Source: Clostridiales bacterium
GTDB lineage: Bacteria > Bacillota > Clostridia > Christensenellales > Aristaeellaceae
Direction of reading: 5' to 3'
DNA length: 53,104 bases
Assembly (NCBI GenBank): GCA_015056015.1
Contig: SVHD01000010.1
Location: forward strand, 1-53,104
The translations under genes and the position numbers were made by a program. This document shows positions 1 to 53,104 of this stretch, in pieces; within the stretch, counting starts at the first letter, position 1, and each line of letters opens with the position of its first letter. The notes under the pieces are model-generated. The model was not told where the DNA came from. It was given only the letters and a program-made list of their open reading frames with translations, and ran no database searches.

Positions 1-50
1 CGCTTTTGATGGCAAAAGCGGTTCCCCCGCACCCCCTCCGAAAACCAATT
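1..50 (+). repeat. Hairpin element copy A, cut by window edge
   Basis: Positions 1-8 and 13-20 are the apical part of the hairpin (CGCTTTTG / CAAAAGCG). Positions 21-30 (GTTCCCCCGC) are the lower right arm, whose partner lies outside the window. The start of the conserved tail (ACCCCCTCCGAAAA) follows. The apical pairs differ from other copies (ATTCTTTG / CAAAGAAT) but still pair, which is a compensatory change. Forward orientation; the gene it would follow is out of view. Confidence 0.75.
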
Positions 51-145
51 GGGAAAATATCGTGTTTATATAAAAAGGCAGTGTGTCCCAGTTGGTTTGA
101 GGAATCGTCCCTATTCCGAATTTACTTAAAGGAGTTGATTTGCCT

Positions 146-1354
146 ATGAAAATCAATACTTCCCTGGCCCAGATGCCTGCGGGCTATCTGTTTGCCGAAA
201 TTGCCAAGCGAGTGAAGGAATTTTCCGCGGCCAATCCCGACGCCAATATTCTGCGCCTGGGCATTGGCGACGTCACCCGGCCTCTGGCCCCTGCGGTGGT
301 GCAGGCCTTTTCCGACGCCGCCCTGGAAATGGGCACGGCGGCGGGCTTCAAGGGCTACGGCCCGGATTTCGGCTATGATTTTCTGATTGACGCCATTATC
401 GCCGGGGATTATACCGCCCGGGGCGTTGAAATCGGCAAGGATGAAGTATTCATTTCCGACGGCGCCAAATCCGACGTAGGCAATCTGCAGGAATTATTTG
501 CGGCGGATGCGAAAATTGCCGTGACCGATCCCGTGTATCCCGTCTATGTGGATTCCAATGCCATGGCGGGCCGGCTTGGCCAGCATGTGGATGGCAAATG
601 GAGCAATCTTTGCTATCTGCCCTGCAATGCGGAAAACGGCTTTGTGCCGCCGCTGCCGGAAGAAAAGGTGGACGTAATTTATCTTTGCTATCCCAATAAC
701 CCCACCGGCACGGTGCTTACCAAGGCGCAGCTGAAGAAATTCGTGGATTGGGCGTTGGAAAATGAGGCGCTGATCGTTTACGACGCCGCTTACAAGGCCT
801 TTATCACTGAGGATGACGTGCCCCGGAGCATTTATGAAATCGAAGGCGCCAAGAAATGCGCCATGGAATGCTGCTCCTTCTCCAAGACTGCGGGCTTTAC
901 CGGCACGCGCTGTGCCTACACCGTCGTGCCCAAGGAACTGGTATTTGACGGGGTATCCCTGAATAAGATGTGGGGCCGCCGCCAGGCTACCAAATTCAAC
1001 GGCGTTTCCTATCCCGTGCAGAAGGCCGCCGCCGCGGTTTACACCGAAGCGGGCCAGCAGCAGATTATGGAAAGCATCAGCTATTATCTGGAAAATGCCC
1101 GGATCATCCGGGAAGGATTGCAGAAGGCGGGCATCCAGGTATTTGGCGGCGTGAACGCCCCCTACATCTGGATGAAGACCCCCAATAATATGAAGAGCTG
1201 GGATTTCTTTGATCTTCTGCTCAAGAAGGCCCATGTGGTGGGTACCCCGGGCGAGGGCTTTGGCCCCAGCGGCGAAGGCTATTTCCGCCTGACGGCCTTC
1301 AACACCAAGGAAAACACCATTGCGGCCGTGGAAAGAATTCTTTCCGTGCTGTAA
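146..1354 (+). CDS. dapL: LL-diaminopimelate aminotransferase DapL
   Basis: Class I/II PLP aminotransferase of 402 residues, close to the usual DapL length of about 410. It converts tetrahydrodipicolinate directly to LL-diaminopimelate for lysine and peptidoglycan synthesis in the cytosol. Visible motifs are YPNNPTG (about 182-188), YDAAYKAF (about 212-219) and the PLP-lysine segment [10 protein letters not shown] (Lys about 247), in the form typical of DapL. The ATG at 146 is chosen over an in-frame TTG at 140 because AAAGGAG at 128-134 leaves 11 nt to the ATG and only 5 to the TTG. It is followed at once by an intrinsic terminator, so it is probably monocistronic. A related aminotransferase function cannot be wholly excluded, but the motif set fits DapL well. 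Confidence 0.9.
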
Positions 1355-1364
1355 AAGAATGAAC

Positions 1365-1390
1365 AAGCCACCGGAAACGGTGGCTTTTTT
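1365..1390 (+). terminator. Intrinsic terminator of dapL
   Basis: Perfect 9-bp stem AAGCCACCG / CGGTGGCTT with a GAAA tetraloop, running into a T-tract, 10 nt after the dapL stop codon. Confidence 0.92.
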
Positions 1391-1403
1391 GATGAAAAAA
1401 TTC

Positions 1404-1432
1404 TTGCGCAGCAGAATAAAATATGGTATATT
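1404..1432 (+). promoter_or_regulatory. Probable promoter for the Cys/His-rich secreted protein
   Basis: TTGCGC at 1404-1409 and TATATT at 1427-1432 are separated by 17 nt. The -35 is only a partial match. It would give a leader of about 165 nt containing the palindrome at 1512-1574. Confidence 0.5.
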
Positions 1433-1511
1433 TTTTCTGCAAGTAAAGAAAGGGGATGGATGGACGGGATGATGGCCCATAGGATCAGGCAAAGCGAAAA
1501 TCTGCCCCTTT

Positions 1512-1574
1512 GGAAAAACAGGCGCAATCCGCTCGCGGTATTTTCGTGAGCGGGCTGCGCTTATTTGTTTTTCC
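1512..1574 (+). promoter_or_regulatory. 63-nt imperfect palindrome in the leader
   Basis: The segment begins GGAAAAACA and ends TGTTTTTCC. Inside, GCGCA pairs with TGCGC and CCGCTCGCG with a CGTGAGCGG-like arm around a short loop. The central stem is followed by a T-rich run (TTATTTGTTTTT), so it resembles a premature terminator between the promoter at 1404-1432 and the ribosome binding site at 1591-1597. It could be an attenuator or a factor-binding structure; no known riboswitch is recognised. Confidence 0.5.
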
Positions 1575-1604
1575 GCCCAATTTATGATGAAGGAAGGTGC
1601 CCCC

Positions 1605-3029
1605 ATGAAGAAAAAGCTATTTGTTTTCGGTCTGCTCCTTATTTCCCTGCTCTGCGTTTGCAGCGCTGCGTTGGCTGAGATGCACTGTACTATATGTGCG
1701 CCGGGGATATTAGAAGTCACCAGCTCCAGCGTGTACGGCTGCAATTTCAAGTGTAATTATTGCGGAGCGAGCGGCGGCACATCCCACGGCGCGCACGAGG
1801 ACCCGTGTGAATGCTGCGGAAGGATCCTCCCCTGCCAGCCTGCGTATATTCCCAATGGCGACGGCACCCATGCCCTTGTCTGCACATTCGTAAAAGACGG
1901 CGTGTATCCGGAAAATTGTACCCTCAAGCCCGGCGCCGTGGCGGATGAGGAGTGCGATGCCGGATGGGCCACCTGCACCGAGCCTGCCCGTTGCCTGGAC
2001 TGCAAGGCAACCGTTGGCGAGATTGACCCTGACAACCATTCCTGGGGAAACTGGAAGGATGATGGCAATGGCAACCATGTCCGCGTCTGCTGGCGCAATT
2101 CCGCCCATGTGGAAAGCCGGCCCCATACCGGCGGCACGGCCAACTGCGTGGAACAGGCCGTCTGCGACGAATGTCATTTGGAATACGGCAGCGTGGATCT
2201 TACTGCCCACGATTGGGGCGAATGGACGACGGAGGATGAAACAAACCATAGCCGTTCCTGCACGCGGGAAAATTGCGATGCAAAGGAAGAAACGGAAAAG
2301 CACGATTTTGATTTCAATTGCACCGCCAGCGGCGCCTGTTCGGCGTGCGGATATGTAAAGCAGGCCCAGGAGCATATTCCCGGCCCGGCGGCGACATGCA
2401 CGACGGAGCAGGTATGCACCCGCGCTGGCTGCGGCGCGGTGATCCGCGGCCGTTCGGGCCATGATTATAAAGCCGTGGTGACGGCGCCTTCCTGCTTAAC
2501 GGATGGCTATACCACCCACACCTGTGAAAACTGCGGCGACGCCTATACCGACGCTTTTGTTCCTGCCAAGGGGCATGTCTACGGCCAGTGGACGGCCCAG
2601 GGCGACGGCACCCACAGTGCCCTCTGCAAGCGCTGCCCGGAAATGCTGACGGTGGAATGCACGCTGTATCCGCTGGAGGATAAGACCGTATGCCCCGTTT
2701 GTGGCGAATATGGAGAGGGAATGTTCCCGGCGGTGAATGCGGCTGCTCAGGCGGTGGAGCCCCAGGCCCTGCCCCGGCATGGCGAATTGATCGTGCGGCT
2801 GCTGGAAAAGCCTGTGGAGAGCGCGGCCTACGGGATCACGGTGGCCTGGGAAGCGGCGGGCAAGGTGCTGCCCTTTGAGGGAACGGTTTCTGTTTCCCTG
2901 CCGCTGCAGGCAGAAGGCACGTTCAAGCTGATGCAAAACGGGGCGGAAATCCCCTTCACGCTGGAAAATGGCATGCTGATTTTCCAGACGGCAGAGGCGG
3001 GGCTTTTCCTGCTGGTTGCCGGCGAATAA
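1605..3029 (+). CDS. Secreted Cys/His-rich repeat protein, function unknown
   Basis: Protein of 474 residues with a clear signal peptide (lysine-rich start, hydrophobic LLLISLLCVC, cleavage near SAALA|E). The body carries about five degenerate units with pairs such as CDEC, CSAC, CENC and CPVC, set among H-x-W-x-x-W and GDGTH-type segments, so it could bind metal or form disulphides. The last 110 residues (from about 365) lack cysteines and look like a beta-rich domain. The start at 1605 is chosen over 1584 because AGGAAGG at 1591-1597 sits 7 nt upstream and the signal peptide begins there. Such cysteine-repeat exported proteins occur in gut Clostridia, but I know no established function. Flanked by its own promoter and terminator. 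Confidence 0.8.
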   Translation: MKKKLFVFGLLLISLLCVCSAALAEMHCTICAPGILEVTSSSVYGCNFKCNYCGASGGTSHGAHEDPCECCGRILPCQPAYIPNGDGTHALVCTFVKDGVYPENCTLKPGAVADEECDAGWATCTEPARCLDCKATVGEIDPDNHSWGNWKDDGNGNHVRVCWRNSAHVESRPHTGGTANCVEQAVCDECHLEYGSVDLTAHDWGEWTTEDETNHSRSCTRENCDAKEETEKHDFDFNCTASGACSACGYVKQAQEHIPGPAATCTTEQVCTRAGCGAVIRGRSGHDYKAVVTAPSCLTDGYTTHTCENCGDAYTDAFVPAKGHVYGQWTAQGDGTHSALCKRCPEMLTVECTLYPLEDKTVCPVCGEYGEGMFPAVNAAAQAVEPQALPRHGELIVRLLEKPVESAAYGITVAWEAAGKVLPFEGTVSVSLPLQAEGTFKLMQNGAEIPFTLENGMLIFQTAEAGLFLLVAGE

Positions 3030-3044
3030 AAGCAAAGAAATGAG

Positions 3045-3070
3045 GGCGCAGGAAACCCCTGCGCCTTTTT
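3045..3070 (+). terminator. Intrinsic terminator
   Basis: Eight-bp stem GGCGCAGG / CCTGCGCC with loop AAACC and a following TTTTT, 15 nt after the stop of the Cys/His-rich protein. Confidence 0.9.
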
Positions 3071-3135
3071 GCGTGGAATTCTTTTTCGGGAAAGGAAAAA
3101 AATCCCTGAAATGCCGGCTGCAGGCAGGATTTTCA

Positions 3136-3164
3136 TTGAAATGGGCCATAAAATATGATATACT
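3136..3164 (+). promoter_or_regulatory. Promoter for xpaC-telA
   Basis: TTGAAA at 3136-3141 and TATACT at 3159-3164 with a 17-nt spacer, downstream of the preceding terminator and about 110 nt before xpaC. Confidence 0.7.
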
Positions 3165-3282
3165 GAAACGTGGAAAAGCCGGTTTTTGGCAGGCATAATG
3201 TATCTTTGAAGCAAATTCCCTTGAGTGGATTTTTGCCTTATGCTATGCTGATCATGCGGTATTTCGAAAGGGGGAAATTCCT

Positions 3283-3957
3283 TTGCAGAAGAACAACAAA
3301 AAGAAAACGCAGAAAAAGGGCCTGACCGCGGCGCTGATTGCGGCGGGGATTGTGGTGGTGCTCTTTTCCCTGATTTTCAAGCTCTATCGCTGGCAGCATT
3401 ATCTGATCTGCGGCGGCCTGGCGCTGCTGATCGGGCGCATTGTATTTATCATGGCCCAGGGCGTGGATACCAGCAAAAAGGCCCCTGCCCAGCAGCCCAT
3501 CCCCAAGACCGGGGATCAGGCGGTGGATTCCCTGGTGGAAAAGGGCCAGGAAATGCTGCAGCTGATTCAGGATGAAAATGATCTCATCCCCGATCCCGAG
3601 CTTTCTGCCCAGATGGAAAAGCTGGATGATATTGCCAACCGCATTTTCCGCACCGTGGCCGAGCAGCCGGGCAAGGCGCCCCAGATCCGCCGGTTTATGG
3701 ATTATTATCTGCCCACCACCCTGAAAATGCTCACCAGCTATCGCAAGATGGATGAGCGCAAGGTGGAAGGCAGGAATGCCGAAGCCACCAGAAAGCAGAT
3801 CCGCGACGCCATGGACGTGGTCATCAAGGCCTTTGAAAAGCAATTGGATACCATGTATCAGGATGATCTGCTGGATATCTCCACCGATATTGACGTATTG
3901 GAAGCAATGCTCAAGCAGGATGGTCTGATTGATTCTGGCATCAGGAATCAGGAATGA
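3283..3957 (+). CDS. xpaC: XpaC-like membrane protein
   Basis: Protein of 224 residues with a lysine-rich N-terminus, two membrane segments (about 13-34 and 40-59) and a soluble helical C-terminal part from about 75. This matches the XpaC family (named for 5-bromo-4-chloroindolyl phosphate hydrolysis), which is usually encoded next to telA, as here with 52 nt between. The family's biochemical role is unsettled; it is linked to envelope stress together with TelA. The start is TTG at 3283, preceded by an AAAGGGGGAAA ribosome binding site at 3267-3277. No ATG starts upstream in frame close enough to that site. Confidence 0.75.
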   Translation: MQKNNKKKTQKKGLTAALIAAGIVVVLFSLIFKLYRWQHYLICGGLALLIGRIVFIMAQGVDTSKKAPAQQPIPKTGDQAVDSLVEKGQEMLQLIQDENDLIPDPELSAQMEKLDDIANRIFRTVAEQPGKAPQIRRFMDYYLPTTLKMLTSYRKMDERKVEGRNAEATRKQIRDAMDVVIKAFEKQLDTMYQDDLLDISTDIDVLEAMLKQDGLIDSGIRNQE

Positions 3958-4009
3958 TTCTTGCTGCCGGTTCATGATAACGATTTTATTTTGAAAGGGG
4001 ATCCTCTCC

Positions 4010-5227
4010 ATGACTGAAGCCAATACCGCCACCCAGGCCGCGTCGGCCGCCCAGACCGCTCCCGAAACTGCCGTCCATTCCGCCCCCGTCCTCACCCTGA
4101 ATCCCGAACTGGGGGATAAGATGGTGCTGGAAAAGGCCGTGGATATGCTCAATGAACTCAAGGCCCCCGCCGCTCCCGACGCCAAGGAAGCCGTGGAAGC
4201 CCTGGATTCCACCCTCACCGAAGCGGAAAAGATTCAGGTTTCCGAATTCGCCAAGACCATCGATCTGACCAATCCCGATCATGTGATGCTCTACGGCGCG
4301 GACGCCCAGAAGAAGATTTCCACCTTCGCCGATACCGTGCTGGGCGGCGTGCAGACCACCGACAGCGGCGATGTGGGCGATATGCTTACCAATCTGATTG
4401 CCGAATTGCAGGAATTCAATACCGCCGGTGAACGCCCCAAGGGGCTGCGCGGCCTGTTCTTCAGCGCCAAGAAGCAGATTGCCACCATCCAGGCCAAGTA
4501 TGAAGATGTTTCCACCAATGTGGGCGTTATCGCCGGCAATCTGGAACAGCATCAGGTGCAGCTGCTCAAGGACGTGGCCATGTTCAATCATCTCTATGAT
4601 ATGAACCTGGAATACTTCCATGAACTGACCCTCTATATCGTGGCCGGCGAACAGCGGCTCAAGGAAGTGCGGGAAACCGATCTGGTGCAGCTTCGTGAAA
4701 TCGCCGAAAAGAGCGGCGACGCCATGGACGCCCAGAAGGCCAACGACCTGGCCTCCTATTGCGATCGCTTCGAAAAGAAGCTCCACGACCTGAAGCTCAC
4801 CCGCCAGGTCTCCATGCAGATGGCGCCCCAGATCCGCCTGCTGCAGAATAATAATTCCCTGCTGGTGGAACGCATCCAGTCCACCCTGGTCAATACCCTG
4901 CCCCTGTGGAAGAATCAGATGGTGCTGGCCCTGGGTCTGCATCATTCCCAGCAGGCCATGAAGGCCCAGCGCGCCGTGACCGATATGACCAACGAACTGC
5001 TCAAGAAGAATGCCGAAACCCTCAAGATGGGCACCATCGAAACCGCCAAGGAATCCGAACGCGGCATCATCGATATGGAAACCCTGGTTTCTACCAACCA
5101 GTCCCTCATCGATACCATTAACGAGGTTTCCCGCATCCAGCAGGAAGGCCGCCAGAAGCGCCTCGAAGCCGAAAAGACCCTCATGACCATGGAAAAGGAT
5201 CTCAAGCAGAAGCTGCTGACCATGTAA
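4010..5227 (+). CDS. telA: TelA-family toxic anion resistance protein
   Basis: Cytosolic, strongly helical protein of 405 residues, matching the TelA/KlaA family in length and segments: the region with DMLTNLIAEL (about 123-132), the FFSAKKQIATIQAKYEDV segment (about 150-168) and the QVQLLKDVAMFNHLYDMN helix. The N-terminal 30 residues are Ala/Thr-rich and low in complexity. Family members are associated with tellurite and envelope-agent tolerance, with unknown mechanism. It follows xpaC in an apparent operon, with a strong GAAAGGGGATCC-type ribosome binding region. Hairpin element B1 begins 18 nt after the stop codon. Confidence 0.85.
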   Translation: MTEANTATQAASAAQTAPETAVHSAPVLTLNPELGDKMVLEKAVDMLNELKAPAAPDAKEAVEALDSTLTEAEKIQVSEFAKTIDLTNPDHVMLYGADAQKKISTFADTVLGGVQTTDSGDVGDMLTNLIAELQEFNTAGERPKGLRGLFFSAKKQIATIQAKYEDVSTNVGVIAGNLEQHQVQLLKDVAMFNHLYDMNLEYFHELTLYIVAGEQRLKEVRETDLVQLREIAEKSGDAMDAQKANDLASYCDRFEKKLHDLKLTRQVSMQMAPQIRLLQNNNSLLVERIQSTLVNTLPLWKNQMVLALGLHHSQQAMKAQRAVTDMTNELLKKNAETLKMGTIETAKESERGIIDMETLVSTNQSLIDTINEVSRIQQEGRQKRLEAEKTLMTMEKDLKQKLLTM

Positions 5228-5245
5228 GGGGAGACGGGGTTTTTT

Positions 5246-5307
5246 CTGGGGGAACCGTTCTTTGTGGCCAAAGAACGGTTTCCCCAGGCCCCTTCCAAGA
5301 AAGCCGT
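5246..5307 (+). repeat. Hairpin element copy B1 (short tail)
   Basis: Left arm CTGGGGGAACCGTTCTTTG (5246-5264), loop TGGC, right arm 5269-5287, then only the first 20 nt of the conserved tail (CCCCTTCCAAGAAAG). The outer pairs C-G and T-A replace the G-C and C-G of most copies, a compensatory change. It begins 18 nt after the telA stop, in the same orientation. Confidence 0.88.
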
Positions 5308-5439
5308 TCGGGAATGTAGCGGTCGGGATGATTCGGCCATGTGCCCGTGCGGCGTGAAATGACGATTTATTCCAAGGGTATCCAATTTTTATATTGCTTC
5401 GTGGGGAAATTGTTTCTTTGAAATAAGCCAAGGAATAAT
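5308..5439. other. Intergenic spacer between two opposed hairpin elements
   Basis: I see no coding sequence here. Together with B1 and B2 it makes up the 317-nt gap between telA and the LemA-like gene. Confidence 0.5.
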
Positions 5440-5505
5440 CCATACCGCTTTCTTGGAGGGGGGCGGGGGGAACCATTCTTTGGCGACAAAGAATGGTTCC
5501 CCCCG
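5440..5505 (-). repeat. Hairpin element copy B2, inverted
   Basis: Reverse copy: tail remnant (CCGCTTTCTTGGAGGGG) first, then a perfect hairpin with arms 5464-5482 and 5487-5505. It points against the downstream LemA-like gene, one of the few copies not lying 3' of a gene on its own strand. With B1 it forms an inverted pair about 180 nt apart. Confidence 0.88.
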
Positions 5506-5544
5506 AATACATCCTCATCCCCAATTCCCTCCGGAGGAAGAAAG

Positions 5545-6081
5545 ATGAAGTTGCGTGCAGGTGCCGCATTTTTTTTAATGATTTTGATGGTGCTCTTCGG
5601 CGTCGTATTTGGCGCGTATCGCGGCTGGAATGAAGAGCGGGCCATGGTAGAGGAAACCTGGGCCGGGCTGGAAAGCATGCTTCAGGCGCGGGTGGAATCG
5701 GCGTATAATGTGCTGACGGTGGCCGGGCGGCATTTGCCCCAGGATCACGAGGCCGTAGTGCGCCTGCGCAATGCCCGGGATACGCTGGAGGGGGAAAATT
5801 CCCTTTCCGAAAAGGCGGCGGCCAATGAAGAATTGACCCGGGCGGCGAAGGACGTGCTTGCGCTGCTGGTGGAAACGCCAAGCGTGCAGCAGGACAGCCG
5901 GGACAGGATGTATGCGGAAAGCTATCTGCCCCAGATGCTGGCCCAGAGCGAGGAAAAAACGGCGGGCGCCCAATACAATATTGCGGCGGCCCAATTTAAC
6001 GAGCGATTAAGCGCCAGCCTCAGCGGGAAGATTGCATCCCTGCTGGGCATTGAAATGGCGGAAGAATTTATTGCGCCGTAA
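5545..6081 (+). CDS. LemA-family membrane protein (divergent)
   Basis: Protein of 178 residues with one N-terminal membrane segment (about 5-24). A helical region follows (ETWAGLESMLQARVESAYNV), corresponding to the LemA core usually written as AW..ID.QL..R..LIPNLV. The C-terminal YNIAAAQFNERL...IASLLGI matches the LemA signature of Y-N-x-A-V-x-x-Y-N followed by F-P-x-x-x-A-x-x-x-G. The start at 5545 has GGAGGA at 5533-5538. It is followed after 14 nt by a TPM-domain gene, the classic LemA-TPM pairing. The family's function is uncertain; membrane-associated stress and envelope roles are proposed. Confidence 0.78.
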   Translation: MKLRAGAAFFLMILMVLFGVVFGAYRGWNEERAMVEETWAGLESMLQARVESAYNVLTVAGRHLPQDHEAVVRLRNARDTLEGENSLSEKAAANEELTRAAKDVLALLVETPSVQQDSRDRMYAESYLPQMLAQSEEKTAGAQYNIAAAQFNERLSASLSGKIASLLGIEMAEEFIAP

Positions 6082-6095
6082 AGGGGGAAAAATCG

Positions 6096-6839
6096 ATGCT
6101 GAAAACGCGAATCCTGTTGATTGCGCTTGCCTGCTGTCTGTTTTTCCTGCCGGCCGCGGCGGAAAGTCAATATCCCCAGGCCCAGGGCGCGGTGACCGAT
6201 CTGGCCGGGGTGCTGGGCGTGGCCACGGCGGATGATACGGCGCTGCTTTCCCAGCGGCTGAAGGATGCTGTGGACGGGGAAATTTATGTGGTCACCCGGC
6301 ATTTTCTGGGCGGCGCGGAGCCCCTGGAATACGGGCAATATTTATTTGACGCCTGGGAACTGGGCGAAATGGATTGCCTTCTGCTGATGGTGATCGGGGA
6401 AGAGGATTATGCGCTGATCCTGGGCAATGAAGCGGGCAAGCGATTGCCCCTGGAAAGCCAGATGACCCTGCTGGCCAATTCCTTCCGGGTGGAATATTTG
6501 AACCGGGAATACGATGAGGCGGTGGGAAAATTCCTGCCGGCGCTGAGCGGGCAATTGGCCCGGGCCGCCGGGGAAAAGATCGATGTATCCGGGCTCTTTG
6601 GAAAAACGGCTGCGGAAATCACGCCCCGGCCCTCAGCATGGAATGATTTATGGAATGGCATGTTTGCCCAGGTAGAGGAAGAGGAAGAAAGCAACTGGGA
6701 AGAAGAAATGGCCCAGGAGGAAACGGAAACCAACTGGCGCACGGTGATTATCTGGGGGCTGGTGATTTATTTCCTCTTTATCCGAAAGAAAAAGAAGCGG
6801 CGGTATAACTTTGGTCATCCGCCCAAAGGCAGGCGATAA
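6096..6839 (+). CDS. TPM-domain protein, membrane anchored
   Basis: Protein of 247 residues with a signal peptide (about 1-21, ending PAAA|ES), then a TPM domain (about 24-165). That domain shows the typical N-terminal VTDLAGVL opening, an EIYVVT strand and a central GEMDCLLLMV core. An acidic low-complexity stretch (VEEEEESNWEEEMAQEE) follows, then a C-terminal membrane segment (about 217-229) with a basic KKKKRR stop. It is therefore probably anchored with the TPM domain outside. Some TPM domains have phosphatase activity; the substrate is unknown here. It lies 14 nt after the LemA-like gene and 3 nt before the next gene. Confidence 0.8.
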   Translation: MLKTRILLIALACCLFFLPAAAESQYPQAQGAVTDLAGVLGVATADDTALLSQRLKDAVDGEIYVVTRHFLGGAEPLEYGQYLFDAWELGEMDCLLLMVIGEEDYALILGNEAGKRLPLESQMTLLANSFRVEYLNREYDEAVGKFLPALSGQLARAAGEKIDVSGLFGKTAAEITPRPSAWNDLWNGMFAQVEEEEESNWEEEMAQEETETNWRTVIIWGLVIYFLFIRKKKKRRYNFGHPPKGRR

Positions 6840-6842
6840 GCA

Positions 6843-8033
6843 ATGCGGCTTTGCATGATTTCCCTGGATGCGGTATCCCAGCCGGATGGGGAGCGGCTGT
6901 TTTCCCTGCCCCATCTTGCCCGGCTGAAAAAGACGGGGGTATTCTGCCAGCATGTGCAGACGGTATACCCCACCATCACCTACCCCATCCATTCCTCGCT
7001 GCTTACCGGCTGCTATCCGGAAAGCCATGGCATCGGCCATAATCAGCCCTTCCAGCCCGATACGGAAAAGAAAATGCGGGCCTGGTTCTGGGAAATTGGG
7101 CAGATTCAGAAAAAAACGCTGCATCAGGCCGCCCATGAAAAGGGGCTGGATGTGGCCTCCATTCTTTGGCCGGTAACGGGGAAAAATCCCTATGCCCGGC
7201 GGAATTTCCCGGAGGTGCTTCCCCTGCCCGGGGAAAGCGCAGTGAAAAAAATGCTTTCCTACGCATCGCCTCTGTGGATTTTGCGGATGGAGCTTTTATA
7301 CGGCAGGCAGCGCAAGAGCATCCGCCAGCCCGATCTGGATGAATATGCCGCCCTGCTTTGCGAAAAGCTGTATGCCTCCCATCGGCCGCCGGATGTGCTG
7401 ACCGTGCATCTGGTGGATTGCGACGCCATGCGCCATGAGCATGGGGCGGAAAGCGCCGAGGCCCACGCCGCCATGGAACGGCTGGATCGGCATGTGGGCC
7501 AGATCATGACTGCGGTGGAAAAGGCCGGGCTTTGGGATGAAATGCTTTTTTGCATCGTCAGCGATCATGGGCAGCAGGATGCCCGCTGCGGCGTGATGCT
7601 GGATCGGGAATTGAAAAATGTCTGCGGCGCAAGGGCGCAGACCTTGGGCATGGGCGCCTATATTTTTGCAGATGATCTCAAAAAAGCCAGGGAAGCCCTG
7701 GAAAATCACCGGGCGGAATGGAAAATCCGCCGGATTCTGGATGCGGATGAAATCCGGGCCATGCATGGGCCAAGGGATGTGCAGCTGGCGGTGGAAGCGG
7801 AAGAAAACTGCTGCTTCATCGATGAAAGCGAGGAAACCTTTGGGGAGCATGGCTTTTCCATCAAGGAAAAGCAGGCCCAGACCTTTTTCCTGCTTTCGGG
7901 CCCCGGGGTGCAGGCGGGCATGGAAATTCCCGGGATGCAATTGGTGGATATTGCGCCCACCCTGGCCGGGGCCATGGGCCTTTCCCTGCCCGATGCGGAG
8001 GGGAAAGCGATTCCGGATATTTTCCGGGGATGA
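6843..8033 (+). CDS. Type I phosphodiesterase / nucleotide pyrophosphatase family protein
   Basis: Protein of 396 residues of the alkaline phosphatase superfamily, NPP-like. The first metal aspartate is in MISLDAVS (about 8-10). The nucleophile threonine lies in VYPTITYPIHSSLLTG (about 41-56), followed by CYPESHGIGHN. Later metal ligands are in SDHGQQ (about 240) and EHGFS (about 335). No signal peptide is visible, so a cytosolic phosphodiesterase or pyrophosphatase is likely; the substrate cannot be read from sequence. It starts 3 nt after the TPM gene and so belongs to the lemA-like/TPM operon. Confidence 0.82.
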   Translation: MRLCMISLDAVSQPDGERLFSLPHLARLKKTGVFCQHVQTVYPTITYPIHSSLLTGCYPESHGIGHNQPFQPDTEKKMRAWFWEIGQIQKKTLHQAAHEKGLDVASILWPVTGKNPYARRNFPEVLPLPGESAVKKMLSYASPLWILRMELLYGRQRKSIRQPDLDEYAALLCEKLYASHRPPDVLTVHLVDCDAMRHEHGAESAEAHAAMERLDRHVGQIMTAVEKAGLWDEMLFCIVSDHGQQDARCGVMLDRELKNVCGARAQTLGMGAYIFADDLKKAREALENHRAEWKIRRILDADEIRAMHGPRDVQLAVEAEENCCFIDESEETFGEHGFSIKEKQAQTFFLLSGPGVQAGMEIPGMQLVDIAPTLAGAMGLSLPDAEGKAIPDIFRG

Positions 8034-8055
8034 TTCCGCTTTTCAAGCCCCGGGC

Positions 8056-8083
8056 TTGACATATGGAAAGAACATGGTATCCT
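8056..8083 (+). promoter_or_regulatory. Promoter for the metallo-hydrolase gene
   Basis: TTGACA at 8056-8061, a 16-nt spacer and TATCCT at 8078-8083, in the 96-nt gap before the gene at 8130. Confidence 0.65.
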
Positions 8084-8129
8084 AAAAGAAGGAAGGGAAA
8101 TTTTCCTTTCCATCCAAAGGAGTGATCGC

Positions 8130-8987
8130 ATGGCCGGCACGGCAACGGTGACCTATTATCATCATTCGGGATTCACTGTGGCAGTAGGGAAAACGCTGCT
8201 GATTTTCGATTACTGGCGGGGGGAAAAGCTGGAATTGCCCCAGCGCACCTGGATCAAAAATGAGGATCTGGCGGCATATGATAAAATCCTGGTGTTTGTA
8301 ACCCACGATCACGAGGATCATTTTGACGAAGCCATTTATGACTGGGATTATGAAAAGCTGCCCATTACCTATATCGTTTCCGATGATCTGCCCATCGGCA
8401 AACGGGGCAAGCGGGTAAAGCCCGGGGATGAAATGACGGTGGATGGCGTTGAAATCCGCGCCTATGATTCCACAGATAAGGGCGTTTCCTTCTATGTAAC
8501 GGTAGATGGGCTGCATATTTTCCACGCCGGGGATCTGAATCTGTGGCACTGGCGGGAGGAAAGCAGCCTGCGGGAAATTGCCATGGCGGAAAGGGCCTAT
8601 TATGAGGCCGTGGCCCCCATTGAGCGGCTGCCCATTGATATTGCCATGTTCCCGGTGGATCCCCGGATGGGCGGGCTCTTTGACGCAGGGGCCAATCATT
8701 TCATCATGGCGGTGAAGCCCCGGCTCTTTATCCCCATGCATTGGCAGGGCCGGCCCGAAGTGGCGGTGGATTTCGCCCGCCGGGGCCGCACCAAATATAC
8801 CGAAGTATTGGCCCTGACCAAGCCCCGGGAGCGAGTGGAATTATCCTTCGGGGAGCATGAATTGCGCATCCATGTATTCGCCCTAGCCAAGGACGCCTAT
8901 GAGGAAGCCCCGGTGGCGGAAGTGAAGCTGGACGCCTATGCCCCCGGCGATCCCTTCTCGGATACGGATTTGCCGGTAAAAATGTAA
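8130..8987 (+). CDS. MBL-fold metallo-hydrolase
   Basis: Protein of 285 residues with the metallo-beta-lactamase fold. The metal motif THDHEDHFD (about 53-61) is the H-x-H-x-D-H signature. The downstream ligand histidine is in IFHAGDLNLWHW (about 130-141) and the last one in FIPMHWQG (about 201-208). The layout resembles UlaG-like or YtnP-like cytosolic hydrolases. The final 60 residues after ALTKPRERVELSF are an extra tail without a recognised motif. It is followed 24 nt later by the deacetylase gene, suggesting cotranscription. Substrate unknown. Confidence 0.82.
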   Translation: MAGTATVTYYHHSGFTVAVGKTLLIFDYWRGEKLELPQRTWIKNEDLAAYDKILVFVTHDHEDHFDEAIYDWDYEKLPITYIVSDDLPIGKRGKRVKPGDEMTVDGVEIRAYDSTDKGVSFYVTVDGLHIFHAGDLNLWHWREESSLREIAMAERAYYEAVAPIERLPIDIAMFPVDPRMGGLFDAGANHFIMAVKPRLFIPMHWQGRPEVAVDFARRGRTKYTEVLALTKPRERVELSFGEHELRIHVFALAKDAYEEAPVAEVKLDAYAPGDPFSDTDLPVKM

Positions 8988-9011
8988 CGAAAAGAAAGGG
9001 AGGAAAAGAAA

Positions 9012-10349
9012 ATGAAGCGGATGCTGATTTGCCTGCTGGTGATGCTGCTTTTGCCCTTTTCCGCCCTCGGAGAAAAGCAGGATTCCCTGCCCGATTGCTT
9101 CCGGATTCAATATAAAACGGATGAACGAACCCAGGGCAAGGATAAAAGCTTCGTTTCCAAAGAGCATATAAAAACCTGCCAGCCTGGGGTGGATGCATTC
9201 ATCAACGGCCTGGTGGATCAATATGACGCGGAAATGAGCCCCCATCTCAAGGACGCCGGGGGCAGCCCCCGCCGGAACAGCCGATTGGATATTCATGTGG
9301 TGCATTCCCTCTCCGGGCAATCGCTGATGAGCTTCCAGGTGCTGGCCCGGGAAACCTATCGCCGCAAGCAGATTCAATCCCCCTTTGTATGCCATACCTT
9401 CGATATGGAAACGGGCAGGGAAATTTTCCTTTCCGATCTTTTCCCGGAGGACAGCGAGGCCTGGGATCTGATGGGCGAAGCGGTATTCGAATGCCTGAAC
9501 ACCTATTTCCCCCATCTGGAGGCGGATGAAAAAACGCTGCTTTCCCTCTGCAGCAAGGAAGCATTGCAAAATACCCCCTTTATGGCGGGCCCGGTATGCC
9601 TGAGCCTGCATTATGAGGCGAGAATCCTCTATCCGGATCAGCCGTCGCTGATGCGGGTGCCCATTTCCTATCGGGCGCTGCGGGACATGATGACGGAATA
9701 CGGCCGGAAGCAAACGGATAATTCCCGGTATAAAATGACGGCCGTTACCTATGACGATGGGCCGACCTACGGCACCACGGCCTCCCTGCTTAATGAACTG
9801 CGCTATCATGGCGCCCAGGCCACCTTTTTCCTGGTGGGAGACCGGATCGCCGAATATGCCGATATCGTGCTGCGGGAGAATGACGAAAATCATTCCCTGC
9901 AAAGCCACCATTTCAAGCATACCGATACCACCAAATCCAATCCGGGCCGGATTCAAAGCTATACCAAGCAATTCTATCAGGCCCTGACCGAAACCGCCGG
10001 CCTGCCGCCCCGGATGCTCCGCCCGCCCTATGGCAAGGATGAGCCCTTCGCCCAGGCCAAGGTGAATCTACCCATTATCCAGTGGGATGTGGATACCAAG
10101 GATTGGGCCGGGAGAACATCCCAGGCGGTTTTGAGCGTGGTGAAAAATGAAACCAAGGATGGCTCCATTATCCTGATGCACGATATTGTGGATGAAACCC
10201 CAAAGACATCCAAGCAGGTGCTGGATTGGCTGCGGGATCACGGATTTCTGTGCGTGACGGTGGAGGATCTGTTCATCCATTTCGGCCAGGAAATGAAGCC
10301 CAACCGGGTGTACTATTCGGTGACGCCGAATGAGGAAGCGGGATTATAA
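9012..10349 (+). CDS. Secreted polysaccharide deacetylase (NodB domain)
   Basis: Protein of 445 residues with a signal peptide (about 1-20). Residues 25-235 form an N-terminal region resembling the DUF3298/DUF4163-type domain that often precedes NodB domains in Clostridia. The NodB domain spans about 242-430 with motif 1 TYDDGP (246-251), motif 2 HHFKH (299-303; usually H-S/T-x-x-H), motif 3 RPPYG (337-341), motif 4 DVDTKDW (359-365) and motif 5 LMHD (388-391). All catalytic positions are present. It probably acts on peptidoglycan or another wall polymer outside the cell. An AAAGGGAGG site precedes the start, and an intrinsic terminator follows. Confidence 0.88.
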   Translation: MKRMLICLLVMLLLPFSALGEKQDSLPDCFRIQYKTDERTQGKDKSFVSKEHIKTCQPGVDAFINGLVDQYDAEMSPHLKDAGGSPRRNSRLDIHVVHSLSGQSLMSFQVLARETYRRKQIQSPFVCHTFDMETGREIFLSDLFPEDSEAWDLMGEAVFECLNTYFPHLEADEKTLLSLCSKEALQNTPFMAGPVCLSLHYEARILYPDQPSLMRVPISYRALRDMMTEYGRKQTDNSRYKMTAVTYDDGPTYGTTASLLNELRYHGAQATFFLVGDRIAEYADIVLRENDENHSLQSHHFKHTDTTKSNPGRIQSYTKQFYQALTETAGLPPRMLRPPYGKDEPFAQAKVNLPIIQWDVDTKDWAGRTSQAVLSVVKNETKDGSIILMHDIVDETPKTSKQVLDWLRDHGFLCVTVEDLFIHFGQEMKPNRVYYSVTPNEEAGL

Positions 10350-10352
10350 CAA

Positions 10353-10384
10353 AACTTCCGATGCGATGGCATCGGAAGTTTTTT
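10353..10384 (+). terminator. Intrinsic terminator after the deacetylase gene
   Basis: Twelve-bp perfect stem AACTTCCGATGC / GCATCGGAAGTT with a GATG loop and T-tract. Part of the right arm (TCGGAAGTTTTTTT) is repeated directly afterwards. Confidence 0.93.
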
Positions 10385-10443
10385 ATCGGAAGTTTTTTTG
10401 TAATTCGGAATGGTAGAATACGGATAAGATTATTCTTTTGTTC

Positions 10444-10545
10444 CACTGGCATTCAAGCCGATTAGAATAGGTCAATAAAATCCAGGATAGCTTTTCGGAG
10501 GGGGCGCGGGGGAACCACTTTTGGCATCAAAAGTGGTTCCCCCGC
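10444..10545 (-). repeat. Hairpin element copy C
   Basis: Full-length reverse copy: CACTGGCA end at 10444, conserved tail with TTAGAATAG and ATCCAGGATAGC, then hairpin arms 10506-10523 and 10528-10545 (GCGGGGGAACCACTTTTG, loop GCAT). The apical ACTTTTG/CAAAAGT pairs are a covariant version. On the minus strand it starts 23 nt after the GH35 stop codon. Confidence 0.92.
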
Positions 10546-10568
10546 AATATTCTCCCGTCCAAATCCGT

Positions 10569-12452
10569 TTACGCGTAGAAGATGTTATCATCCATGATGC
10601 ATTCCACGTTTTCCTTGAGGGAATCCAATTTGACCTCGGGGCAGAACTGGGGCGTGGGCCACTGGCCATCGGAGTAGAGTTCAAACACTTCGATGGTATT
10701 TTCTTCTTTCATGATATCCCCGGGGATATAGAGGGTATCCTGGGGCCCGATGCACCAGTAGCGGCCCAGATTAAATCCGTTCACCCGGATAAAGCCCTTT
10801 TGCAGATTGCTCTTGCCATCCACGCGATAGTCAATCACCGCGTCCTGGCCGGGGGTGCCCTTGAAGGAACCGGTAAAGAAGCGGGGGCCAACGCCGGGGG
10901 CGCAATCGGCGGGGGTATTTTGCATCAGCTGATTCAGGACAGGATCCCGCATGGGCAGGGAACGGATTTCCCAATTGGTGACAAAGGCCACGCCCCGCTT
11001 GATGCGCACGGGATTGAGAATGCCCTTGTAATCCTGCTCCAATTGATAGCCAAAGCAGATGCGGCCCATATTTTCCACCAGGATATCCAGGCGCATGGTT
11101 TCCTTGGTGATCTTGAAGGGGATGGGCTCGTAGGCGCGATCCCGGTAATAGGTGCCCTTGTAAACGCCGTCCATGTAAATATCCGCCCGGTCATGCAGCC
11201 CGTCAATGAGCAGCATGAATTGCTCTTCCGGATCGGTGCGAAGCAGCGTGGTGGAATAGAGAATCCAGCCGTAATCCTGATTCAGGGATTCCATGGGCCG
11301 CACATTGCCGGCCTTTACTTTCTTTTCGGTGAGATAATCCAGGGTTTCGGGGGCGAAAAGCCGGCGGCTTTCCTGCCAAACGATTTCCCCGGGGATCTGC
11401 ACCGGCATATCGGCGGGAACGGGGGGCAGATCCTTCACATCCATGCCCCGGTATTTGGCCAATACTTCCCGGCAGAGGAAATATTTCTTCGTGGGCCGGC
11501 CCATTTCATCCACCGGCGCATCCACGTCATAGCTGGTGCCGTAGGGCACATAGCGGGGCTTGGATCCGGGGGGATCGGCGCGGAAGGTGCCGATCATGGA
11601 GCCGCTGAAGAAACCGTAATTGGTGCCGCCGCAGAACATATAGAAATTCACATAGGCCCCGGCCTCCAGGGCCTGGCGATAGGTTTCCGCCACCTCTTCC
11701 GGGGGCTTGCGCAGGAAATAGCCGCCCCACTGCTGGGCGCGGCCGCCCCAGTATTCGGCCACATAATCCGGGAAGCCCTGCTGGAATTTGCGCATATTCT
11801 GAATAGCGCCGGGGATATTGCCGCCCACATCCATGGCGGACCAGATTTCCGGGAAGCCGCCGTATACCTGCATATACATGCAATCGCCGCCGGCGGTATA
11901 GAGCGGCACATCAATGCCGTTTTCCCGGTGGATTTTTTCGCAGTAGCGGATATATTCCAGATCCATGGCGAAGCTGCCGTATTCATTTTCCAGGGCCACG
12001 GCGATGATGGGGCCGCCGTTGGTGGAAAGCATGGGCACGAATTCCTGGCAGAGACGCTTGAAATATTCGGTGTAATGGCGGATGTAGGGCTCATCCATGG
12101 TGCGCAGGCATACATCCTTTTCCAGCAGCCAGTAGGGCAGGCCGCCCAGATCACATTCGGAGCAGATATAGGGCGCGGGCCGCAGCATCACATACAGCCC
12201 TTCCTCCTGGCACATCTGCAGGAAGGCCTTTAAATCCAGCCGGCCGGAGAAATTATACTGCCCCTTTTCCGGCTCATGCAGATTCCAGGGCACATAGGTC
12301 TGCACCGCAGTGAGGCCAAAGGCCTTCATCAGCTTCAGCCGATGCCGCCAGCCGCCGGGCTGATACCGGAAATAATGCATGGAACCGGAGGCCAGATAGA
12401 ATTCCTTGCCGTCAATGAATAATTTGTTGCCTTCATAGGTGAGCAAAGACAT
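10569..12452 (-). CDS. GH35 beta-galactosidase
   Basis: Protein of 627 residues with the GH35 catalytic TIM barrel in the first half: YVPWNLHEPEKG (about 53-64), RPAPYICSECDLGGLP (about 91-106), the acid/base glutamate in ALENEYG (Glu about 157) and the nucleophile region AEYWGGRAQQWG (Glu about 233). The C-terminal half carries the jelly-roll domains usual for the family, ending with a GFNLGRYW motif. There is no signal peptide, so it is a cytosolic enzyme acting on imported beta-galactosides. The start at 12452 is chosen over 12470 because the AGGGGGA ribosome site lies between them. Its promoter is at 12491-12519, and element C follows its 3' end. Confidence 0.92.
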   Translation of the reverse strand: MSLLTYEGNKLFIDGKEFYLASGSMHYFRYQPGGWRHRLKLMKAFGLTAVQTYVPWNLHEPEKGQYNFSGRLDLKAFLQMCQEEGLYVMLRPAPYICSECDLGGLPYWLLEKDVCLRTMDEPYIRHYTEYFKRLCQEFVPMLSTNGGPIIAVALENEYGSFAMDLEYIRYCEKIHRENGIDVPLYTAGGDCMYMQVYGGFPEIWSAMDVGGNIPGAIQNMRKFQQGFPDYVAEYWGGRAQQWGGYFLRKPPEEVAETYRQALEAGAYVNFYMFCGGTNYGFFSGSMIGTFRADPPGSKPRYVPYGTSYDVDAPVDEMGRPTKKYFLCREVLAKYRGMDVKDLPPVPADMPVQIPGEIVWQESRRLFAPETLDYLTEKKVKAGNVRPMESLNQDYGWILYSTTLLRTDPEEQFMLLIDGLHDRADIYMDGVYKGTYYRDRAYEPIPFKITKETMRLDILVENMGRICFGYQLEQDYKGILNPVRIKRGVAFVTNWEIRSLPMRDPVLNQLMQNTPADCAPGVGPRFFTGSFKGTPGQDAVIDYRVDGKSNLQKGFIRVNGFNLGRYWCIGPQDTLYIPGDIMKEENTIEVFELYSDGQWPTPQFCPEVKLDSLKENVECIMDDNIFYA

Positions 12453-12490
12453 AAGAAATCCCCCTGTCATTTGTTATTGTCGCTGAAGAT

Positions 12491-12519
12491 AGGATAGCAT
12501 GGCTTCCTCTTTTCGTCAA
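12491..12519 (-). promoter_or_regulatory. Promoter for the GH35 gene
   Basis: On the minus strand TTGACG (12519-12514) and TATCCT (12496-12491) are separated by 17 nt, about 40 nt upstream of the start codon. Confidence 0.7.
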
Positions 12520-12706
12520 TGAAAAAATCCCGGCGGGGGCACGGGGGAAAAAGAATGTATAAAATGGTGAAAATGCAGGAATAAATATAGAAATATTCAA
12601 ATCAAAAATAATTATTGATTGATTAGCAGGAAAAATGAAATTTTCATAGAATGAAATATGCGAATTATTATTTTGCGGATGCTTCCGCGCGAAGGGAAAG
12701 AATGCC

Positions 12707-13906
12707 ATGAAAGAAAGAATTTCCCGGGTTTGCCAGGGCATTGCGCCCTCGGCTACATTGCAGTTAAACGCGCAGGTAAATGAAATGCGTGCACAGGGGA
12801 TGGATGTGATCGGCCTGGGGGCGGGAGAACCGGATTTTGCCACCCCGGCCTTTATCTGCCAAGCGGCGAAAAAGGCCCTGGATCAGGGGGAAACCCGCTA
12901 TACCGCCGCGGCCGGCACGCCCCGGCTGCGTCAGGCCATCGGAACGGATCTGCAAAAGCGGAAGGGGCTTGCCTATGCCGCCGATCAGGTGATCGTTTCC
13001 ACCGGCGCCAAGCAGGCGCTGATGAATGCCCTGGCGGCGCTGCTCAATCCCGGGGATGAGGTGCTGCTTCCCGCCCCCTGCTGGATCAGCTATCCGGAAA
13101 TGATTGCCATGGCAGGGGGCAGGGCGGTAATGATTCCGGCCACGGAAGCGGAGGGCTTTATCCCTGCCTTCCCCAAAATCTGCGCTGCGGTGACGGCGCG
13201 CACCCGGGCCATCATCATCAATTCTCCCTCCAATCCCACCGGCGCCGTCTGGAGCCGGGAGCAGCTATTGGCCGTGGGGCGATTGGCGGTGGAAAAGGAT
13301 TTTTTCATCATCAGCGATGAAATTTACGATCAGCTGGTGTATGATGGGGCCCAGGCCCTGTCCATCGCTTCCCTTGCCCCGGAAATTTATGATCGCACCA
13401 TTGTGATCAATGGCTGGAGCAAAACCTACGCCATGACGGGATGGCGGCTGGGCTATGCCGCCGCGCCCCGGGATCTGGCTGCGGCCATGGGCGCGTATCA
13501 GAGCCATTTTACCGGCAATGCCAATGCCATGGCCCAGGCGGCGGGGCTGGCAGCGCTGGAGGGGGATCAGGGCTGCGTCCGGGAAATGGCGGCGGCCTTT
13601 GCCCATCGGCGGGATCTGATGGCGGATTTGATCGGGGAATTGCCTTATGTTTCCTGCTTTGTGCCCCGGGGCGCATTTTATATTCTGATGAATGTGCAAT
13701 CTTTGCTTGGGCGCAGCTTTCAGGGGGAAATCATTGGCGACAGCGGGGATCTGTGCCGGATGCTGCTGCGCCATGCCCTCATCGCGCCCGTGCCCGGGGA
13801 TCCTTTCGGTGCGCCGGGCTATGTCCGCATTTCTTTTGCCATCAGCGAGGGCCGGATCATGGAGGCCATGCATCGCCTGGGGGCGTTCCTGGCACAGGTG
13901 AAATGA
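12707..13906 (+). CDS. Class I pyridoxal-phosphate aminotransferase (aspartate type)
   Basis: Fold-type I aminotransferase of 399 residues. Visible motifs: GLGAGEPDFATP (about 36-47), VSTGAKQALMNAL (about 97-109), NSPSNPTGAVWS (about 172-183), ISDEIYDQLVYDG (about 202-214) and the PLP lysine in INGWSKTYAMTGWRLGY (Lys about 239). The arginine of GYVRISFA near the C-terminus would bind the substrate carboxylate. The set is typical of the AspC/AAT-I gamma group (aspartate, or related amino acids). It is preceded by a weak AAGGGAAAG site and by an AT-rich 250-nt region with no clear promoter. It converges on the flippase gene 36 nt downstream, with no obvious terminator between. Confidence 0.85.
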   Translation: MKERISRVCQGIAPSATLQLNAQVNEMRAQGMDVIGLGAGEPDFATPAFICQAAKKALDQGETRYTAAAGTPRLRQAIGTDLQKRKGLAYAADQVIVSTGAKQALMNALAALLNPGDEVLLPAPCWISYPEMIAMAGGRAVMIPATEAEGFIPAFPKICAAVTARTRAIIINSPSNPTGAVWSREQLLAVGRLAVEKDFFIISDEIYDQLVYDGAQALSIASLAPEIYDRTIVINGWSKTYAMTGWRLGYAAAPRDLAAAMGAYQSHFTGNANAMAQAAGLAALEGDQGCVREMAAAFAHRRDLMADLIGELPYVSCFVPRGAFYILMNVQSLLGRSFQGEIIGDSGDLCRMLLRHALIAPVPGDPFGAPGYVRISFAISEGRIMEAMHRLGAFLAQVK

Positions 13907-13942
13907 GAAGGCGTATTTTGCAGGGAAGGATCCCCTGTTAAA

Positions 13943-15232
13943 TCATCGCAATTTCCTGCGGCAGAGAAAAAAGACCAGCAGGGAAAGGAGGGTCAGGGCA
14001 TGGCCCGCCATCTGGGCATAGCCTGCGCCCAGGATATGCAGGCGGGGCACGGCGGTCCATTGCCAGGTGCAAAGCAGGGTTGCGGCGGCGCCCAGCAGCG
14101 ATGCGGCCAGGGTTTTTTTCTGCAGGCCCAGGCCGGTCATCAGCCCGGTGAGCACCTGCTGCAGGGGCAGCATCACGGCCATGGGGCAAAGGACGCGGAT
14201 CATTTCCCCCACCTCGGGCTGCCGATACAGGCGCAGGGCGATGATGGGCGCCAGGGCATAGAGCACGCCGGCGCAGCCCAGGCCGCAAGCCAGGGAAAGG
14301 GCGGCCAGGCGCAGGGAAAGCCGGCCCTCCTGGCGCGGATTCCGGCATCGGGCAATGGCCGGGCCGCCCACGGTGGCCAGCGCGCCGGAGAGCAGCCCGG
14401 GCAGAAACATCAGCGGCATGGCCATGCCATTGAGCATCCCCAGGCGGCTCATGGCCTCGCCCTGGGGCAGGCCGCAGGCCATCAGGCGGGCGGGAATGAT
14501 GGCCCCGCAAAGGGCCTTCAATCCGGTATGGGAAAGCCGGGACAGCATCAGCGGCAGGGCAAGCCGCCGGATTTTTTTCCGCAGTGCGGGCAATGCCTGC
14601 GTGTTCCGGGATCGGTAAGCAGGCCTGCAGAGCAGCATCACCATGATCAGCCCGGCCCCCTCCCCGATCATTCCGGCCAGGGCGGGCGCCGCAGCGCGCC
14701 AGGGAATGGTCAGCCGGGGCAGGGCGCACAGCAGCAGGCAGGTGATTGCCATACGGAAAAGCTGCTCGGTCAATTCGCTGACGGCGGGAGGCCATGCATT
14801 GCCCCGGCCGTAGCAGGCCCCGTCATACACGCTGGAAAGGCCGATAAAAAACACGCAGGGCGTGAAAAAAAGCAGGGAGGGCAGGGTGCGCATATCCCCC
14901 AGCATACGGGCAATCGCGGGCGCAAGCAGCAAAAACACCGGGCAGATGATCAGGGAAAGGCCCAGCGCCAGCTGACGCCCTGCCCGGAAAACCAGCTGGC
15001 GCTCTTCCTCGCTGCTGCTCTTTGCGGTCAGCCGGCTTACTGCCCCGGGCAGCCCGGCAGACGCCGGCGTCAGGGCCAGCATATGCGCGCCGGACGCCAA
15101 TTCCATAACGCCTAACGCCTCTGCGCCCAATTGCCGGGATACCCACAGCCGCATCGCAAACCCCAGCCCACGCACCAGGGCGTCATTCAGGCCCGTAATC
15201 AGCGCCTGCTTCCTCAGGTTCTGCCTCTTCAT
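13943..15232 (-). CDS. SpoVB-like polysaccharide/lipid flippase (MOP superfamily)
   Basis: Integral membrane protein of 429 residues with about 12 hydrophobic segments. It begins like SpoVB and Wzx-type flippases: ALITGLNDALVRGLGFAMRL, then SRQLGAEALG and a PGAVSRLTA turn. SpoVB-type proteins flip peptidoglycan lipid intermediates or related polymers, in Bacillus during spore cortex formation, but the family is broad. The longer frame starting at 15391 is rejected because its first 53 residues would come from hairpin element D. The ATG at 15232 has a GGAGGGG site 5 nt upstream. Repeat elements D, F1, E and G1 fill the upstream region. Confidence 0.82.
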   Translation of the reverse strand: MKRQNLRKQALITGLNDALVRGLGFAMRLWVSRQLGAEALGVMELASGAHMLALTPASAGLPGAVSRLTAKSSSEEERQLVFRAGRQLALGLSLIICPVFLLLAPAIARMLGDMRTLPSLLFFTPCVFFIGLSSVYDGACYGRGNAWPPAVSELTEQLFRMAITCLLLCALPRLTIPWRAAAPALAGMIGEGAGLIMVMLLCRPAYRSRNTQALPALRKKIRRLALPLMLSRLSHTGLKALCGAIIPARLMACGLPQGEAMSRLGMLNGMAMPLMFLPGLLSGALATVGGPAIARCRNPRQEGRLSLRLAALSLACGLGCAGVLYALAPIIALRLYRQPEVGEMIRVLCPMAVMLPLQQVLTGLMTGLGLQKKTLAASLLGAAATLLCTWQWTAVPRLHILGAGYAQMAGHALTLLSLLVFFLCRRKLR

Positions 15233-15297
15233 GCCATCCCCTCCGCTTGATGATATGCAGAGAAGAGGGATATATGCGGGAGGGGGATGTAAATGAT

Positions 15298-15495
15298 GCG
15301 GGGGAAACCATTCTTTGAAGTGGCATCGCATGCCCTGCGCGCTGCTTGCGCATGCTTTCTTCGTTTGCGTTGATGACCGTTGCCGCGTCACAAACCCCTC
15401 TGGGTTTGTTCCTGAGAACGGTTTCCCCCGCGCCCCTTTCCAAGAAAGTCGTACTGGATATTTCTGATGTTTTCTAATCGGCTTGGATGCCAGTG
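15298..15495 (+). repeat. Hairpin element copy D with loop insert
   Basis: Left arm GCGGGGGAAACCATTCTTTG (15298-15317), an insert of about 95 nt in the loop, right arm ending TTTCCCCCGC (15431), then the full tail with TACTGGATATTTCTGAT and TTCTAATCGGCTTG to TGCCAGTG at 15488-15495. It lies upstream of the flippase start rather than 3' of a same-strand gene. Module F1 follows immediately. Confidence 0.9.
15318..15415 (+). repeat. Loop-insert module, copy in D
   Basis: Conserved ends GCATCGCATGCCCTGCGC and GCCGCGTCACAAACCC...GGGTTTGTTCCTGAGA flank a variable centre. It contains its own small hairpins (CATGCCC/GCGCATG region and ACAAACCC/GGGTTTGT). Found in the same loop position in copies H, O and Q. 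Confidence 0.85.
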
Positions 15496-15501
15496 GAGCT
15501 T

Positions 15502-15560
15502 GGGGAACGTATGGGGCTTATTCAGCCCCAAACCCCGAACCAGGGTCATTGACACTGAAG
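15502..15560 (+). repeat. Module F, copy 1 (3' end altered)
   Basis: Begins GGGGAACGTATGGGGCTTATT. The hairpin GGGGCT-TATTC-AGCCCC is intact. The second hairpin is broken here (CCAGGGTCATTGACACTGAAG, against CATTGACCCTGG in the other two copies). Confidence 0.88.
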
Positions 15561-15567
15561 AAATTTA

Positions 15568-15671
15568 CGGGAGGGATATTCTTTGTGGCCAAAGAATACC
15601 CCTCCCGTGCCCACCCCAAGAAAGCCGTACTGGATATTTCTGATAGATTCTAATCCACTTGATTGCCAGTG
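15568..15671 (+). repeat. Hairpin element copy E
   Basis: Arms CGGGAGGGATATTCTTTG (15568-15585) and 15590-15607 with loop TGGC and one mismatch, then the full tail to TGCCAGTG at 15664-15671. Module G1 follows after about 20 nt. Not 3' of a same-strand gene. Confidence 0.9.
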
Positions 15672-15692
15672 AAGCATGGGGATAACGTCAGC

Positions 15693-15951
15693 AGCCACGG
15701 GCTGGGCGGCATAAATGCCGCCCGCCGGATGCATTGCATCCGGGAAAACAAAAAATAACGGCGCGGGAGAAAATAAATTTTCTCCGCCGCCGTTTTTTGT
15801 TTTCATCTCGCCCGTGGCGATGTTTGATTCGTTACTTCAAGTTTCGTGCGGAAAGCGTTTGTATTTTCCCACCCAAGTCATTTCGCAAACCGGAGTCCAG
15901 AGGAGGGACTCCTCTGGCGCAGGGGTACGGGGGCCGCGGAGGCCCCTGCTC
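15693..15951. repeat. Structured module G, copy 1
   Basis: An outer stem GCCACGGGC (15694-15702) / GCCCGTGGC (15810-15818) encloses three hairpins: GGGCGGCA/TGCCGCCC, CCGGATGCA/TGCATCCGG, and a long GAAAACAAAA.../...TTTTGTTTTC hairpin. A second half follows with CCAGAGGAG-GGA-CTCCTCTGG and GCAGGGG.../...CCCCTGC. Nearly the same module lies at 34302-34572. Both copies sit just beyond the 3' end of a minus-strand gene, here 58 nt from the stop at 16010. Whether it acts as RNA (on which strand) or DNA is unknown. Confidence 0.88.
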
Positions 15952-16009
15952 CGTTTCTGTGACAAAAGAAAAAGGATGCGGTGAAACACCACATCCCGGA
16001 AAGCTTGGG

Positions 16010-16480
16010 TTAATCCAGCCAGATACGCTGGCGGGCATACATCAATTCGGTCTTGTATCCGCTGCGGATGGTGAATTGATAGGCGGGATCCTTTTGCCCG
16101 TTGGGGCGGATCACGAAATAGCGGCGGAGGCGATAGTGGCGGTTTTCCTGCAGGATGGGGATATCCTCAGCCAGCACCTGGGCCAGGGCGCGGGTACGCA
16201 GGGCGTTGAGGGGGCGATAGCCATGCTCTGAAAGAACGAATTCGCCCAGGCTGCCGGGGGGGCAGACGCTGTAAAAGACGATCCGGTTTCTTTCGATGAG
16301 CACGCGATCGATTTCATGCTTGCGGGCGAAGACCACCAGGGGGTATAAATCGAAATAGAGCATGCTGCTGCGCATACGCTCCATATACAGCAATTCATGC
16401 TGACGGCGGCGTTCGTCTACCAGCAGCGCAACGGCCACCGCGAGCCCGACGGCACAAAAAAACAGCGTCCATCCGCTCAT
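16010..16480 (-). CDS. Small membrane protein of unknown function
   Basis: Protein of 156 residues with one N-terminal membrane segment (about 5-22), a basic, helical linker (DERRRQHELLYMERMR) and a soluble part rich in aromatic and basic residues. I do not recognise the family. The ATG at 16480 is chosen because AAGGGGG lies 9 nt upstream. The ATG at 16486 would have only 3 nt, and the start at 16534 has no site. It is flanked 3' by structured module G1 and divergent from the PHP gene. Confidence 0.6.
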   Translation of the reverse strand: MSGWTLFFCAVGLAVAVALLVDERRRQHELLYMERMRSSMLYFDLYPLVVFARKHEIDRVLIERNRIVFYSVCPPGSLGEFVLSEHGYRPLNALRTRALAQVLAEDIPILQENRHYRLRRYFVIRPNGQKDPAYQFTIRSGYKTELMYARQRIWLD

Positions 16481-16586
16481 CCGCATGAACCCCCTTCTAC
16501 AATATATGGTATATTCTACCATGCCTTCCCCCATGATTCAAGGGCCTTACAGGAATGTGAGGAATTTGTAATAATTCGCAATGTTC

Positions 16587-16614
16587 TTGACAAATTAAGA
16601 CGCTATGATATGAT
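16587..16614 (+). promoter_or_regulatory. Promoter for the PHP gene
   Basis: TTGACA at 16587-16592, a 16-nt spacer and TATGAT at 16609-16614, about 50 nt before the GTG start at 16664. Confidence 0.7.
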
Positions 16615-16663
16615 GAAAAGGAATTTTTTCGGCAAAAAAGGGCCTGTAAGGAGGATATGCAGC

Positions 16664-17341
16664 GTGTATTTACTGGAAACCCATGTGCATACGGCGGGGG
16701 TAAGCGCCTGCGCCCATTCCACACCGGAAATGGTGATGGAGGCCTATGTGAAGGCGGGCTATCATGGCATGGTAGTCACCAATCATATCAATAATCAAAC
16801 CTATAAAACCATGGAAGAAAAAAGCTGGGAAGAAAAGGTGGCCCATTTTATGGGCGGCTATCGGGCGCTTTGCCAGGCGGCAAAGGGGCGGATGGATGTG
16901 CTGCTGGGCTGCGAAATCAATCTGAACGGCGAGGGCAATGATTACCTGATTTACGGCGTGACGGAAAAATGGCTGCTGGAATTGGGCGATCCCAGGAATA
17001 TGCGCCTGAAGGAACTGAGCGGACGGGTGCGCCAGGATGGATTGATGATCTTCCAGGCCCATCCCTTCCGCTATGGCATGACCCTCAAACGGGAAGAATG
17101 GCTGGATGGGGTGGAGGTATTCAACGGCAACCCCAACCACGATTCCCATAACTATCTGACGGAAATGTGGGCCAGGGAAAAAAAGCTGCGCCGCATTTCC
17201 GGCTCGGATTACCATAACCCCGACAGCCTTCTGGGCGCGGGCATCCGGACGGAGGAAAGAATCCGGAATAATGAAGAATTGCTGGAAATCCTGCGCGCAG
17301 AAAAATATCAGCCCGTCTGCGAGGCCCATCTGCCGGAGTAA
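16664..17341 (+). CDS. PHP-domain phosphoesterase
   Basis: Protein of 225 residues of the PHP superfamily. Metal-ligand motifs: ETHVHTAG (about 5-12), VVTNH (about 36-40), the glutamate of LLGCEINLNG, QAHPFRYG (about 129-136) and GSDYHNP (about 183-189). The start is GTG at 16664 with AAGGAGG 9 nt upstream (16648-16654). The ATG at 16657 is out of frame, and the open frame upstream to 16397 has no suitable site. PHP proteins of this size hydrolyse phosphate monoesters or act in histidinol-phosphate-like or nucleotide metabolism; the substrate is not clear. Element H follows. Confidence 0.85.
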   Translation: MYLLETHVHTAGVSACAHSTPEMVMEAYVKAGYHGMVVTNHINNQTYKTMEEKSWEEKVAHFMGGYRALCQAAKGRMDVLLGCEINLNGEGNDYLIYGVTEKWLLELGDPRNMRLKELSGRVRQDGLMIFQAHPFRYGMTLKREEWLDGVEVFNGNPNHDSHNYLTEMWAREKKLRRISGSDYHNPDSLLGAGIRTEERIRNNEELLEILRAEKYQPVCEAHLPE

Positions 17342-17357
17342 GAACGGGAAGGCGATT

Positions 17358-17580
17358 GATTTTCTGGGGGAACCATTCCGATTTTCTGGGGGAACCATTC
17401 TTTGTAGGGGCATCGCATGCCCTGCGCGTTGCTTGCGCATGCTCTCTTCGTTTGCGTTGATGGCCGGTACCGCGTCACAAACCCTCCGGCTTTGCTCCTG
17501 AGAATGGTTCCCCCAGCCCCCCCTCCAAGAAAGTCACTCTGGATTTTTATTGACTTTTCCGATCAACTTGCGTGCCAGTG
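17358..17580 (+). repeat. Hairpin element copy H with loop insert and duplicated arm
   Basis: The left arm plus its lead (GATTTTCTGGGGGAACC) is present twice in tandem (17358-17378 and 17380-17400). The element proper runs from CTGGGGGAACCATTCTTTG at 17386 through a loop insert to the right arm at 17501-17516 and the tail ending TGCCAGTG at 17573-17580. It follows the PHP gene, same strand. Confidence 0.9.
17405..17500 (+). repeat. Loop-insert module, copy in H
   Basis: Very similar to the D insert: GCATCGCATGCCCTGCGC, TTGCGCATGC, a TTCGTTTGCGTTGATG centre and GCGTCACAAACCC, with CTTTGCTCCTGAG at the end. Confidence 0.85.
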
Positions 17581-17680
17581 GAAAAAATGTGGGAAAGCCG
17601 TACGTGGCCAAAGAAATCAAAGCCAATCATCCGCTTCCGGAAGAAGCAAATGAAAAGTAAAAAATTTCCGCATGGTTTAA

Positions 17681-17713
17681 AAAACTCCCAGTCAAAAATG
17701 ACTGGGAGTTTTT
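17681..17713. terminator. Bidirectional intrinsic terminator
   Basis: Fourteen-bp perfect stem AAAACTCCCAGTCA / TGACTGGGAGTTTT with an AAAA loop, A-rich before and T-rich after, between the convergent PHP and ROK-like genes. Confidence 0.92.
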
Positions 17714-17736
17714 CGATTCAATATAGATTTGATTTT

Positions 17737-18031
17737 CACTGGGAATCAAGTTATTAGAAAAAATTAGCAATGCCCAGTACAGCTTTCTTGGAGGGGTGCG
17801 GGGAGGGAACGTTTTTGGTTTGTATTGCCCCACTGGCACACAAGCTGATTCAGCGAGATTCAGCAATAACCAGTACAGCTTTCTTGGAGGGTGCGGGGAG
17901 GGAACGTTTTTGGTTTGTATTGCCCCACTGGCACACAAGCTGATTCAGCGAAATTCCCTAATACCCAGTATAGCTTTCTTGGAGGGGGTGCGGGGGAACC
18001 ATTCTTTGGCTTCAAAGAATGGTTCCCCCGC
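17737..18031 (-). repeat. Hairpin element J: two truncated tandem units and one full unit
   Basis: Three head-to-tail reverse units: 17737-17830, 17831-17925 and 17926-18031. Units 1 and 2 are nearly identical from CAGTACAGCTTTCTTGGAGG onward and have lost the right arm, ending in GGGAACGTTTTTGG-TTTGTATTGCCC. Unit 3 has a perfect hairpin (17990-18008 / 18013-18031, GCGGGGGAACCATTCTTTG). On the minus strand, unit 3 begins 21 nt after the stop of the ROK-like gene. The rest of the 711-nt gap from 17342 holds element H and the terminator at 17681. Confidence 0.92.
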
Positions 18032-18052
18032 AAATACCAATATTAAATCCCT

Positions 18053-19429
18053 TTATTCCCCCAGATCGGGCAGGCTGGCGGCGGCCACGCTCTGGCCCAC
18101 GCGGCGGGAATTTTCATCGGGGATATGGAGCGTGATCTTTTCAGCCAGCTCGGGGAATTCCTTGTCCAATACTTCCTGGGCCTTGGCAAGCAGCAGCGCG
18201 CCGCCCTCGCCGGAGGTGACGCGGCCCATGATCAAAACATGATCGATATCATAGAAGCGGGCATACCAGGCGATGGAATAGCCAAAGTATACGCCGATGG
18301 ATTCGTAAATCTTGGCGGCCTCGGGATTGCCGGCGATCATTTCCTTCTGCACCACCTTCAGCTTTTCGGCGGGAGAAAGGGATTCATCCAGCTGGATGCC
18401 GGCGGCAGGCGCCAATTTGATCACGCCATCCTGAGAGAAATATTTTACGCCGCAGCCCCAATCGCCGCTCCATTCATCCACCATGGCGTCGCGATTGAAA
18501 TCCACGGGGGCGAAGGCCAGTTCATTGAGCCAGCCGGTGATATTCATATCCTTGTCCACATAGCCGCCGGCCTCGCTGGTGCCCATGGCGATGCCCAGCA
18601 CATTGCCAACGCCCAATTCCATGGCCCCGGCCAGGGCGGTGACGTCGCCGTCGTTGGCCACTTCCAGGGGCGCGCCGATTTCCTTGGCCACGTCAATATA
18701 CATGGATTTGACCTTCTTGGCGAAATCTTCTTTGCTCACCTTCAGGAAGAGAGAAGCCACCATGATCTTGTTATCAATATATACGCCGGCAGAAGAAACG
18801 CCGATGGCGTCCACCCGGGGCATATGGCTGGCGGCGCTCTTCATGGCGGAGAGGATGCCGTCGTAATGATACTGGGGATCGGAATTGATCTTGGGGAACC
18901 AGACCACTTCTTCGGAATAAACCGCTTCGCCATCGATGACCGCGGATACCTTCCGATCGCTTCCGCCGGCGTCAAAGCCGATGCGGCAGCCCTTCAGATG
19001 CCGGCCTACGCTGCTGGCGGAGGAACGGGAAATCTTGACTTCATCCAGGGTTTCCGCATATTCCACTTCAAAGGGGCGTTCGTATACGGTGGCCATGAAA
19101 TCGGCGTCAAAGGCGCGCTCGCCGCCTTCCTGATAGGCAGCCTTGAGATGCTCATAAACGGATTTGGAACCGTGCACCACGATCTTGTAGCCGCCACGGG
19201 CCCAGAGCATAGTCTTTACCAATCGATCCATCAGCGGCACAGTGCGCGCATCTTCGCCATCGGCAAATACCTTGCCCACATAATGATCGCAATAGCCCTG
19301 ATTGCGCAGAATCAATACGCCGAAATCCACCGCATTGGCGCTGGCAGCCGCGGCCTTTTCATAGGCGCGCATTTCAATTTCCAGGGGACGGAAGCCGGGA
19401 TCCAGGGGGGCGAGAACCTTCAAACTCAT
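18053..19429 (-). CDS. ROK-like sugar kinase with N-terminal extension
   Basis: Protein of 458 residues. The ASKHA ATPase fold starts only at about 149: phosphate-1 motif IGFDAGGSDRK (about 150-160), VANDGDVTALAGAME (about 257-271), phosphate-2 motif GIAMGTSEAGGYVD (about 277-290) and a C-terminal VLIMGRVTSGEGG adenosine segment. The layout recalls ROK glucokinase or N-acetylglucosamine kinase, but the usual ROK zinc motif C-x-C-G-x-x-G-C is not visible and residues 1-148 are an unrecognised extension. AAGGAGG precedes the start at 19429. It lies downstream of nagA on the same strand, so phosphorylation of an amino sugar is a reasonable inference. Confidence 0.75.
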   Translation of the reverse strand: MSLKVLAPLDPGFRPLEIEMRAYEKAAAASANAVDFGVLILRNQGYCDHYVGKVFADGEDARTVPLMDRLVKTMLWARGGYKIVVHGSKSVYEHLKAAYQEGGERAFDADFMATVYERPFEVEYAETLDEVKISRSSASSVGRHLKGCRIGFDAGGSDRKVSAVIDGEAVYSEEVVWFPKINSDPQYHYDGILSAMKSAASHMPRVDAIGVSSAGVYIDNKIMVASLFLKVSKEDFAKKVKSMYIDVAKEIGAPLEVANDGDVTALAGAMELGVGNVLGIAMGTSEAGGYVDKDMNITGWLNELAFAPVDFNRDAMVDEWSGDWGCGVKYFSQDGVIKLAPAAGIQLDESLSPAEKLKVVQKEMIAGNPEAAKIYESIGVYFGYSIAWYARFYDIDHVLIMGRVTSGEGGALLLAKAQEVLDKEFPELAEKITLHIPDENSRRVGQSVAAASLPDLGE

Positions 19430-19698
19430 GATGGAGCCTCCTTATGTGGATGTAATTGCGAGGGAGGGAATTTTGCGGCAAAAGAAACTCTCAATTCGGC
19501 ATTGTCGCCCAGCGTCGCTTCCGCTTGCTGCGCTCTGTGCCTCATTGGGCCTTCTCCTGCCTGCATCCGCCACTGGCGGCGGCAGGATACGGCCCTCGCG
19601 CTCCCTCCCAAAATCGTATGGGATGGGGGAATATGCCTTTTGTCTTCGTCTTTCCCCATGCAGCACGGGGAGATTGTTGGCTGAATAAAGTAAGAAAA
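19430..19698. other. Intergenic region with GC-rich palindromes
   Basis: No credible gene. A GAGGGAGGG motif near 19460 faces GCTCCCTCCC near 19600, around about 140 nt containing GCCGCC-type hairpins. It recalls the loop-insert arrangement (an insert between hairpin arms) but is not the same sequence. Confidence 0.4.
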
Positions 19699-19760
19699 TA
19701 TCCGAATAGGTTTTCGGGAGGGTGCGGGAGGGTGCTTTTGTCTCAAAAGCATCCTCCCGC
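19699..19760 (-). repeat. Hairpin element copy K (short tail)
   Basis: Tail remnant TATCCGAATAGGTTTTCGGGAGG, then arms GCGGGAGGGTGCTTTTG (19724-19740) and 19744-19760, with one wobble pair. On the minus strand it begins 11 nt after the nagA stop codon. Confidence 0.85.
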
Positions 19761-19771
19761 CATATCCTCCG

Positions 19772-20923
19772 TCACTTGCTAAACTTGCATACGCCGCGGA
19801 CGATGGTCTTGTAAATTTCGCAAGCTTCGTCCATCAGGATGATATCGGCGTCCTTGCCGGGGGTAAGGGAGCCCTTGGTATCGGCCAGGCCTGCGGATTC
19901 GGCAGGATTGAGGGAAGCGGCGCGCACGGCCTGATACAGGGGGATGGAGGCATAATCCCGCAGATTGCGCACGCCATGATTGAAGCGCAGCACGCTGCCG
20001 GCGATGGTGCCATCCTGCAGGCGGCATTCAATGCCCTTGAGGATGAAAATCTGGCCGCCGTTTTCATATTCGCCGTCGGGCATGCCGGCGGAGCGCAAAG
20101 CATCGGTAATCAGCACCAGCTTATTGCCCTTTACCTTCACCATCAGGGGGAAGAGGCCCTTGTTTACATGGAAGGTATCGGGGATCAATTCGCAATAGAC
20201 GTCGCTGGTCAGGGCGGCGCCCACCACGCCGGGATCCCGGTGCATCATGGGGGTCATGGCATTGAAGGTGTGGGTGGAGCGACTCACGCCCCAGCCGAAG
20301 GCGGCCATGGCCTGATCATAATTGGCGCCGGTATGGCCGATGGAAAGCCGGATATCCGTCTTTTCCTTGAGCACCTGCACGAAGCGATCGCCGTTTGGCA
20401 TTTCGGGGGCGCAGGTGAGCACCTTGATGACATCCGCATAGGGCAGCACCTTTTCCGGCTCCATGGCCAGGATATACAATTCATTCTGCGCGCCCTTCTT
20501 GGAAGGATTGATAAAGGGCCCTTCCAGATGGCAGCCCATGATCTGGGCACCCTCAAATTCGGGGGAGAGGCTTTCTTCCTTCAATTGGCGGATCTGGCCC
20601 AGCACGGTTTCCAGCAGCGACCATTTTTCGGTCAGCGTGGTGGGCAGGAAGGCAGTGACGCCGTTTTCCAGCAGGCCCTTGGCCATATGGCGGATACCGT
20701 CGATATTGCCGTCGGTGGCGTCGGCGTCCTGATAGCCGTGGATATGGGTATCCACCAGGCCGGGGGATACATACAGGCCCTGGGCGTCAATGATTTCATC
20801 CGCCATTTCCCGGGCGTTGGCCTCATCGGTAATGCCGATAATGCGCTCATTATACAGCAGCGCTTTTCCCTTTACTTCCGATTCGGGCAGCAAAATCCGC
20901 CCGTTTACGATTGCTTTGATCAT
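19772..20923 (-). CDS. nagA: N-acetylglucosamine-6-phosphate deacetylase
   Basis: Amidohydrolase-superfamily enzyme of 383 residues, normal for NagA. It removes acetate from N-acetylglucosamine 6-phosphate in amino-sugar catabolism and wall recycling. Motifs: VDTHIHGYQD (about 58-67), the metal glutamate in GCHLEGPFINPSKKGA (about 128-143), SIGHTGANYDQA, STHTFNAMTPM and the catalytic aspartate in LITDALRSAGMPDG. The start at 20923 is preceded by AAAAAGGAG at 12 nt. Its promoter is at 20968-20996. Downstream on the same strand is the ROK-like kinase; no nagB is in the window. Confidence 0.92.
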   Translation of the reverse strand: MIKAIVNGRILLPESEVKGKALLYNERIIGITDEANAREMADEIIDAQGLYVSPGLVDTHIHGYQDADATDGNIDGIRHMAKGLLENGVTAFLPTTLTEKWSLLETVLGQIRQLKEESLSPEFEGAQIMGCHLEGPFINPSKKGAQNELYILAMEPEKVLPYADVIKVLTCAPEMPNGDRFVQVLKEKTDIRLSIGHTGANYDQAMAAFGWGVSRSTHTFNAMTPMMHRDPGVVGAALTSDVYCELIPDTFHVNKGLFPLMVKVKGNKLVLITDALRSAGMPDGEYENGGQIFILKGIECRLQDGTIAGSVLRFNHGVRNLRDYASIPLYQAVRAASLNPAESAGLADTKGSLTPGKDADIILMDEACEIYKTIVRGVCKFSK

Positions 20924-20967
20924 GTGAAATGCACGCTCCTTTTTGCGCGAATTTGCTTGATGATGTC

Positions 20968-20996
20968 ATTATAAAATATTTTTCCTTCAATTACAA
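20968..20996 (-). promoter_or_regulatory. Promoter for nagA
   Basis: On the minus strand TTGTAA (20996-20991), a 17-nt spacer and a perfect TATAAT (20973-20968). Confidence 0.7.
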
Positions 20997-21073
20997 TAGA
21001 AAAACAGCAAAAAGGAGCATTTTACCGTTGGTTTTATGGGGCCTTTCCCGGGCATTTTCATCTGCGGGAAGAA

Positions 21074-21102
21074 TTGACAAATGCCCCGGTCAGCGATACA
21101 AT
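21074..21102 (+). promoter_or_regulatory. Promoter for the epimerase/acetyltransferase pair
   Basis: TTGACA at 21074-21079, 17 nt, TACAAT at 21097-21102; divergent from the nagA promoter about 80 nt away. Confidence 0.78.
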
Positions 21103-21163
21103 GATGGCGAAAAGAAATTCGATGCGGGCAAGGGAGCGCCCCATCCATATACGGAGGTAACAT

Positions 21164-22078
21164 ATGATTCCTATCAGCGTACAGACCGGCGGCGCGGAAG
21201 AAATCTACGGGATTGACGGCGCGTATAAGGTAATCAAGGAAGCGGGCTTTGATGCGGTGGATGTGAATCTGGATCATCTGCTGAGCCCCACGGAAATTTC
21301 CGATGGCAAGCATGCCCGGGTATTCGACTGCGAAAGCGAAGAGGAAATGCTTTCCTATTTCAAGCCCTGGAAAGACGCCGCGGAAAAATACGGCATTGAT
21401 AATTATCAGGCCCATGCGCCCTTCCGTTCCTATGTGCATGGCGCGGGCGAATACAATGATTATCTGATCGAGGTGCTCAAGCGCACCATTATCGGCTGCG
21501 ATTATATCGGCTGCCATTGCCTGATCGTGCATCCCTTCTTCAATCGCTATGATGAAATGATGACCCCCGAAGAAGAATGGGAACTGAATATCAATAATTA
21601 TGCCAAGCTGATTCCCCTGGCGAAAAAGCATCATGTGACCATCTGCCTGGAAAATATGTTCACCGGCCACCGGGGCAAGATTTATGCCGCCTGCTGCTCG
21701 GATTTTGCCACCGCCTGCAAATATGTGGATACCCTGAATGAAATGGCGGGGGAAGAAATTTTCGGCTTCTGCCTGGATACCGGCCATGCGCTGCTGCTGG
21801 GCAAGGATATCAAGCATGCCATCATCCAGCTGGGCCATCGCATCAAGGCCTTCCACGTGCATGATAATGACGGCCGCAATGACCAGCATCTGGCCCCCTA
21901 TATGGGCTTCCTGGATTGGATGCGCTTTGTGGAGGGGCTGAAGGAAATCGGCTATAACCGCACGCTGAGCTTTGAAACCTTCAATGCCCTGCGGGTCTTT
22001 GATCAGGAACTGGCGCCCGACGTGCTGAAACTGATCGCCAAGACCGGCAAAATGTTTGCCCGGCGGTTGGAAGAATAA
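21164..22078 (+). CDS. Sugar phosphate isomerase/epimerase family protein (TIM barrel)
   Basis: Protein of 304 residues of the xylose isomerase-like/AP endonuclease 2 superfamily. Metal-site motifs: the glutamate of ICLENMFTGH (about 163-172), FCLDTGHALLLG (about 202-213), AFHVHDNDG (about 229-237) and LSFETFNA near the end. ACGGAGGTAACAT precedes the ATG ideally. It is followed after 10 nt by an AAC(3)-like gene, and it diverges from nagA. A role in carbohydrate isomerisation is likely; the substrate is unknown. An endonuclease IV role is less likely given the sugar-gene context. Confidence 0.83.
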   Translation: MIPISVQTGGAEEIYGIDGAYKVIKEAGFDAVDVNLDHLLSPTEISDGKHARVFDCESEEEMLSYFKPWKDAAEKYGIDNYQAHAPFRSYVHGAGEYNDYLIEVLKRTIIGCDYIGCHCLIVHPFFNRYDEMMTPEEEWELNINNYAKLIPLAKKHHVTICLENMFTGHRGKIYAACCSDFATACKYVDTLNEMAGEEIFGFCLDTGHALLLGKDIKHAIIQLGHRIKAFHVHDNDGRNDQHLAPYMGFLDWMRFVEGLKEIGYNRTLSFETFNALRVFDQELAPDVLKLIAKTGKMFARRLEE

Positions 22079-22088
22079 GGGGAAAGAT

Positions 22089-22868
22089 ATGTATAGCAAA
22101 GCGCAATTGAAGGATCAGCTGCGGGAAATGGGCATTGATCCCAAGGGAACGCTGCTGGTGCATTCCTCCATGAAGGCCATCGGCCAGGTGGAGGACGGCC
22201 CGGAGGGCGTGATCGATGTGCTGATGGATTATATGAAGGATGGGCTGCTGGTGTTCCCCACCCATACCTGGAAGCAGATCAGAGAAAAGACCTATCCGAT
22301 CTTTGACGTGGTCAATGAGCCTTCCTGCGTGGGGCTGCTCACCAATATATTCCGGGTCCGGCCCGGGGTGGTCCGTTCCCTGCACCCCACCCATTCCGTG
22401 GCGGCCTATGGAAAAGATGCGGCGGAATATGTATCCGGGGAGGAAAATCATATCACTCCCTGCGGCAAGGGCAGCTGCTGGTATAAATTATACGAGCGGA
22501 AGGCGCAGATCCTCTTTATTGGCTGCGGCACCCATCGCAATACCTTCCTGCACGGCGTGGAGGAATGGAATAATGTGCCCAATCGGCTGACCGAGCGGCT
22601 GCAGCTGCTCTATACCCGGGCGGCCGACGGCAAAACCTATCCCATTCCCCAGTATCGGCATTATTCCCGCCCGCCGGTGACCGAGGTGTCCCAGCGCTAT
22701 AACAAGATGGAAGAAACCTTTGTGAAAAAGGGCGCCATGCACTATGGCCGCTTCGGCGACGCCCATTGCGCCCTGGGCGATGCGCAGATGATGTATGATA
22801 TCACATCCGCCTGCCTCAAAATTGATATCCACCTCTTTGACGATCACCGGGAAGTTCCGGAAATCTGA
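22089..22868 (+). CDS. AAC(3)-family N-acetyltransferase
   Basis: Protein of 259 residues matching the aminoglycoside 3-N-acetyltransferase (antibiotic_NAT, YokD-like) family: LLVHSSMKAIG (about 20-30), GLLVFPTHTW (about 51-60), the catalytic-histidine segment RSLHPTHSVAAYG (about 96-108), GKGSCWYKLYE and FIGCGTHRNTFLHGVEE. Chromosomal members often have no proven resistance role and may acetylate other amines or sugars, which would fit its coupling to the upstream epimerase gene. The ATG at 22089 is chosen (GGGGAAAG upstream); the frame is open further back into the preceding gene. Element L starts 17 nt after the stop. Confidence 0.82.
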   Translation: MYSKAQLKDQLREMGIDPKGTLLVHSSMKAIGQVEDGPEGVIDVLMDYMKDGLLVFPTHTWKQIREKTYPIFDVVNEPSCVGLLTNIFRVRPGVVRSLHPTHSVAAYGKDAAEYVSGEENHITPCGKGSCWYKLYERKAQILFIGCGTHRNTFLHGVEEWNNVPNRLTERLQLLYTRAADGKTYPIPQYRHYSRPPVTEVSQRYNKMEETFVKKGAMHYGRFGDAHCALGDAQMMYDITSACLKIDIHLFDDHREVPEI

Positions 22869-22885
22869 TGGAGGACGAGAATCTT

Positions 22886-22994
22886 GCGGGGGAAACCATT
22901 CTTTGTGCCCAAAGAATGGTTTCCCCCGCACCCCTTTCCAAGAAAGTCATTCTGGCTATTACTGGATGCCATGGAATCAAGCTGTGTGCCAGTG
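22886..22994 (+). repeat. Hairpin element copy L
   Basis: Perfect 20-bp arms GCGGGGGAAACCATTCTTTG (22886-22905) and 22910-22929 with loop TGCC, then the tail CACCCCTTTCCAAGAAAGTC to TGCCAGTG at 22987-22994. It starts 17 nt after the acetyltransferase stop. Confidence 0.93.
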
Positions 22995-23110
22995 CGGCAA
23001 GGGTATTTTTTTTCAACAATTTACAATGTAAATTCTATGCCGGAATGATTGACAAAGAATGACAGGTATGCTAGCTTTGAGATAATAAAAATGGTATAGG
23101 AGGACAAAAA

Positions 23111-24178
23111 ATGAGAAAAATCTGCGTTTTTATGATAGTGGCCGCCTTGCTGTTTTCCATTGCGTCCGTGAGCCTGGCGGAAGAAAACTGGGATGAATTT
23201 TTCCGCTGCGTGGAAGGGCAGATTTCGTTTACGCTGCCTAATGTCCCTACGGTTTATCACGAGCCGGATTTGCCTGCTCAAGAGGTGCGGGAAAATACGG
23301 ACGTCTACAACGGCTGGACGGATAAAATCCAGCTGACGGGCTATACGAAGGAAGAAACGGAATTTCAGGTGCATATCGCCAATCTGGGTGAAATGATGGA
23401 ATGGATGAAAGAGGACCATCCGGAGAGTGATGAAACAGAACTGCGACTCAATGCCATGTCCCATCTGGCCTGGTTTTACATGCAGCTCTACGATGGGATC
23501 TATGACGGCAACCCGGTTGCGGAAGAAATAGAAATGGATGGAAAGATTTTTCCGGCGATGACCTTTTCTTATTCCTATCCCGACGCGCCCGGAGTCGCCT
23601 ATCTGGGCAAAGGAATCATGGATGGGGAACGGGCGGTCATCCTGATGGGCCAGCAGGGCGGCGACTGGGAGCGGATGCTGGCGCAGATGACGGTGATTCC
23701 CGCAGCGGATGCGGAAGCATTCCGGGCAAAAAAGAATACCCCGGAAACCGTGACCCTGGGCCGCATGCGGATTACCTTCCCCTGCGCGCCGGATCTCTAT
23801 TCTGAGGAAGGCGCCGCCTTTGCCGATGTGTTTTCTGCGGATTATGTGTATCTCAGTGCTGAATATATGGCGGCGGATATGAGCCGGATGCAAGGCAATA
23901 TGGATATGGATACCGCCCTGCGGCATATGGCCGTATCGGCAGCCCGGGGCTATGAGGAAGATGGCGTGCTGACCGACAGCAAGATCGAAAAAATAGCCGA
24001 TGGCATTTATGGCATTTCCGCTTATGGCGTGCAGGATGAAATGGCGGCCAGCGCCAATTGCGCCAGGGATTATGTGCGGATGTTTGTGACCGTGAACGGC
24101 GTCTATGTCATTGAGAGCATGGATACGGAAAATGGCCGGGCATTCATTGATTCCATCGTATTTAACGCGGCGGAATAA
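23111..24178 (+). CDS. Secreted protein of unknown function
   Basis: Protein of 355 residues with a signal peptide (MRKICVFMIVAALLFSIASV..., cleavage near SLA|EE). The mature part has alternating strands and helices in two similar-sized halves, each with a GxxITFPxxP-like opening (QISFTLPNVPTVY near 37; RMRITFPCAPDLY near 219). A duplication of one domain is therefore possible. I do not recognise a family. The ribosome site is AGGAGG at 23098-23103. TTGACA at 23049 has only a weak -10, so the promoter is uncertain. Confidence 0.65.
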   Translation: MRKICVFMIVAALLFSIASVSLAEENWDEFFRCVEGQISFTLPNVPTVYHEPDLPAQEVRENTDVYNGWTDKIQLTGYTKEETEFQVHIANLGEMMEWMKEDHPESDETELRLNAMSHLAWFYMQLYDGIYDGNPVAEEIEMDGKIFPAMTFSYSYPDAPGVAYLGKGIMDGERAVILMGQQGGDWERMLAQMTVIPAADAEAFRAKKNTPETVTLGRMRITFPCAPDLYSEEGAAFADVFSADYVYLSAEYMAADMSRMQGNMDMDTALRHMAVSAARGYEEDGVLTDSKIEKIADGIYGISAYGVQDEMAASANCARDYVRMFVTVNGVYVIESMDTENGRAFIDSIVFNAAE

Positions 24179-24193
24179 AAAATATTATAGTTA

Positions 24194-24298
24194 CACTGGT
24201 ACGCAAGCCGATTAGATGGCAACCCGAAACATCCAGAGCCAGTTTTCTTGGGGTGGGTGCGGGAGGGGATTTCTTTTTCAAAAGAAGTCCCCTCCCGC
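24194..24298 (-). repeat. Hairpin element copy M
   Basis: Reverse copy with CACTGGTA end at 24194, CGCAAGCCGATTAGA tail and ATCCAGAGCCAGTTTTCTTGG, then arms GCGGGAGGGGATTTCTTTT (24259-24277) and 24280-24298, paired with one wobble. It opposes both flanking plus-strand genes, so it is an exception to the 3'-end rule. It lies just upstream of the pyr promoter. Confidence 0.9.
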
Positions 24299-24328
24299 AA
24301 TTTTCTCCGTTCTTCCCTTCTCCCCCCA

Positions 24329-24357
24329 TTGACAAAAAGCGCGAAATGGAGTATAAT
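24329..24357 (+). promoter_or_regulatory. Consensus promoter of the pyrimidine operon
   Basis: Perfect TTGACA (24329-24334), 17-nt spacer, perfect TATAAT (24352-24357). Transcription would start near 24364, leaving a leader of only about 27 nt before pyrC, too short for a PyrR-type attenuator. Confidence 0.88.
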
Positions 24358-24390
24358 GATTCGAAATGTGCGTAAAGGGGGAGAGGCCTT

Positions 24391-25665
24391 ATGCGGTGCT
24401 TGCTTAAAGGCGGGCAGGTGTATCAGGGCGGCTCCTTTTTTTCTGCCGATGTGGCAGTGGAAAAGGGCATGGTTATCGATATTGCTTCTGCGATTTCGCC
24501 CCGTCCCGGCGATCGTGTTTTTGATTTTTCCAATTGTTATCTTGTTCCCGGTTTCGTTGATGTCCACGTTCATCTCCGAGAGCCGGGATTTTTTTATAAA
24601 GAAACCATCAAGACCGGCACCCAGGCGGCGGCCCGGGGGGGATACACGGCGGTATGCTCCATGCCCAATCTGAATCCCGCGCCGGATACGCTGCCCAATC
24701 TGAAGGTGCAGCTGGACGCCATCAAAAAGGGCGCGGTGGTGCCCGTGCATCCCTACGGCTGCATTACCATCGGGCAAAAGGGCGCCGGGCTGCTGGCGGA
24801 TTTTTCCGCCCTGGCCCCCCATGTCATCGGCTTTTCCGATGACGGCAAGGGCGTGCAGGAGGAAGAATTGATGCGTTTGGCCATGATGGCCATTGCGAAA
24901 ACGGGCAAGATACTGGCGGCCCACTGCGAAGTGGATTCCCTGCTCCGGGGCGGCTATATCCATGACGGCCCCTACGCCCGGCTGCATGGGCATAAGGGCA
25001 TTTGTTCCGAAAGCGAAACGGCCCAGGTGGTCAGGGATTTGAAGCTGGTGAAGGAAACGGGCTGCAAATACCATGTCTGCCATGTATCGGCCAAGGAAAC
25101 GGTGGCGGCCATCCGGGAAGCGAAAAAGCAGGGCGTTGACGTCACCTGCGAAACCGCGCCCCATTACCTGACCATGACGGATATGGATCTTATGGAAGAA
25201 GGCCGCTTCAAGATGAATCCGCCCATCCGGGAGGCGGCGGACAGGGCCGCCCTGCTGGAGGGCATTATGGACGGCACCATCGATATGATCGCCACCGATC
25301 ACGCCCCCCATTCCGATGCGGAAAAGGATCGGGGCCTGGCCGGCAGTTTGATGGGCGTGGTGGGCCTGGAATGCGCCTTCAAGATTCTCTATACCAAGCT
25401 GGTGCTGGAAAAGAAATATCTTACCCTGGAAGAGCTGGTGCATCTGATGAGCATCGCGCCCCGCAAACGCTTCGGCATCGAAGGCGGCCTGGAAAAGGGC
25501 ATGCGGGCGGATATCGCGGTAATCGATCCCAGCGTGCAGGGGAAAATCAACCCGGATGAATTTCTTTCCATGGGCCGGGCCACCCCCTTTGAGGATTGGG
25601 AAACCACGGGGGATATTATCATGACCATGGCAGGCGGCAAGATCGTCTGGGAAAAGAAACGCTGA
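24391..25665 (+). CDS. pyrC: Dihydroorotase PyrC
   Basis: Amidohydrolase of 424 residues that cyclises carbamoyl aspartate to dihydroorotate, the third step of UMP synthesis. Motifs: metal site VDVHVHLREPG (about 56-66), MPNLNPAPDT (about 91-100), AAHCEVDS (about 177-184), YHVCHVSAKE (about 231-240) and the catalytic aspartate of ATDHAPHS (about 305-312). The class I type and length are normal. First gene of the operon, with AAAGGGGGAGAG as ribosome site; carB follows after 58 nt. Confidence 0.94.
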   Translation: MRCLLKGGQVYQGGSFFSADVAVEKGMVIDIASAISPRPGDRVFDFSNCYLVPGFVDVHVHLREPGFFYKETIKTGTQAAARGGYTAVCSMPNLNPAPDTLPNLKVQLDAIKKGAVVPVHPYGCITIGQKGAGLLADFSALAPHVIGFSDDGKGVQEEELMRLAMMAIAKTGKILAAHCEVDSLLRGGYIHDGPYARLHGHKGICSESETAQVVRDLKLVKETGCKYHVCHVSAKETVAAIREAKKQGVDVTCETAPHYLTMTDMDLMEEGRFKMNPPIREAADRAALLEGIMDGTIDMIATDHAPHSDAEKDRGLAGSLMGVVGLECAFKILYTKLVLEKKYLTLEELVHLMSIAPRKRFGIEGGLEKGMRADIAVIDPSVQGKINPDEFLSMGRATPFEDWETTGDIIMTMAGGKIVWEKKR

Positions 25666-25723
25666 GCAGCAGAAATATCTGCTTTATCCATACACAGCCG
25701 AATTTGAAGGAGGAAAAAAAGTT

Positions 25724-28700
25724 ATGCCCAAGCGCAAGGATTTGAAAAAGATTCTGATTATCGGTTCCGGTCCCATCGTAATCGGCCAGGCGGCGGAATT
25801 TGACTATGCCGGCACCCAGGCCTGCCTTGCCCTGAAGGAAGAGGGCTATGAAGTGGTGCTTTGCAATTCCAACCCCGCCACCATCATGACCGATACCACC
25901 ATCGCCGACAAGGTCTATATGGAGCCTTTGACCCTGGAATATGTGGCGAAAATTCTGCGCTATGAACGGCCCGACGCCATCGTGCCCGGCATTGGCGGCC
26001 AGACCGGATTGAACCTGGCCATGCAGCTGGAAAAGAAGGGCGTATTGAAGGAATGCCGGGTGGAACTGCTGGGCACCTCCTCCGAATCCATCGAACGGGC
26101 GGAAGACCGCGAACTGTTCAAGGAGCTTTGCCAATCCATCGGCGAACCCACCATCCCCTCTGAAATCACCTATTCCCTGGAAGAAGCCAAGGAAGCGGCC
26201 AAGCGCATCGGCTATCCCGTGGTGCTGCGCCCCGCCTTTACCTTGGGCGGCACCGGCGGCGGCTTTGCCGATAATGAAGAAGAATTGATTGATATCGGCC
26301 TCAACGCCTTCAAGCTTTCCCCTGTGCATCAGGTGCTGATTGAAAAGAGCGTCAAGGGCTGCAAGGAAATCGAATTCGAGGTCATGCGCGATTCCTCCGA
26401 TCATGCCATCACCATCTGCGGCATGGAAAATATCGATCCCGTGGGCGTGCATACCGGCGACTCCATCGTGGTGGCCCCCATCATGACCCTGAATGATCAT
26501 GACCTGAAAATGCTCAATGACAGCGCCATTAAGATCATCAAGGAACTGAAGATCGAAGGCGGCTGCAATGTGCAGTTTGCCCTCAATCCCCACACCAGCG
26601 AATATTATCTGATCGAGGTCAATCCCCGGGTATCCCGTTCCTCCGCTCTGGCGTCCAAGGCCAGCGGCTATCCCATCGCCCGGGTGACCGCCAAGATCGC
26701 GGTGGGCATGACCCTGGAGGAAATCTCCATCGCCAATACCAACGCCGCTTTCGAGCCTCAGCTGGATTACATGATCGCCAAACTGCCCCGCTTCCCCTTT
26801 GATAAGTTCTCTTCCGCATCCAATACCCTGGGCACCCAGATGAAGGCCACCGGCGAAGTGATGGGCATCGGCTCCACTTTGGAAGAATGCCTGCTCAAGG
26901 GCATCCGTTCCCTGGAAATCGGCGCCAATCATATCTACCTGAGCAAATTTGATAATATGAGCAAGGAAGATTTGAAGGAATATATCTCCACCTTCCGCTC
27001 CGATAATATTTTCGCCATCGCTGAATTGATCTATCACGGCGTATCCATCGAAGAAATCCACGAAATCACCAAGATCACCCCCTTCTTCCTGGAGGCCATC
27101 AAGCGCATCGTGGATATGGAAGAAACCCTGAAAAAGAATGTGCGGGATATTGAAACCCTCACCGCGGCCAAGAAGATGGGCTTCTCCGATAAATATGTGG
27201 CCCGGATGTGGAAATGCACGGAAATGGATGTGTATAACATCCGCAAGGAGCATAATCTCTTCCCCGTATTCCGCATGGTGGATACCTGCCATACCGGCGC
27301 CTACATCCCCTATTTTTACTCCAGCTATACCGGGGAAAACGCCTCCGTCCTCACCGACAAGAAAAAGATCGTGGTGCTGGGCGCCGGCCCCATCCGCATC
27401 GGCCAGGGCGTGGAATTTGACTATTCCACCGTGCATGCCGTTATGACCATCAAGAATGCGGGCTATGAAGCCATCATCATCAACAATAACCCCGAAACCG
27501 TATCCACCGACTATACCACCGCGGACAAGCTGTATTTCGAGCCCCTGACCCCCGAAGATGTGATGAACATCATCGAATTTGAAAAGCCCGAGGGCGTGGT
27601 GGCCTCCCTGGGCGGCCAGACCGCCATCAACCTGGCCCAGCCCCTGACCGACCGGGGCGTCAAGATCATCGGCACCGATTGCGCCGCCATCGATAAGGCG
27701 GAAGACCGCAATGCCTTTGAACATCTGCTCAACGAGCTGAATATTCCCCGGGCCAAGGGGCAGGCCGTTACCAAGATTGAAGACGGCATCGCCGCCGCCG
27801 CGGAAATCGGCTATCCCGTGCTGGTGCGCCCCTCCTTCGTGCTGGGCGGCCGGGCCATGCAGATCGTGGCCAATGAAGCGCAGCTGCGCCATTATCTGAA
27901 GACCGCCGTTGAAATCGATGAGGATAAGCCCGTGCTGGTGGATAAATACATCGAAGGCCGGGAAGTGGAAGTGGACGCCATCTGCGACGGGCACGACGTA
28001 TTCGTTCCCGGCATCATGGAACTGGTGGAACGCACCGGCGTGCATTCCGGCGACTCCATCTCCGTCTATCCCTCCTTCTCCATTTCCGATAAGGTGAAGG
28101 GAGTCATCCTGCAGTACGCCAAGAAGCTGGGCCTGGGCATCGGCATTGTGGGCCTGTATAATATCCAGTTCATTGTGGACAAGGATGATAACGTATTCAT
28201 CATCGAGGTGAACCCCCGCTCTTCCCGTACGGTTCCCTTCCTGTCCAAATCCACGGGCTATTCCCTGGCGGATATCGCCACCGAAGTGATCCTGGGCAAG
28301 ACCCTCAAGGAACTGGGCATTTTCGGCATCTATCCCGATGAAAAGGAACGCTGGTATGCCAAGGCCCCCGTATTTTCCTTCAATAAGATCCGCGGCCTGG
28401 ACGCCTATCTGAGCCCCGAAATGAAATCCACCGGCGAAGCCATCGGCTATGACAAGACCCTGAACCGCGCCCTGTATAAGGCGCTGCAGGCCGCCGGCAT
28501 GCATCTGCAGAATTACGGCACCGTCTTTGCCACCATCGCCGATAAGGATAAGCAGGAGGCCCTGCCCCTGATCCGCCGCTTCTACAACCTGGGCTTCAAT
28601 ATCGAGGCCACCTACGGCACCGCCATGTTCCTTAAGGAAAACGGCATCCGCACCCATGTGCTGAAAAAGCTGAATGAAGGCAGCGATGAAATTGCGGAAG

Positions 28701-28897
28701 CCCTGCGCCAGGGCCATATCGCCTATGTGCTCAATACCAAGGATATCGATTCCGTGAATCAGGAAAGCGACGGCTTTGAAATCCGCCGCCTGGCCACCGA
28801 AAATAATGTGACCATGTTCACCTCCATGGATACGGTGCGGGTGCTGCTGGATGTGCTGGAGGAAACCACCCTGGCGGTTTCCACCATCGATGCCTGA
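25724..28897 (+). CDS. carB: Carbamoyl-phosphate synthase large subunit
   Basis: Full-length CarB of 1057 residues with two homologous ATP-grasp halves: ILIIGSGPIVIGQAAEFDYA (about 10-29) and, in the second half, VVLGAGPIRIGQGVEFDYST (about 550-569). It makes carbamoyl phosphate from bicarbonate, ATP and ammonia supplied by the CarA glutaminase subunit. A C-terminal allosteric MGS-like domain spans about 930-1057. GGAGGAAAAAAAGTT precedes the ATG. There is no carA beside it, which is unusual because carA normally precedes carB. Either carA is elsewhere in the genome or a different ammonia source is used. Confidence 0.95.
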   Translation: MPKRKDLKKILIIGSGPIVIGQAAEFDYAGTQACLALKEEGYEVVLCNSNPATIMTDTTIADKVYMEPLTLEYVAKILRYERPDAIVPGIGGQTGLNLAMQLEKKGVLKECRVELLGTSSESIERAEDRELFKELCQSIGEPTIPSEITYSLEEAKEAAKRIGYPVVLRPAFTLGGTGGGFADNEEELIDIGLNAFKLSPVHQVLIEKSVKGCKEIEFEVMRDSSDHAITICGMENIDPVGVHTGDSIVVAPIMTLNDHDLKMLNDSAIKIIKELKIEGGCNVQFALNPHTSEYYLIEVNPRVSRSSALASKASGYPIARVTAKIAVGMTLEEISIANTNAAFEPQLDYMIAKLPRFPFDKFSSASNTLGTQMKATGEVMGIGSTLEECLLKGIRSLEIGANHIYLSKFDNMSKEDLKEYISTFRSDNIFAIAELIYHGVSIEEIHEITKITPFFLEAIKRIVDMEETLKKNVRDIETLTAAKKMGFSDKYVARMWKCTEMDVYNIRKEHNLFPVFRMVDTCHTGAYIPYFYSSYTGENASVLTDKKKIVVLGAGPIRIGQGVEFDYSTVHAVMTIKNAGYEAIIINNNPETVSTDYTTADKLYFEPLTPEDVMNIIEFEKPEGVVASLGGQTAINLAQPLTDRGVKIIGTDCAAIDKAEDRNAFEHLLNELNIPRAKGQAVTKIEDGIAAAAEIGYPVLVRPSFVLGGRAMQIVANEAQLRHYLKTAVEIDEDKPVLVDKYIEGREVEVDAICDGHDVFVPGIMELVERTGVHSGDSISVYPSFSISDKVKGVILQYAKKLGLGIGIVGLYNIQFIVDKDDNVFIIEVNPRSSRTVPFLSKSTGYSLADIATEVILGKTLKELGIFGIYPDEKERWYAKAPVFSFNKIRGLDAYLSPEMKSTGEAIGYDKTLNRALYKALQAAGMHLQNYGTVFATIADKDKQEALPLIRRFYNLGFNIEATYGTAMFLKENGIRTHVLKKLNEGSDEIAEALRQGHIAYVLNTKDIDSVNQESDGFEIRRLATENNVTMFTSMDTVRVLLDVLEETTLAVSTIDA

Positions 28898-29050
28898 TCG
28901 CATGCCCCGCCCGTAAAGGGCGGCGCACGCTCTCGCCATCTGCCGGATTGGCTGTTTAGCTCTTATGCGTCCTTTCAGGCCGCAACGAGCAGCTTCGGGA
29001 ATGATTGGCCAATGCTGGACGATTGGACCAAAAATATGGGAGAGATACCA
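28898..29050 (+). other. 153-nt carB-pyrK spacer with a small hairpin
   Basis: Contains CGCCC-GTAAA-GGGCG just after the carB stop, preceded by ATCGCATGCCCC, which resembles the start of the loop-insert module (ATCGCATGCCCTGCGC). The similarity is short and may be chance. No gene is seen. Confidence 0.4.
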
Positions 29051-29782
29051 ATGAAACAATCCCTTTTCACCATCCTGGAAAATACGCCCTTGACTAAAGA
29101 CGTATTCAAGATGATTCTTTCCGGTGATACCTCTGCCATCACCGCCACCGGTCAGTTCGTGAATATTCAGCTCGCCGGGAAATTCCTGCGCCGGCCCATT
29201 TCGGTCTGCGATTGGGATGAAAAGACCCTCACCCTGCTTTACAAAGTGGTGGGCGAAGGCACCGAACAGATGAAGCAGATGCAGCCCGGGGAAAAGCTGG
29301 ATATCCTGACCGGCCTGGGCAATGGCTATAATCTTGAAAAAAGCGGGGATAAGCCCGTGCTGCTGGGCGGCGGGGTTGGCGTGCCGCCCCTGTATGCCCT
29401 GTGCAAGGCGCTGCTGAAGAAGGGCGCAGAGCCCACCGTCATCCTGGGCTTCAATAAAAAAGAAGAAATCTTCTATGAAGAAGAATTCAAGGCCCTGGGC
29501 GTAAAGACCATCGTTACCACCGTGGATGGCAGCCATGGGGTCAAAGGCTTTGTCACCGATGCGCTCAAGGACGTTGATTATTCCTTCTTCTATACCTGCG
29601 GCCCCGAACCCATGCTCAGGGCCATCGGCAAGGCCGCCGGAACCCCCGGTCAGTACAGCTTTGAAGAGCGCATGGGCTGCGGCTTTGGCGCCTGCATGGG
29701 CTGCAGCTGCAAAACCCTCACCGGCAACAAGCGGATCTGCAAGGAAGGCCCGGTTATGGAAAGCGAGGAGATCATCTGGTGA
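29051..29782 (+). CDS. pyrK: Dihydroorotate dehydrogenase electron transfer subunit PyrK
   Basis: Iron-sulphur flavoprotein of 243 residues that passes electrons from PyrD to NAD. The FAD/NAD-binding part includes LLGGGVGVPPLYALCKALL. The C-terminal [2Fe-2S] site is MGCGFGACMGCSCKTLTGNK with a later ICKEGP cysteine, in the C-x4-C-x2-C-x(n)-C pattern. The start at 29051 is chosen over 29012 because GGGAGAGA at 29038-29045 is a ribosome site and the family begins at about this point. The stop overlaps the GTG start of pyrD by 4 nt (GTGA). Confidence 0.92.
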   Translation: MKQSLFTILENTPLTKDVFKMILSGDTSAITATGQFVNIQLAGKFLRRPISVCDWDEKTLTLLYKVVGEGTEQMKQMQPGEKLDILTGLGNGYNLEKSGDKPVLLGGGVGVPPLYALCKALLKKGAEPTVILGFNKKEEIFYEEEFKALGVKTIVTTVDGSHGVKGFVTDALKDVDYSFFYTCGPEPMLRAIGKAAGTPGQYSFEERMGCGFGACMGCSCKTLTGNKRICKEGPVMESEEIIW

Positions 29783-30681
29783 ATACGAAAGTAAATCTTT
29801 GCGGAATTGAGCTGGATAATCCCGTCATTCCCGCCAGCGGCACCTTTGGCTTCGGCTATGAATTTGCCGAAATTTATGATATCAATGTGCTGGGTACCTT
29901 TTCCTTTAAAGGCACCACCCTGCAGCCCCGCTTTGGCAATCCCACCCCCCGCATCGCGGAATGCACCGCCGGCATGATCAACGCCGTGGGCCTGCAGAAT
30001 CCCGGCGTGGAAAAGGTGATCGGCGAAGAATTGCCCAAGCTGAAAAAATGCTTCCATAAGCCCGTGATGGCCAATGTCAGCGGCTTTTCCGTGGAGGAAT
30101 ATGTGGAAACCTGCCGCCTGCTGGATAAAGAAGAGCAGGTGGGCTGGCTGGAAGTGAACGTCAGCTGCCCCAATGTGCACGGCGGCGGCATGAGCTTTGG
30201 CACCAATCCCCAGGCGGCGGCGGAAGTCACGGCTGCGGTGAAGAAGGTGACGAAAAAGCCCGTCATCATCAAGCTTTCCCCCAACGTCACCGATATCGTA
30301 TCCATCGCCAAGGCCTGCGAGGATGCGGGGGCGGACGGCATTTCCCTGATCAACACCCTGCTTGGCATGCGCATTGATTTAAAGCGCAGAAAGCCCGTCA
30401 TCGCCAATACCATGGGCGGCTTTTCCGGCCCGGCCATTTTCCCGGTGGCGGTGCGGATGGTGTATCAGGTATCCGGCGCGGTAAAGATTCCCGTTATCGG
30501 CATGGGCGGCGTGCAATCTGCGAAGGACGTCATCGAAATGATGATGGCCGGCGCTACCGCCGTGCAGGTGGGCGCGGCCAATCTGGTGAACCCCATGGCC
30601 TGCAAGGATATCATTGAAAATCTGCCCCTGGAAATGGAAAAGCTGGGCATTGAAAGCCTCAGCGAAATTCAGCGGGTGTAA
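29779..30681 (+). CDS. pyrD: Dihydroorotate dehydrogenase class 1B catalytic subunit
   Basis: FMN TIM-barrel enzyme of 300 residues that oxidises dihydroorotate to orotate. The catalytic base is the cysteine of VNVSCPNVHGGG (about 130-141), which marks class 1B, in agreement with the adjoining pyrK. The N-terminus IELDNPVIPASGTFGFG and the C-terminal VIGMGGVQSAKDVIEMMMAG (phosphate/FMN site) are typical. The start is GTG, overlapping the pyrK stop by 4 nt, implying translational coupling. Confidence 0.95.
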   Translation: MNTKVNLCGIELDNPVIPASGTFGFGYEFAEIYDINVLGTFSFKGTTLQPRFGNPTPRIAECTAGMINAVGLQNPGVEKVIGEELPKLKKCFHKPVMANVSGFSVEEYVETCRLLDKEEQVGWLEVNVSCPNVHGGGMSFGTNPQAAAEVTAAVKKVTKKPVIIKLSPNVTDIVSIAKACEDAGADGISLINTLLGMRIDLKRRKPVIANTMGGFSGPAIFPVAVRMVYQVSGAVKIPVIGMGGVQSAKDVIEMMMAGATAVQVGAANLVNPMACKDIIENLPLEMEKLGIESLSEIQRV

Positions 30682-30686
30682 ATGCG

Positions 30687-31079
30687 ATGAAGAAAGATTT
30701 TTTGAAAAAACCGCTGGCGGTGAAATTGATTCTCGGCCTGGCGGCGTTCACCGTTTGCCTGATTCCGCTGCAGATTCTGCTGCTGTTTGTGCCCCTGAAT
30801 CGGTGGGTTTCTCTGGCGCTGAAGCTGATTTGCGGGCATGTGGGCGTGATCGTGCTTTTCAAGTGGCTGCGGAAGCATCCGGCGGAAAGCCGGCCTGCCT
30901 TTTTCCCCGGCCTGGTAAAGGGCGCTTTGATCGGCGGGATTGCGTATCTGGCGATTACGGTCTGCAAATTTATTCTGCCCCTGTTTACGGATATTTCTTC
31001 CGTGAAGGGAATTCTGGATCTGGTGCGCGTTCTGTGCCCGGTGGGCGACAGTCTGCTTGGCGCATGGCTCAATAAATAA
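30687..31079 (+). CDS. Small membrane protein inside the pyr operon
   Basis: Protein of 130 residues, strongly hydrophobic, with about four membrane segments (about 12-32, 40-58, 72-92 and 108-126) and a basic N-terminus. I do not recognise the family. It starts 5 nt after pyrD and ends 32 nt before pyrF, in the same direction, so it is almost certainly cotranscribed with the pathway genes. A transport or regulatory role in nucleobase metabolism is possible, but nothing in the sequence shows it; it is far shorter than uracil permeases (about 430 residues). Confidence 0.7.
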   Translation: MKKDFLKKPLAVKLILGLAAFTVCLIPLQILLLFVPLNRWVSLALKLICGHVGVIVLFKWLRKHPAESRPAFFPGLVKGALIGGIAYLAITVCKFILPLFTDISSVKGILDLVRVLCPVGDSLLGAWLNK

Positions 31080-31111
31080 ATAATTACCAATTTTGAAGGA
31101 GGAGAACAACA

Positions 31112-31807
31112 ATGGCTAAGGACGTCATCATTGCCCTCGACTTTGAGAATAAGGAAAAAACCCTGGCTTTCCTGGATCAGTTCACCGGCCGCAAGCCCTT
31201 TGTGAAGATCGGCATGGAGCTCTATTATGCGGAAGGCCCCCAAATCGTCAAGGAAATCAAGGCCCGGGGCCACAAGATATTCCTGGATCTGAAGCTGCAT
31301 GATATTCCCAACACCGTGAAAAAGGCCATGGCCGTGCTGCGGCATCTGGATGTGGATATGACCAACCTGCATGCCAGTGGCACCATCGCCATGATGGAAG
31401 CTGCTAAGGAAGGCCTGACCAAGGAAGACGGAACCTGCGCCGTGCTGCTGGCCGTTACCCAGCTCACCTCCACCTCCGAAGAGCGGATGCAGCAGGAACT
31501 GCTCATCAACGAAACCATGGAAAACACCGTGAAAAAGTATGCCCAGAATGCGAAAGCGGCGGGCCTGCCCGGCGTGGTTTGCTCTCCCCTGGAAGCCAAG
31601 CTGGTCAAGGAAGCCTGCGGCCCCGATTTCCTCACCATTACCCCCGGCATCCGCTTTGCTGACGGCGATGCGGGCGATCAGGTGCGCATCATGACCCCCG
31701 AAAAGGCCAAGGCTGCCAGCGATTATATCGTGGTGGGCCGTCCCATCACCGCTGCCGCCGATCCCGTGGCCGCTTACGAACGCTGCGTGAAGGAATTCCT
31801 GGGCTAA
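31112..31807 (+). CDS. pyrF: Orotidine 5'-phosphate decarboxylase PyrF
   Basis: TIM-barrel enzyme of 231 residues catalysing the last step to UMP. Signature elements: [11 protein letters not shown] (about 5-15), KIGMELYY (about 32-39), the catalytic [13 protein letters not shown] (about 54-66) and [20 protein letters not shown] near the C-terminus, with VVGRPI as the phosphate-binding strand. Strong GAAGGAGGAG site. Element N lies between it and pyrE. Confidence 0.95.
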
Positions 31808-31827
31808 TAGGGAATCGGGGAAATATC

Positions 31828-31930
31828 GCGGGAGAACTTTTCTTTTGAAAAAGAAAAGCCCTCCCGCACCCACCCAAAGAAAACTGATTCTGGATTTTAC
31901 TGTTGGCATTTATCAAACTGCGTGCCAGTG
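31828..31930 (+). repeat. Hairpin element copy N, inside the pyr operon
   Basis: Arms GCGGGAGAACTTTTCTTTT (31828-31846) and AAGAAAAGCCCTCCCGC (31851-31867), then a tail (TTCTGGATTTTAC, CAAACTGCG) to TGCCAGTG at 31923-31930. It begins 20 nt after the pyrF stop and separates pyrF from pyrE, so it may divide the operon transcript. Confidence 0.9.
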
Positions 31931-31964
31931 TAAGTTGAGGAAATGACAAGGGAGGATTATCAAA

Positions 31965-32621
31965 ATGGAAGCTTACAAGAGAGAGTTTATTCAGTTTCTG
32001 GAAGGCGCCGGCGTTCTGAAGTTTGGCGATTTCACCGCCAAGTCCGGCCGCAAGATTCCCTATTTCATCAATGCCGGCGATATCAAGACCGGTGATCAGA
32101 TTGCCAAGCTGGGTGAATTCTATGCCAAGGCCTATCTGGAAAAAGTGGGCAAGAAGCGCACCGTGCTCTACGGCCCCGCCTACAAGGGCATTTCCATCGC
32201 CGTTTCTTCCTCCATCGCCCTGTCCAAGGAAAATCTGGATGTGCCCTTCTTCTTCAACCGCAAGGAAGCCAAGGATCATGGCGAAGGCGGCGTATTTGTA
32301 GGTTATGTGCCCAAGGCCGGTGAAGAAGTGGTCATCGTGGAAGACGTCATCACTGCCGGCACCGCCATCCGCGAAAGCATGAGCATCCTGTCCAATCTGG
32401 AAGACGTGAAGGTTGTGGCCACCTTCGTCATGGTGGACCGCAAGGAAAAGGGCAAGACCGAAAAGAGCGCCATGAGCGAAGTGGAAGCGGAATTCGGCTT
32501 CCCCGTCTATTCCGTGGTGGATGTATATGACATCATTGAATACCTGGAAGAAGATGAAAAGAACGCGGAAAATGTGCAGCGCATCAAGAATTATCTGGCT
32601 GTGAACGGAGCGAAGGCATGA
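31965..32621 (+). CDS. pyrE: Orotate phosphoribosyltransferase PyrE
   Basis: Phosphoribosyltransferase of 218 residues joining orotate and PRPP to give OMP. The PRPP loop is [17 protein letters not shown] (about 122-138). [20 protein letters not shown] (about 21-40) and [13 protein letters not shown] (about 97-109) are the other family segments. AGGGAGG precedes the start. The stop overlaps the pyrB start by 4 nt (ATGA). Confidence 0.95.
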
Positions 32622-33526
32622 GACATTTGCTGAGTATTACGGATCTTTCCGTAGAAGAAATCAATGAATTGCTGGCTCTGGGCACGGATATTCTGAATCA
32701 TCCTGCCAAGTACGCCCAGCGCCTGGCGGGCAAGAAGCTGGCCACGCTGTTCTTTGAGCCCTCCACCCGCACCCGCCTTTCCTTTGAAGCCGCCATGTAT
32801 GAATTGGGCGGCCACGTCATCGGCTTTGCGGGGGCCAATTCCTCCTCCGCGGCCAAGGGCGAAAGCGTGAAGGATACCATCCGCACGGTTTCCTGCTATG
32901 CGGATATTATCGCCATGCGCCATCCCCTGGAGGGCGCGCCCGTTGCCGCCGCCCAGGTGGCCACCGTGCCCATCGTCAACGCCGGCGATGGCGGGCATCA
33001 TCATCCTACCCAGACCCTGGCGGATCTGATGACCCTGCATCTGGAAAAGGGCCGGCTTTCCCATCTCACCATGGGCCTTTGCGGCGATCTCAAATTCGGC
33101 CGCACGGTGCATTCCCTCATCGGCGCCCTGAGCCGGTATGAAGGCGTGGAATTCGTGCTGATTTCCCCGGCGGAACTGAAGGTGCCCGCCCCCATCACCC
33201 GGGCCCTGGCGGAAGCCGGCATTCCCTTCCGGGAAGCGGAATCCCTGGAAAATGAAATCGGCAATCTGGATGCGCTGTATATGACCCGCGTGCAGCGGGA
33301 ACGTTTCTTCAACGAAGCGGATTATGTGCGCCTCAAGGATACCTATATCCTGGATGAAGCCAAGATGACCCTGGCGAAAAAGGATATGATCGTGATGCAT
33401 CCCCTGCCCCGCGTCAATGAAATTTCCACCCAGGTGGATGATGATCCCCGGGCCTGCTATTTCAAGCAGGTGAATTATGGCAAGATCATGCGCAAGGCGC
33501 TGATGCTGAAATTGCTGGAGGAATGA
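32618..33526 (+). CDS. pyrB: Aspartate carbamoyltransferase catalytic chain PyrB
   Basis: Protein of 302 residues with the carbamoyl-phosphate loop [16 protein letters not shown] (about 46-61), the 80s loop [13 protein letters not shown] (about 75-87), [12 protein letters not shown] (about 125-136) and the C-terminal [10 protein letters not shown]. It transfers the carbamoyl group to aspartate, the committed step. Translationally coupled to pyrE and directly followed by pyrI. Confidence 0.95.
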
Positions 33527-33530
33527 ATTG

Positions 33531-33950
33531 ATGAATATTGATGGCATCGTTTCCGGCGTGGTCATTGATCATATTACCCCCGGCATGGCCATGCGGGTGT
33601 ATCGCTATTTGCATCTGGATCAGCTGGATTGCCCCGTGGCGATTATCAAGAATGTGAAATCCTCCCATATGGGGAAAAAGGATATCATCAAGATCGATGA
33701 CGCCAATTTCGATATTGACCTCAACGCCCTGGGATATCTGGATCCCGGCAGCACGGTGAATATCATCCGCGATGGGAAAATCGTGGAAAAGCATCACCCC
33801 GATCTGCCCGAAAAACTGGTGAACGTTATCCATTGCAAAAATCCCCGCTGCATCACTTCCGTGGAGCCCGGCCTGGATCAGATCTTCCTGCTGACCAAGG
33901 CGGAAGAACGCCTCTACCGCTGCGCCTACTGCGAAACCGAACGGAAGTAA
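33531..33950 (+). CDS. pyrI: Aspartate carbamoyltransferase regulatory chain PyrI
   Basis: Protein of 139 residues. The N-terminal nucleotide-binding part begins NIDGIVSGVVIDHITPGMAM. The C-terminal zinc domain has CKNPRC (about 102-107) and CAYC (about 131-134), the four expected zinc cysteines. It gives allosteric control of PyrB by CTP and ATP. The ATG at 33531 is chosen over the TTG at 33528; GGAGGA at 33517-33522 is the ribosome site. Last gene of the operon; element O begins 27 nt after the stop. Confidence 0.93.
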   Translation: MNIDGIVSGVVIDHITPGMAMRVYRYLHLDQLDCPVAIIKNVKSSHMGKKDIIKIDDANFDIDLNALGYLDPGSTVNIIRDGKIVEKHHPDLPEKLVNVIHCKNPRCITSVEPGLDQIFLLTKAEERLYRCAYCETERK

Positions 33951-33977
33951 TTGGGGAACGGGGGAACGGGAGATTTT

Positions 33978-34170
33978 GCGGGAGGAGGCTTTTGAAAAGC
34001 ATCGCATACCCTGCGCTGCGCTTGCGTATGCTCCTTGCTTCAGCAATGATGGCGCTTGCCGCGTCACAAACCCTCCGGGTTTGTTCCTGAGAAAGGCTTC
34101 CCCCGCGCCCCTTTCCAAGAAAGTCGCTCTGGATTTTTATGGACGATTCTAATCTGCTTGCGTGCCAGTG
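33978..34170 (+). repeat. Hairpin element copy O with loop insert
   Basis: Left arm GCGGGAGGAGGCTTTTG (33978-33994), loop insert, right arm GAAAGGCTTCCCCCGC (34091-34106), then the tail (TCTGGATTTTTATGG, TTCTAATCTGCTTGCG) to TGCCAGTG at 34163-34170. Arm pairing is less perfect than in insert-free copies. It follows pyrI; module F2 follows directly. Confidence 0.9.
33995..34090 (+). repeat. Loop-insert module, copy in O
   Basis: GCATCGCATACCCTGCGC, GCTTGCGTATGC, a variable centre (CTTGCTTCAGCAATGATG) and GCCGCGTCACAAACCC, with GGGTTTGTTCCTGAG at the end. GCATAC/GTATGC replaces the GCATGC/GCATGC pair of D and H, which keeps pairing. Confidence 0.85.
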
Positions 34171-34176
34171 ATACTT

Positions 34177-34246
34177 GGGGAACGATGGGGCTTATTCAGC
34201 CCCAAACCCCGAACCAGGGTCATTGACCCTGGACCCAGTAGCGGAA
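34177..34246 (+). repeat. Module F, copy 2
   Basis: GGGGAACG, hairpin GGGGCT-TATTC-AGCCCC, spacer AAACCCCGAA, palindrome CCAGGGTCATTGACCCTGG, then ACCCAGTAGCGGAA. Identical over most of its length to copy 3 at 53020-53089. Confidence 0.92.
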
Positions 34247-34301
34247 CGAACAAACTTTTCTGACAAACAATTTCCCGCTGAAAAGTCGGGAACGTGTGGA
34301 T

Positions 34302-34572
34302 AGCCACGGGCTGGGCGGCATAAATGCCGCCCAGCGGATGCAAAGCATCCGAGAAAACAAAAAGAACGGCAACGGAGAGAATGAATTCTCTCCCGTGCCG
34401 TTTTTTTGTTTTCGGTTGGCCCGTGGCTCATTTCAATCGTTTTTTAAAATGATCGTTTCTTCAAGTTTCGTGCGGAAAGCGTTTGTATTTTTCGCCAATC
34501 CATTCGCAAACCGGAGTCCAGAGGAGGGACTCCTCTGGCGCGGGGGTACGGGGGCCGCGGAGGCCCCTGCTC
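34302..34572. repeat. Structured module G, copy 2
   Basis: Outer stem AGCCACGGGC (34302-34311) / GCCCGTGGCT (34419-34428) encloses hairpins at 34312-34333, 34335-34351 and 34353-34413. The second half has a perfect 9-bp hairpin at 34518-34538 and a GC-rich hairpin to 34572. Compared with G1, several paired positions change together (for example ACGGCG/CGCCGT to ACGGCA/TGCCGT, and AGAAAAT/ATTTTCT to AGAGAAT/ATTCTCT). It ends 2 nt from the stop of the minus-strand mutarotase gene. With O and F2 it fills the 624-nt gap. Confidence 0.9.
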
Positions 34573-34574
34573 GG

Positions 34575-35489
34575 TTATACTTCCAGACGGAGATTGGCGG
34601 TGAGGACGCGCTTGTCCCCGGGGGCGATGGCGTCAAAGCCGGTAATTTCCGGGCCGAAGGGGCGGTTGGGGGCGTCCACCATCCAGGACTGGGGTTCGGG
34701 GCAGATATAGCCCTTTTCGCCGCCCTCATTAAAGAGCATCCAGAAGCGATAGCCCTCGCTCACCGCATAAACGATTTTCGCGCCGGATTTTCTATCGGAA
34801 AGGATGGCCGTGCCGCCGCTTTTGCCCATATCCATATGGGCGCTGATCACATTATGGGCCGCCGGCACCCCCTGGCGGAAGCATTCTGCGCTCTGCACTT
34901 CGCCGGTGGGGATGATCCGGTCATTATACATCCATTGCTTTCCCGCAGTGACGGAAAGGACGCAATCGCCTGCATCGCCGCCCGGCATGAAGGGAACGGG
35001 CAGGGCGGTATGGAAGCCCGCCCCGAAGGGCATGGAGGAATCGCTGCAGTTGGTAACGATCAGCTTCTGATGCAGCCCGTTTTCATCCACGCTGTATTCC
35101 AGCGTCACGGAAAAGGCATGGGGGAATTGCAGATAGGGCTGATCCTGGGTGGCATGATAGGAAAGGCGGGCGTAATTTTCTTTGTGCTCTTCCACGGCAA
35201 AGGGCGTTGCGTGCAGGCAGCCATGGATATGATGATGCCGGGCGGGTTCATTGATGGGGAATTCATAGGTGCGGCCGTTGAATTGATAATGCCCATCCAG
35301 AATCCGGTTGGGGGGAAAGAGCAGGGGCATGCCGTATACATTGGAGCGTTGATAAAATTCCTCATCCGTAAGCGGCGTGCGCAGCAGCTCCGCCCCGGAT
35401 TTTTCGTGGGTCAGGCGGAGGCAATTGGCGCCCTTTTCCGGGCAGATATGAGCCGTATAGCCGCCGCCCCGGATAGTGATTAAATGCAT
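34575..35489 (-). CDS. Aldose 1-epimerase family protein (mutarotase)
   Basis: Protein of 304 residues, all-beta galactose-mutarotase fold. Motifs: PLLFPPNRILDG (about 55-66), the histidine cluster RHHHIHGCLH (about 83-92) and GAGFHTALPVPF (about 157-168). The family interconverts anomers of sugars or hexose-phosphates. GGGAGGA lies 7 nt before the start. It follows the GH65-like gene by 60 nt on the same strand, suggesting they act on the same sugar. Structured module G2 begins 2 nt after its stop. Confidence 0.85.
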   Translation of the reverse strand: MHLITIRGGGYTAHICPEKGANCLRLTHEKSGAELLRTPLTDEEFYQRSNVYGMPLLFPPNRILDGHYQFNGRTYEFPINEPARHHHIHGCLHATPFAVEEHKENYARLSYHATQDQPYLQFPHAFSVTLEYSVDENGLHQKLIVTNCSDSSMPFGAGFHTALPVPFMPGGDAGDCVLSVTAGKQWMYNDRIIPTGEVQSAECFRQGVPAAHNVISAHMDMGKSGGTAILSDRKSGAKIVYAVSEGYRFWMLFNEGGEKGYICPEPQSWMVDAPNRPFGPEITGFDAIAPGDKRVLTANLRLEV

Positions 35490-35549
35490 AAATGATTCCT
35501 CCCTTGGGAATGATTGGCTGATTTTATTATTGCAGGCCCGATCAAGCTG

Positions 35550-37595
35550 TCAATCGGCCAGGCGTTCTTCCAGAAATTCGCCCCGGAAGCAGATCCGGAA
35601 TTTTCGGGGAGGCAGCCCGGGCTGCATGGAAAGCTGCAGATGGATCAGCCGCCCGTTTTCGATCCGGGCCTCCACGATTGCGCCGCCCTTGGCAGATAGC
35701 TTGAAGGCGGCATGCTGCATTTCTTCCGGCCAGGCGGGAAGAATTTCGATGTTTTCCCCGTCGCTTTGCAGCAGCATTTCATTCACCGTGGACAGGAATA
35801 CCCCGGCTGCCGTGGTGAACCAGGGGCGATAGCGCTTTTCCGGCTCATTGATTTCAAACATTTCCCCGAAAACGCCGATGGATTCGTAGGATTGGCGCAG
35901 GGCTTCATAGGCCCGCTGGCCCATTCCGGCGCGGGCAAATCCCGCCGCCTTCCAGCAGGCATACCACGGGGATACATGGCCGCCCACGGCATACATATTG
36001 CCGTATTGCTGCTCCTGTTCAATATAATCATCCCAGGCGCGAAGCAGCGCTTCCTCCCGGCCGGGGATCACATGGAAGGGAAATTTGGGGGTAAAGACCG
36101 CAATGCTCTTTTGCCGGCACCCCAGATGGGGCACATAGCGCCCTTCCTCCATGGGCAGGCTTTGGCGAAGCCCGGCGGCAAGACGCAGGCACTCCCGGCG
36201 GTAATCCGCATCCACATTCAGGATTCCGGCGGCGCCGGCCAGGCATTCCAGGGTGCGGATGATCCCGCAGGAAGTAAACAGCGGATTTTCTACCGAGCCG
36301 CCCAGCCGCTCCAGATCGGTGCATCGGCCTGCAAAGATCCGGCCGCTTTCATCGGTATAAATCATATGCCGGGTATAAAATTCCGCGCAGCCCCTGATCA
36401 TGGGATAGCAGGCCGCAAGAAAATCCCGATCCTGGGTATGCTCAAAATATTCATAGGCGCCCTGGGCGATGACCGCCATATGGAATACATGCTTTTTCCA
36501 GAATCCATCCCGCGCGCCCTCCAGGCCGTATTCCGTGGTTTCCCAGGGATAATGGGCCTGATTCTGTCCCCGGCTGCTGGCACGGCGCAGGGCGATGGGC
36601 AGGCCCTGCAGCCGGAAAGCGGGCACGCGCCGGGCCAGATCCAGGCGATTGGCCCCCAGCAGGGCCAGGAAGCTGTAATATTCATCAAAGGCAAAGAATC
36701 GGCCGTGCCAGGAGGCGTCATTGAGCCCCACGGGAATGGACCATTTTGTGGTCCAGCATTTCAAATGATATAATCCCACCCGGTATATCCAATCGGCGGT
36801 TTCATCCCCGGTACGGACATAACCCTGGGCAAAATAGGCCTGCCAGGCGGCGCAGGTTTCCCGGAGCAGTCCGGAAAAGCCGGCGCGACGAACCAGCGCT
36901 TTGATTTTCTGATTTTCTTTGTGGGGATCGTCGGTATCCAGATCATCCTGCAGGGCCAGATAGCAATGCACGCAATCCCCCTGCCTGACCGGGCAGGAGA
37001 GAAGGACGCCGTCTTTTTCGCGGGTGATTTGGCAGGGGGCGTCCAGAAAGAGAATGACTTCCCCCTGATAACGATCCTGGCCGCGAAGATCAAAGGAAAG
37101 CTGGCCGCCGCCGGCAAAACGGCGGAAATGAGTGGCGAAAATGGCTGCCTGGCTTTCTGCATCATAGCCCTTGAGGGTATAGCGGAAGGAAAGCACCCCT
37201 TCCCCCTGCAGGATTTTCTTTTCCATTGCATAGAGGGGAAAATGCGGATGAATGAAGCAGCGGCTTTGGATTTCCGCGCCGCCGGGATATTGGCAGCGGC
37301 TTTCGATCATTCCTTCTTCTTCCTTTAATTCCTGCTGCCAGGAAAGGGGCTTTTCCATCCAGCTGCATTCAATGGCGCCAAAGGATATCAGATTGATGGG
37401 GATTTCGCTGGGCCGACGGGAAATGAGCCGCCGCCCGGGACGAAAAATCCTGCCCGAGGGCACCGAAAAAAGATCGGGAAAATCAGCGGGGAGAAAATCC
37501 ACGCTGCCTTCGCAATTGGGGGTCAGGCTCATTTGCCCATTTCCCAGAATGGGCGGAAAATAATCCGGACGATGCTGGTCGCTGTGATAAAGCAT
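35550..37595 (-). CDS. GH65-like six-hairpin glycosidase family protein
   Basis: Protein of 681 residues without a signal peptide. The N-terminal 250 residues look like a beta-sandwich (LGNGQMSLTPN at about 17-27 matches the GNG opening of GH65-type proteins). The catalytic (alpha/alpha)6 barrel contains DASWHGRFFAFDEYYSFLAL, AHYPWETTEYGLE (like the YPWES..GLE segment of GH65 glucosidases) and QAYFEHTQDRDFL-like helices. The position where the GH65 acid glutamate is expected seems to read WKKHVFHMA, so catalysis by the usual residue is doubtful. AGGAGGT lies 6 nt before the start. It is first in a probable operon with the mutarotase. Confidence 0.65.
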   Translation of the reverse strand: MLYHSDQHRPDYFPPILGNGQMSLTPNCEGSVDFLPADFPDLFSVPSGRIFRPGRRLISRRPSEIPINLISFGAIECSWMEKPLSWQQELKEEEGMIESRCQYPGGAEIQSRCFIHPHFPLYAMEKKILQGEGVLSFRYTLKGYDAESQAAIFATHFRRFAGGGQLSFDLRGQDRYQGEVILFLDAPCQITREKDGVLLSCPVRQGDCVHCYLALQDDLDTDDPHKENQKIKALVRRAGFSGLLRETCAAWQAYFAQGYVRTGDETADWIYRVGLYHLKCWTTKWSIPVGLNDASWHGRFFAFDEYYSFLALLGANRLDLARRVPAFRLQGLPIALRRASSRGQNQAHYPWETTEYGLEGARDGFWKKHVFHMAVIAQGAYEYFEHTQDRDFLAACYPMIRGCAEFYTRHMIYTDESGRIFAGRCTDLERLGGSVENPLFTSCGIIRTLECLAGAAGILNVDADYRRECLRLAAGLRQSLPMEEGRYVPHLGCRQKSIAVFTPKFPFHVIPGREEALLRAWDDYIEQEQQYGNMYAVGGHVSPWYACWKAAGFARAGMGQRAYEALRQSYESIGVFGEMFEINEPEKRYRPWFTTAAGVFLSTVNEMLLQSDGENIEILPAWPEEMQHAAFKLSAKGGAIVEARIENGRLIHLQLSMQPGLPPRKFRICFRGEFLEERLAD

Positions 37596-37785
37596 AGGCC
37601 ACCTCCTGGTATGGGGATGAATTTGATTCTATGAACAGTATATAGCAATTTGACAAAAAAGAACAGCAGGCAGGCGAAAAAAGTCAAAATAACTTTTTTT
37701 TATAAAAATATGCATCTTATCCATGTTCAATTCCGAAAAATGATTGTATAATGAAGAAAAGCAAGCTATACAGGAGGGCCAAAAA

Positions 37786-39036
37786 ATGGAAAAGGTCAGA
37801 ATCGGTGTGCTGGGGGCCTATCGGGGCAGCAGCATGATCAAATATTGCGCCCAGGCGGAAAATGCGAAAATCGTGGCCATTTGCGATAAATACGCCCCGG
37901 CCCTGGAAAAGCAAAAGGCACTTTATCCCCGGGAAGATATCGCCTATTATTCGGATTTTGAGGATTTTATCCGGCATGATATGGACGCCGTGGTATTGGC
38001 CAATTATGCCAATGAGCATGCCCCCTTTGCCATCCGGTGCCTGAAACGGGGATTGCATGTTTTCAGCGAGGTGCTGCCGGTGCAGACCATGCAGGAGGCA
38101 GTGCAATTGATTGAAGCGGTGGAGGAAACGGGAAAAATTTACGCTTACGGGGAAAATTATTGCTATATGCCCGCGCCCTATGAAATGCGGCGGCTCTACC
38201 GGGAAGGAAAAATCGGGGAATTTGAATATGGGGAAGGGGAATACATCCATAATTGCGAGCCCATCTGGCCCCAGATCACCTATGGCGATCCCGATCACTG
38301 GCGGAATCATATGTATGCCAATTTCTATTGCACCCATTCCATTGGCCCCCTGATTCATATTACGGGGCTCCGGCCGGTGAAGGTGACGGGCTTTGAAAGC
38401 CCCCTGGTGGAAAGGAAAATCCGTGCCGGATCCAAATCCGGGCTCTTTGGCATGGAATTGATCACCCTGGAAAACGGGGGCATCATCAAGAGCATTCACG
38501 GCGATCTGTATCAGAATTCCATCTGGTATACGGTTTACGGCGGCAAGGGCCGTATGGAATCTGCCCGGGAGGATGCGGAAAAGGATGATGTGCAGACCAT
38601 TTATGTAAAAGCGGATGAATATTCCGGCCAGTACGGGGAAAGCAAGGTGGATTGCTATCGCCCGGATTTTGGCCTGGGGGATAAGAGCAAAGAATTCGGC
38701 CACGGCGGATCGGATTTTTATACCATGTATCATTTTGTGGAAAAAATCCTGGGCAATCCCAAGGCCGATACCATTGACGTTTATGAAGCGCTGGATATGT
38801 TCCTGCCCGGCATGTTTGCCTATCGCAGTGTATTGCAGGGCGGGATTCCCGTGGATATTCCCAATCTGCGCAAAAAAGAGGAAAGAGAAAAATACCGGAA
38901 TGATACCGCCTGCACCGATCCCAAAGTGGCGGGGGATCAATTGCTGCCGGTATTTTCCAAGGGAAATCCCGAAATTCCGGATGAGATTTATGATACGATC
39001 CGGGAAAAATGGCTGGAAAAGGAAAAGAAGGGCTGA
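37786..39036 (+). CDS. Gfo/Idh/MocA-family oxidoreductase
   Basis: Protein of 416 residues with an N-terminal Rossmann fold (VRIGVLGAYRGSSMIKYC at about 3-20; the second glycine is followed by AYRG rather than a standard G-x-x-G-x-x-G). Family segments include AVVLANYANEHAPFAIRCLKRG (about 78-99), where EH is the usual E-K or E-H motif, and EVLPVQTMQEAVQLIEA. It is NAD(P)-dependent and acts on sugars or sugar derivatives. The ATG at 37786 has ACAGGAGGG upstream; the longer frame from 37744 includes the -10 region TATAAT at 37747-37752. Twelve nt separate it from an acyltransferase gene. Confidence 0.85.
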   Translation: MEKVRIGVLGAYRGSSMIKYCAQAENAKIVAICDKYAPALEKQKALYPREDIAYYSDFEDFIRHDMDAVVLANYANEHAPFAIRCLKRGLHVFSEVLPVQTMQEAVQLIEAVEETGKIYAYGENYCYMPAPYEMRRLYREGKIGEFEYGEGEYIHNCEPIWPQITYGDPDHWRNHMYANFYCTHSIGPLIHITGLRPVKVTGFESPLVERKIRAGSKSGLFGMELITLENGGIIKSIHGDLYQNSIWYTVYGGKGRMESAREDAEKDDVQTIYVKADEYSGQYGESKVDCYRPDFGLGDKSKEFGHGGSDFYTMYHFVEKILGNPKADTIDVYEALDMFLPGMFAYRSVLQGGIPVDIPNLRKKEEREKYRNDTACTDPKVAGDQLLPVFSKGNPEIPDEIYDTIREKWLEKEKKG

Positions 39037-39048
39037 AAGGAGCAGAAA

Positions 39049-39726
39049 ATGGATCATTTTTTTCAGGACGCCTTTGAGCGAATGGATGAAGACAGCCGGG
39101 AAAGCTTTTATCGCACCGTATTCATGCAGGATTCTTCGGAATATGCCCTGCATCTGCGCACGGCCTATTATAAAAGGAAACTCAGGCACATGGGAGAAAA
39201 CGTGCAGATCGGCGCGGGGGTGAAGATCGTCAATCCCCAGTGGATTTCTCTGGGGGATCATGTGCAGATCTGCGATCATTGCACCCTCATCGCCCGGGGG
39301 CCCGGGGGCATTACCCTGGGAAACGGGGTAAGATTGCAGGATCGGGTCTATCTGGATACGGAACGGGCGGACGTTGGGTATATCAGGATTGAAAACGACG
39401 TCTATATCGGCACCGGCACCACCCTCTTTGGCCATATGGGCCTGGAAATCGGGGATCATTGCCTGCTGGCACAGAATATCACCTTGACGCCCTATTCCCA
39501 TGTATTCAGCGATCCGGACGCCCATATCATTACCCAGGGAGGCCACAGCAGGAAGGTAACGATCGGCCGGGATTCCTATATCGGCATGCGCTGCGCCATC
39601 ATGTATTCCGGGGATATCGGGGAAGGATCGGTGATCGGCGCGGGTTCCGTGGTGGTAAAGCCCATCCCGCCCTATTCCGTGGCGGTGGGGAGCCCGGCAA
39701 AGGTGATCAAAAAGCGGGAAAAATAA
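39049..39726 (+). CDS. Hexapeptide-repeat acyltransferase (LbH fold)
   Basis: Protein of 225 residues. After a helical N-terminus, residues about 50-215 form a left-handed beta-helix with hexapeptide-type steps (VQIGAGVKIVNPQ, ISLGDHVQICDHC, ITLGNGVRLQDRV, VYIGTGTTLFGHM, CLLAQNITL, SYIGMRCAIM, SVIGAGSVVVKPI). The final SVAVGSPAKVIKK is typical of maltose/galactoside-type and sugar O- or N-acetyltransferases. Operon partner of the oxidoreductase (12 nt, AAAGGAGC site); together they suggest modification of a sugar nucleotide or glycoside. An intrinsic terminator follows. Confidence 0.85.
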   Translation: MDHFFQDAFERMDEDSRESFYRTVFMQDSSEYALHLRTAYYKRKLRHMGENVQIGAGVKIVNPQWISLGDHVQICDHCTLIARGPGGITLGNGVRLQDRVYLDTERADVGYIRIENDVYIGTGTTLFGHMGLEIGDHCLLAQNITLTPYSHVFSDPDAHIITQGGHSRKVTIGRDSYIGMRCAIMYSGDIGEGSVIGAGSVVVKPIPPYSVAVGSPAKVIKKREK

Positions 39727-39746
39727 ATTGCTGCGATGATGCATTT

Positions 39747-39772
39747 GCCCGGCGTTTGCCGGGCGTTTTTTT
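39747..39772 (+). terminator. Intrinsic terminator
   Basis: Seven-bp stem GCCCGGC / GCCGGGC with GTTT loop and a run of seven T, 20 nt after the acyltransferase stop. Confidence 0.93.
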
Positions 39773-39906
39773 GTTTGCGGTTTTTCTGGATTTCCGCAAA
39801 AAAACGTTGTTTTTCCGATGGGCAAAATCCGCACGCGATAATTGATGCAATGATGAAACGAAATCATGCAATATTGGAAAGAAATGGGAGGAAAAAGAAA
39901 AAGGGA

Positions 39907-39936
39907 TTGACAGGAACACGAAACAGAGGGTATACT
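39907..39936 (+). promoter_or_regulatory. Promoter of the LexA-box operon
   Basis: TTGACA at 39907-39912, an 18-nt spacer and TATACT at 39931-39936; start expected near 39943. Confidence 0.78.
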
Positions 39937-39950
39937 GAATGCGCAAACGA

Positions 39951-39962
39951 GAACAAACGTTC
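39951..39962. promoter_or_regulatory. LexA (SOS) operator
   Basis: GAACAAACGTTC, a match to the Firmicutes LexA/DinR box (GAAC-N4-GTTC, inner bases fitting R-N-R-Y). It lies just after the predicted transcription start and 24 nt before the first gene, so bound LexA should block transcription. Confidence 0.75.
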
Positions 39963-39985
39963 TTAAATCAAGGAGGGAATGAACA

Positions 39986-40210
39986 ATGAGCGAGCGGAGC
40001 GTTTATCTGCGGCTGATGGCCGAAATGTATTTACGGGGCTTTGACAGCCGGCTGATGGCGGAAAAGATCGGCGTGCATTATGGCACGCTGCGGCGCAAAT
40101 TGCGGGGGCAATCCCCCCTGCAGCTGGAGGAGGCCATGCGGATGAAGGAGGCGCTGCAATGCAAGCTGCCCCTGGAAAAGCTCTTTGAAAAGCAGGGAGT
40201 CACCATATGA
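39986..40210 (+). CDS. Small helix-turn-helix protein (phage-regulator-like)
   Basis: Protein of 74 residues. A helix-turn-helix is seen at about 17-42 (FDSRLMAEKIGVHYGTLRRKLRG), followed by a helix with ALQCKLPLEKLF as in small Cro/XRE-like regulators that close with a PLEKLFE segment. GGAGGGA at 39972-39978 is the ribosome site. It is the first gene after a LexA box and overlaps the next gene by 4 nt (ATGA). It is probably a remnant or domesticated part of a prophage regulatory cassette. Confidence 0.7.
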   Translation: MSERSVYLRLMAEMYLRGFDSRLMAEKIGVHYGTLRRKLRGQSPLQLEEAMRMKEALQCKLPLEKLFEKQGVTI

Positions 40211-40722
40211 CGGCAAAGGAAATCTTCCTGTTTTCCCAATCCAGCGCAGGGATGGCCATGGCCCGGGATTTCCTTTCCGGCGCGCTGCATCTGGATAATA
40301 TCATTGCCATGCGCCTGGCCCGGCTGGATGTGGTGCGCAATCGGGCCACGAAGGTCAATCGGGTGCTCACCGGAATCCCCGGCAGCGGCCAATACAGCGA
40401 TCTGCTGGGGGAAACGGCGGCGGAGCTGGCCGATCTGGAGGCGGAATTGCTGCAGGATTATCATCAGCTTTTGCAGCGGCAGAGGGAAATTGACGCCGCC
40501 ATCCGCCGGATTCCCGATGAACGGCAGCGGGCCGTATTGGAAATGCGCTATTTGCAGCAGAAATCCTTTGCCCATATTGCCATCCGCCTTTCCTATGATG
40601 AGCGCCAGATTTACCGGCTGCATGCCAAGGGCCTGCGCCATATTGCGGCCCAGATGGCGGCCGGGGAAATTGAATGGAAAAATTTCAGCGATCTGCTTCA
40701 AACGCTGAAAATGGGTGTATAA
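40207..40722 (+). CDS. Sigma-70 region 4-like regulator (phage DUF1492/ArpU type)
   Basis: Protein of 171 residues with helical N-terminal and central parts. A C-terminal sigma-region-4-like helix-turn-helix lies at about 98-150: RRIPDERQRAVLEMRYLQ, then SFAHIAIRLSYDERQIYRLH. This layout is typical of phage late-gene or ArpU/DUF1492-type transcription regulators in Firmicutes. Translationally coupled to the HTH gene and under the same LexA-box promoter. No other phage genes are nearby, so it may be a stand-alone SOS-induced regulator. Confidence 0.68.
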   Translation: MTAKEIFLFSQSSAGMAMARDFLSGALHLDNIIAMRLARLDVVRNRATKVNRVLTGIPGSGQYSDLLGETAAELADLEAELLQDYHQLLQRQREIDAAIRRIPDERQRAVLEMRYLQQKSFAHIAIRLSYDERQIYRLHAKGLRHIAAQMAAGEIEWKNFSDLLQTLKMGV

Positions 40723-40750
40723 TCTGAATGACTGAAAGGAGGGATGCCCC

Positions 40751-41041
40751 ATGGAATGTCGCATTCGTGTGACCGGCGGCGAATTGCCCCAGGCGGAAAT
40801 TGATACCTATATCGCCCGCGCCAAGGAAAAATTCGGCGCCACGCCCCAGGGGATTGATATGAAGGTGGATGGGGATTATGTGGAATTGAGCTATGATTTC
40901 GGCAATGTTCCCTTCCAGCGCATCCGCCGCATCACCGGTTATCTGGTGGGCACCCTGGATCGCTTCAACAACGCCAAGCGCGCCGAGGAAAAGGCGCGGG
41001 TGAAGCACACCCTGGCCGACGGCAGCCTGACGGAAGACTGA
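40751..41041 (+). CDS. Short NrdD C-terminal-like protein
   Basis: Protein of 96 residues. Its C-terminal half (FQRIRRITGYLVGTLDRFNNAKRAEEKARVKH) resembles the end of anaerobic ribonucleotide reductase NrdD (VTGY-x-S-R-x-x-x-WN-x-GK-x-x-EL-x-DR). Short proteins of this type in Firmicutes are often annotated as anaerobic ribonucleoside-triphosphate reductase, but the catalytic cysteines and the glycyl-radical site are absent. The ribosome site AAAGGAGGG precedes the ATG. A TATAAT at 40718-40723, inside the end of the previous gene, may be a separate promoter. Role unknown. Confidence 0.6.
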   Translation: MECRIRVTGGELPQAEIDTYIARAKEKFGATPQGIDMKVDGDYVELSYDFGNVPFQRIRRITGYLVGTLDRFNNAKRAEEKARVKHTLADGSLTED

Positions 41042-41052
41042 TCGCCGCGGAT

Positions 41053-41089
41053 AAAAAAATCGCCCTTCCATATGGAAGAGCGATTTTTT
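41053..41089. terminator. Bidirectional intrinsic terminator
   Basis: AAAAAATCGC (41054-41063) pairs with GCGATTTTTT (41080-41089), enclosing the palindrome CTTCCATATGGAAG, between convergent genes ending at 41041 and 41108. Confidence 0.9.
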
Positions 41090-41107
41090 GTTTGTTGATA
41101 AGGGGAA

Positions 41108-42046
41108 TCAGCCCTTGACGGAGCCGATGAGGGCGCCCTTGACGAAATGCTTCTGCACGAAGGGATACACGGCCAGCAGGGGCGCAGAGGCGATGAAGAT
41201 CAGGGCGTATTTCATGGTGGAGGCCAGGTACGCACGGCGGGCCAGGGCAACGACCATGGATTCGTCCAGGGTATTGGGGTCGATGGCTTCCAGCGCCTGT
41301 TCATTCATCAGCAGGATACTGCGCAGCACGATCTGCAGGGGCTGGTAGGTCTGCTTATTGACATAGACCAGAGCGGTGAAATAGCCATTCCAGTGACCCA
41401 CGGCGTAATACAGGGCGATAACGGCGATGATGGGCTTGGCCAGGGGCAGGGCGATGGAGAAGAAGGTTCTCATATCGCCGGCGCCATCGATGAAGGCCGA
41501 TTCATAAAGCTCGTTGGGAATGGAGGTCTGGAAGAATACGCGGGTGATGATCATGTTGTAAATGGAAATACCATTGAGCACGATCAGCGTAATAGGCGTA
41601 TCGATCAGCCCCAGTTCCTTGACGATCAGATAGGTGGGAATCAGACCGCCGCCGAAATACATGGGAATCAGGAAGAACATATTGATCAGATTCCGGCCGG
41701 GCAATTCCTTTTTGCTGATGAAGTAACCGGCGGGGATGGTCAGCAGCAGATTGAAGAGGGTACCCAGCAGGGTATAGATGAAGGAATTGCGATAGCCCAT
41801 CCAGATGCGGCTTTCATTGAAGGCCATCTGATAGGATTCCCAGGTGAAGCCCACGGGCCAGAGCACCACGTTGCCGGCGGCCACATCCTTGGGCTCGGAA
41901 ACGGAGGCGATGACGGTGAAATACAGGGGATAGATCAAAATCAGCAGAATGATAACCAGCAGGGTGATATTGACGATATCGAAAACCAGGCCGTCATTCT
42001 TGATGCGGTTTTTCTTGGGGATAATATCCTTGGCTTTGGTAGACAT
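41108..42046 (-). CDS. Sugar ABC transporter permease (LplC/YtcP type)
   Basis: Protein of 312 residues with six membrane segments, starting near residue 24 (VNITLLVIILLILIYPLYFTV). The EAA loop is ELYESAFIDGAGDMRTFFSIALPLAKP (about 194-220). The ending FVKGALIGSVKG is characteristic of the LplC/YtcP subgroup of CUT1 carbohydrate permeases. GGAAAGGAGG precedes the start. It pairs with the permease gene 18 nt upstream. No ATPase gene is nearby; such systems usually borrow a shared MsmX-type ATPase. Confidence 0.92.
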   Translation of the reverse strand: MSTKAKDIIPKKNRIKNDGLVFDIVNITLLVIILLILIYPLYFTVIASVSEPKDVAAGNVVLWPVGFTWESYQMAFNESRIWMGYRNSFIYTLLGTLFNLLLTIPAGYFISKKELPGRNLINMFFLIPMYFGGGLIPTYLIVKELGLIDTPITLIVLNGISIYNMIITRVFFQTSIPNELYESAFIDGAGDMRTFFSIALPLAKPIIAVIALYYAVGHWNGYFTALVYVNKQTYQPLQIVLRSILLMNEQALEAIDPNTLDESMVVALARRAYLASTMKYALIFIASAPLLAVYPFVQKHFVKGALIGSVKG

Positions 42047-42064
42047 CTCTTTTTCCTCCTTTCC

Positions 42065-43006
42065 TTACCACAGGCTGATTTCGGTCAGCTTCTTGGAGAT
42101 GGTGTTCACGCAGAAGAGCATCAGCACGTTGACCACGGTATTGAAAAGACCGATGGCCGCAGAGAAGCTGAACTGCCCGCCCAGCAGACCCAGTTCGTAA
42201 GTGTAGGTGGAAATGATGCGGGATGCTTCCATATTCAGGGAATTCTGCAGCAGGAAGATCTTTTCAAAGCCCAGGCTCAGCACGTTGCCGCACTTCATAA
42301 TCAGCATGATCACCACGGTGGGCAGAATGGTGGGCACGTTTACGTGGGTGATGATCTGCATGCGGGAAGCGCCGTCGATGCGGGCCGCTTCAATCAATTC
42401 GGGGGATACGCCGGCCAGGGCCGCCAGGAAGATAATGGAGCTCCAGCCCAGTTCCTGCCATACGCCGGACCATACCACGATGGTGGGGAAGTAAGCGGGA
42501 ATGGCCAGCCAATCCTGGGCCTTGACGCCGAATAGACCAACGATGGTATTGAATGCGCCGCCGTTTTTGCTCAGCAGCAACGTGATCATGGAGCAGAGAA
42601 CAACGGTGGAAATGAAGTGGGGCGCATAGGAAACCATCTGGATGGTTTTCTTGAATTTGGTGGAGCGCACTTCATTGAGCATCAGGGCGAAAATGATGGG
42701 CAGGGGATAGGTGCACAAAGAATAAAGCGTAATGGACAGGGTATTGCGGATCAATTCCCAGCAGATGGGCAGGGTAACAAATTTTTCGAAAAATTTCAGG
42801 CCCACCCAGTCGCTGCCGGTGATGCCCTTGCTGGTGCGGAAATTGCGGAAGGCAATCTGCAGGCCATACATGGGCATATAATTGAAGATGATCAGATAGA
42901 CGATGGCGGGCAGCACCAGCAGATACATCTGCCAGCGATTGCGCAGCACATGCAGGGTCTTAAACCGTTTCTTTTGCTTGAGAACCGATTTCACTTCGGC
43001 GGTCAT
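42065..43006 (-). CDS. Sugar ABC transporter permease (LplB type)
   Basis: Protein of 313 residues with a basic N-terminus and six membrane segments, starting with WQMYLLVLPAIVYLIIFNYMP, a signature of the LplB/YteP subgroup. The EAA loop reads ELIEAARIDGASRMQIITHVNVPTILP. The start at 43006 is preferred over 43027 and 43012 because AAAGGAGGGA lies 7-8 nt upstream of it. It forms the membrane channel with the LplC-type partner and lies divergently from the solute-binding protein gene. Confidence 0.92.
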   Translation of the reverse strand: MTAEVKSVLKQKKRFKTLHVLRNRWQMYLLVLPAIVYLIIFNYMPMYGLQIAFRNFRTSKGITGSDWVGLKFFEKFVTLPICWELIRNTLSITLYSLCTYPLPIIFALMLNEVRSTKFKKTIQMVSYAPHFISTVVLCSMITLLLSKNGGAFNTIVGLFGVKAQDWLAIPAYFPTIVVWSGVWQELGWSSIIFLAALAGVSPELIEAARIDGASRMQIITHVNVPTILPTVVIMLIMKCGNVLSLGFEKIFLLQNSLNMEASRIISTYTYELGLLGGQFSFSAAIGLFNTVVNVLMLFCVNTISKKLTEISLW

Positions 43007-43160
43007 GGACATTCCCTCCTTTATCAATAAAAATAGTATACTAAATTTGTGGGCTTTGCGCCATAGGAAAAAACGGACAAAATTTGGTGAATTTGGGCAT
43101 TTTCATCCATTCGAGGGGCAAAACGGCCCAAAAACACCAAAAAATGTCCGAAAAATCCTA

Positions 43161-43189
43161 TTGATTTCAGATTCGAACTTGCATATAAT
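43161..43189 (+). promoter_or_regulatory. Promoter of the solute-binding protein gene
   Basis: TTGATT at 43161-43166, 17 nt, perfect TATAAT at 43184-43189. On the other strand TATACT at 43039-43034 may be the -10 of the permease operon, but it has no good -35. Confidence 0.75.
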
Positions 43190-43224
43190 GAATGTACCAA
43201 AATATTTAAAAGGAGGACCCCTCA

Positions 43225-45039
43225 ATGACCAAGCGGATTATGTCCCTGGCTCTGGCGCTGATCATGATCATGGCCTGCGCCTGCGGTGCTTTCGCGGAAA
43301 CCGTTGAAATTCCGGTATGCGAATACACCAGCGAAATGAACACCTATACCTATTGGGAACCCGAATGGCCCATCGTTAAGGAAGGCGAAAAGCTGACCGT
43401 GACCGTGGCTTCTGCCGTTCGTTCCGACTCCTATCAGGTTCCTGAAAAGACCTGGTTCTGGGTATGGTCTGAACTGGCCACCGGCATCGATTTCGATGTT
43501 CGCCAGATCACCTACGAAGCCCGCGAAGAACAGAAGAACCTGATGTTCGCTTCCGACAACCTGCCTGACGTGCTGCTGGCCATGAGCCTGAGCACCGGCG
43601 ATATCATGCGCTACGGCGTCGCCGAAGGCCAGCTGCTGGACCTGGCTCCCTACATCACCGAAGAAACCATGCCCTATCTGTATCAGTGGTTTGAAAAGTA
43701 TCCTGTTATGAAGGCTACTGCCACCACTCCCGATGGCGCGATCTACTCCCTGCCCTTCACCAACCTGAATTCCGACTACATCGGCTCTCAGGAAACCAAC
43801 AGCTACAACCAGGATTGGCTGCGTGAAGTGTATCCCGAGCTGCCCGCTCAGCACACCACCCGCGAAGAATTCTATGCCTGGAGCGAAGCTGCCGGCAAGG
43901 TTCTGCCCAAGACCGTGGATGAATTCGTTGAACTGCTCCGCGCCTTCAAAAAGAATCATCCCGAATCCACTCCTCTGGCCGGCGTTGCCGAAGAAAACAA
44001 CCCCCTGTCCTACATCCTGAATGCCTATGGCTTCCTGACCGAATCCGACAATGATTACGGCGCTCAGGTTGCCATCAAGAACGGCGAAGTGGTTCTGCCC
44101 GCTCTGCATGAAGACTTCTTCCCCTTCCTCCAGACCGTGAAGACCCTGTATGACGAAGGCCTCATCGCCAACGACTTCTTCACCGCTGACAAGCTGCTGG
44201 TTGACTCCCAGATCATGGATAACAAGTCCGGCGTCATCGCTGCCGGTTCTATCTATGGCCGTCTGCCCCTCCCCGAAGATTATCATAAGTGGGATGCTCT
44301 GTGGCCCCTGACCAGCGAATACAGCGACACCATGCAGGTGAAGGAATCCTCCCGCTACAACGTGGGCGGCGCTTGCCTGTCTGCCAAGCTGGAAGGCCAG
44401 GATGAAAAGATCAAGGCCATCCTGAACTACCTCGACTTCTTCTACAGCGAACTGGGTGTGTACTATCTCTGGTGCGGCCCCATCAACGGCTCTCCCGATA
44501 CCCTGGGCATGGTCCGCGGCTTCTTCTATGACCTGGAAAAGGGCGCCAAGGTGTTCCCCGACGTTATCAGCGGCGAATATGAAAACTCCATCAAGTTCGT
44601 TTGCGGCATCGGCTTCGGCAACTCCTCCGCTTTCGGCAACCGCTCTCACTCCATCACCGATGAAAAGTACAGCACCATGATGATCCTGCTGCAGCATCTG
44701 CAGGGCGTGCCGGATGAAGATATCAACTTCGTTGCTCTGGCCTATGACCATGGCGATAACTACGGCCGTATGTGCTCCGAAGTGCGCGTGCTGCCCAGCG
44801 TTGTTGAAGGCTATCCCAAGATCGTGTACTATTCTGAAGACGATCAGGAAACCATCGACGAAGTCGTCCTGATGCTGGAACCCTACATCGAATCTGAAGT
44901 TGCCAAGTTCATCACCGGCGCTACCGAACTGACCGAAGAAAACTTCAAGAAGTTCGTTGACGGTGCTGAAGCCTATGGCGCCTCCGATCTGGTCGAAATC
45001 TATCAGGCTGCTTGGGACGCCTACAAGGCTGCTCTGTAA
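43225..45039 (+). CDS. Extracellular solute-binding protein (LplA/YtcQ type)
   Basis: Protein of 604 residues with a signal peptide (about 1-24, ending GAFA|E; a cysteine at IMAC or ACAC could instead be a weak lipobox). The large two-lobed binding domain is typical of the solute receptors that accompany LplB/LplC permeases; DGAIYSLPF at about 172 and the ETNSYNQDWLREV segment are family features. Codon use differs from the neighbours (many GCT, GTT, GAC, AAC, TAC), which points to high expression rather than transfer. AAAAGGAGG precedes the start. A terminator follows. Confidence 0.9.
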   Translation: MTKRIMSLALALIMIMACACGAFAETVEIPVCEYTSEMNTYTYWEPEWPIVKEGEKLTVTVASAVRSDSYQVPEKTWFWVWSELATGIDFDVRQITYEAREEQKNLMFASDNLPDVLLAMSLSTGDIMRYGVAEGQLLDLAPYITEETMPYLYQWFEKYPVMKATATTPDGAIYSLPFTNLNSDYIGSQETNSYNQDWLREVYPELPAQHTTREEFYAWSEAAGKVLPKTVDEFVELLRAFKKNHPESTPLAGVAEENNPLSYILNAYGFLTESDNDYGAQVAIKNGEVVLPALHEDFFPFLQTVKTLYDEGLIANDFFTADKLLVDSQIMDNKSGVIAAGSIYGRLPLPEDYHKWDALWPLTSEYSDTMQVKESSRYNVGGACLSAKLEGQDEKIKAILNYLDFFYSELGVYYLWCGPINGSPDTLGMVRGFFYDLEKGAKVFPDVISGEYENSIKFVCGIGFGNSSAFGNRSHSITDEKYSTMMILLQHLQGVPDEDINFVALAYDHGDNYGRMCSEVRVLPSVVEGYPKIVYYSEDDQETIDEVVLMLEPYIESEVAKFITGATELTEENFKKFVDGAEAYGASDLVEIYQAAWDAYKAAL

Positions 45040-45093
45040 GAAAAGATTTTAGGAAAGAAGCAATTCTTGCCTGAATCCCTGAATAGGTAAAAT

Positions 45094-45137
45094 ATTCCCA
45101 CATGGCCCGGCGAAAGCCGGGCTGTGTGGGAATTTAT
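45094..45137 (+). terminator. Terminator after the solute-binding protein gene
   Basis: Long stem ATTCCCACA...GCCCGGC / GCCGGGC...TGTGGGAAT with GAAA loop and one internal mismatch pair. Only a short TTTA follows, so termination may be partial, allowing read-through into the sensor gene. Confidence 0.78.
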
Positions 45138-45199
45138 GGCCCTTATGGCGCAGAAAAATCATGCGCTTTTATTTTTCTTTTTTGGGAGGCATACACTGC

Positions 45200-47272
45200 A
45201 TGCAGAAAAAACGGAAGCAAAGTGTATTAAAAAGCTATCTGATCACCTATGTGGGCCTGGCCGTGGCGGTTTGCGCGGTGCTGGGCGTGGTGCTGATGAT
45301 GGTTTCCTCCAATAATCTCAAAAAGCAGGAGGAAAAATCCATCCTGGATCGCCTGAGCAGCGCGGGCGAGGATTTTTCCTATCAGATGGAGATCATGAAT
45401 GATCTGAAAATCCAGGTCTACACTTCGCCTTTGTATCAGCCCTTCAATCTGAAGAAAAATGAAATTCCCCGCTTGGAAATGCTGGAGCATTTCAAAACCC
45501 TGGCCAGCCCCAGCACCATTACCAGCAATTGCTATCTGGTATATGAAGAAAGCGAAACCATTTATTCTGCCACCGGCGCCATGAGCCCGAATATTTTTTG
45601 CCGTTTTCTGGCGCCCGGAATTAGTGAAAATGAATTTTGGAGCCAAGTGCTCTCTGAAAATACAGTGATCGTGCTCAACAGCACGCAGGGAACGCAGATT
45701 TATCGCAAGCTGCCCATTACCTTTAACCGCTATTCCCAAAATACCCGGGCATTTATTCTCTTCCAGATCGATCAGGAGGAATTGGCCCGGCGATATGAAA
45801 ACCTTTTCCGTTTTAACGATAATCTGATCTTGCAGGTGGATGATCTGTATCTGCTGGGCAATGAGCGTATGATTCCCACCATTCTGCATCAGGCCAAATA
45901 CCATGATGAAACGATCATGATCGGCGTGCAGACGACAGAGGATGATGCATCCGCCGTTTACAGCATGCTCTATATTCTCATTGGCTGCACGCTGATTTTC
46001 TCCGTGATTTCGGCCTATCTGGCCTATCGCAATTACAGCCCCATCCGCGGCCTGGCCAGCAAGATGGAAAATCATGCCCCCGTGGCCGGGGATGAAATCG
46101 AAAGAATCGCCCATGCAGTGGATCATGTGATTCAGCTCAATACCGCCACCATGGCCCAGCTTTCCGAAAGCCTGGAAAATGCATCCCGGATGAAGGAATC
46201 CTTAAAGCAGCAGCTGCTGCTTCTGGTGCTCAGCGGCGAATACGACGCCACCATGAATCAGCGCATGGCGGAACTGGGCATGGATGCGACGGGGAAATTG
46301 CTCTGCGTGGCCCATATCACCTATGATCCCGCCGTTTCCACGGAAGTGCTGCAGAAAAAAATGGATGGCCTTTCCGACAGCGATACCAAATTGCATCTGG
46401 CCCGGCTGGGCGGCGAAAGAGGCTGGGCGCTGCTTTTCATCGCCCGGGATGAAGAAAACCTGATGGCCGCCTTCGATACCGTCAGTGAAGATCTGACCCG
46501 GGATTTCCCGGATCTGCATCTGACCCAGGGCGAAAACTGCACCCAGCTGCAGAAGCTGGCCTATTCCCTGGCCGTGGCGGAATCCAATCAGAACCGGGAT
46601 CCCGATTCGCCCCTGGAAAATGCCCAGCTGTATGATTTGCTGGGCGAATTGAAAAAGCATCTCAATGACGGCAGCGAAATTCAGGCCCTGAGCACCCTGG
46701 ATCATCTGATGGATTGCATGGACAGGGATTATCCCTCCCTGATGTTCCGCCGCTATCGGCTGGTGGACGTGACCTATCAGATCATGGAATGCGGCAGAAA
46801 TGCGGGCTGCCAGCTGGAAGAAGAGCAGATGCGAAACGCCATTACCGTGCAGGATGGCATGGAAATCCGCAATACGCTGGAAGATGCGGTGAAGAAAATC
46901 TGCGCGGCTTCCCCCAAGGCGGCCATCCAGATTCCCCAGATTTCCCAGCAGGTGATGGATTATATCGAGGCCCACGCCACCGATTATAATATCTGCCTGG
47001 ATTCTGTGGCCACTGCCTGCGATATTTCTACCAAGCAGGTCAGCCGGATTGCCCGCAATGTGGTGGGCATGAGCTTTAAGGAATATGTATCCCATCTGCG
47101 GATGCGCAAGGCCATGGCGCTGCTGAAGGCCGGCCTTTCCGCCACCGATACCTCCCGCCAGGTGGGCTATTCCGATATTTCCCATTTTACCAAGGTTTTC
47201 CGCGGCCATACCGGCGTTACCCCCGGCCAATACCGCAGCCAGTACAACGGCGATGCGGACGAAGAGGCGTGA
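45200..47272 (+). CDS. AraC-family regulator with membrane sensor domain
   Basis: Protein of 690 residues. Two membrane segments (about 13-36 and 260-283) flank an extracellular sensing region of about 220 residues. A HAMP-like linker (YRNYSPIRGLASKME) follows, then a cytoplasmic region. At the C-terminus (about 590-685) is a double helix-turn-helix AraC domain: ICLDSVATACDISTKQVSRI and the second helix pair ending DISHFTKVFRGHTGVTPGQYR. Such one-component sensors sit beside LplABC-type transporters and activate them in response to a sugar. The start at 45200 is chosen over 45161 because GGGAGG at 45184-45189 is 10 nt upstream. Confidence 0.9.
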   Translation: MQKKRKQSVLKSYLITYVGLAVAVCAVLGVVLMMVSSNNLKKQEEKSILDRLSSAGEDFSYQMEIMNDLKIQVYTSPLYQPFNLKKNEIPRLEMLEHFKTLASPSTITSNCYLVYEESETIYSATGAMSPNIFCRFLAPGISENEFWSQVLSENTVIVLNSTQGTQIYRKLPITFNRYSQNTRAFILFQIDQEELARRYENLFRFNDNLILQVDDLYLLGNERMIPTILHQAKYHDETIMIGVQTTEDDASAVYSMLYILIGCTLIFSVISAYLAYRNYSPIRGLASKMENHAPVAGDEIERIAHAVDHVIQLNTATMAQLSESLENASRMKESLKQQLLLLVLSGEYDATMNQRMAELGMDATGKLLCVAHITYDPAVSTEVLQKKMDGLSDSDTKLHLARLGGERGWALLFIARDEENLMAAFDTVSEDLTRDFPDLHLTQGENCTQLQKLAYSLAVAESNQNRDPDSPLENAQLYDLLGELKKHLNDGSEIQALSTLDHLMDCMDRDYPSLMFRRYRLVDVTYQIMECGRNAGCQLEEEQMRNAITVQDGMEIRNTLEDAVKKICAASPKAAIQIPQISQQVMDYIEAHATDYNICLDSVATACDISTKQVSRIARNVVGMSFKEYVSHLRMRKAMALLKAGLSATDTSRQVGYSDISHFTKVFRGHTGVTPGQYRSQYNGDADEEA

Positions 47273-47299
47273 GAAAGGGATACGGGTTGACGGAAAAAT

Positions 47300-47402
47300 G
47301 CGAGAGGGGCTTTCTTTTGAAAAAGAAAGCCCCTCTCGCGCTCTCCCCAAGAAAACTGCCTCTGGATTTTTCAGGTGTGTTCTGATCGACTTGAATGCCA
47401 GA
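47300..47402 (+). repeat. Hairpin element copy P
   Basis: Arms GCGAGAGGGGCTTTCTTTT (47300-47318) and 47322-47339; the GAGAG/CTCTC lower stem is another compensatory variant. The tail (CCCCAAGAAAACTGCCTCTGG) runs to TGCCAG at 47397-47402. It starts 27 nt after the AraC-type gene. Confidence 0.9.
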
Positions 47403-47466
47403 GGGGCAATGAGAAACTTGGATGCCAAAGGGGCAATGTGAAATTTGGATGCCAGAGGGACAATAT
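47390..47466 (+). repeat. Three tandem copies of the tail end, about 27 nt each
   Basis: Units at 47390-47416, 47417-47443 and 47444-47466 share TTGGATGCCAGAGGGGCAAT with a few differences. The unit is the last part of the element tail plus adjoining bases, so the tail end itself has been multiplied. Confidence 0.88.
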
Positions 47467-47479
47467 AGGAGCAGAAGAA

Positions 47480-47515
47480 AACAGGAAACGGCATGAACTG
47501 TTTCCTGTTTTTTTG
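47480..47515 (+). terminator. Intrinsic terminator
   Basis: Ten-bp stem AACAGGAAAC / GTTTCCTGTT with a 10-nt loop and T-tract, in the 542-nt gap between the convergent AraC-type gene and ypeB. The rest of the gap is elements P and Q. Confidence 0.88.
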
Positions 47516-47520
47516 CTATA

Positions 47521-47799
47521 CTGGGATGCAAGTTGATAAGACGACGTTTTGTAATATCCAGAATGATTTTCTTGGGGAGGATACGGGAGGGATTTCAGGA
47601 GCAAACCCGGAGGGTTTGTGACGCGGCAACGGCCAAACGTGCAAGTGCAGAGAGCATACGCAAGCGCAGCACAGGGTATGCGATCAGGAGCAAACCCGGA
47701 GGGTTTGTGACGCGGCAACGGCCAAACGTGCAAGTGCAGAGAGCATACGCAAGCGCAGCACAGGGTATGCGATGCTATTCAAAAGAATACCCCTCCCGC
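47521..47799 (-). repeat. Hairpin element copy Q with duplicated loop insert
   Basis: Reverse copy: diverged tail (GGGATGCAAGTTGATAAG, ATATCCAGAATGATTTTCTTGG), left arm ACGGGAGGGATTTC near 47583-47595, two loop inserts, right arm AAAAGAATACCCCTCCCGC ending at 47799. On the minus strand it begins 15 nt after the ypeB stop. Confidence 0.88.
47596..47773 (-). repeat. Perfect 89-bp tandem duplication of the loop insert
   Basis: 47596-47684 and 47685-47773 are identical by eye. Read on the minus strand each copy runs from ATCGCATACCCTGTGCTGCG to CACAAACCC...GGGTTTGCTCCTG, with a centre (TGCACTTGCACGTTTGGCCG) unlike that of D, H and O. Identity implies a recent event. Confidence 0.92.
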
Positions 47800-47814
47800 A
47801 ATATTTATTCCAAG

Positions 47815-49110
47815 TTACACCGCCTCCAGGCCGGTGGAGCCTTCCACCAGCTTGAGCAGGTCTGCTTCCTCGCCGGTCTGCGCATCGATATAGAGCAGGT
47901 AAATATCATCCTGGAATGTGCCCCGGAATTCGTAGCAGAGCCTTTCCCCAGCCTCGGTGGGGATGAGGCAGAGCTGCATTTTTTCGATCTGCAATGGATC
48001 GCTGACCAGGGCCCGGGCCTCATCTGGGGTAAGATCGGGCTGCAAAAGCCCCCGGGGCACATGATTCTGCCAGTAATTCCTGGCTTCCATGCCCACCACC
48101 TGGGCATTATCCATCCGCAATTGCAGCTTGATCAAATCGGGATAGAGGATGGTTTCCCCCTGGGTGGCGGCAAAGGAAATGACGCCAATTCCCTGATAAA
48201 CCTGGAAATAGGTGGGCTGCATATGCTCGTAGCCCCGGGCGCTCAAAAATTCCAGGGCGGCGGCACGGCAATCCTCCATGGTTTTTTTCAGGGGGAAATC
48301 CGCATGATCCGGGGTGAGCCAGAGAATCTTTCCCCCCTGGCAGGTAACGGCGGCCTCCAGGGTGATATCATTCAATTCCAGCGTAACTCCGTAGCAGGGA
48401 ATGGGCCCGCCCATATCCGCGCCCCGGGCAGTGCGCACGACCCGCTCCGCGCCCACAAATTCCCGGGCGATGCGCTCCGCATCCTCCCGGGTGATGGCGG
48501 GCAGCCCTGCCAGGGCCTGGGCCGCCCCGGGCTTTCTGCCATCGGAAAAGGGGCCGTCGTAAATCAGGCTGGGATAGGAAACGGCGCTGTCATAGCTTTC
48601 TTCCATTTCCCCTTCCGGATAAAAGGGCGCGCCGGACAGGGCGGCGGCGGAAAGCCGATCCAGCCCGCCGGATAAGGCCTGGGTATATTCCCGGCAGATC
48701 GTAATCAGATTTTTCAGCTGCTCATAATCCCGGGATGAAATATTCCCCTTCGCGATGAGGGAATCGGCATAATCGGATAATTGATTGGCAAATTTCACGG
48801 CGGGCTGATTGGCGGGATGGGAAAGGGGCAGAAGGGACAGACTGCGCTGCACCTGGGCCCCGCCGCTGCTGACCTGGCTCAGATAGGCGGCGCAATGGGC
48901 GCTGCTGCCCGTAAGCAGGGCCTTTTCCAGGGATAGCTGCATATCCTCCATCTGCCGCAGGGCGGAAAGCAGCGCCCCCTGATATATTTCATGCAGCCGG
49001 GCCTTTTGCCCCTGGGCCTGATTCCAGCCCGCCAGGGCCAATGCGCCGGTAACGGTGAGGGCCAATACCAGAACCATGGAAAGCAGCAGATATTTTTTTC
49101 GCATGCTCAT
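47815..49110 (-). CDS. ypeB: Germination protein YpeB
   Basis: Protein of 431 residues with an N-terminal membrane segment (about 6-24, KYLLLSMVLVLALTVTGALA), a helical N-terminal half and C-terminal PepSY-like repeats (YPEB domains, about 195-425; for example EDAERIAREFVG and LTPDEARALVSDPL). In spore formers YpeB is needed to locate and stabilise the cortex lytic enzyme SleB, encoded just upstream here (13 nt). The ATG at 49110 is chosen over 49134 because GGGAGG lies 7 nt before it. Element Q follows its 3' end. Confidence 0.9.
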   Translation of the reverse strand: MSMRKKYLLLSMVLVLALTVTGALALAGWNQAQGQKARLHEIYQGALLSALRQMEDMQLSLEKALLTGSSAHCAAYLSQVSSGGAQVQRSLSLLPLSHPANQPAVKFANQLSDYADSLIAKGNISSRDYEQLKNLITICREYTQALSGGLDRLSAAALSGAPFYPEGEMEESYDSAVSYPSLIYDGPFSDGRKPGAAQALAGLPAITREDAERIAREFVGAERVVRTARGADMGGPIPCYGVTLELNDITLEAAVTCQGGKILWLTPDHADFPLKKTMEDCRAAALEFLSARGYEHMQPTYFQVYQGIGVISFAATQGETILYPDLIKLQLRMDNAQVVGMEARNYWQNHVPRGLLQPDLTPDEARALVSDPLQIEKMQLCLIPTEAGERLCYEFRGTFQDDIYLLYIDAQTGEEADLLKLVEGSTGLEAV

Positions 49111-49123
49111 GCTTTTTCCTCCC

Positions 49124-49777
49124 TTATACGGCAAAGGCGTGATCGCCGATGGTGAGGCGCACCTCCCGGCTCCAGATCCAGGCGTTGGTGGCGGTGGATG
49201 GATTGTAATAATACAGACAGCCGCCGGTGGGATCCCAGCCGTTCATGGCATCCCGGGCGGCGCGGATGGAATCGCTGTCCGGGGTCAGATTGATCTGCCC
49301 GTCCGCCACGCAGTCAAAGGCCCCGGCCTGATAAATTACGCCGCTGATGGTATTGGGAAAGGAGGCGCTGCGCACCCGATTGAGCACCACCGCCGCCACC
49401 GCCACCTTCCCCAGATACGGCTCGCCCCGGGCCTCCCCATGCACCAGCCGGGCCAGGGTGTAAATTTCGCTTTCCGTGGCGGAGGCCGCCGTTCTGCTGC
49501 CGCCGGACAGGGAAATGCCCAGGGCAGCCGCCGTGGCCGGGCCCACCACACCATCCGCCCTGAGCCCGTTTTTCCGCTGGAAATAGACCACGGCGTTATA
49601 GGTTTCCTGGCCGAAAACGCCGTCCGCTGCGCCGGTCATATACCCGTATTGCCGCAGCCGCTGCTGAATTTTGATCACGTCATCCCCCTGATCCCCCCAG
49701 GATACCGCGCCCTGGGCGAATGGCGTCAGGCAAAGCAGCCAGATCAGCGCAAAAAGCGCCGCCCATGCCTTTTTCAT
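49124..49777 (-). CDS. sleB: Spore cortex-lytic enzyme SleB
   Basis: Protein of 217 residues with a signal peptide (about 1-24, ending FAQG|A). A peptidoglycan-binding domain (about 28-88: GDQGDDVIKIQQRLRQYGYM ... GVVGPATAAAL) and a C-terminal hydrolase_2 lytic transglycosylase domain (about 100-217) follow, with the catalytic glutamate in LVHGEARGEPY and the GGCLYYYNP segment. SleB degrades cortex peptidoglycan during germination. The ATG at 49777 is used (AAAGGA about 10 nt upstream); a GTG three codons earlier is possible. Gene order sleB-ypeB is the conventional one. Confidence 0.92.
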   Translation of the reverse strand: MKKAWAALFALIWLLCLTPFAQGAVSWGDQGDDVIKIQQRLRQYGYMTGAADGVFGQETYNAVVYFQRKNGLRADGVVGPATAAALGISLSGGSRTAASATESEIYTLARLVHGEARGEPYLGKVAVAAVVLNRVRSASFPNTISGVIYQAGAFDCVADGQINLTPDSDSIRAARDAMNGWDPTGGCLYYYNPSTATNAWIWSREVRLTIGDHAFAV

Positions 49778-49862
49778 TTCCTCCACTTCCTTTCTTTTGT
49801 ATCCTGCCCGGAAGAATCTCCTTTCTTTCTGGAAAATGTTACAACTTTATGAAAAAACTATC

Positions 49863-49891
49863 TTGACATTGTTACGAAAATGAAATAGAAT
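49863..49891 (+). promoter_or_regulatory. Promoter of the large PG-binding protein
   Basis: TTGACA at 49863-49868, 17-nt spacer, TAGAAT at 49886-49891; about 50 nt of leader. This is a vegetative-type promoter, unlike what would be expected for a spore-only gene. Confidence 0.8.
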
Positions 49892-49946
49892 AAATTGATA
49901 ATGTGTATTCTTATGCCCGTTTGGGTCTGGATGGAGGTTTTGCCCG

Positions 49947-52889
49947 ATGCGTTTTCCGATTTATCGCCGGTTGATTGCCCTGGCGCTGGCGCTATGCTGT
50001 GCGCTGCCTGTTTTGGGTGCTGCTGCGGCCAATTATCCTTTTGTGGGCTTTACCACGGATAGCCTGCGCCTCAGGAAGAGCCCCAGCGATACCGCCGCCG
50101 TGGTCTGCACCATCCCCCAGGGAGACGCCGTGCTGATCAACGGCGAAAGCGGCAGTTATTATATTGTGATTTATGAAGGAAATCAGGGCTATGCGCTCAA
50201 GCGCTATATTTCCGCCAATGTGGATTCCTATGTGCAGCCCACGGATGCGCCCGCCGTTCAGATGCCGGTTGGCACGGCCTATACCCTGCTGGCCTCCGGC
50301 GAAAGCGGGGACGCCGTGATCGTTTTGCAGGAGGCCCTGGATGAACTGGGCTTTTATTCCGGCGCCGTGGACGGAAAATTCGGCGCCGGCACGCAAAAGG
50401 CATTGATCGCCTTCCAGAAGAAAAATAATCTTCCCCAATCCGGCGTGGCCGATGGGGCTACCCAGGAATTGCTCTTTGAAGGCAAGCCGAAAAACAGCCG
50501 TGGCAAGGCCGTCACGGTGAAAACCGTTTCCTATCTGGAAAGCGCGGTGATTGCTTCCGGCAGCATGGGCAGCGAAGTGGAAAAGCTGCAGAGCCGGCTG
50601 AAGCTGCTGGGCTATTATCAGAGCGGCATCGACGGCCAGTGCGGCAATGGCACGGTGAAGGCCATCAAGGCATTCCAGAAAAAGGCGGGCCTTTCCCAGA
50701 CCGGCAAGGCCGACGCCCAGACCAAGGCGCTGCTGTATTCCGCCGCCGCCCCCTATGCCAATGCCACCGCCACCCCCAAACCCACCGCAACCCCCAAGCC
50801 CTACGCCACCTATGCGCCTTCCGCCACGGAAAAGGCCGCTTATCCCTTTGAAAGCTATACCCTTTCTTCCGTCAATCTGCGGAAAAAAGCCTCCACCACC
50901 AGTACCCGGCTGATGACCATTGCCAAGGGCGAGGGCATCACGGTGCTTGCCATGGAAGGGGATTATCTGAAAATTTCCTGCAAGGGGCTGACCGGCTATA
51001 TCGTGGCGGAATATGCCTATATTCCCGCCCAGTATCTGCCCGGCAAGGATCTGGTCACCGATAGCGAGGCCCAGGCCAATTATCCCTATCTGCGCAGCGG
51101 CTCTGTGGGCAAGAATGTGACTGCCCTGCAGGAAGCGCTGAAGGAACTGGGCTTTTATACCGGCGCCGTCAGCGGCGCATATGACGCCGCCACCCTGTCT
51201 GCGGTGAAGGCCTTCCAGAAGAAAAACGGCCTGAAGCAGGATGGGGTGACCACCCCGGAAATGCAGCAATTGATCTTTGAAGAAAAGCCCCTGAACAGCC
51301 GGGGGAAAAAGACCAATGTGAAGACCCTGCCCCCCATTGACGGCTATGAAATGCGGCTCAATGATAAGGGTGCGGCGGTATCCCAGCTGCAGCAGCAATT
51401 AAAGAATCTGGGCTATTACAAGAAGGAAATCACCGGCACCTTTGACAGTGCCACCCAGAAGGCGGTGCGCGCCTTCCAGACGGAGCATAATCTGTATGTG
51501 GACGGCGTAGCGGGCAAAAAGACCCAGACCCTGCTTTCCGCCCTGGCGGCCCCCATGCCCACCCCCAATGTTTATCAGCCCGGCGTTGTTGTGCCCACCA
51601 ATACCCCCCTGACGGCGGATAACGTGATTATCATGCAGAACGGCACCCGGGGCACTGCGGTGGAACGGCTGCAGAAGCGGCTGATGGAGCTGGGGTATTA
51701 TACCTGCACGGCCGACGCCATTTATGACAGCGATGATATTGCCGCGGTGAAGGCGTTCCAGAAAAAGAACGGCCTGAAGATCGACGGCATTGCGGGGCTG
51801 GATACCCAGCTGCGGCTCTATTCCGCCACCGCCATTCCCGCCACCACCGTGGCCCTGCCCCTGCCCACCATGGCCCCTGCCACCGCCACCCCCGCCCCCA
51901 TTCTGGAAACCCTGCGGGTAGGCAGCAGCGGCCAGGCAGTCATCGCCCTGCAGACCCAGCTGACCACCTATGGCTATTACAGCGGCAAAATTGACGGCAT
52001 TTTCGGCACCGGCACCGCCGCCGCCGTTACCCGTTTCCAGCGGGCCAATGGCCTGAAGGCCGACGGCGTGGTAGGCGAGGGCACCCGCAATAAGCTCAAC
52101 GGTATCGACGGCGTGGTTATGATGGCCACCCCGGCCCCCGCTGCCACCGCCACCCCGGCGCCCCTGGAAACTGTGCGCGAATTGGAAGTGGGCGATAAGG
52201 GCGAAGCCGTTACCGCCATGCAGAAGCGGCTGGTGGAGCTGGGCTATCTCAATGCTGCCGACGGCATGTATGGCCCCCGCACCTATAATGCGGTGGTGGC
52301 CTTCCAGAAGCGAAACGGCCTGACCGCCGACGGCATTGCGGGCAAAATGACGCTGACCCGCCTGAAATCCGCCGCTGCCATTCCGGCCAACAACAGCATT
52401 GTGGTAAATCCCGGCAATTCCAACACCAATACCGGCAATGGCGTATTTACCCCGCCGGACGCCGCCGAAGTGCGCTATGCCAACTGGTTCACCGAAATCC
52501 GCGCCCGGGCCAAGCTGATGCCCGATGTGGTGATCTATGATCCCGATTCCGGGCTGCATTTCAATCTGCATATGTTCTCCTTCGGCAAGCATGCCGATTC
52601 CGAGCCGCCCACGGAAGCGGATACCGAAATCCTGTATCAGATCAACGGCAAGGATAACTGGGATCCCAAGTATGTATGGGTCATTTTCTCCGATGGCCGG
52701 GTGTATATCGCCTCCATCCACAGCAATGGCCATACCGTGGATCATACCAACTCCAATGGCATGACCGGCCATATCTGTCTCCACTTCCCCCGGATTATGT
52801 CCGAAGCGGAGGCCACCGGCCCCTATGCCGTGCGCCATCAGAAGGAAATCCTCTATGGCTGGGAACTGACCCAGGCCATGGCGCGGTGA
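49947..52889 (+). CDS. Secreted protein with two SH3-like and seven peptidoglycan-binding repeats
   Basis: Protein of 980 residues with a signal peptide (about 1-28). Order: SH3-like domain (about 30-92), two PG_binding_1 repeats (about 112-175 and 208-268), a Thr/Pro/Ala linker, a second SH3-like domain (about 292-355), two more repeats (about 375-435 and 468-530), a linker, one repeat (about 555-620), a linker, one (about 650-710), a linker, and a seventh (about 748-808). Each repeat has the LQ..L..LGYY...DG..G..T..A...FQ..NGL..DG pattern. Residues 842-980 are an unnamed C-terminal domain with a His/Cys-rich GHICLHFPR segment (about 941-949), which I take to be catalytic or metal-binding; similar ends occur in other clostridial wall proteins. 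Element R follows. Confidence 0.88.
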   Translation: MRFPIYRRLIALALALCCALPVLGAAAANYPFVGFTTDSLRLRKSPSDTAAVVCTIPQGDAVLINGESGSYYIVIYEGNQGYALKRYISANVDSYVQPTDAPAVQMPVGTAYTLLASGESGDAVIVLQEALDELGFYSGAVDGKFGAGTQKALIAFQKKNNLPQSGVADGATQELLFEGKPKNSRGKAVTVKTVSYLESAVIASGSMGSEVEKLQSRLKLLGYYQSGIDGQCGNGTVKAIKAFQKKAGLSQTGKADAQTKALLYSAAAPYANATATPKPTATPKPYATYAPSATEKAAYPFESYTLSSVNLRKKASTTSTRLMTIAKGEGITVLAMEGDYLKISCKGLTGYIVAEYAYIPAQYLPGKDLVTDSEAQANYPYLRSGSVGKNVTALQEALKELGFYTGAVSGAYDAATLSAVKAFQKKNGLKQDGVTTPEMQQLIFEEKPLNSRGKKTNVKTLPPIDGYEMRLNDKGAAVSQLQQQLKNLGYYKKEITGTFDSATQKAVRAFQTEHNLYVDGVAGKKTQTLLSALAAPMPTPNVYQPGVVVPTNTPLTADNVIIMQNGTRGTAVERLQKRLMELGYYTCTADAIYDSDDIAAVKAFQKKNGLKIDGIAGLDTQLRLYSATAIPATTVALPLPTMAPATATPAPILETLRVGSSGQAVIALQTQLTTYGYYSGKIDGIFGTGTAAAVTRFQRANGLKADGVVGEGTRNKLNGIDGVVMMATPAPAATATPAPLETVRELEVGDKGEAVTAMQKRLVELGYLNAADGMYGPRTYNAVVAFQKRNGLTADGIAGKMTLTRLKSAAAIPANNSIVVNPGNSNTNTGNGVFTPPDAAEVRYANWFTEIRARAKLMPDVVIYDPDSGLHFNLHMFSFGKHADSEPPTEADTEILYQINGKDNWDPKYVWVIFSDGRVYIASIHSNGHTVDHTNSNGMTGHICLHFPRIMSEAEATGPYAVRHQKEILYGWELTQAMAR

Positions 52890-52908
52890 GGTTGGAAATA
52901 TAATATTT

Positions 52909-53013
52909 GCGGGAGGGGTATTCTTTGTAGCCAAAGAATACCCCTCCCGCGCCCTCCCCAAGAAAGCTGTACTGGATTTTTAGGGACTATTCTAATCCGC
53001 CTCCGTGCCAGTG
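52909..53013 (+). repeat. Hairpin element copy R
   Basis: Perfect 19-bp arms GCGGGAGGGGTATTCTTTG (52909-52927) and 52932-52950 with loop TAGC, then the tail (CCCCAAGAAAGCTGTACTGG, TTCTAATCCGCC) to TGCCAGTG at 53006-53013. It begins 19 nt after the preceding stop codon. Confidence 0.93.
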
Positions 53014-53019
53014 CTGCTC

Positions 53020-53089
53020 GGGGAACGATGGGGCTTATTCAGCCCCAAACCCCGAACCAGGGTCATTGACCCTGGACCCAGTAGCGGAA
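53020..53089 (+). repeat. Module F, copy 3
   Basis: GGGGAACGATGGGGCTTATT through CCAGGGTCATTGACCCTGG to CCCAGTAGCGGAA, nearly identical to copy 2 and again directly after an element tail. The window ends 15 nt later. Confidence 0.92.
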
Positions 53090-53104
53090 TGGGAGTGGAT
53101 TTTC

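What the first reader, a model, noticed from the sequence alone, without database searches (positions are those of the whole stretch)
5246..53013. Dispersed hairpin-plus-tail element, about 18 copies in 53 kb, not recognised
Seen directly: copies A, B1, B2, C, D, E, H, J (three units), K, L, M, N, O, P, Q and R share a GC-rich stem of 17-20 bp (typically GCGGGGGAACCATTCTTTG), mostly with a loop of about 4 nt in the insert-free copies, and a tail CC(A)AGAAAG...CTGGAT...TTCTAATC..CTTGCGTGCCAGTG. Arms differ between copies but stay paired (GGAACC/GGTTCC, AGGGGT/ACCCCT, GAGAGG/CCTCTC, CACTTTTG/CAAAAGTG, CT...AG for GC...GC). Pairing kept while sequence changes implies selection on the folded form. 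Such density recalls REP/BIME families, but I do not know this sequence.
Basis: partly seen in the sequence, partly recalled or inferred. Interest (0 to 1): 0.88.

Follow-up and report, generated by a model that had tools for sequence, protein, structure and literature searches.

The report
Triple-stranded hairpin repeat between genes
A gut bacterium's genome is dotted with short DNA elements just past gene ends in which a hairpin, its loop and the neighbouring tail change together between copies and species, as if the tail folded back to form a three-stranded helix that selection keeps.

Summary
In detail: 18 copies in the window, 149 distinct places in a capped genome list that misses 11 of those 18. 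The conserved unit has three strands. About 15 nt beside the hairpin mirror the adjacent arm, so they are complementary, in parallel, to the far arm. They end in a triplet that pairs with the loop (pseudoknot). When arms change, this third strand changes too (127 copies, z 13.5; other transforms not raised). In 37 inverted pairs of unlike copies it fits its own hairpin 66 times, the partner's once, ties 7. Loop-tail pairs covary. The purine tract switches arms half-way and the third strand switches chemistry with it: the pattern of a two-domain triple helix. R2 finds it in 28 of 29 genus genomes and 17 of 248 sampled from the order. Nearest known kinds: intrastrand triplex motifs (TMECO/PIT) and REPINs; no Y1 transposase in the own, incomplete assembly. 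No triplex was measured. Whether DNA or RNA folds is open; I favour single-stranded DNA of a mobile, REPIN-like element.

The parts
3..49 (+). copy cut by the contig start (partial hairpin, third strand CCCCCTCC-GAAAAC); tail beyond 49 not examined
   Evidence: inverted repeat I15
5245..5314 (+). copy: left arm 5245-5264, loop 5265-5268 (TGGC), right arm 5269-5288, third strand 5289-5302 (CCCCTTCC-AAGAAA), pseudoknot triplet 5303-5305 (GCC, pairs with loop GGC)
   Evidence: 17 nt after the stop of the gene ending at 5227
5438..5506 (-). copy, inverted partner of 5245-5314 (tail to tail), hairpin outermost, upstream of the next gene (ATG 5545)
10444..10546 (-). copy with upper arm CTTTTG matched by third strand GAAAAG; 22 nt from the stop of the minus-strand gene 10569-12452
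15297..15497 (+). copy with one ~93-nt insert in the hairpin loop
15566..15671 (+). copy (GGGAGGGA-type arm, third strand CCCACCCC-AAGAAA)
17385..17580 (+). copy with one 93-nt insert in the loop; follows the gene ending at 17341
17735..17820 (-). half unit: one arm plus third strand and tail
17830..17915 (-). half unit, 95-nt tandem neighbour of the previous one
   Evidence: (D17)
17926..18032 (-). complete copy, inverted partner of 17385-17580; 20 nt from the stop of the minus-strand gene 18053-19429
19706..19760 (-). copy with CTTTTG upper arm and third strand CCCTCCC-GAAAAC (tail limits not examined)
22885..22994 (+). copy 16 nt after the stop at 22868
24192..24299 (-). copy of the TTCTTTT / AAGAAAA type before the gene at 24391
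31827..31930 (+). copy of the TTTTCTTTT / AAAGAAAA type after the stop at 31807
33977..34170 (+). copy with one insert in the loop, after the stop at 33950
47299..47403 (+). copy of the GAGAGGGG / CTCTCCCC type after the stop at 47272
47518..47799 (-). copy with two tandem 89-nt inserts in the loop, inverted partner of 47299-47403
52908..53013 (+). copy 18 nt after the stop at 52889

Best explanation
The repeat is a non-autonomous, dispersed intergenic element. Its functional unit is a single strand that folds into a hairpin with a third strand laid along it. Shown by sequence: (1) two arms of 17-21 bp; (2) about 15 nt beside the hairpin that follow, in mirror order, the adjacent arm, with a short skip where the purine tract changes arm; (3) a triplet after it that pairs with the last three loop bases; (4) frequent tail-to-tail doubling, hairpins outward, in intergenic regions next to gene ends. 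Inferred: the third strand sits in the major groove and forms about 14 base triples, in a pyrimidine-type and a purine-type block, and the loop pairing locks it. Inferred with less certainty: the fold matters when the DNA is single-stranded (replication or strand transfer), so that the element spreads and persists as a REPIN-like unit moved by an unidentified enzyme. It is tolerated just beyond stop codons, where it disturbs neither genes nor promoters.
For: Third-strand tracking: T matches the mirror of its own arm (mean 9.38) better than shuffled arms (7.82, sd 0.12, maximum of 2000 shuffles 8.20; 127 distinct copies kept of 142 extracted); genus relatives 46 of 50, z 9.2; G051 of another family 35 of 45, z 5.8. 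37 tail-to-tail pairs of unlike type: own 66, partner 1, tie 7. Upper-arm types whose mirrored run lies in T, genus copies: AAGAAA 119 of 124, GAAAA 40 of 41, AAAGAAA 41 of 43, GAGAAA 15 of 18. 34 hairpins from 11 genomes of other genera: 7.50 against 5.94 (sd 0.23, max of 3000 6.75). Pseudoknot on 139 distinct rows: 132 of 137 (best of 5000 shuffles 117), 117 of 134 (101), 126 of 137 (125, mean 120.6). Strand switch: in 247 of 287 copies the first 7 nt of the lower left arm above the base are all purine. Turnover: beyond the gene 4010-5227 only this species of 27 resolved has a complete pair (by eye). DNA rather than sense RNA: A.C-type mispairs exceed G.T-type 48 to 13 in 99 own copies, next to stops and starts alike; 33 to 15 in relatives.
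Against: No physical measurement. In G047 the tracking test is flat (z 1.0; 24 nearly uniform copies). In G051 the direct (z 3.4) and complement (z 4.2) transforms also rise, and the direct one (z 3.9), so low complexity adds signal there. Copies within a subfamily, and close genomes at tpiA (14 of the 37 pairs), are not independent. A fourth loop-tail pair is not supported (82 of 134, shuffle mean 81.9), and the TTTCTTTT subfamily shows no clear loop-tail pairing. C-rich third strands need protonated C if the hairpin-first strand folds (recalled). Wobble in the lock points to the opposite strand from wobble in the stem (G.T type 15, A.C type 9), and many A.C mispairs share few sequence contexts. 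At pgk-tpiA 19 of 22 resolved genomes keep the element or remains (by eye), which also fits a useful function. No mobilising enzyme was identified.
Confidence: 0.55

Rival explanations
1. RNA module: the same fold works in mRNA. The copy after a stop codon caps the 3' end of the upstream message, and the inverted copy before a ribosome-binding site caps the 5' end of the downstream message, so the pair brackets a spacer that can be cut.
For: Outer hairpin edge lies a median 18 nt after a stop codon (74 copies) or a median 82 nt before a start (23 copies); 1 of 102 copies in divergent regions although 44 of 198 intergenic regions of 80 nt or more are divergent. Pair kept between pgk and tpiA in many species. 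Read from the other strand the order third strand-hairpin is the H-type pseudoknot topology with loop 1 in the major groove (recalled for telomerase RNA; SAM-V, PMC6061858, start of abstract in listings 71 and 79).
Against: Mispairs do not follow transcription: in the 36 copies that both neighbours would transcribe hairpin-first, A.C+C.A 21 against G.T+T.G 5, the reverse of what sense RNA would prefer. The G-rich purine-motif block is not known to me for RNA (recalled).
Confidence: 0.3
2. Plain member of the known intrastrand triplex motifs (TMECO/PIT): a G/C-rich triplex-prone repeat with no role beyond local genome instability.
For: Same three-block layout, intergenic, inverted doublets, and a deletion that leaves one hairpin (G004 at tpiA; similar deletions are reported for E. 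coli).
Against: TMECO has 9-nt blocks with one purine strand; here about 14 triplets in two blocks with a strand switch, plus a pseudoknot that covaries.
Confidence: 0.1
3. Ordinary REP/BIME hairpins; the mirror likeness is a by-product of low-complexity G/C and A/T runs inherited as blocks.
For: Arms and tails are built from short runs; copies within a subfamily share history; other transforms also rise in G051 (direct z 3.4, complement z 4.2) and in the cross-genus set (direct z 3.9).
Against: In the own genome and its genus only the mirror transform rises; own-versus-partner test 66 to 1; I know of no copying process that makes mirror repeats.
Confidence: 0.05

Closest known systems
Intrastrand triplex motifs of bacteria: TMECO / PIT elements (Holder et al. 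2015, PMC4666352; abstract, start of introduction, three results sections and first part of discussion read)
   Same: Hairpin plus third strand on one strand; intergenic; many copies; some in inverted pairs; in E. coli, deletions in such pairs that can leave a hairpin.
   Different: TMECO: 9-nt blocks, one purine strand, G-rich third strand, 23 copies in MG1655. Here: about 14 triplets, purine tract switches arm and the third strand switches chemistry, a 3-bp loop-tail lock, several arm/third-strand types that change together, more than 149 places in one genome.
REPIN / BIME (Bertels and Rainey 2011, PMC3116915; abstract and outline seen)
   Same: Extragenic palindromes in inverted doublets, spread within genomes, non-autonomous.
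   Different: No Y1 (RAYT-type) transposase found in the own assembly; third strand and pseudoknot; transposase and element do not match in distribution over the genus.
[quoted passage not shown] telomerase RNA, recalled)
   Same: Loop strand lies along a stem and is locked by pseudoknot pairing.
   Different: Those are defined RNAs (recalled: with few triples); this is a dispersed repeat with a 17-21-bp stem.
H-DNA mirror repeats (introduction of PMC4666352)
   Same: Mirror symmetry of arm and tail.
   Different: H-DNA is described there as a homopurine/homopyrimidine mirror repeat in duplex DNA; here a hairpin is already present and the purine strand alternates.

Membership tests
Intrastrand triplex motif (TMECO/PIT) | Three consecutive blocks on one strand: two arms and a third strand | tested here: met
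   (sequence pattern only)
Intrastrand triplex motif (TMECO/PIT) | One homopurine strand throughout the stem (one triplex class) | tested here: not met
   purine tract changes arm within the stem; lower left arm purine, upper left arm pyrimidine
Intrastrand triplex motif (TMECO/PIT) | Forms a stable triplex in vitro (CD, NMR) | not testable with these tools
   needs oligonucleotide experiments
REP / REPIN / BIME | Extragenic palindromes in inverted doublets | tested here: met
   100 of 102 copies outside called genes; neighbours in one intergenic region: +- 21, ++ 4, -- 1, -+ 0
REP / REPIN / BIME | Cognate RAYT (Y1_Tnp, PF01797) in the genome | tested here: not met
   0 matches in the own assembly (84.5% complete, so not final); 10 of 29 genus genomes have one, while 28 of 29 have the element
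Any Rfam 15 family | Score above the family's gathering threshold | tested here: not met
   0 matches in the window; for 5200-5560 eight matches at E up to 1, all far below threshold, e.g. MIR7533 46 of 230 bits
Intrinsic terminator | Hairpin followed at once by a T run | tested here: not met
   on the tail side the hairpin is followed by the C-rich third strand in the 36 copies; the other side was not scored
MITE of a DDE transposon | Terminal inverted repeats with target-site duplications | not tested
   inverted ends present; relatives without the pair were too diverged by eye to read duplications

The most novel reading that the evidence does not exclude
A natural alternate-strand triple helix locked by a pseudoknot, kept by selection in several families of a bacterial order and used as a matched pair to cap both ends of messages: one copy after the upstream stop codon, its mirror partner before the downstream ribosome-binding site.
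Probability: 0.25. Interest if true: 0.93.

Novelty: new variant of a known kind. Interest (0 to 1): 0.82.

Why it matters
Whether intrastrand triplexes form in cells and are selected for is open: a well-characterised bacterial motif forms a triplex in vitro, but its authors' in vivo footprinting did not support stable formation (PMC4666352). Here comparative sequence gives independent evidence: concerted change in three strands over several types, species and genera. It also predicts a longer architecture with two triplex chemistries and a lock. The predictions are concrete, about 70 nt each, and easy to test.

Tried and rejected
First covariance model (R1) had only 8 pairs because the aligner shifted arms of unlike length; replaced by R2 from 11 equal-length copies. 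RAYT association: not supported. The idea that the third strand pairs with the partner copy rather than its own hairpin: not supported. Sense-RNA wobble: tested and not seen, but the reverse sign in the pseudoknot stops me from naming the folded strand with confidence. A fourth loop-tail pair: not supported. Inversion of the tpiA intergenic block between G014 and G010/G020: whole-block scores favour inversion (260 against 186, 259 against 198) but the inner spacer does not (19 against 29, 21 against 40), so left open (which then stopped with a script error on G004 after printing the sequences). Search of 80 named tpiA loci for the element: of 46 hairpins tested 5 scored 7 or more and none looks like a clear case; one weak look-alike in L219. 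Literature: 8 searches of the held library; in their listings nothing close appeared except the intrastrand triplex paper. Filters used before counts: copies needed a G-rich left arm, at least 5 C in the first 10 nt after the hairpin and an A/G run in the next bases; the run filter dropped 12 of 142 own, 3 of 50 genus, 1 of 25 G047 and 10 of 45 G051 rows, and duplicates were then merged.
Full report
WHAT IS THERE. The window is one whole contig of a 2.9-Mb, 106-contig assembly, 84.5% complete. The nearest named triosephosphate isomerase kept by the search is 77% identical, from a Clostridia assembly from roe deer omasum (records very near the window may be left out there), so I place it in class Clostridia by inference. 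The window holds 18 copies (see parts). Structure model R2 (11 equal-length copies, 20-bp hairpin plus 26 nt) gives 150 matches in the genome, the cap: 149 places, since one is an opposite-strand reading of another. Only 7 of the window's 18 copies are in that list, so the true number is higher.

THE THIRD STRAND. Reading the copies side by side showed that the bases after the hairpin are not arbitrary. Where the left arm is GGGGAGGG-A-TTCTTT the tail is CCCCTCC-AAGAAA. GGGAGGGG-TA-TTCTTT goes with CCCACCCC-AAGAAA, GAGAGGG-CC-TTTCTTTT with CTCTCCC-AAAGAAAA, GGGGGAACCA-CTTTT with CCCCCTCC-GAAAA, and in relatives AACCG-CTCTTT with CC-GAGAAA. The tail is the mirror image of the right arm, equal to the same-direction complement of the left arm. 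This is the relation expected of a third strand in a triple helix; I know of no copying process that makes mirror repeats. In a shuffling test on 127 distinct copies of this genome (142 extracted, 12 dropped by an A/G-run filter, 3 merged) the mean mirror score was 9.38 against 7.82 (sd 0.12, maximum of 2000 shuffles 8.20), z 13.5; direct z 0.5, reverse complement -5.3, complement -2.3. Genus relatives (46 of 50 rows): mirror z 9.2, others 0.6 or below. G051 of another family (35 of 45 rows): mirror z 5.8, but direct 3.4 and complement 4.2 as well. G047 (24 of 25 nearly uniform rows): mirror z 1.0. Upper-arm types whose mirrored run is found in the tail, genus copies of the four commonest types: AAGAAA 119 of 124, GAAAA 40 of 41, AAAGAAA 41 of 43, GAGAAA 15 of 18; in G047 and G051 the upper blocks agree only in their run of A.

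INDEPENDENCE. Subfamilies are inherited as blocks, so copies are not independent. Three checks help. First, 37 tail-to-tail pairs in which the two copies are of unlike type: the third strand fits its own hairpin better in 66 of 74 cases, the partner's in 1, with 7 ties; 14 of the 37 are the tpiA place in different species, some of them close. Second, 34 hairpins from 11 genomes of other genera, taken without a mirror or A-run criterion from loci that R2 had found (R2 itself holds the tail consensus): mirror 7.50 against 5.94 (sd 0.23, maximum of 3000 shuffles 6.75), z 6.8; direct z 3.9. One of these, in G074, shows new letters and the same rule: GGGGGG-TA-TTCTTTTTTC with CCCCCC-AAGAAAAAAG. Third, at one orthologous place, between the upstream gene (pgk by recalled C-terminal motif) and tpiA, species carry different types and the third strand follows in the copies printed, apart from degenerate ones such as G013 and G027 (by eye).

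THE LOCK. The last three loop bases pair with the triplet after the third strand. On 139 distinct aligned copies 132 of 137 pair at the middle position (G-C 105, A-T 24, C-G 2, G-T 1; best of 5000 shuffles 117), 117 of 134 at the outer position (G-C 59, A-T 43, G-T 9, T-G 5, C-G 1; best shuffle 101) and 126 of 137 at the inner one (mean 120.6, best shuffle 125). A fourth position is not supported (82 of 134, shuffle mean 81.9). The tool count agrees: stem 96.7% paired with 14 of 20 pairs changed on both sides; lock 84.3% with all four positions counted. The alignment was fitted to the hairpin model, which knows the stem but not the lock. The TTTCTTTT subfamily has no clear lock.

GEOMETRY. The purine tract lies on the left arm in the lower half and on the right arm in the upper half; in 247 of 287 copies the first 7 nt of the lower left arm above the base are all purine. 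The third strand is C/T over the first half and A/G over the second. At Watson-Crick pairs aligned with it, the third base is C on 1462 of 1507 G-C pairs, T on 394 of 452 A-T pairs, A on 1220 of 1225 T-A pairs and G on 282 of 425 C-G pairs (C on 126 of these, the skip region), with 14 aligned triplets per copy (median, 266 copies). The alignment chooses matches, so these figures are upper bounds. Orientations fit both classical motifs: pyrimidine third strand parallel to the purine strand, purine third strand antiparallel (rules in PMC4666352). This is a two-domain, alternate-strand arrangement; the term is recalled, and a listing shows it in work on designed oligonucleotides.

PLACE IN THE GENOME. 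With self-trained gene calls on 21 stretches (window plus 20, about 450 kb), 100 of 102 copies lie outside genes. The hairpin edge is a median 18 nt after a stop codon (74 copies), or a median 82 nt before a start codon (23 copies). Only 1 copy has starts on both sides, although 44 of 198 intergenic regions of 80 nt or more are divergent. Neighbouring copies in one region are tail to tail in 21 of 26 cases, head to head in none.

SPREAD. R2 matches 28 of 29 genomes of the genus (G018 has none), 0 of 7 genomes of other genera of the family and 3 of 24 genomes of other families (one of them a single weak match) in a first sample. In 248 genomes drawn from the order, with stricter filters, 17 are positive, in 12 of 115 genera, among them 3 genomes of other genera of the family. 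Turnover is visible: beyond the gene at 4010-5227 only this species of 27 resolved regions has a complete pair; G002 has a lone hairpin, some others (G013, G024, G012, G016, G008) hairpins that may be remains, the rest nothing or unrelated inverted repeats (read by eye). At tpiA, 19 of 22 resolved genomes have the element or remains of it, and in G004 only a single hairpin with both outer flanks is left (by eye). Five of the 27 tpiA loci could not be resolved.

DNA OR RNA. Mispairs in the stems are A.C+C.A 48 against G.T+T.G 13 in 99 own copies, 35 to 8 next to stops and 13 to 5 next to starts, 21 to 5 in the 36 copies that both neighbours would transcribe hairpin-first, and 33 to 15 in relatives. 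That is the opposite of selection for G.U in sense RNA and fits folding of the strand with the third strand first. But distinct sequence contexts are few, and in the three lock positions the wobble goes the other way (G.T type 15, A.C type 9). I therefore favour single-stranded DNA only moderately.

KNOWN KINDS. Closest are the intrastrand triplex motifs (PMC4666352; abstract, start of introduction, sections on abundance, G/C-rich motifs and the E. coli motif, and discussion part 1 read). They share layout, inverted pairs and deletions that can leave a hairpin; they lack, as described there, the strand switch, the length and the lock. REPINs (PMC3116915, abstract and outline seen) share the inverted-doublet organisation; the transposase test fails in the own assembly. 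Rfam has no match at its thresholds. I saw no description of this element in the listings of 8 literature searches of the held library.

WHAT REMAINS INFERENCE. That three strands really stack into a triple helix; which strand does so, and as DNA or RNA; what moves the element; and whether hosts use it.

Noticed in passing
window 15322-15414, 17408-17500, 33999-34089, 47596-47775: An 89-93-nt module sits inside the hairpin loop of some copies, often in tandem. It has 45 matches in the genome; of 21 arrays in the 30 fetched loci and the window, 17 lie between complementary arms (7 nt or more) and 8 have more than one unit.
   Followed up: partly
window 34109-34246 and 52952-53089; 15500-15560: A second repeated block follows some tails (GGGGCTTATTCAGCCCC ... 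CAGGGTCATTGACCCTGG), 90% identical over 138 nt between two places.
   Followed up: no
window 15680-15804 and 34296-34407: A third block (GGGC.GGGCGGCATAAATGCCGCCC ... long hairpin ending in a T run) lies downstream of copies, possibly a shared terminator module.
   Followed up: no
L097 1546-1581 (G051): In this G051 copy the third strand can also pair with the sequence after it (CCCCACCCTTCTA / TGGAAGGGTGGGG), so that it could switch between two folds.
   Followed up: no
L298, L302, L315 (G020, G007, G004), also the tpiA upstream regions of G007 and G022: The same intergenic positions in relatives hold other inverted elements whose arms are short tandem repeats such as GGGATTA or AAGTAGG.
   Followed up: no
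L308 and L313 (G010, G014): Yet another inverted intergenic element with CTTCCCCTTGAGGGGAAG ends at the place where this genome has the repeat pair.
   Followed up: no
L179 (G004), upstream of tpiA: Only a single hairpin with both outer flanks is left where related genomes have the pair, as if deleted through its own palindromes.
   Followed up: partly
window 50326-52323: The gene at about 50043-52889 carries at least five degenerate direct repeats, one reading FQKKNGL, reminiscent of peptidoglycan-binding repeats (recalled, not searched).
   Followed up: no
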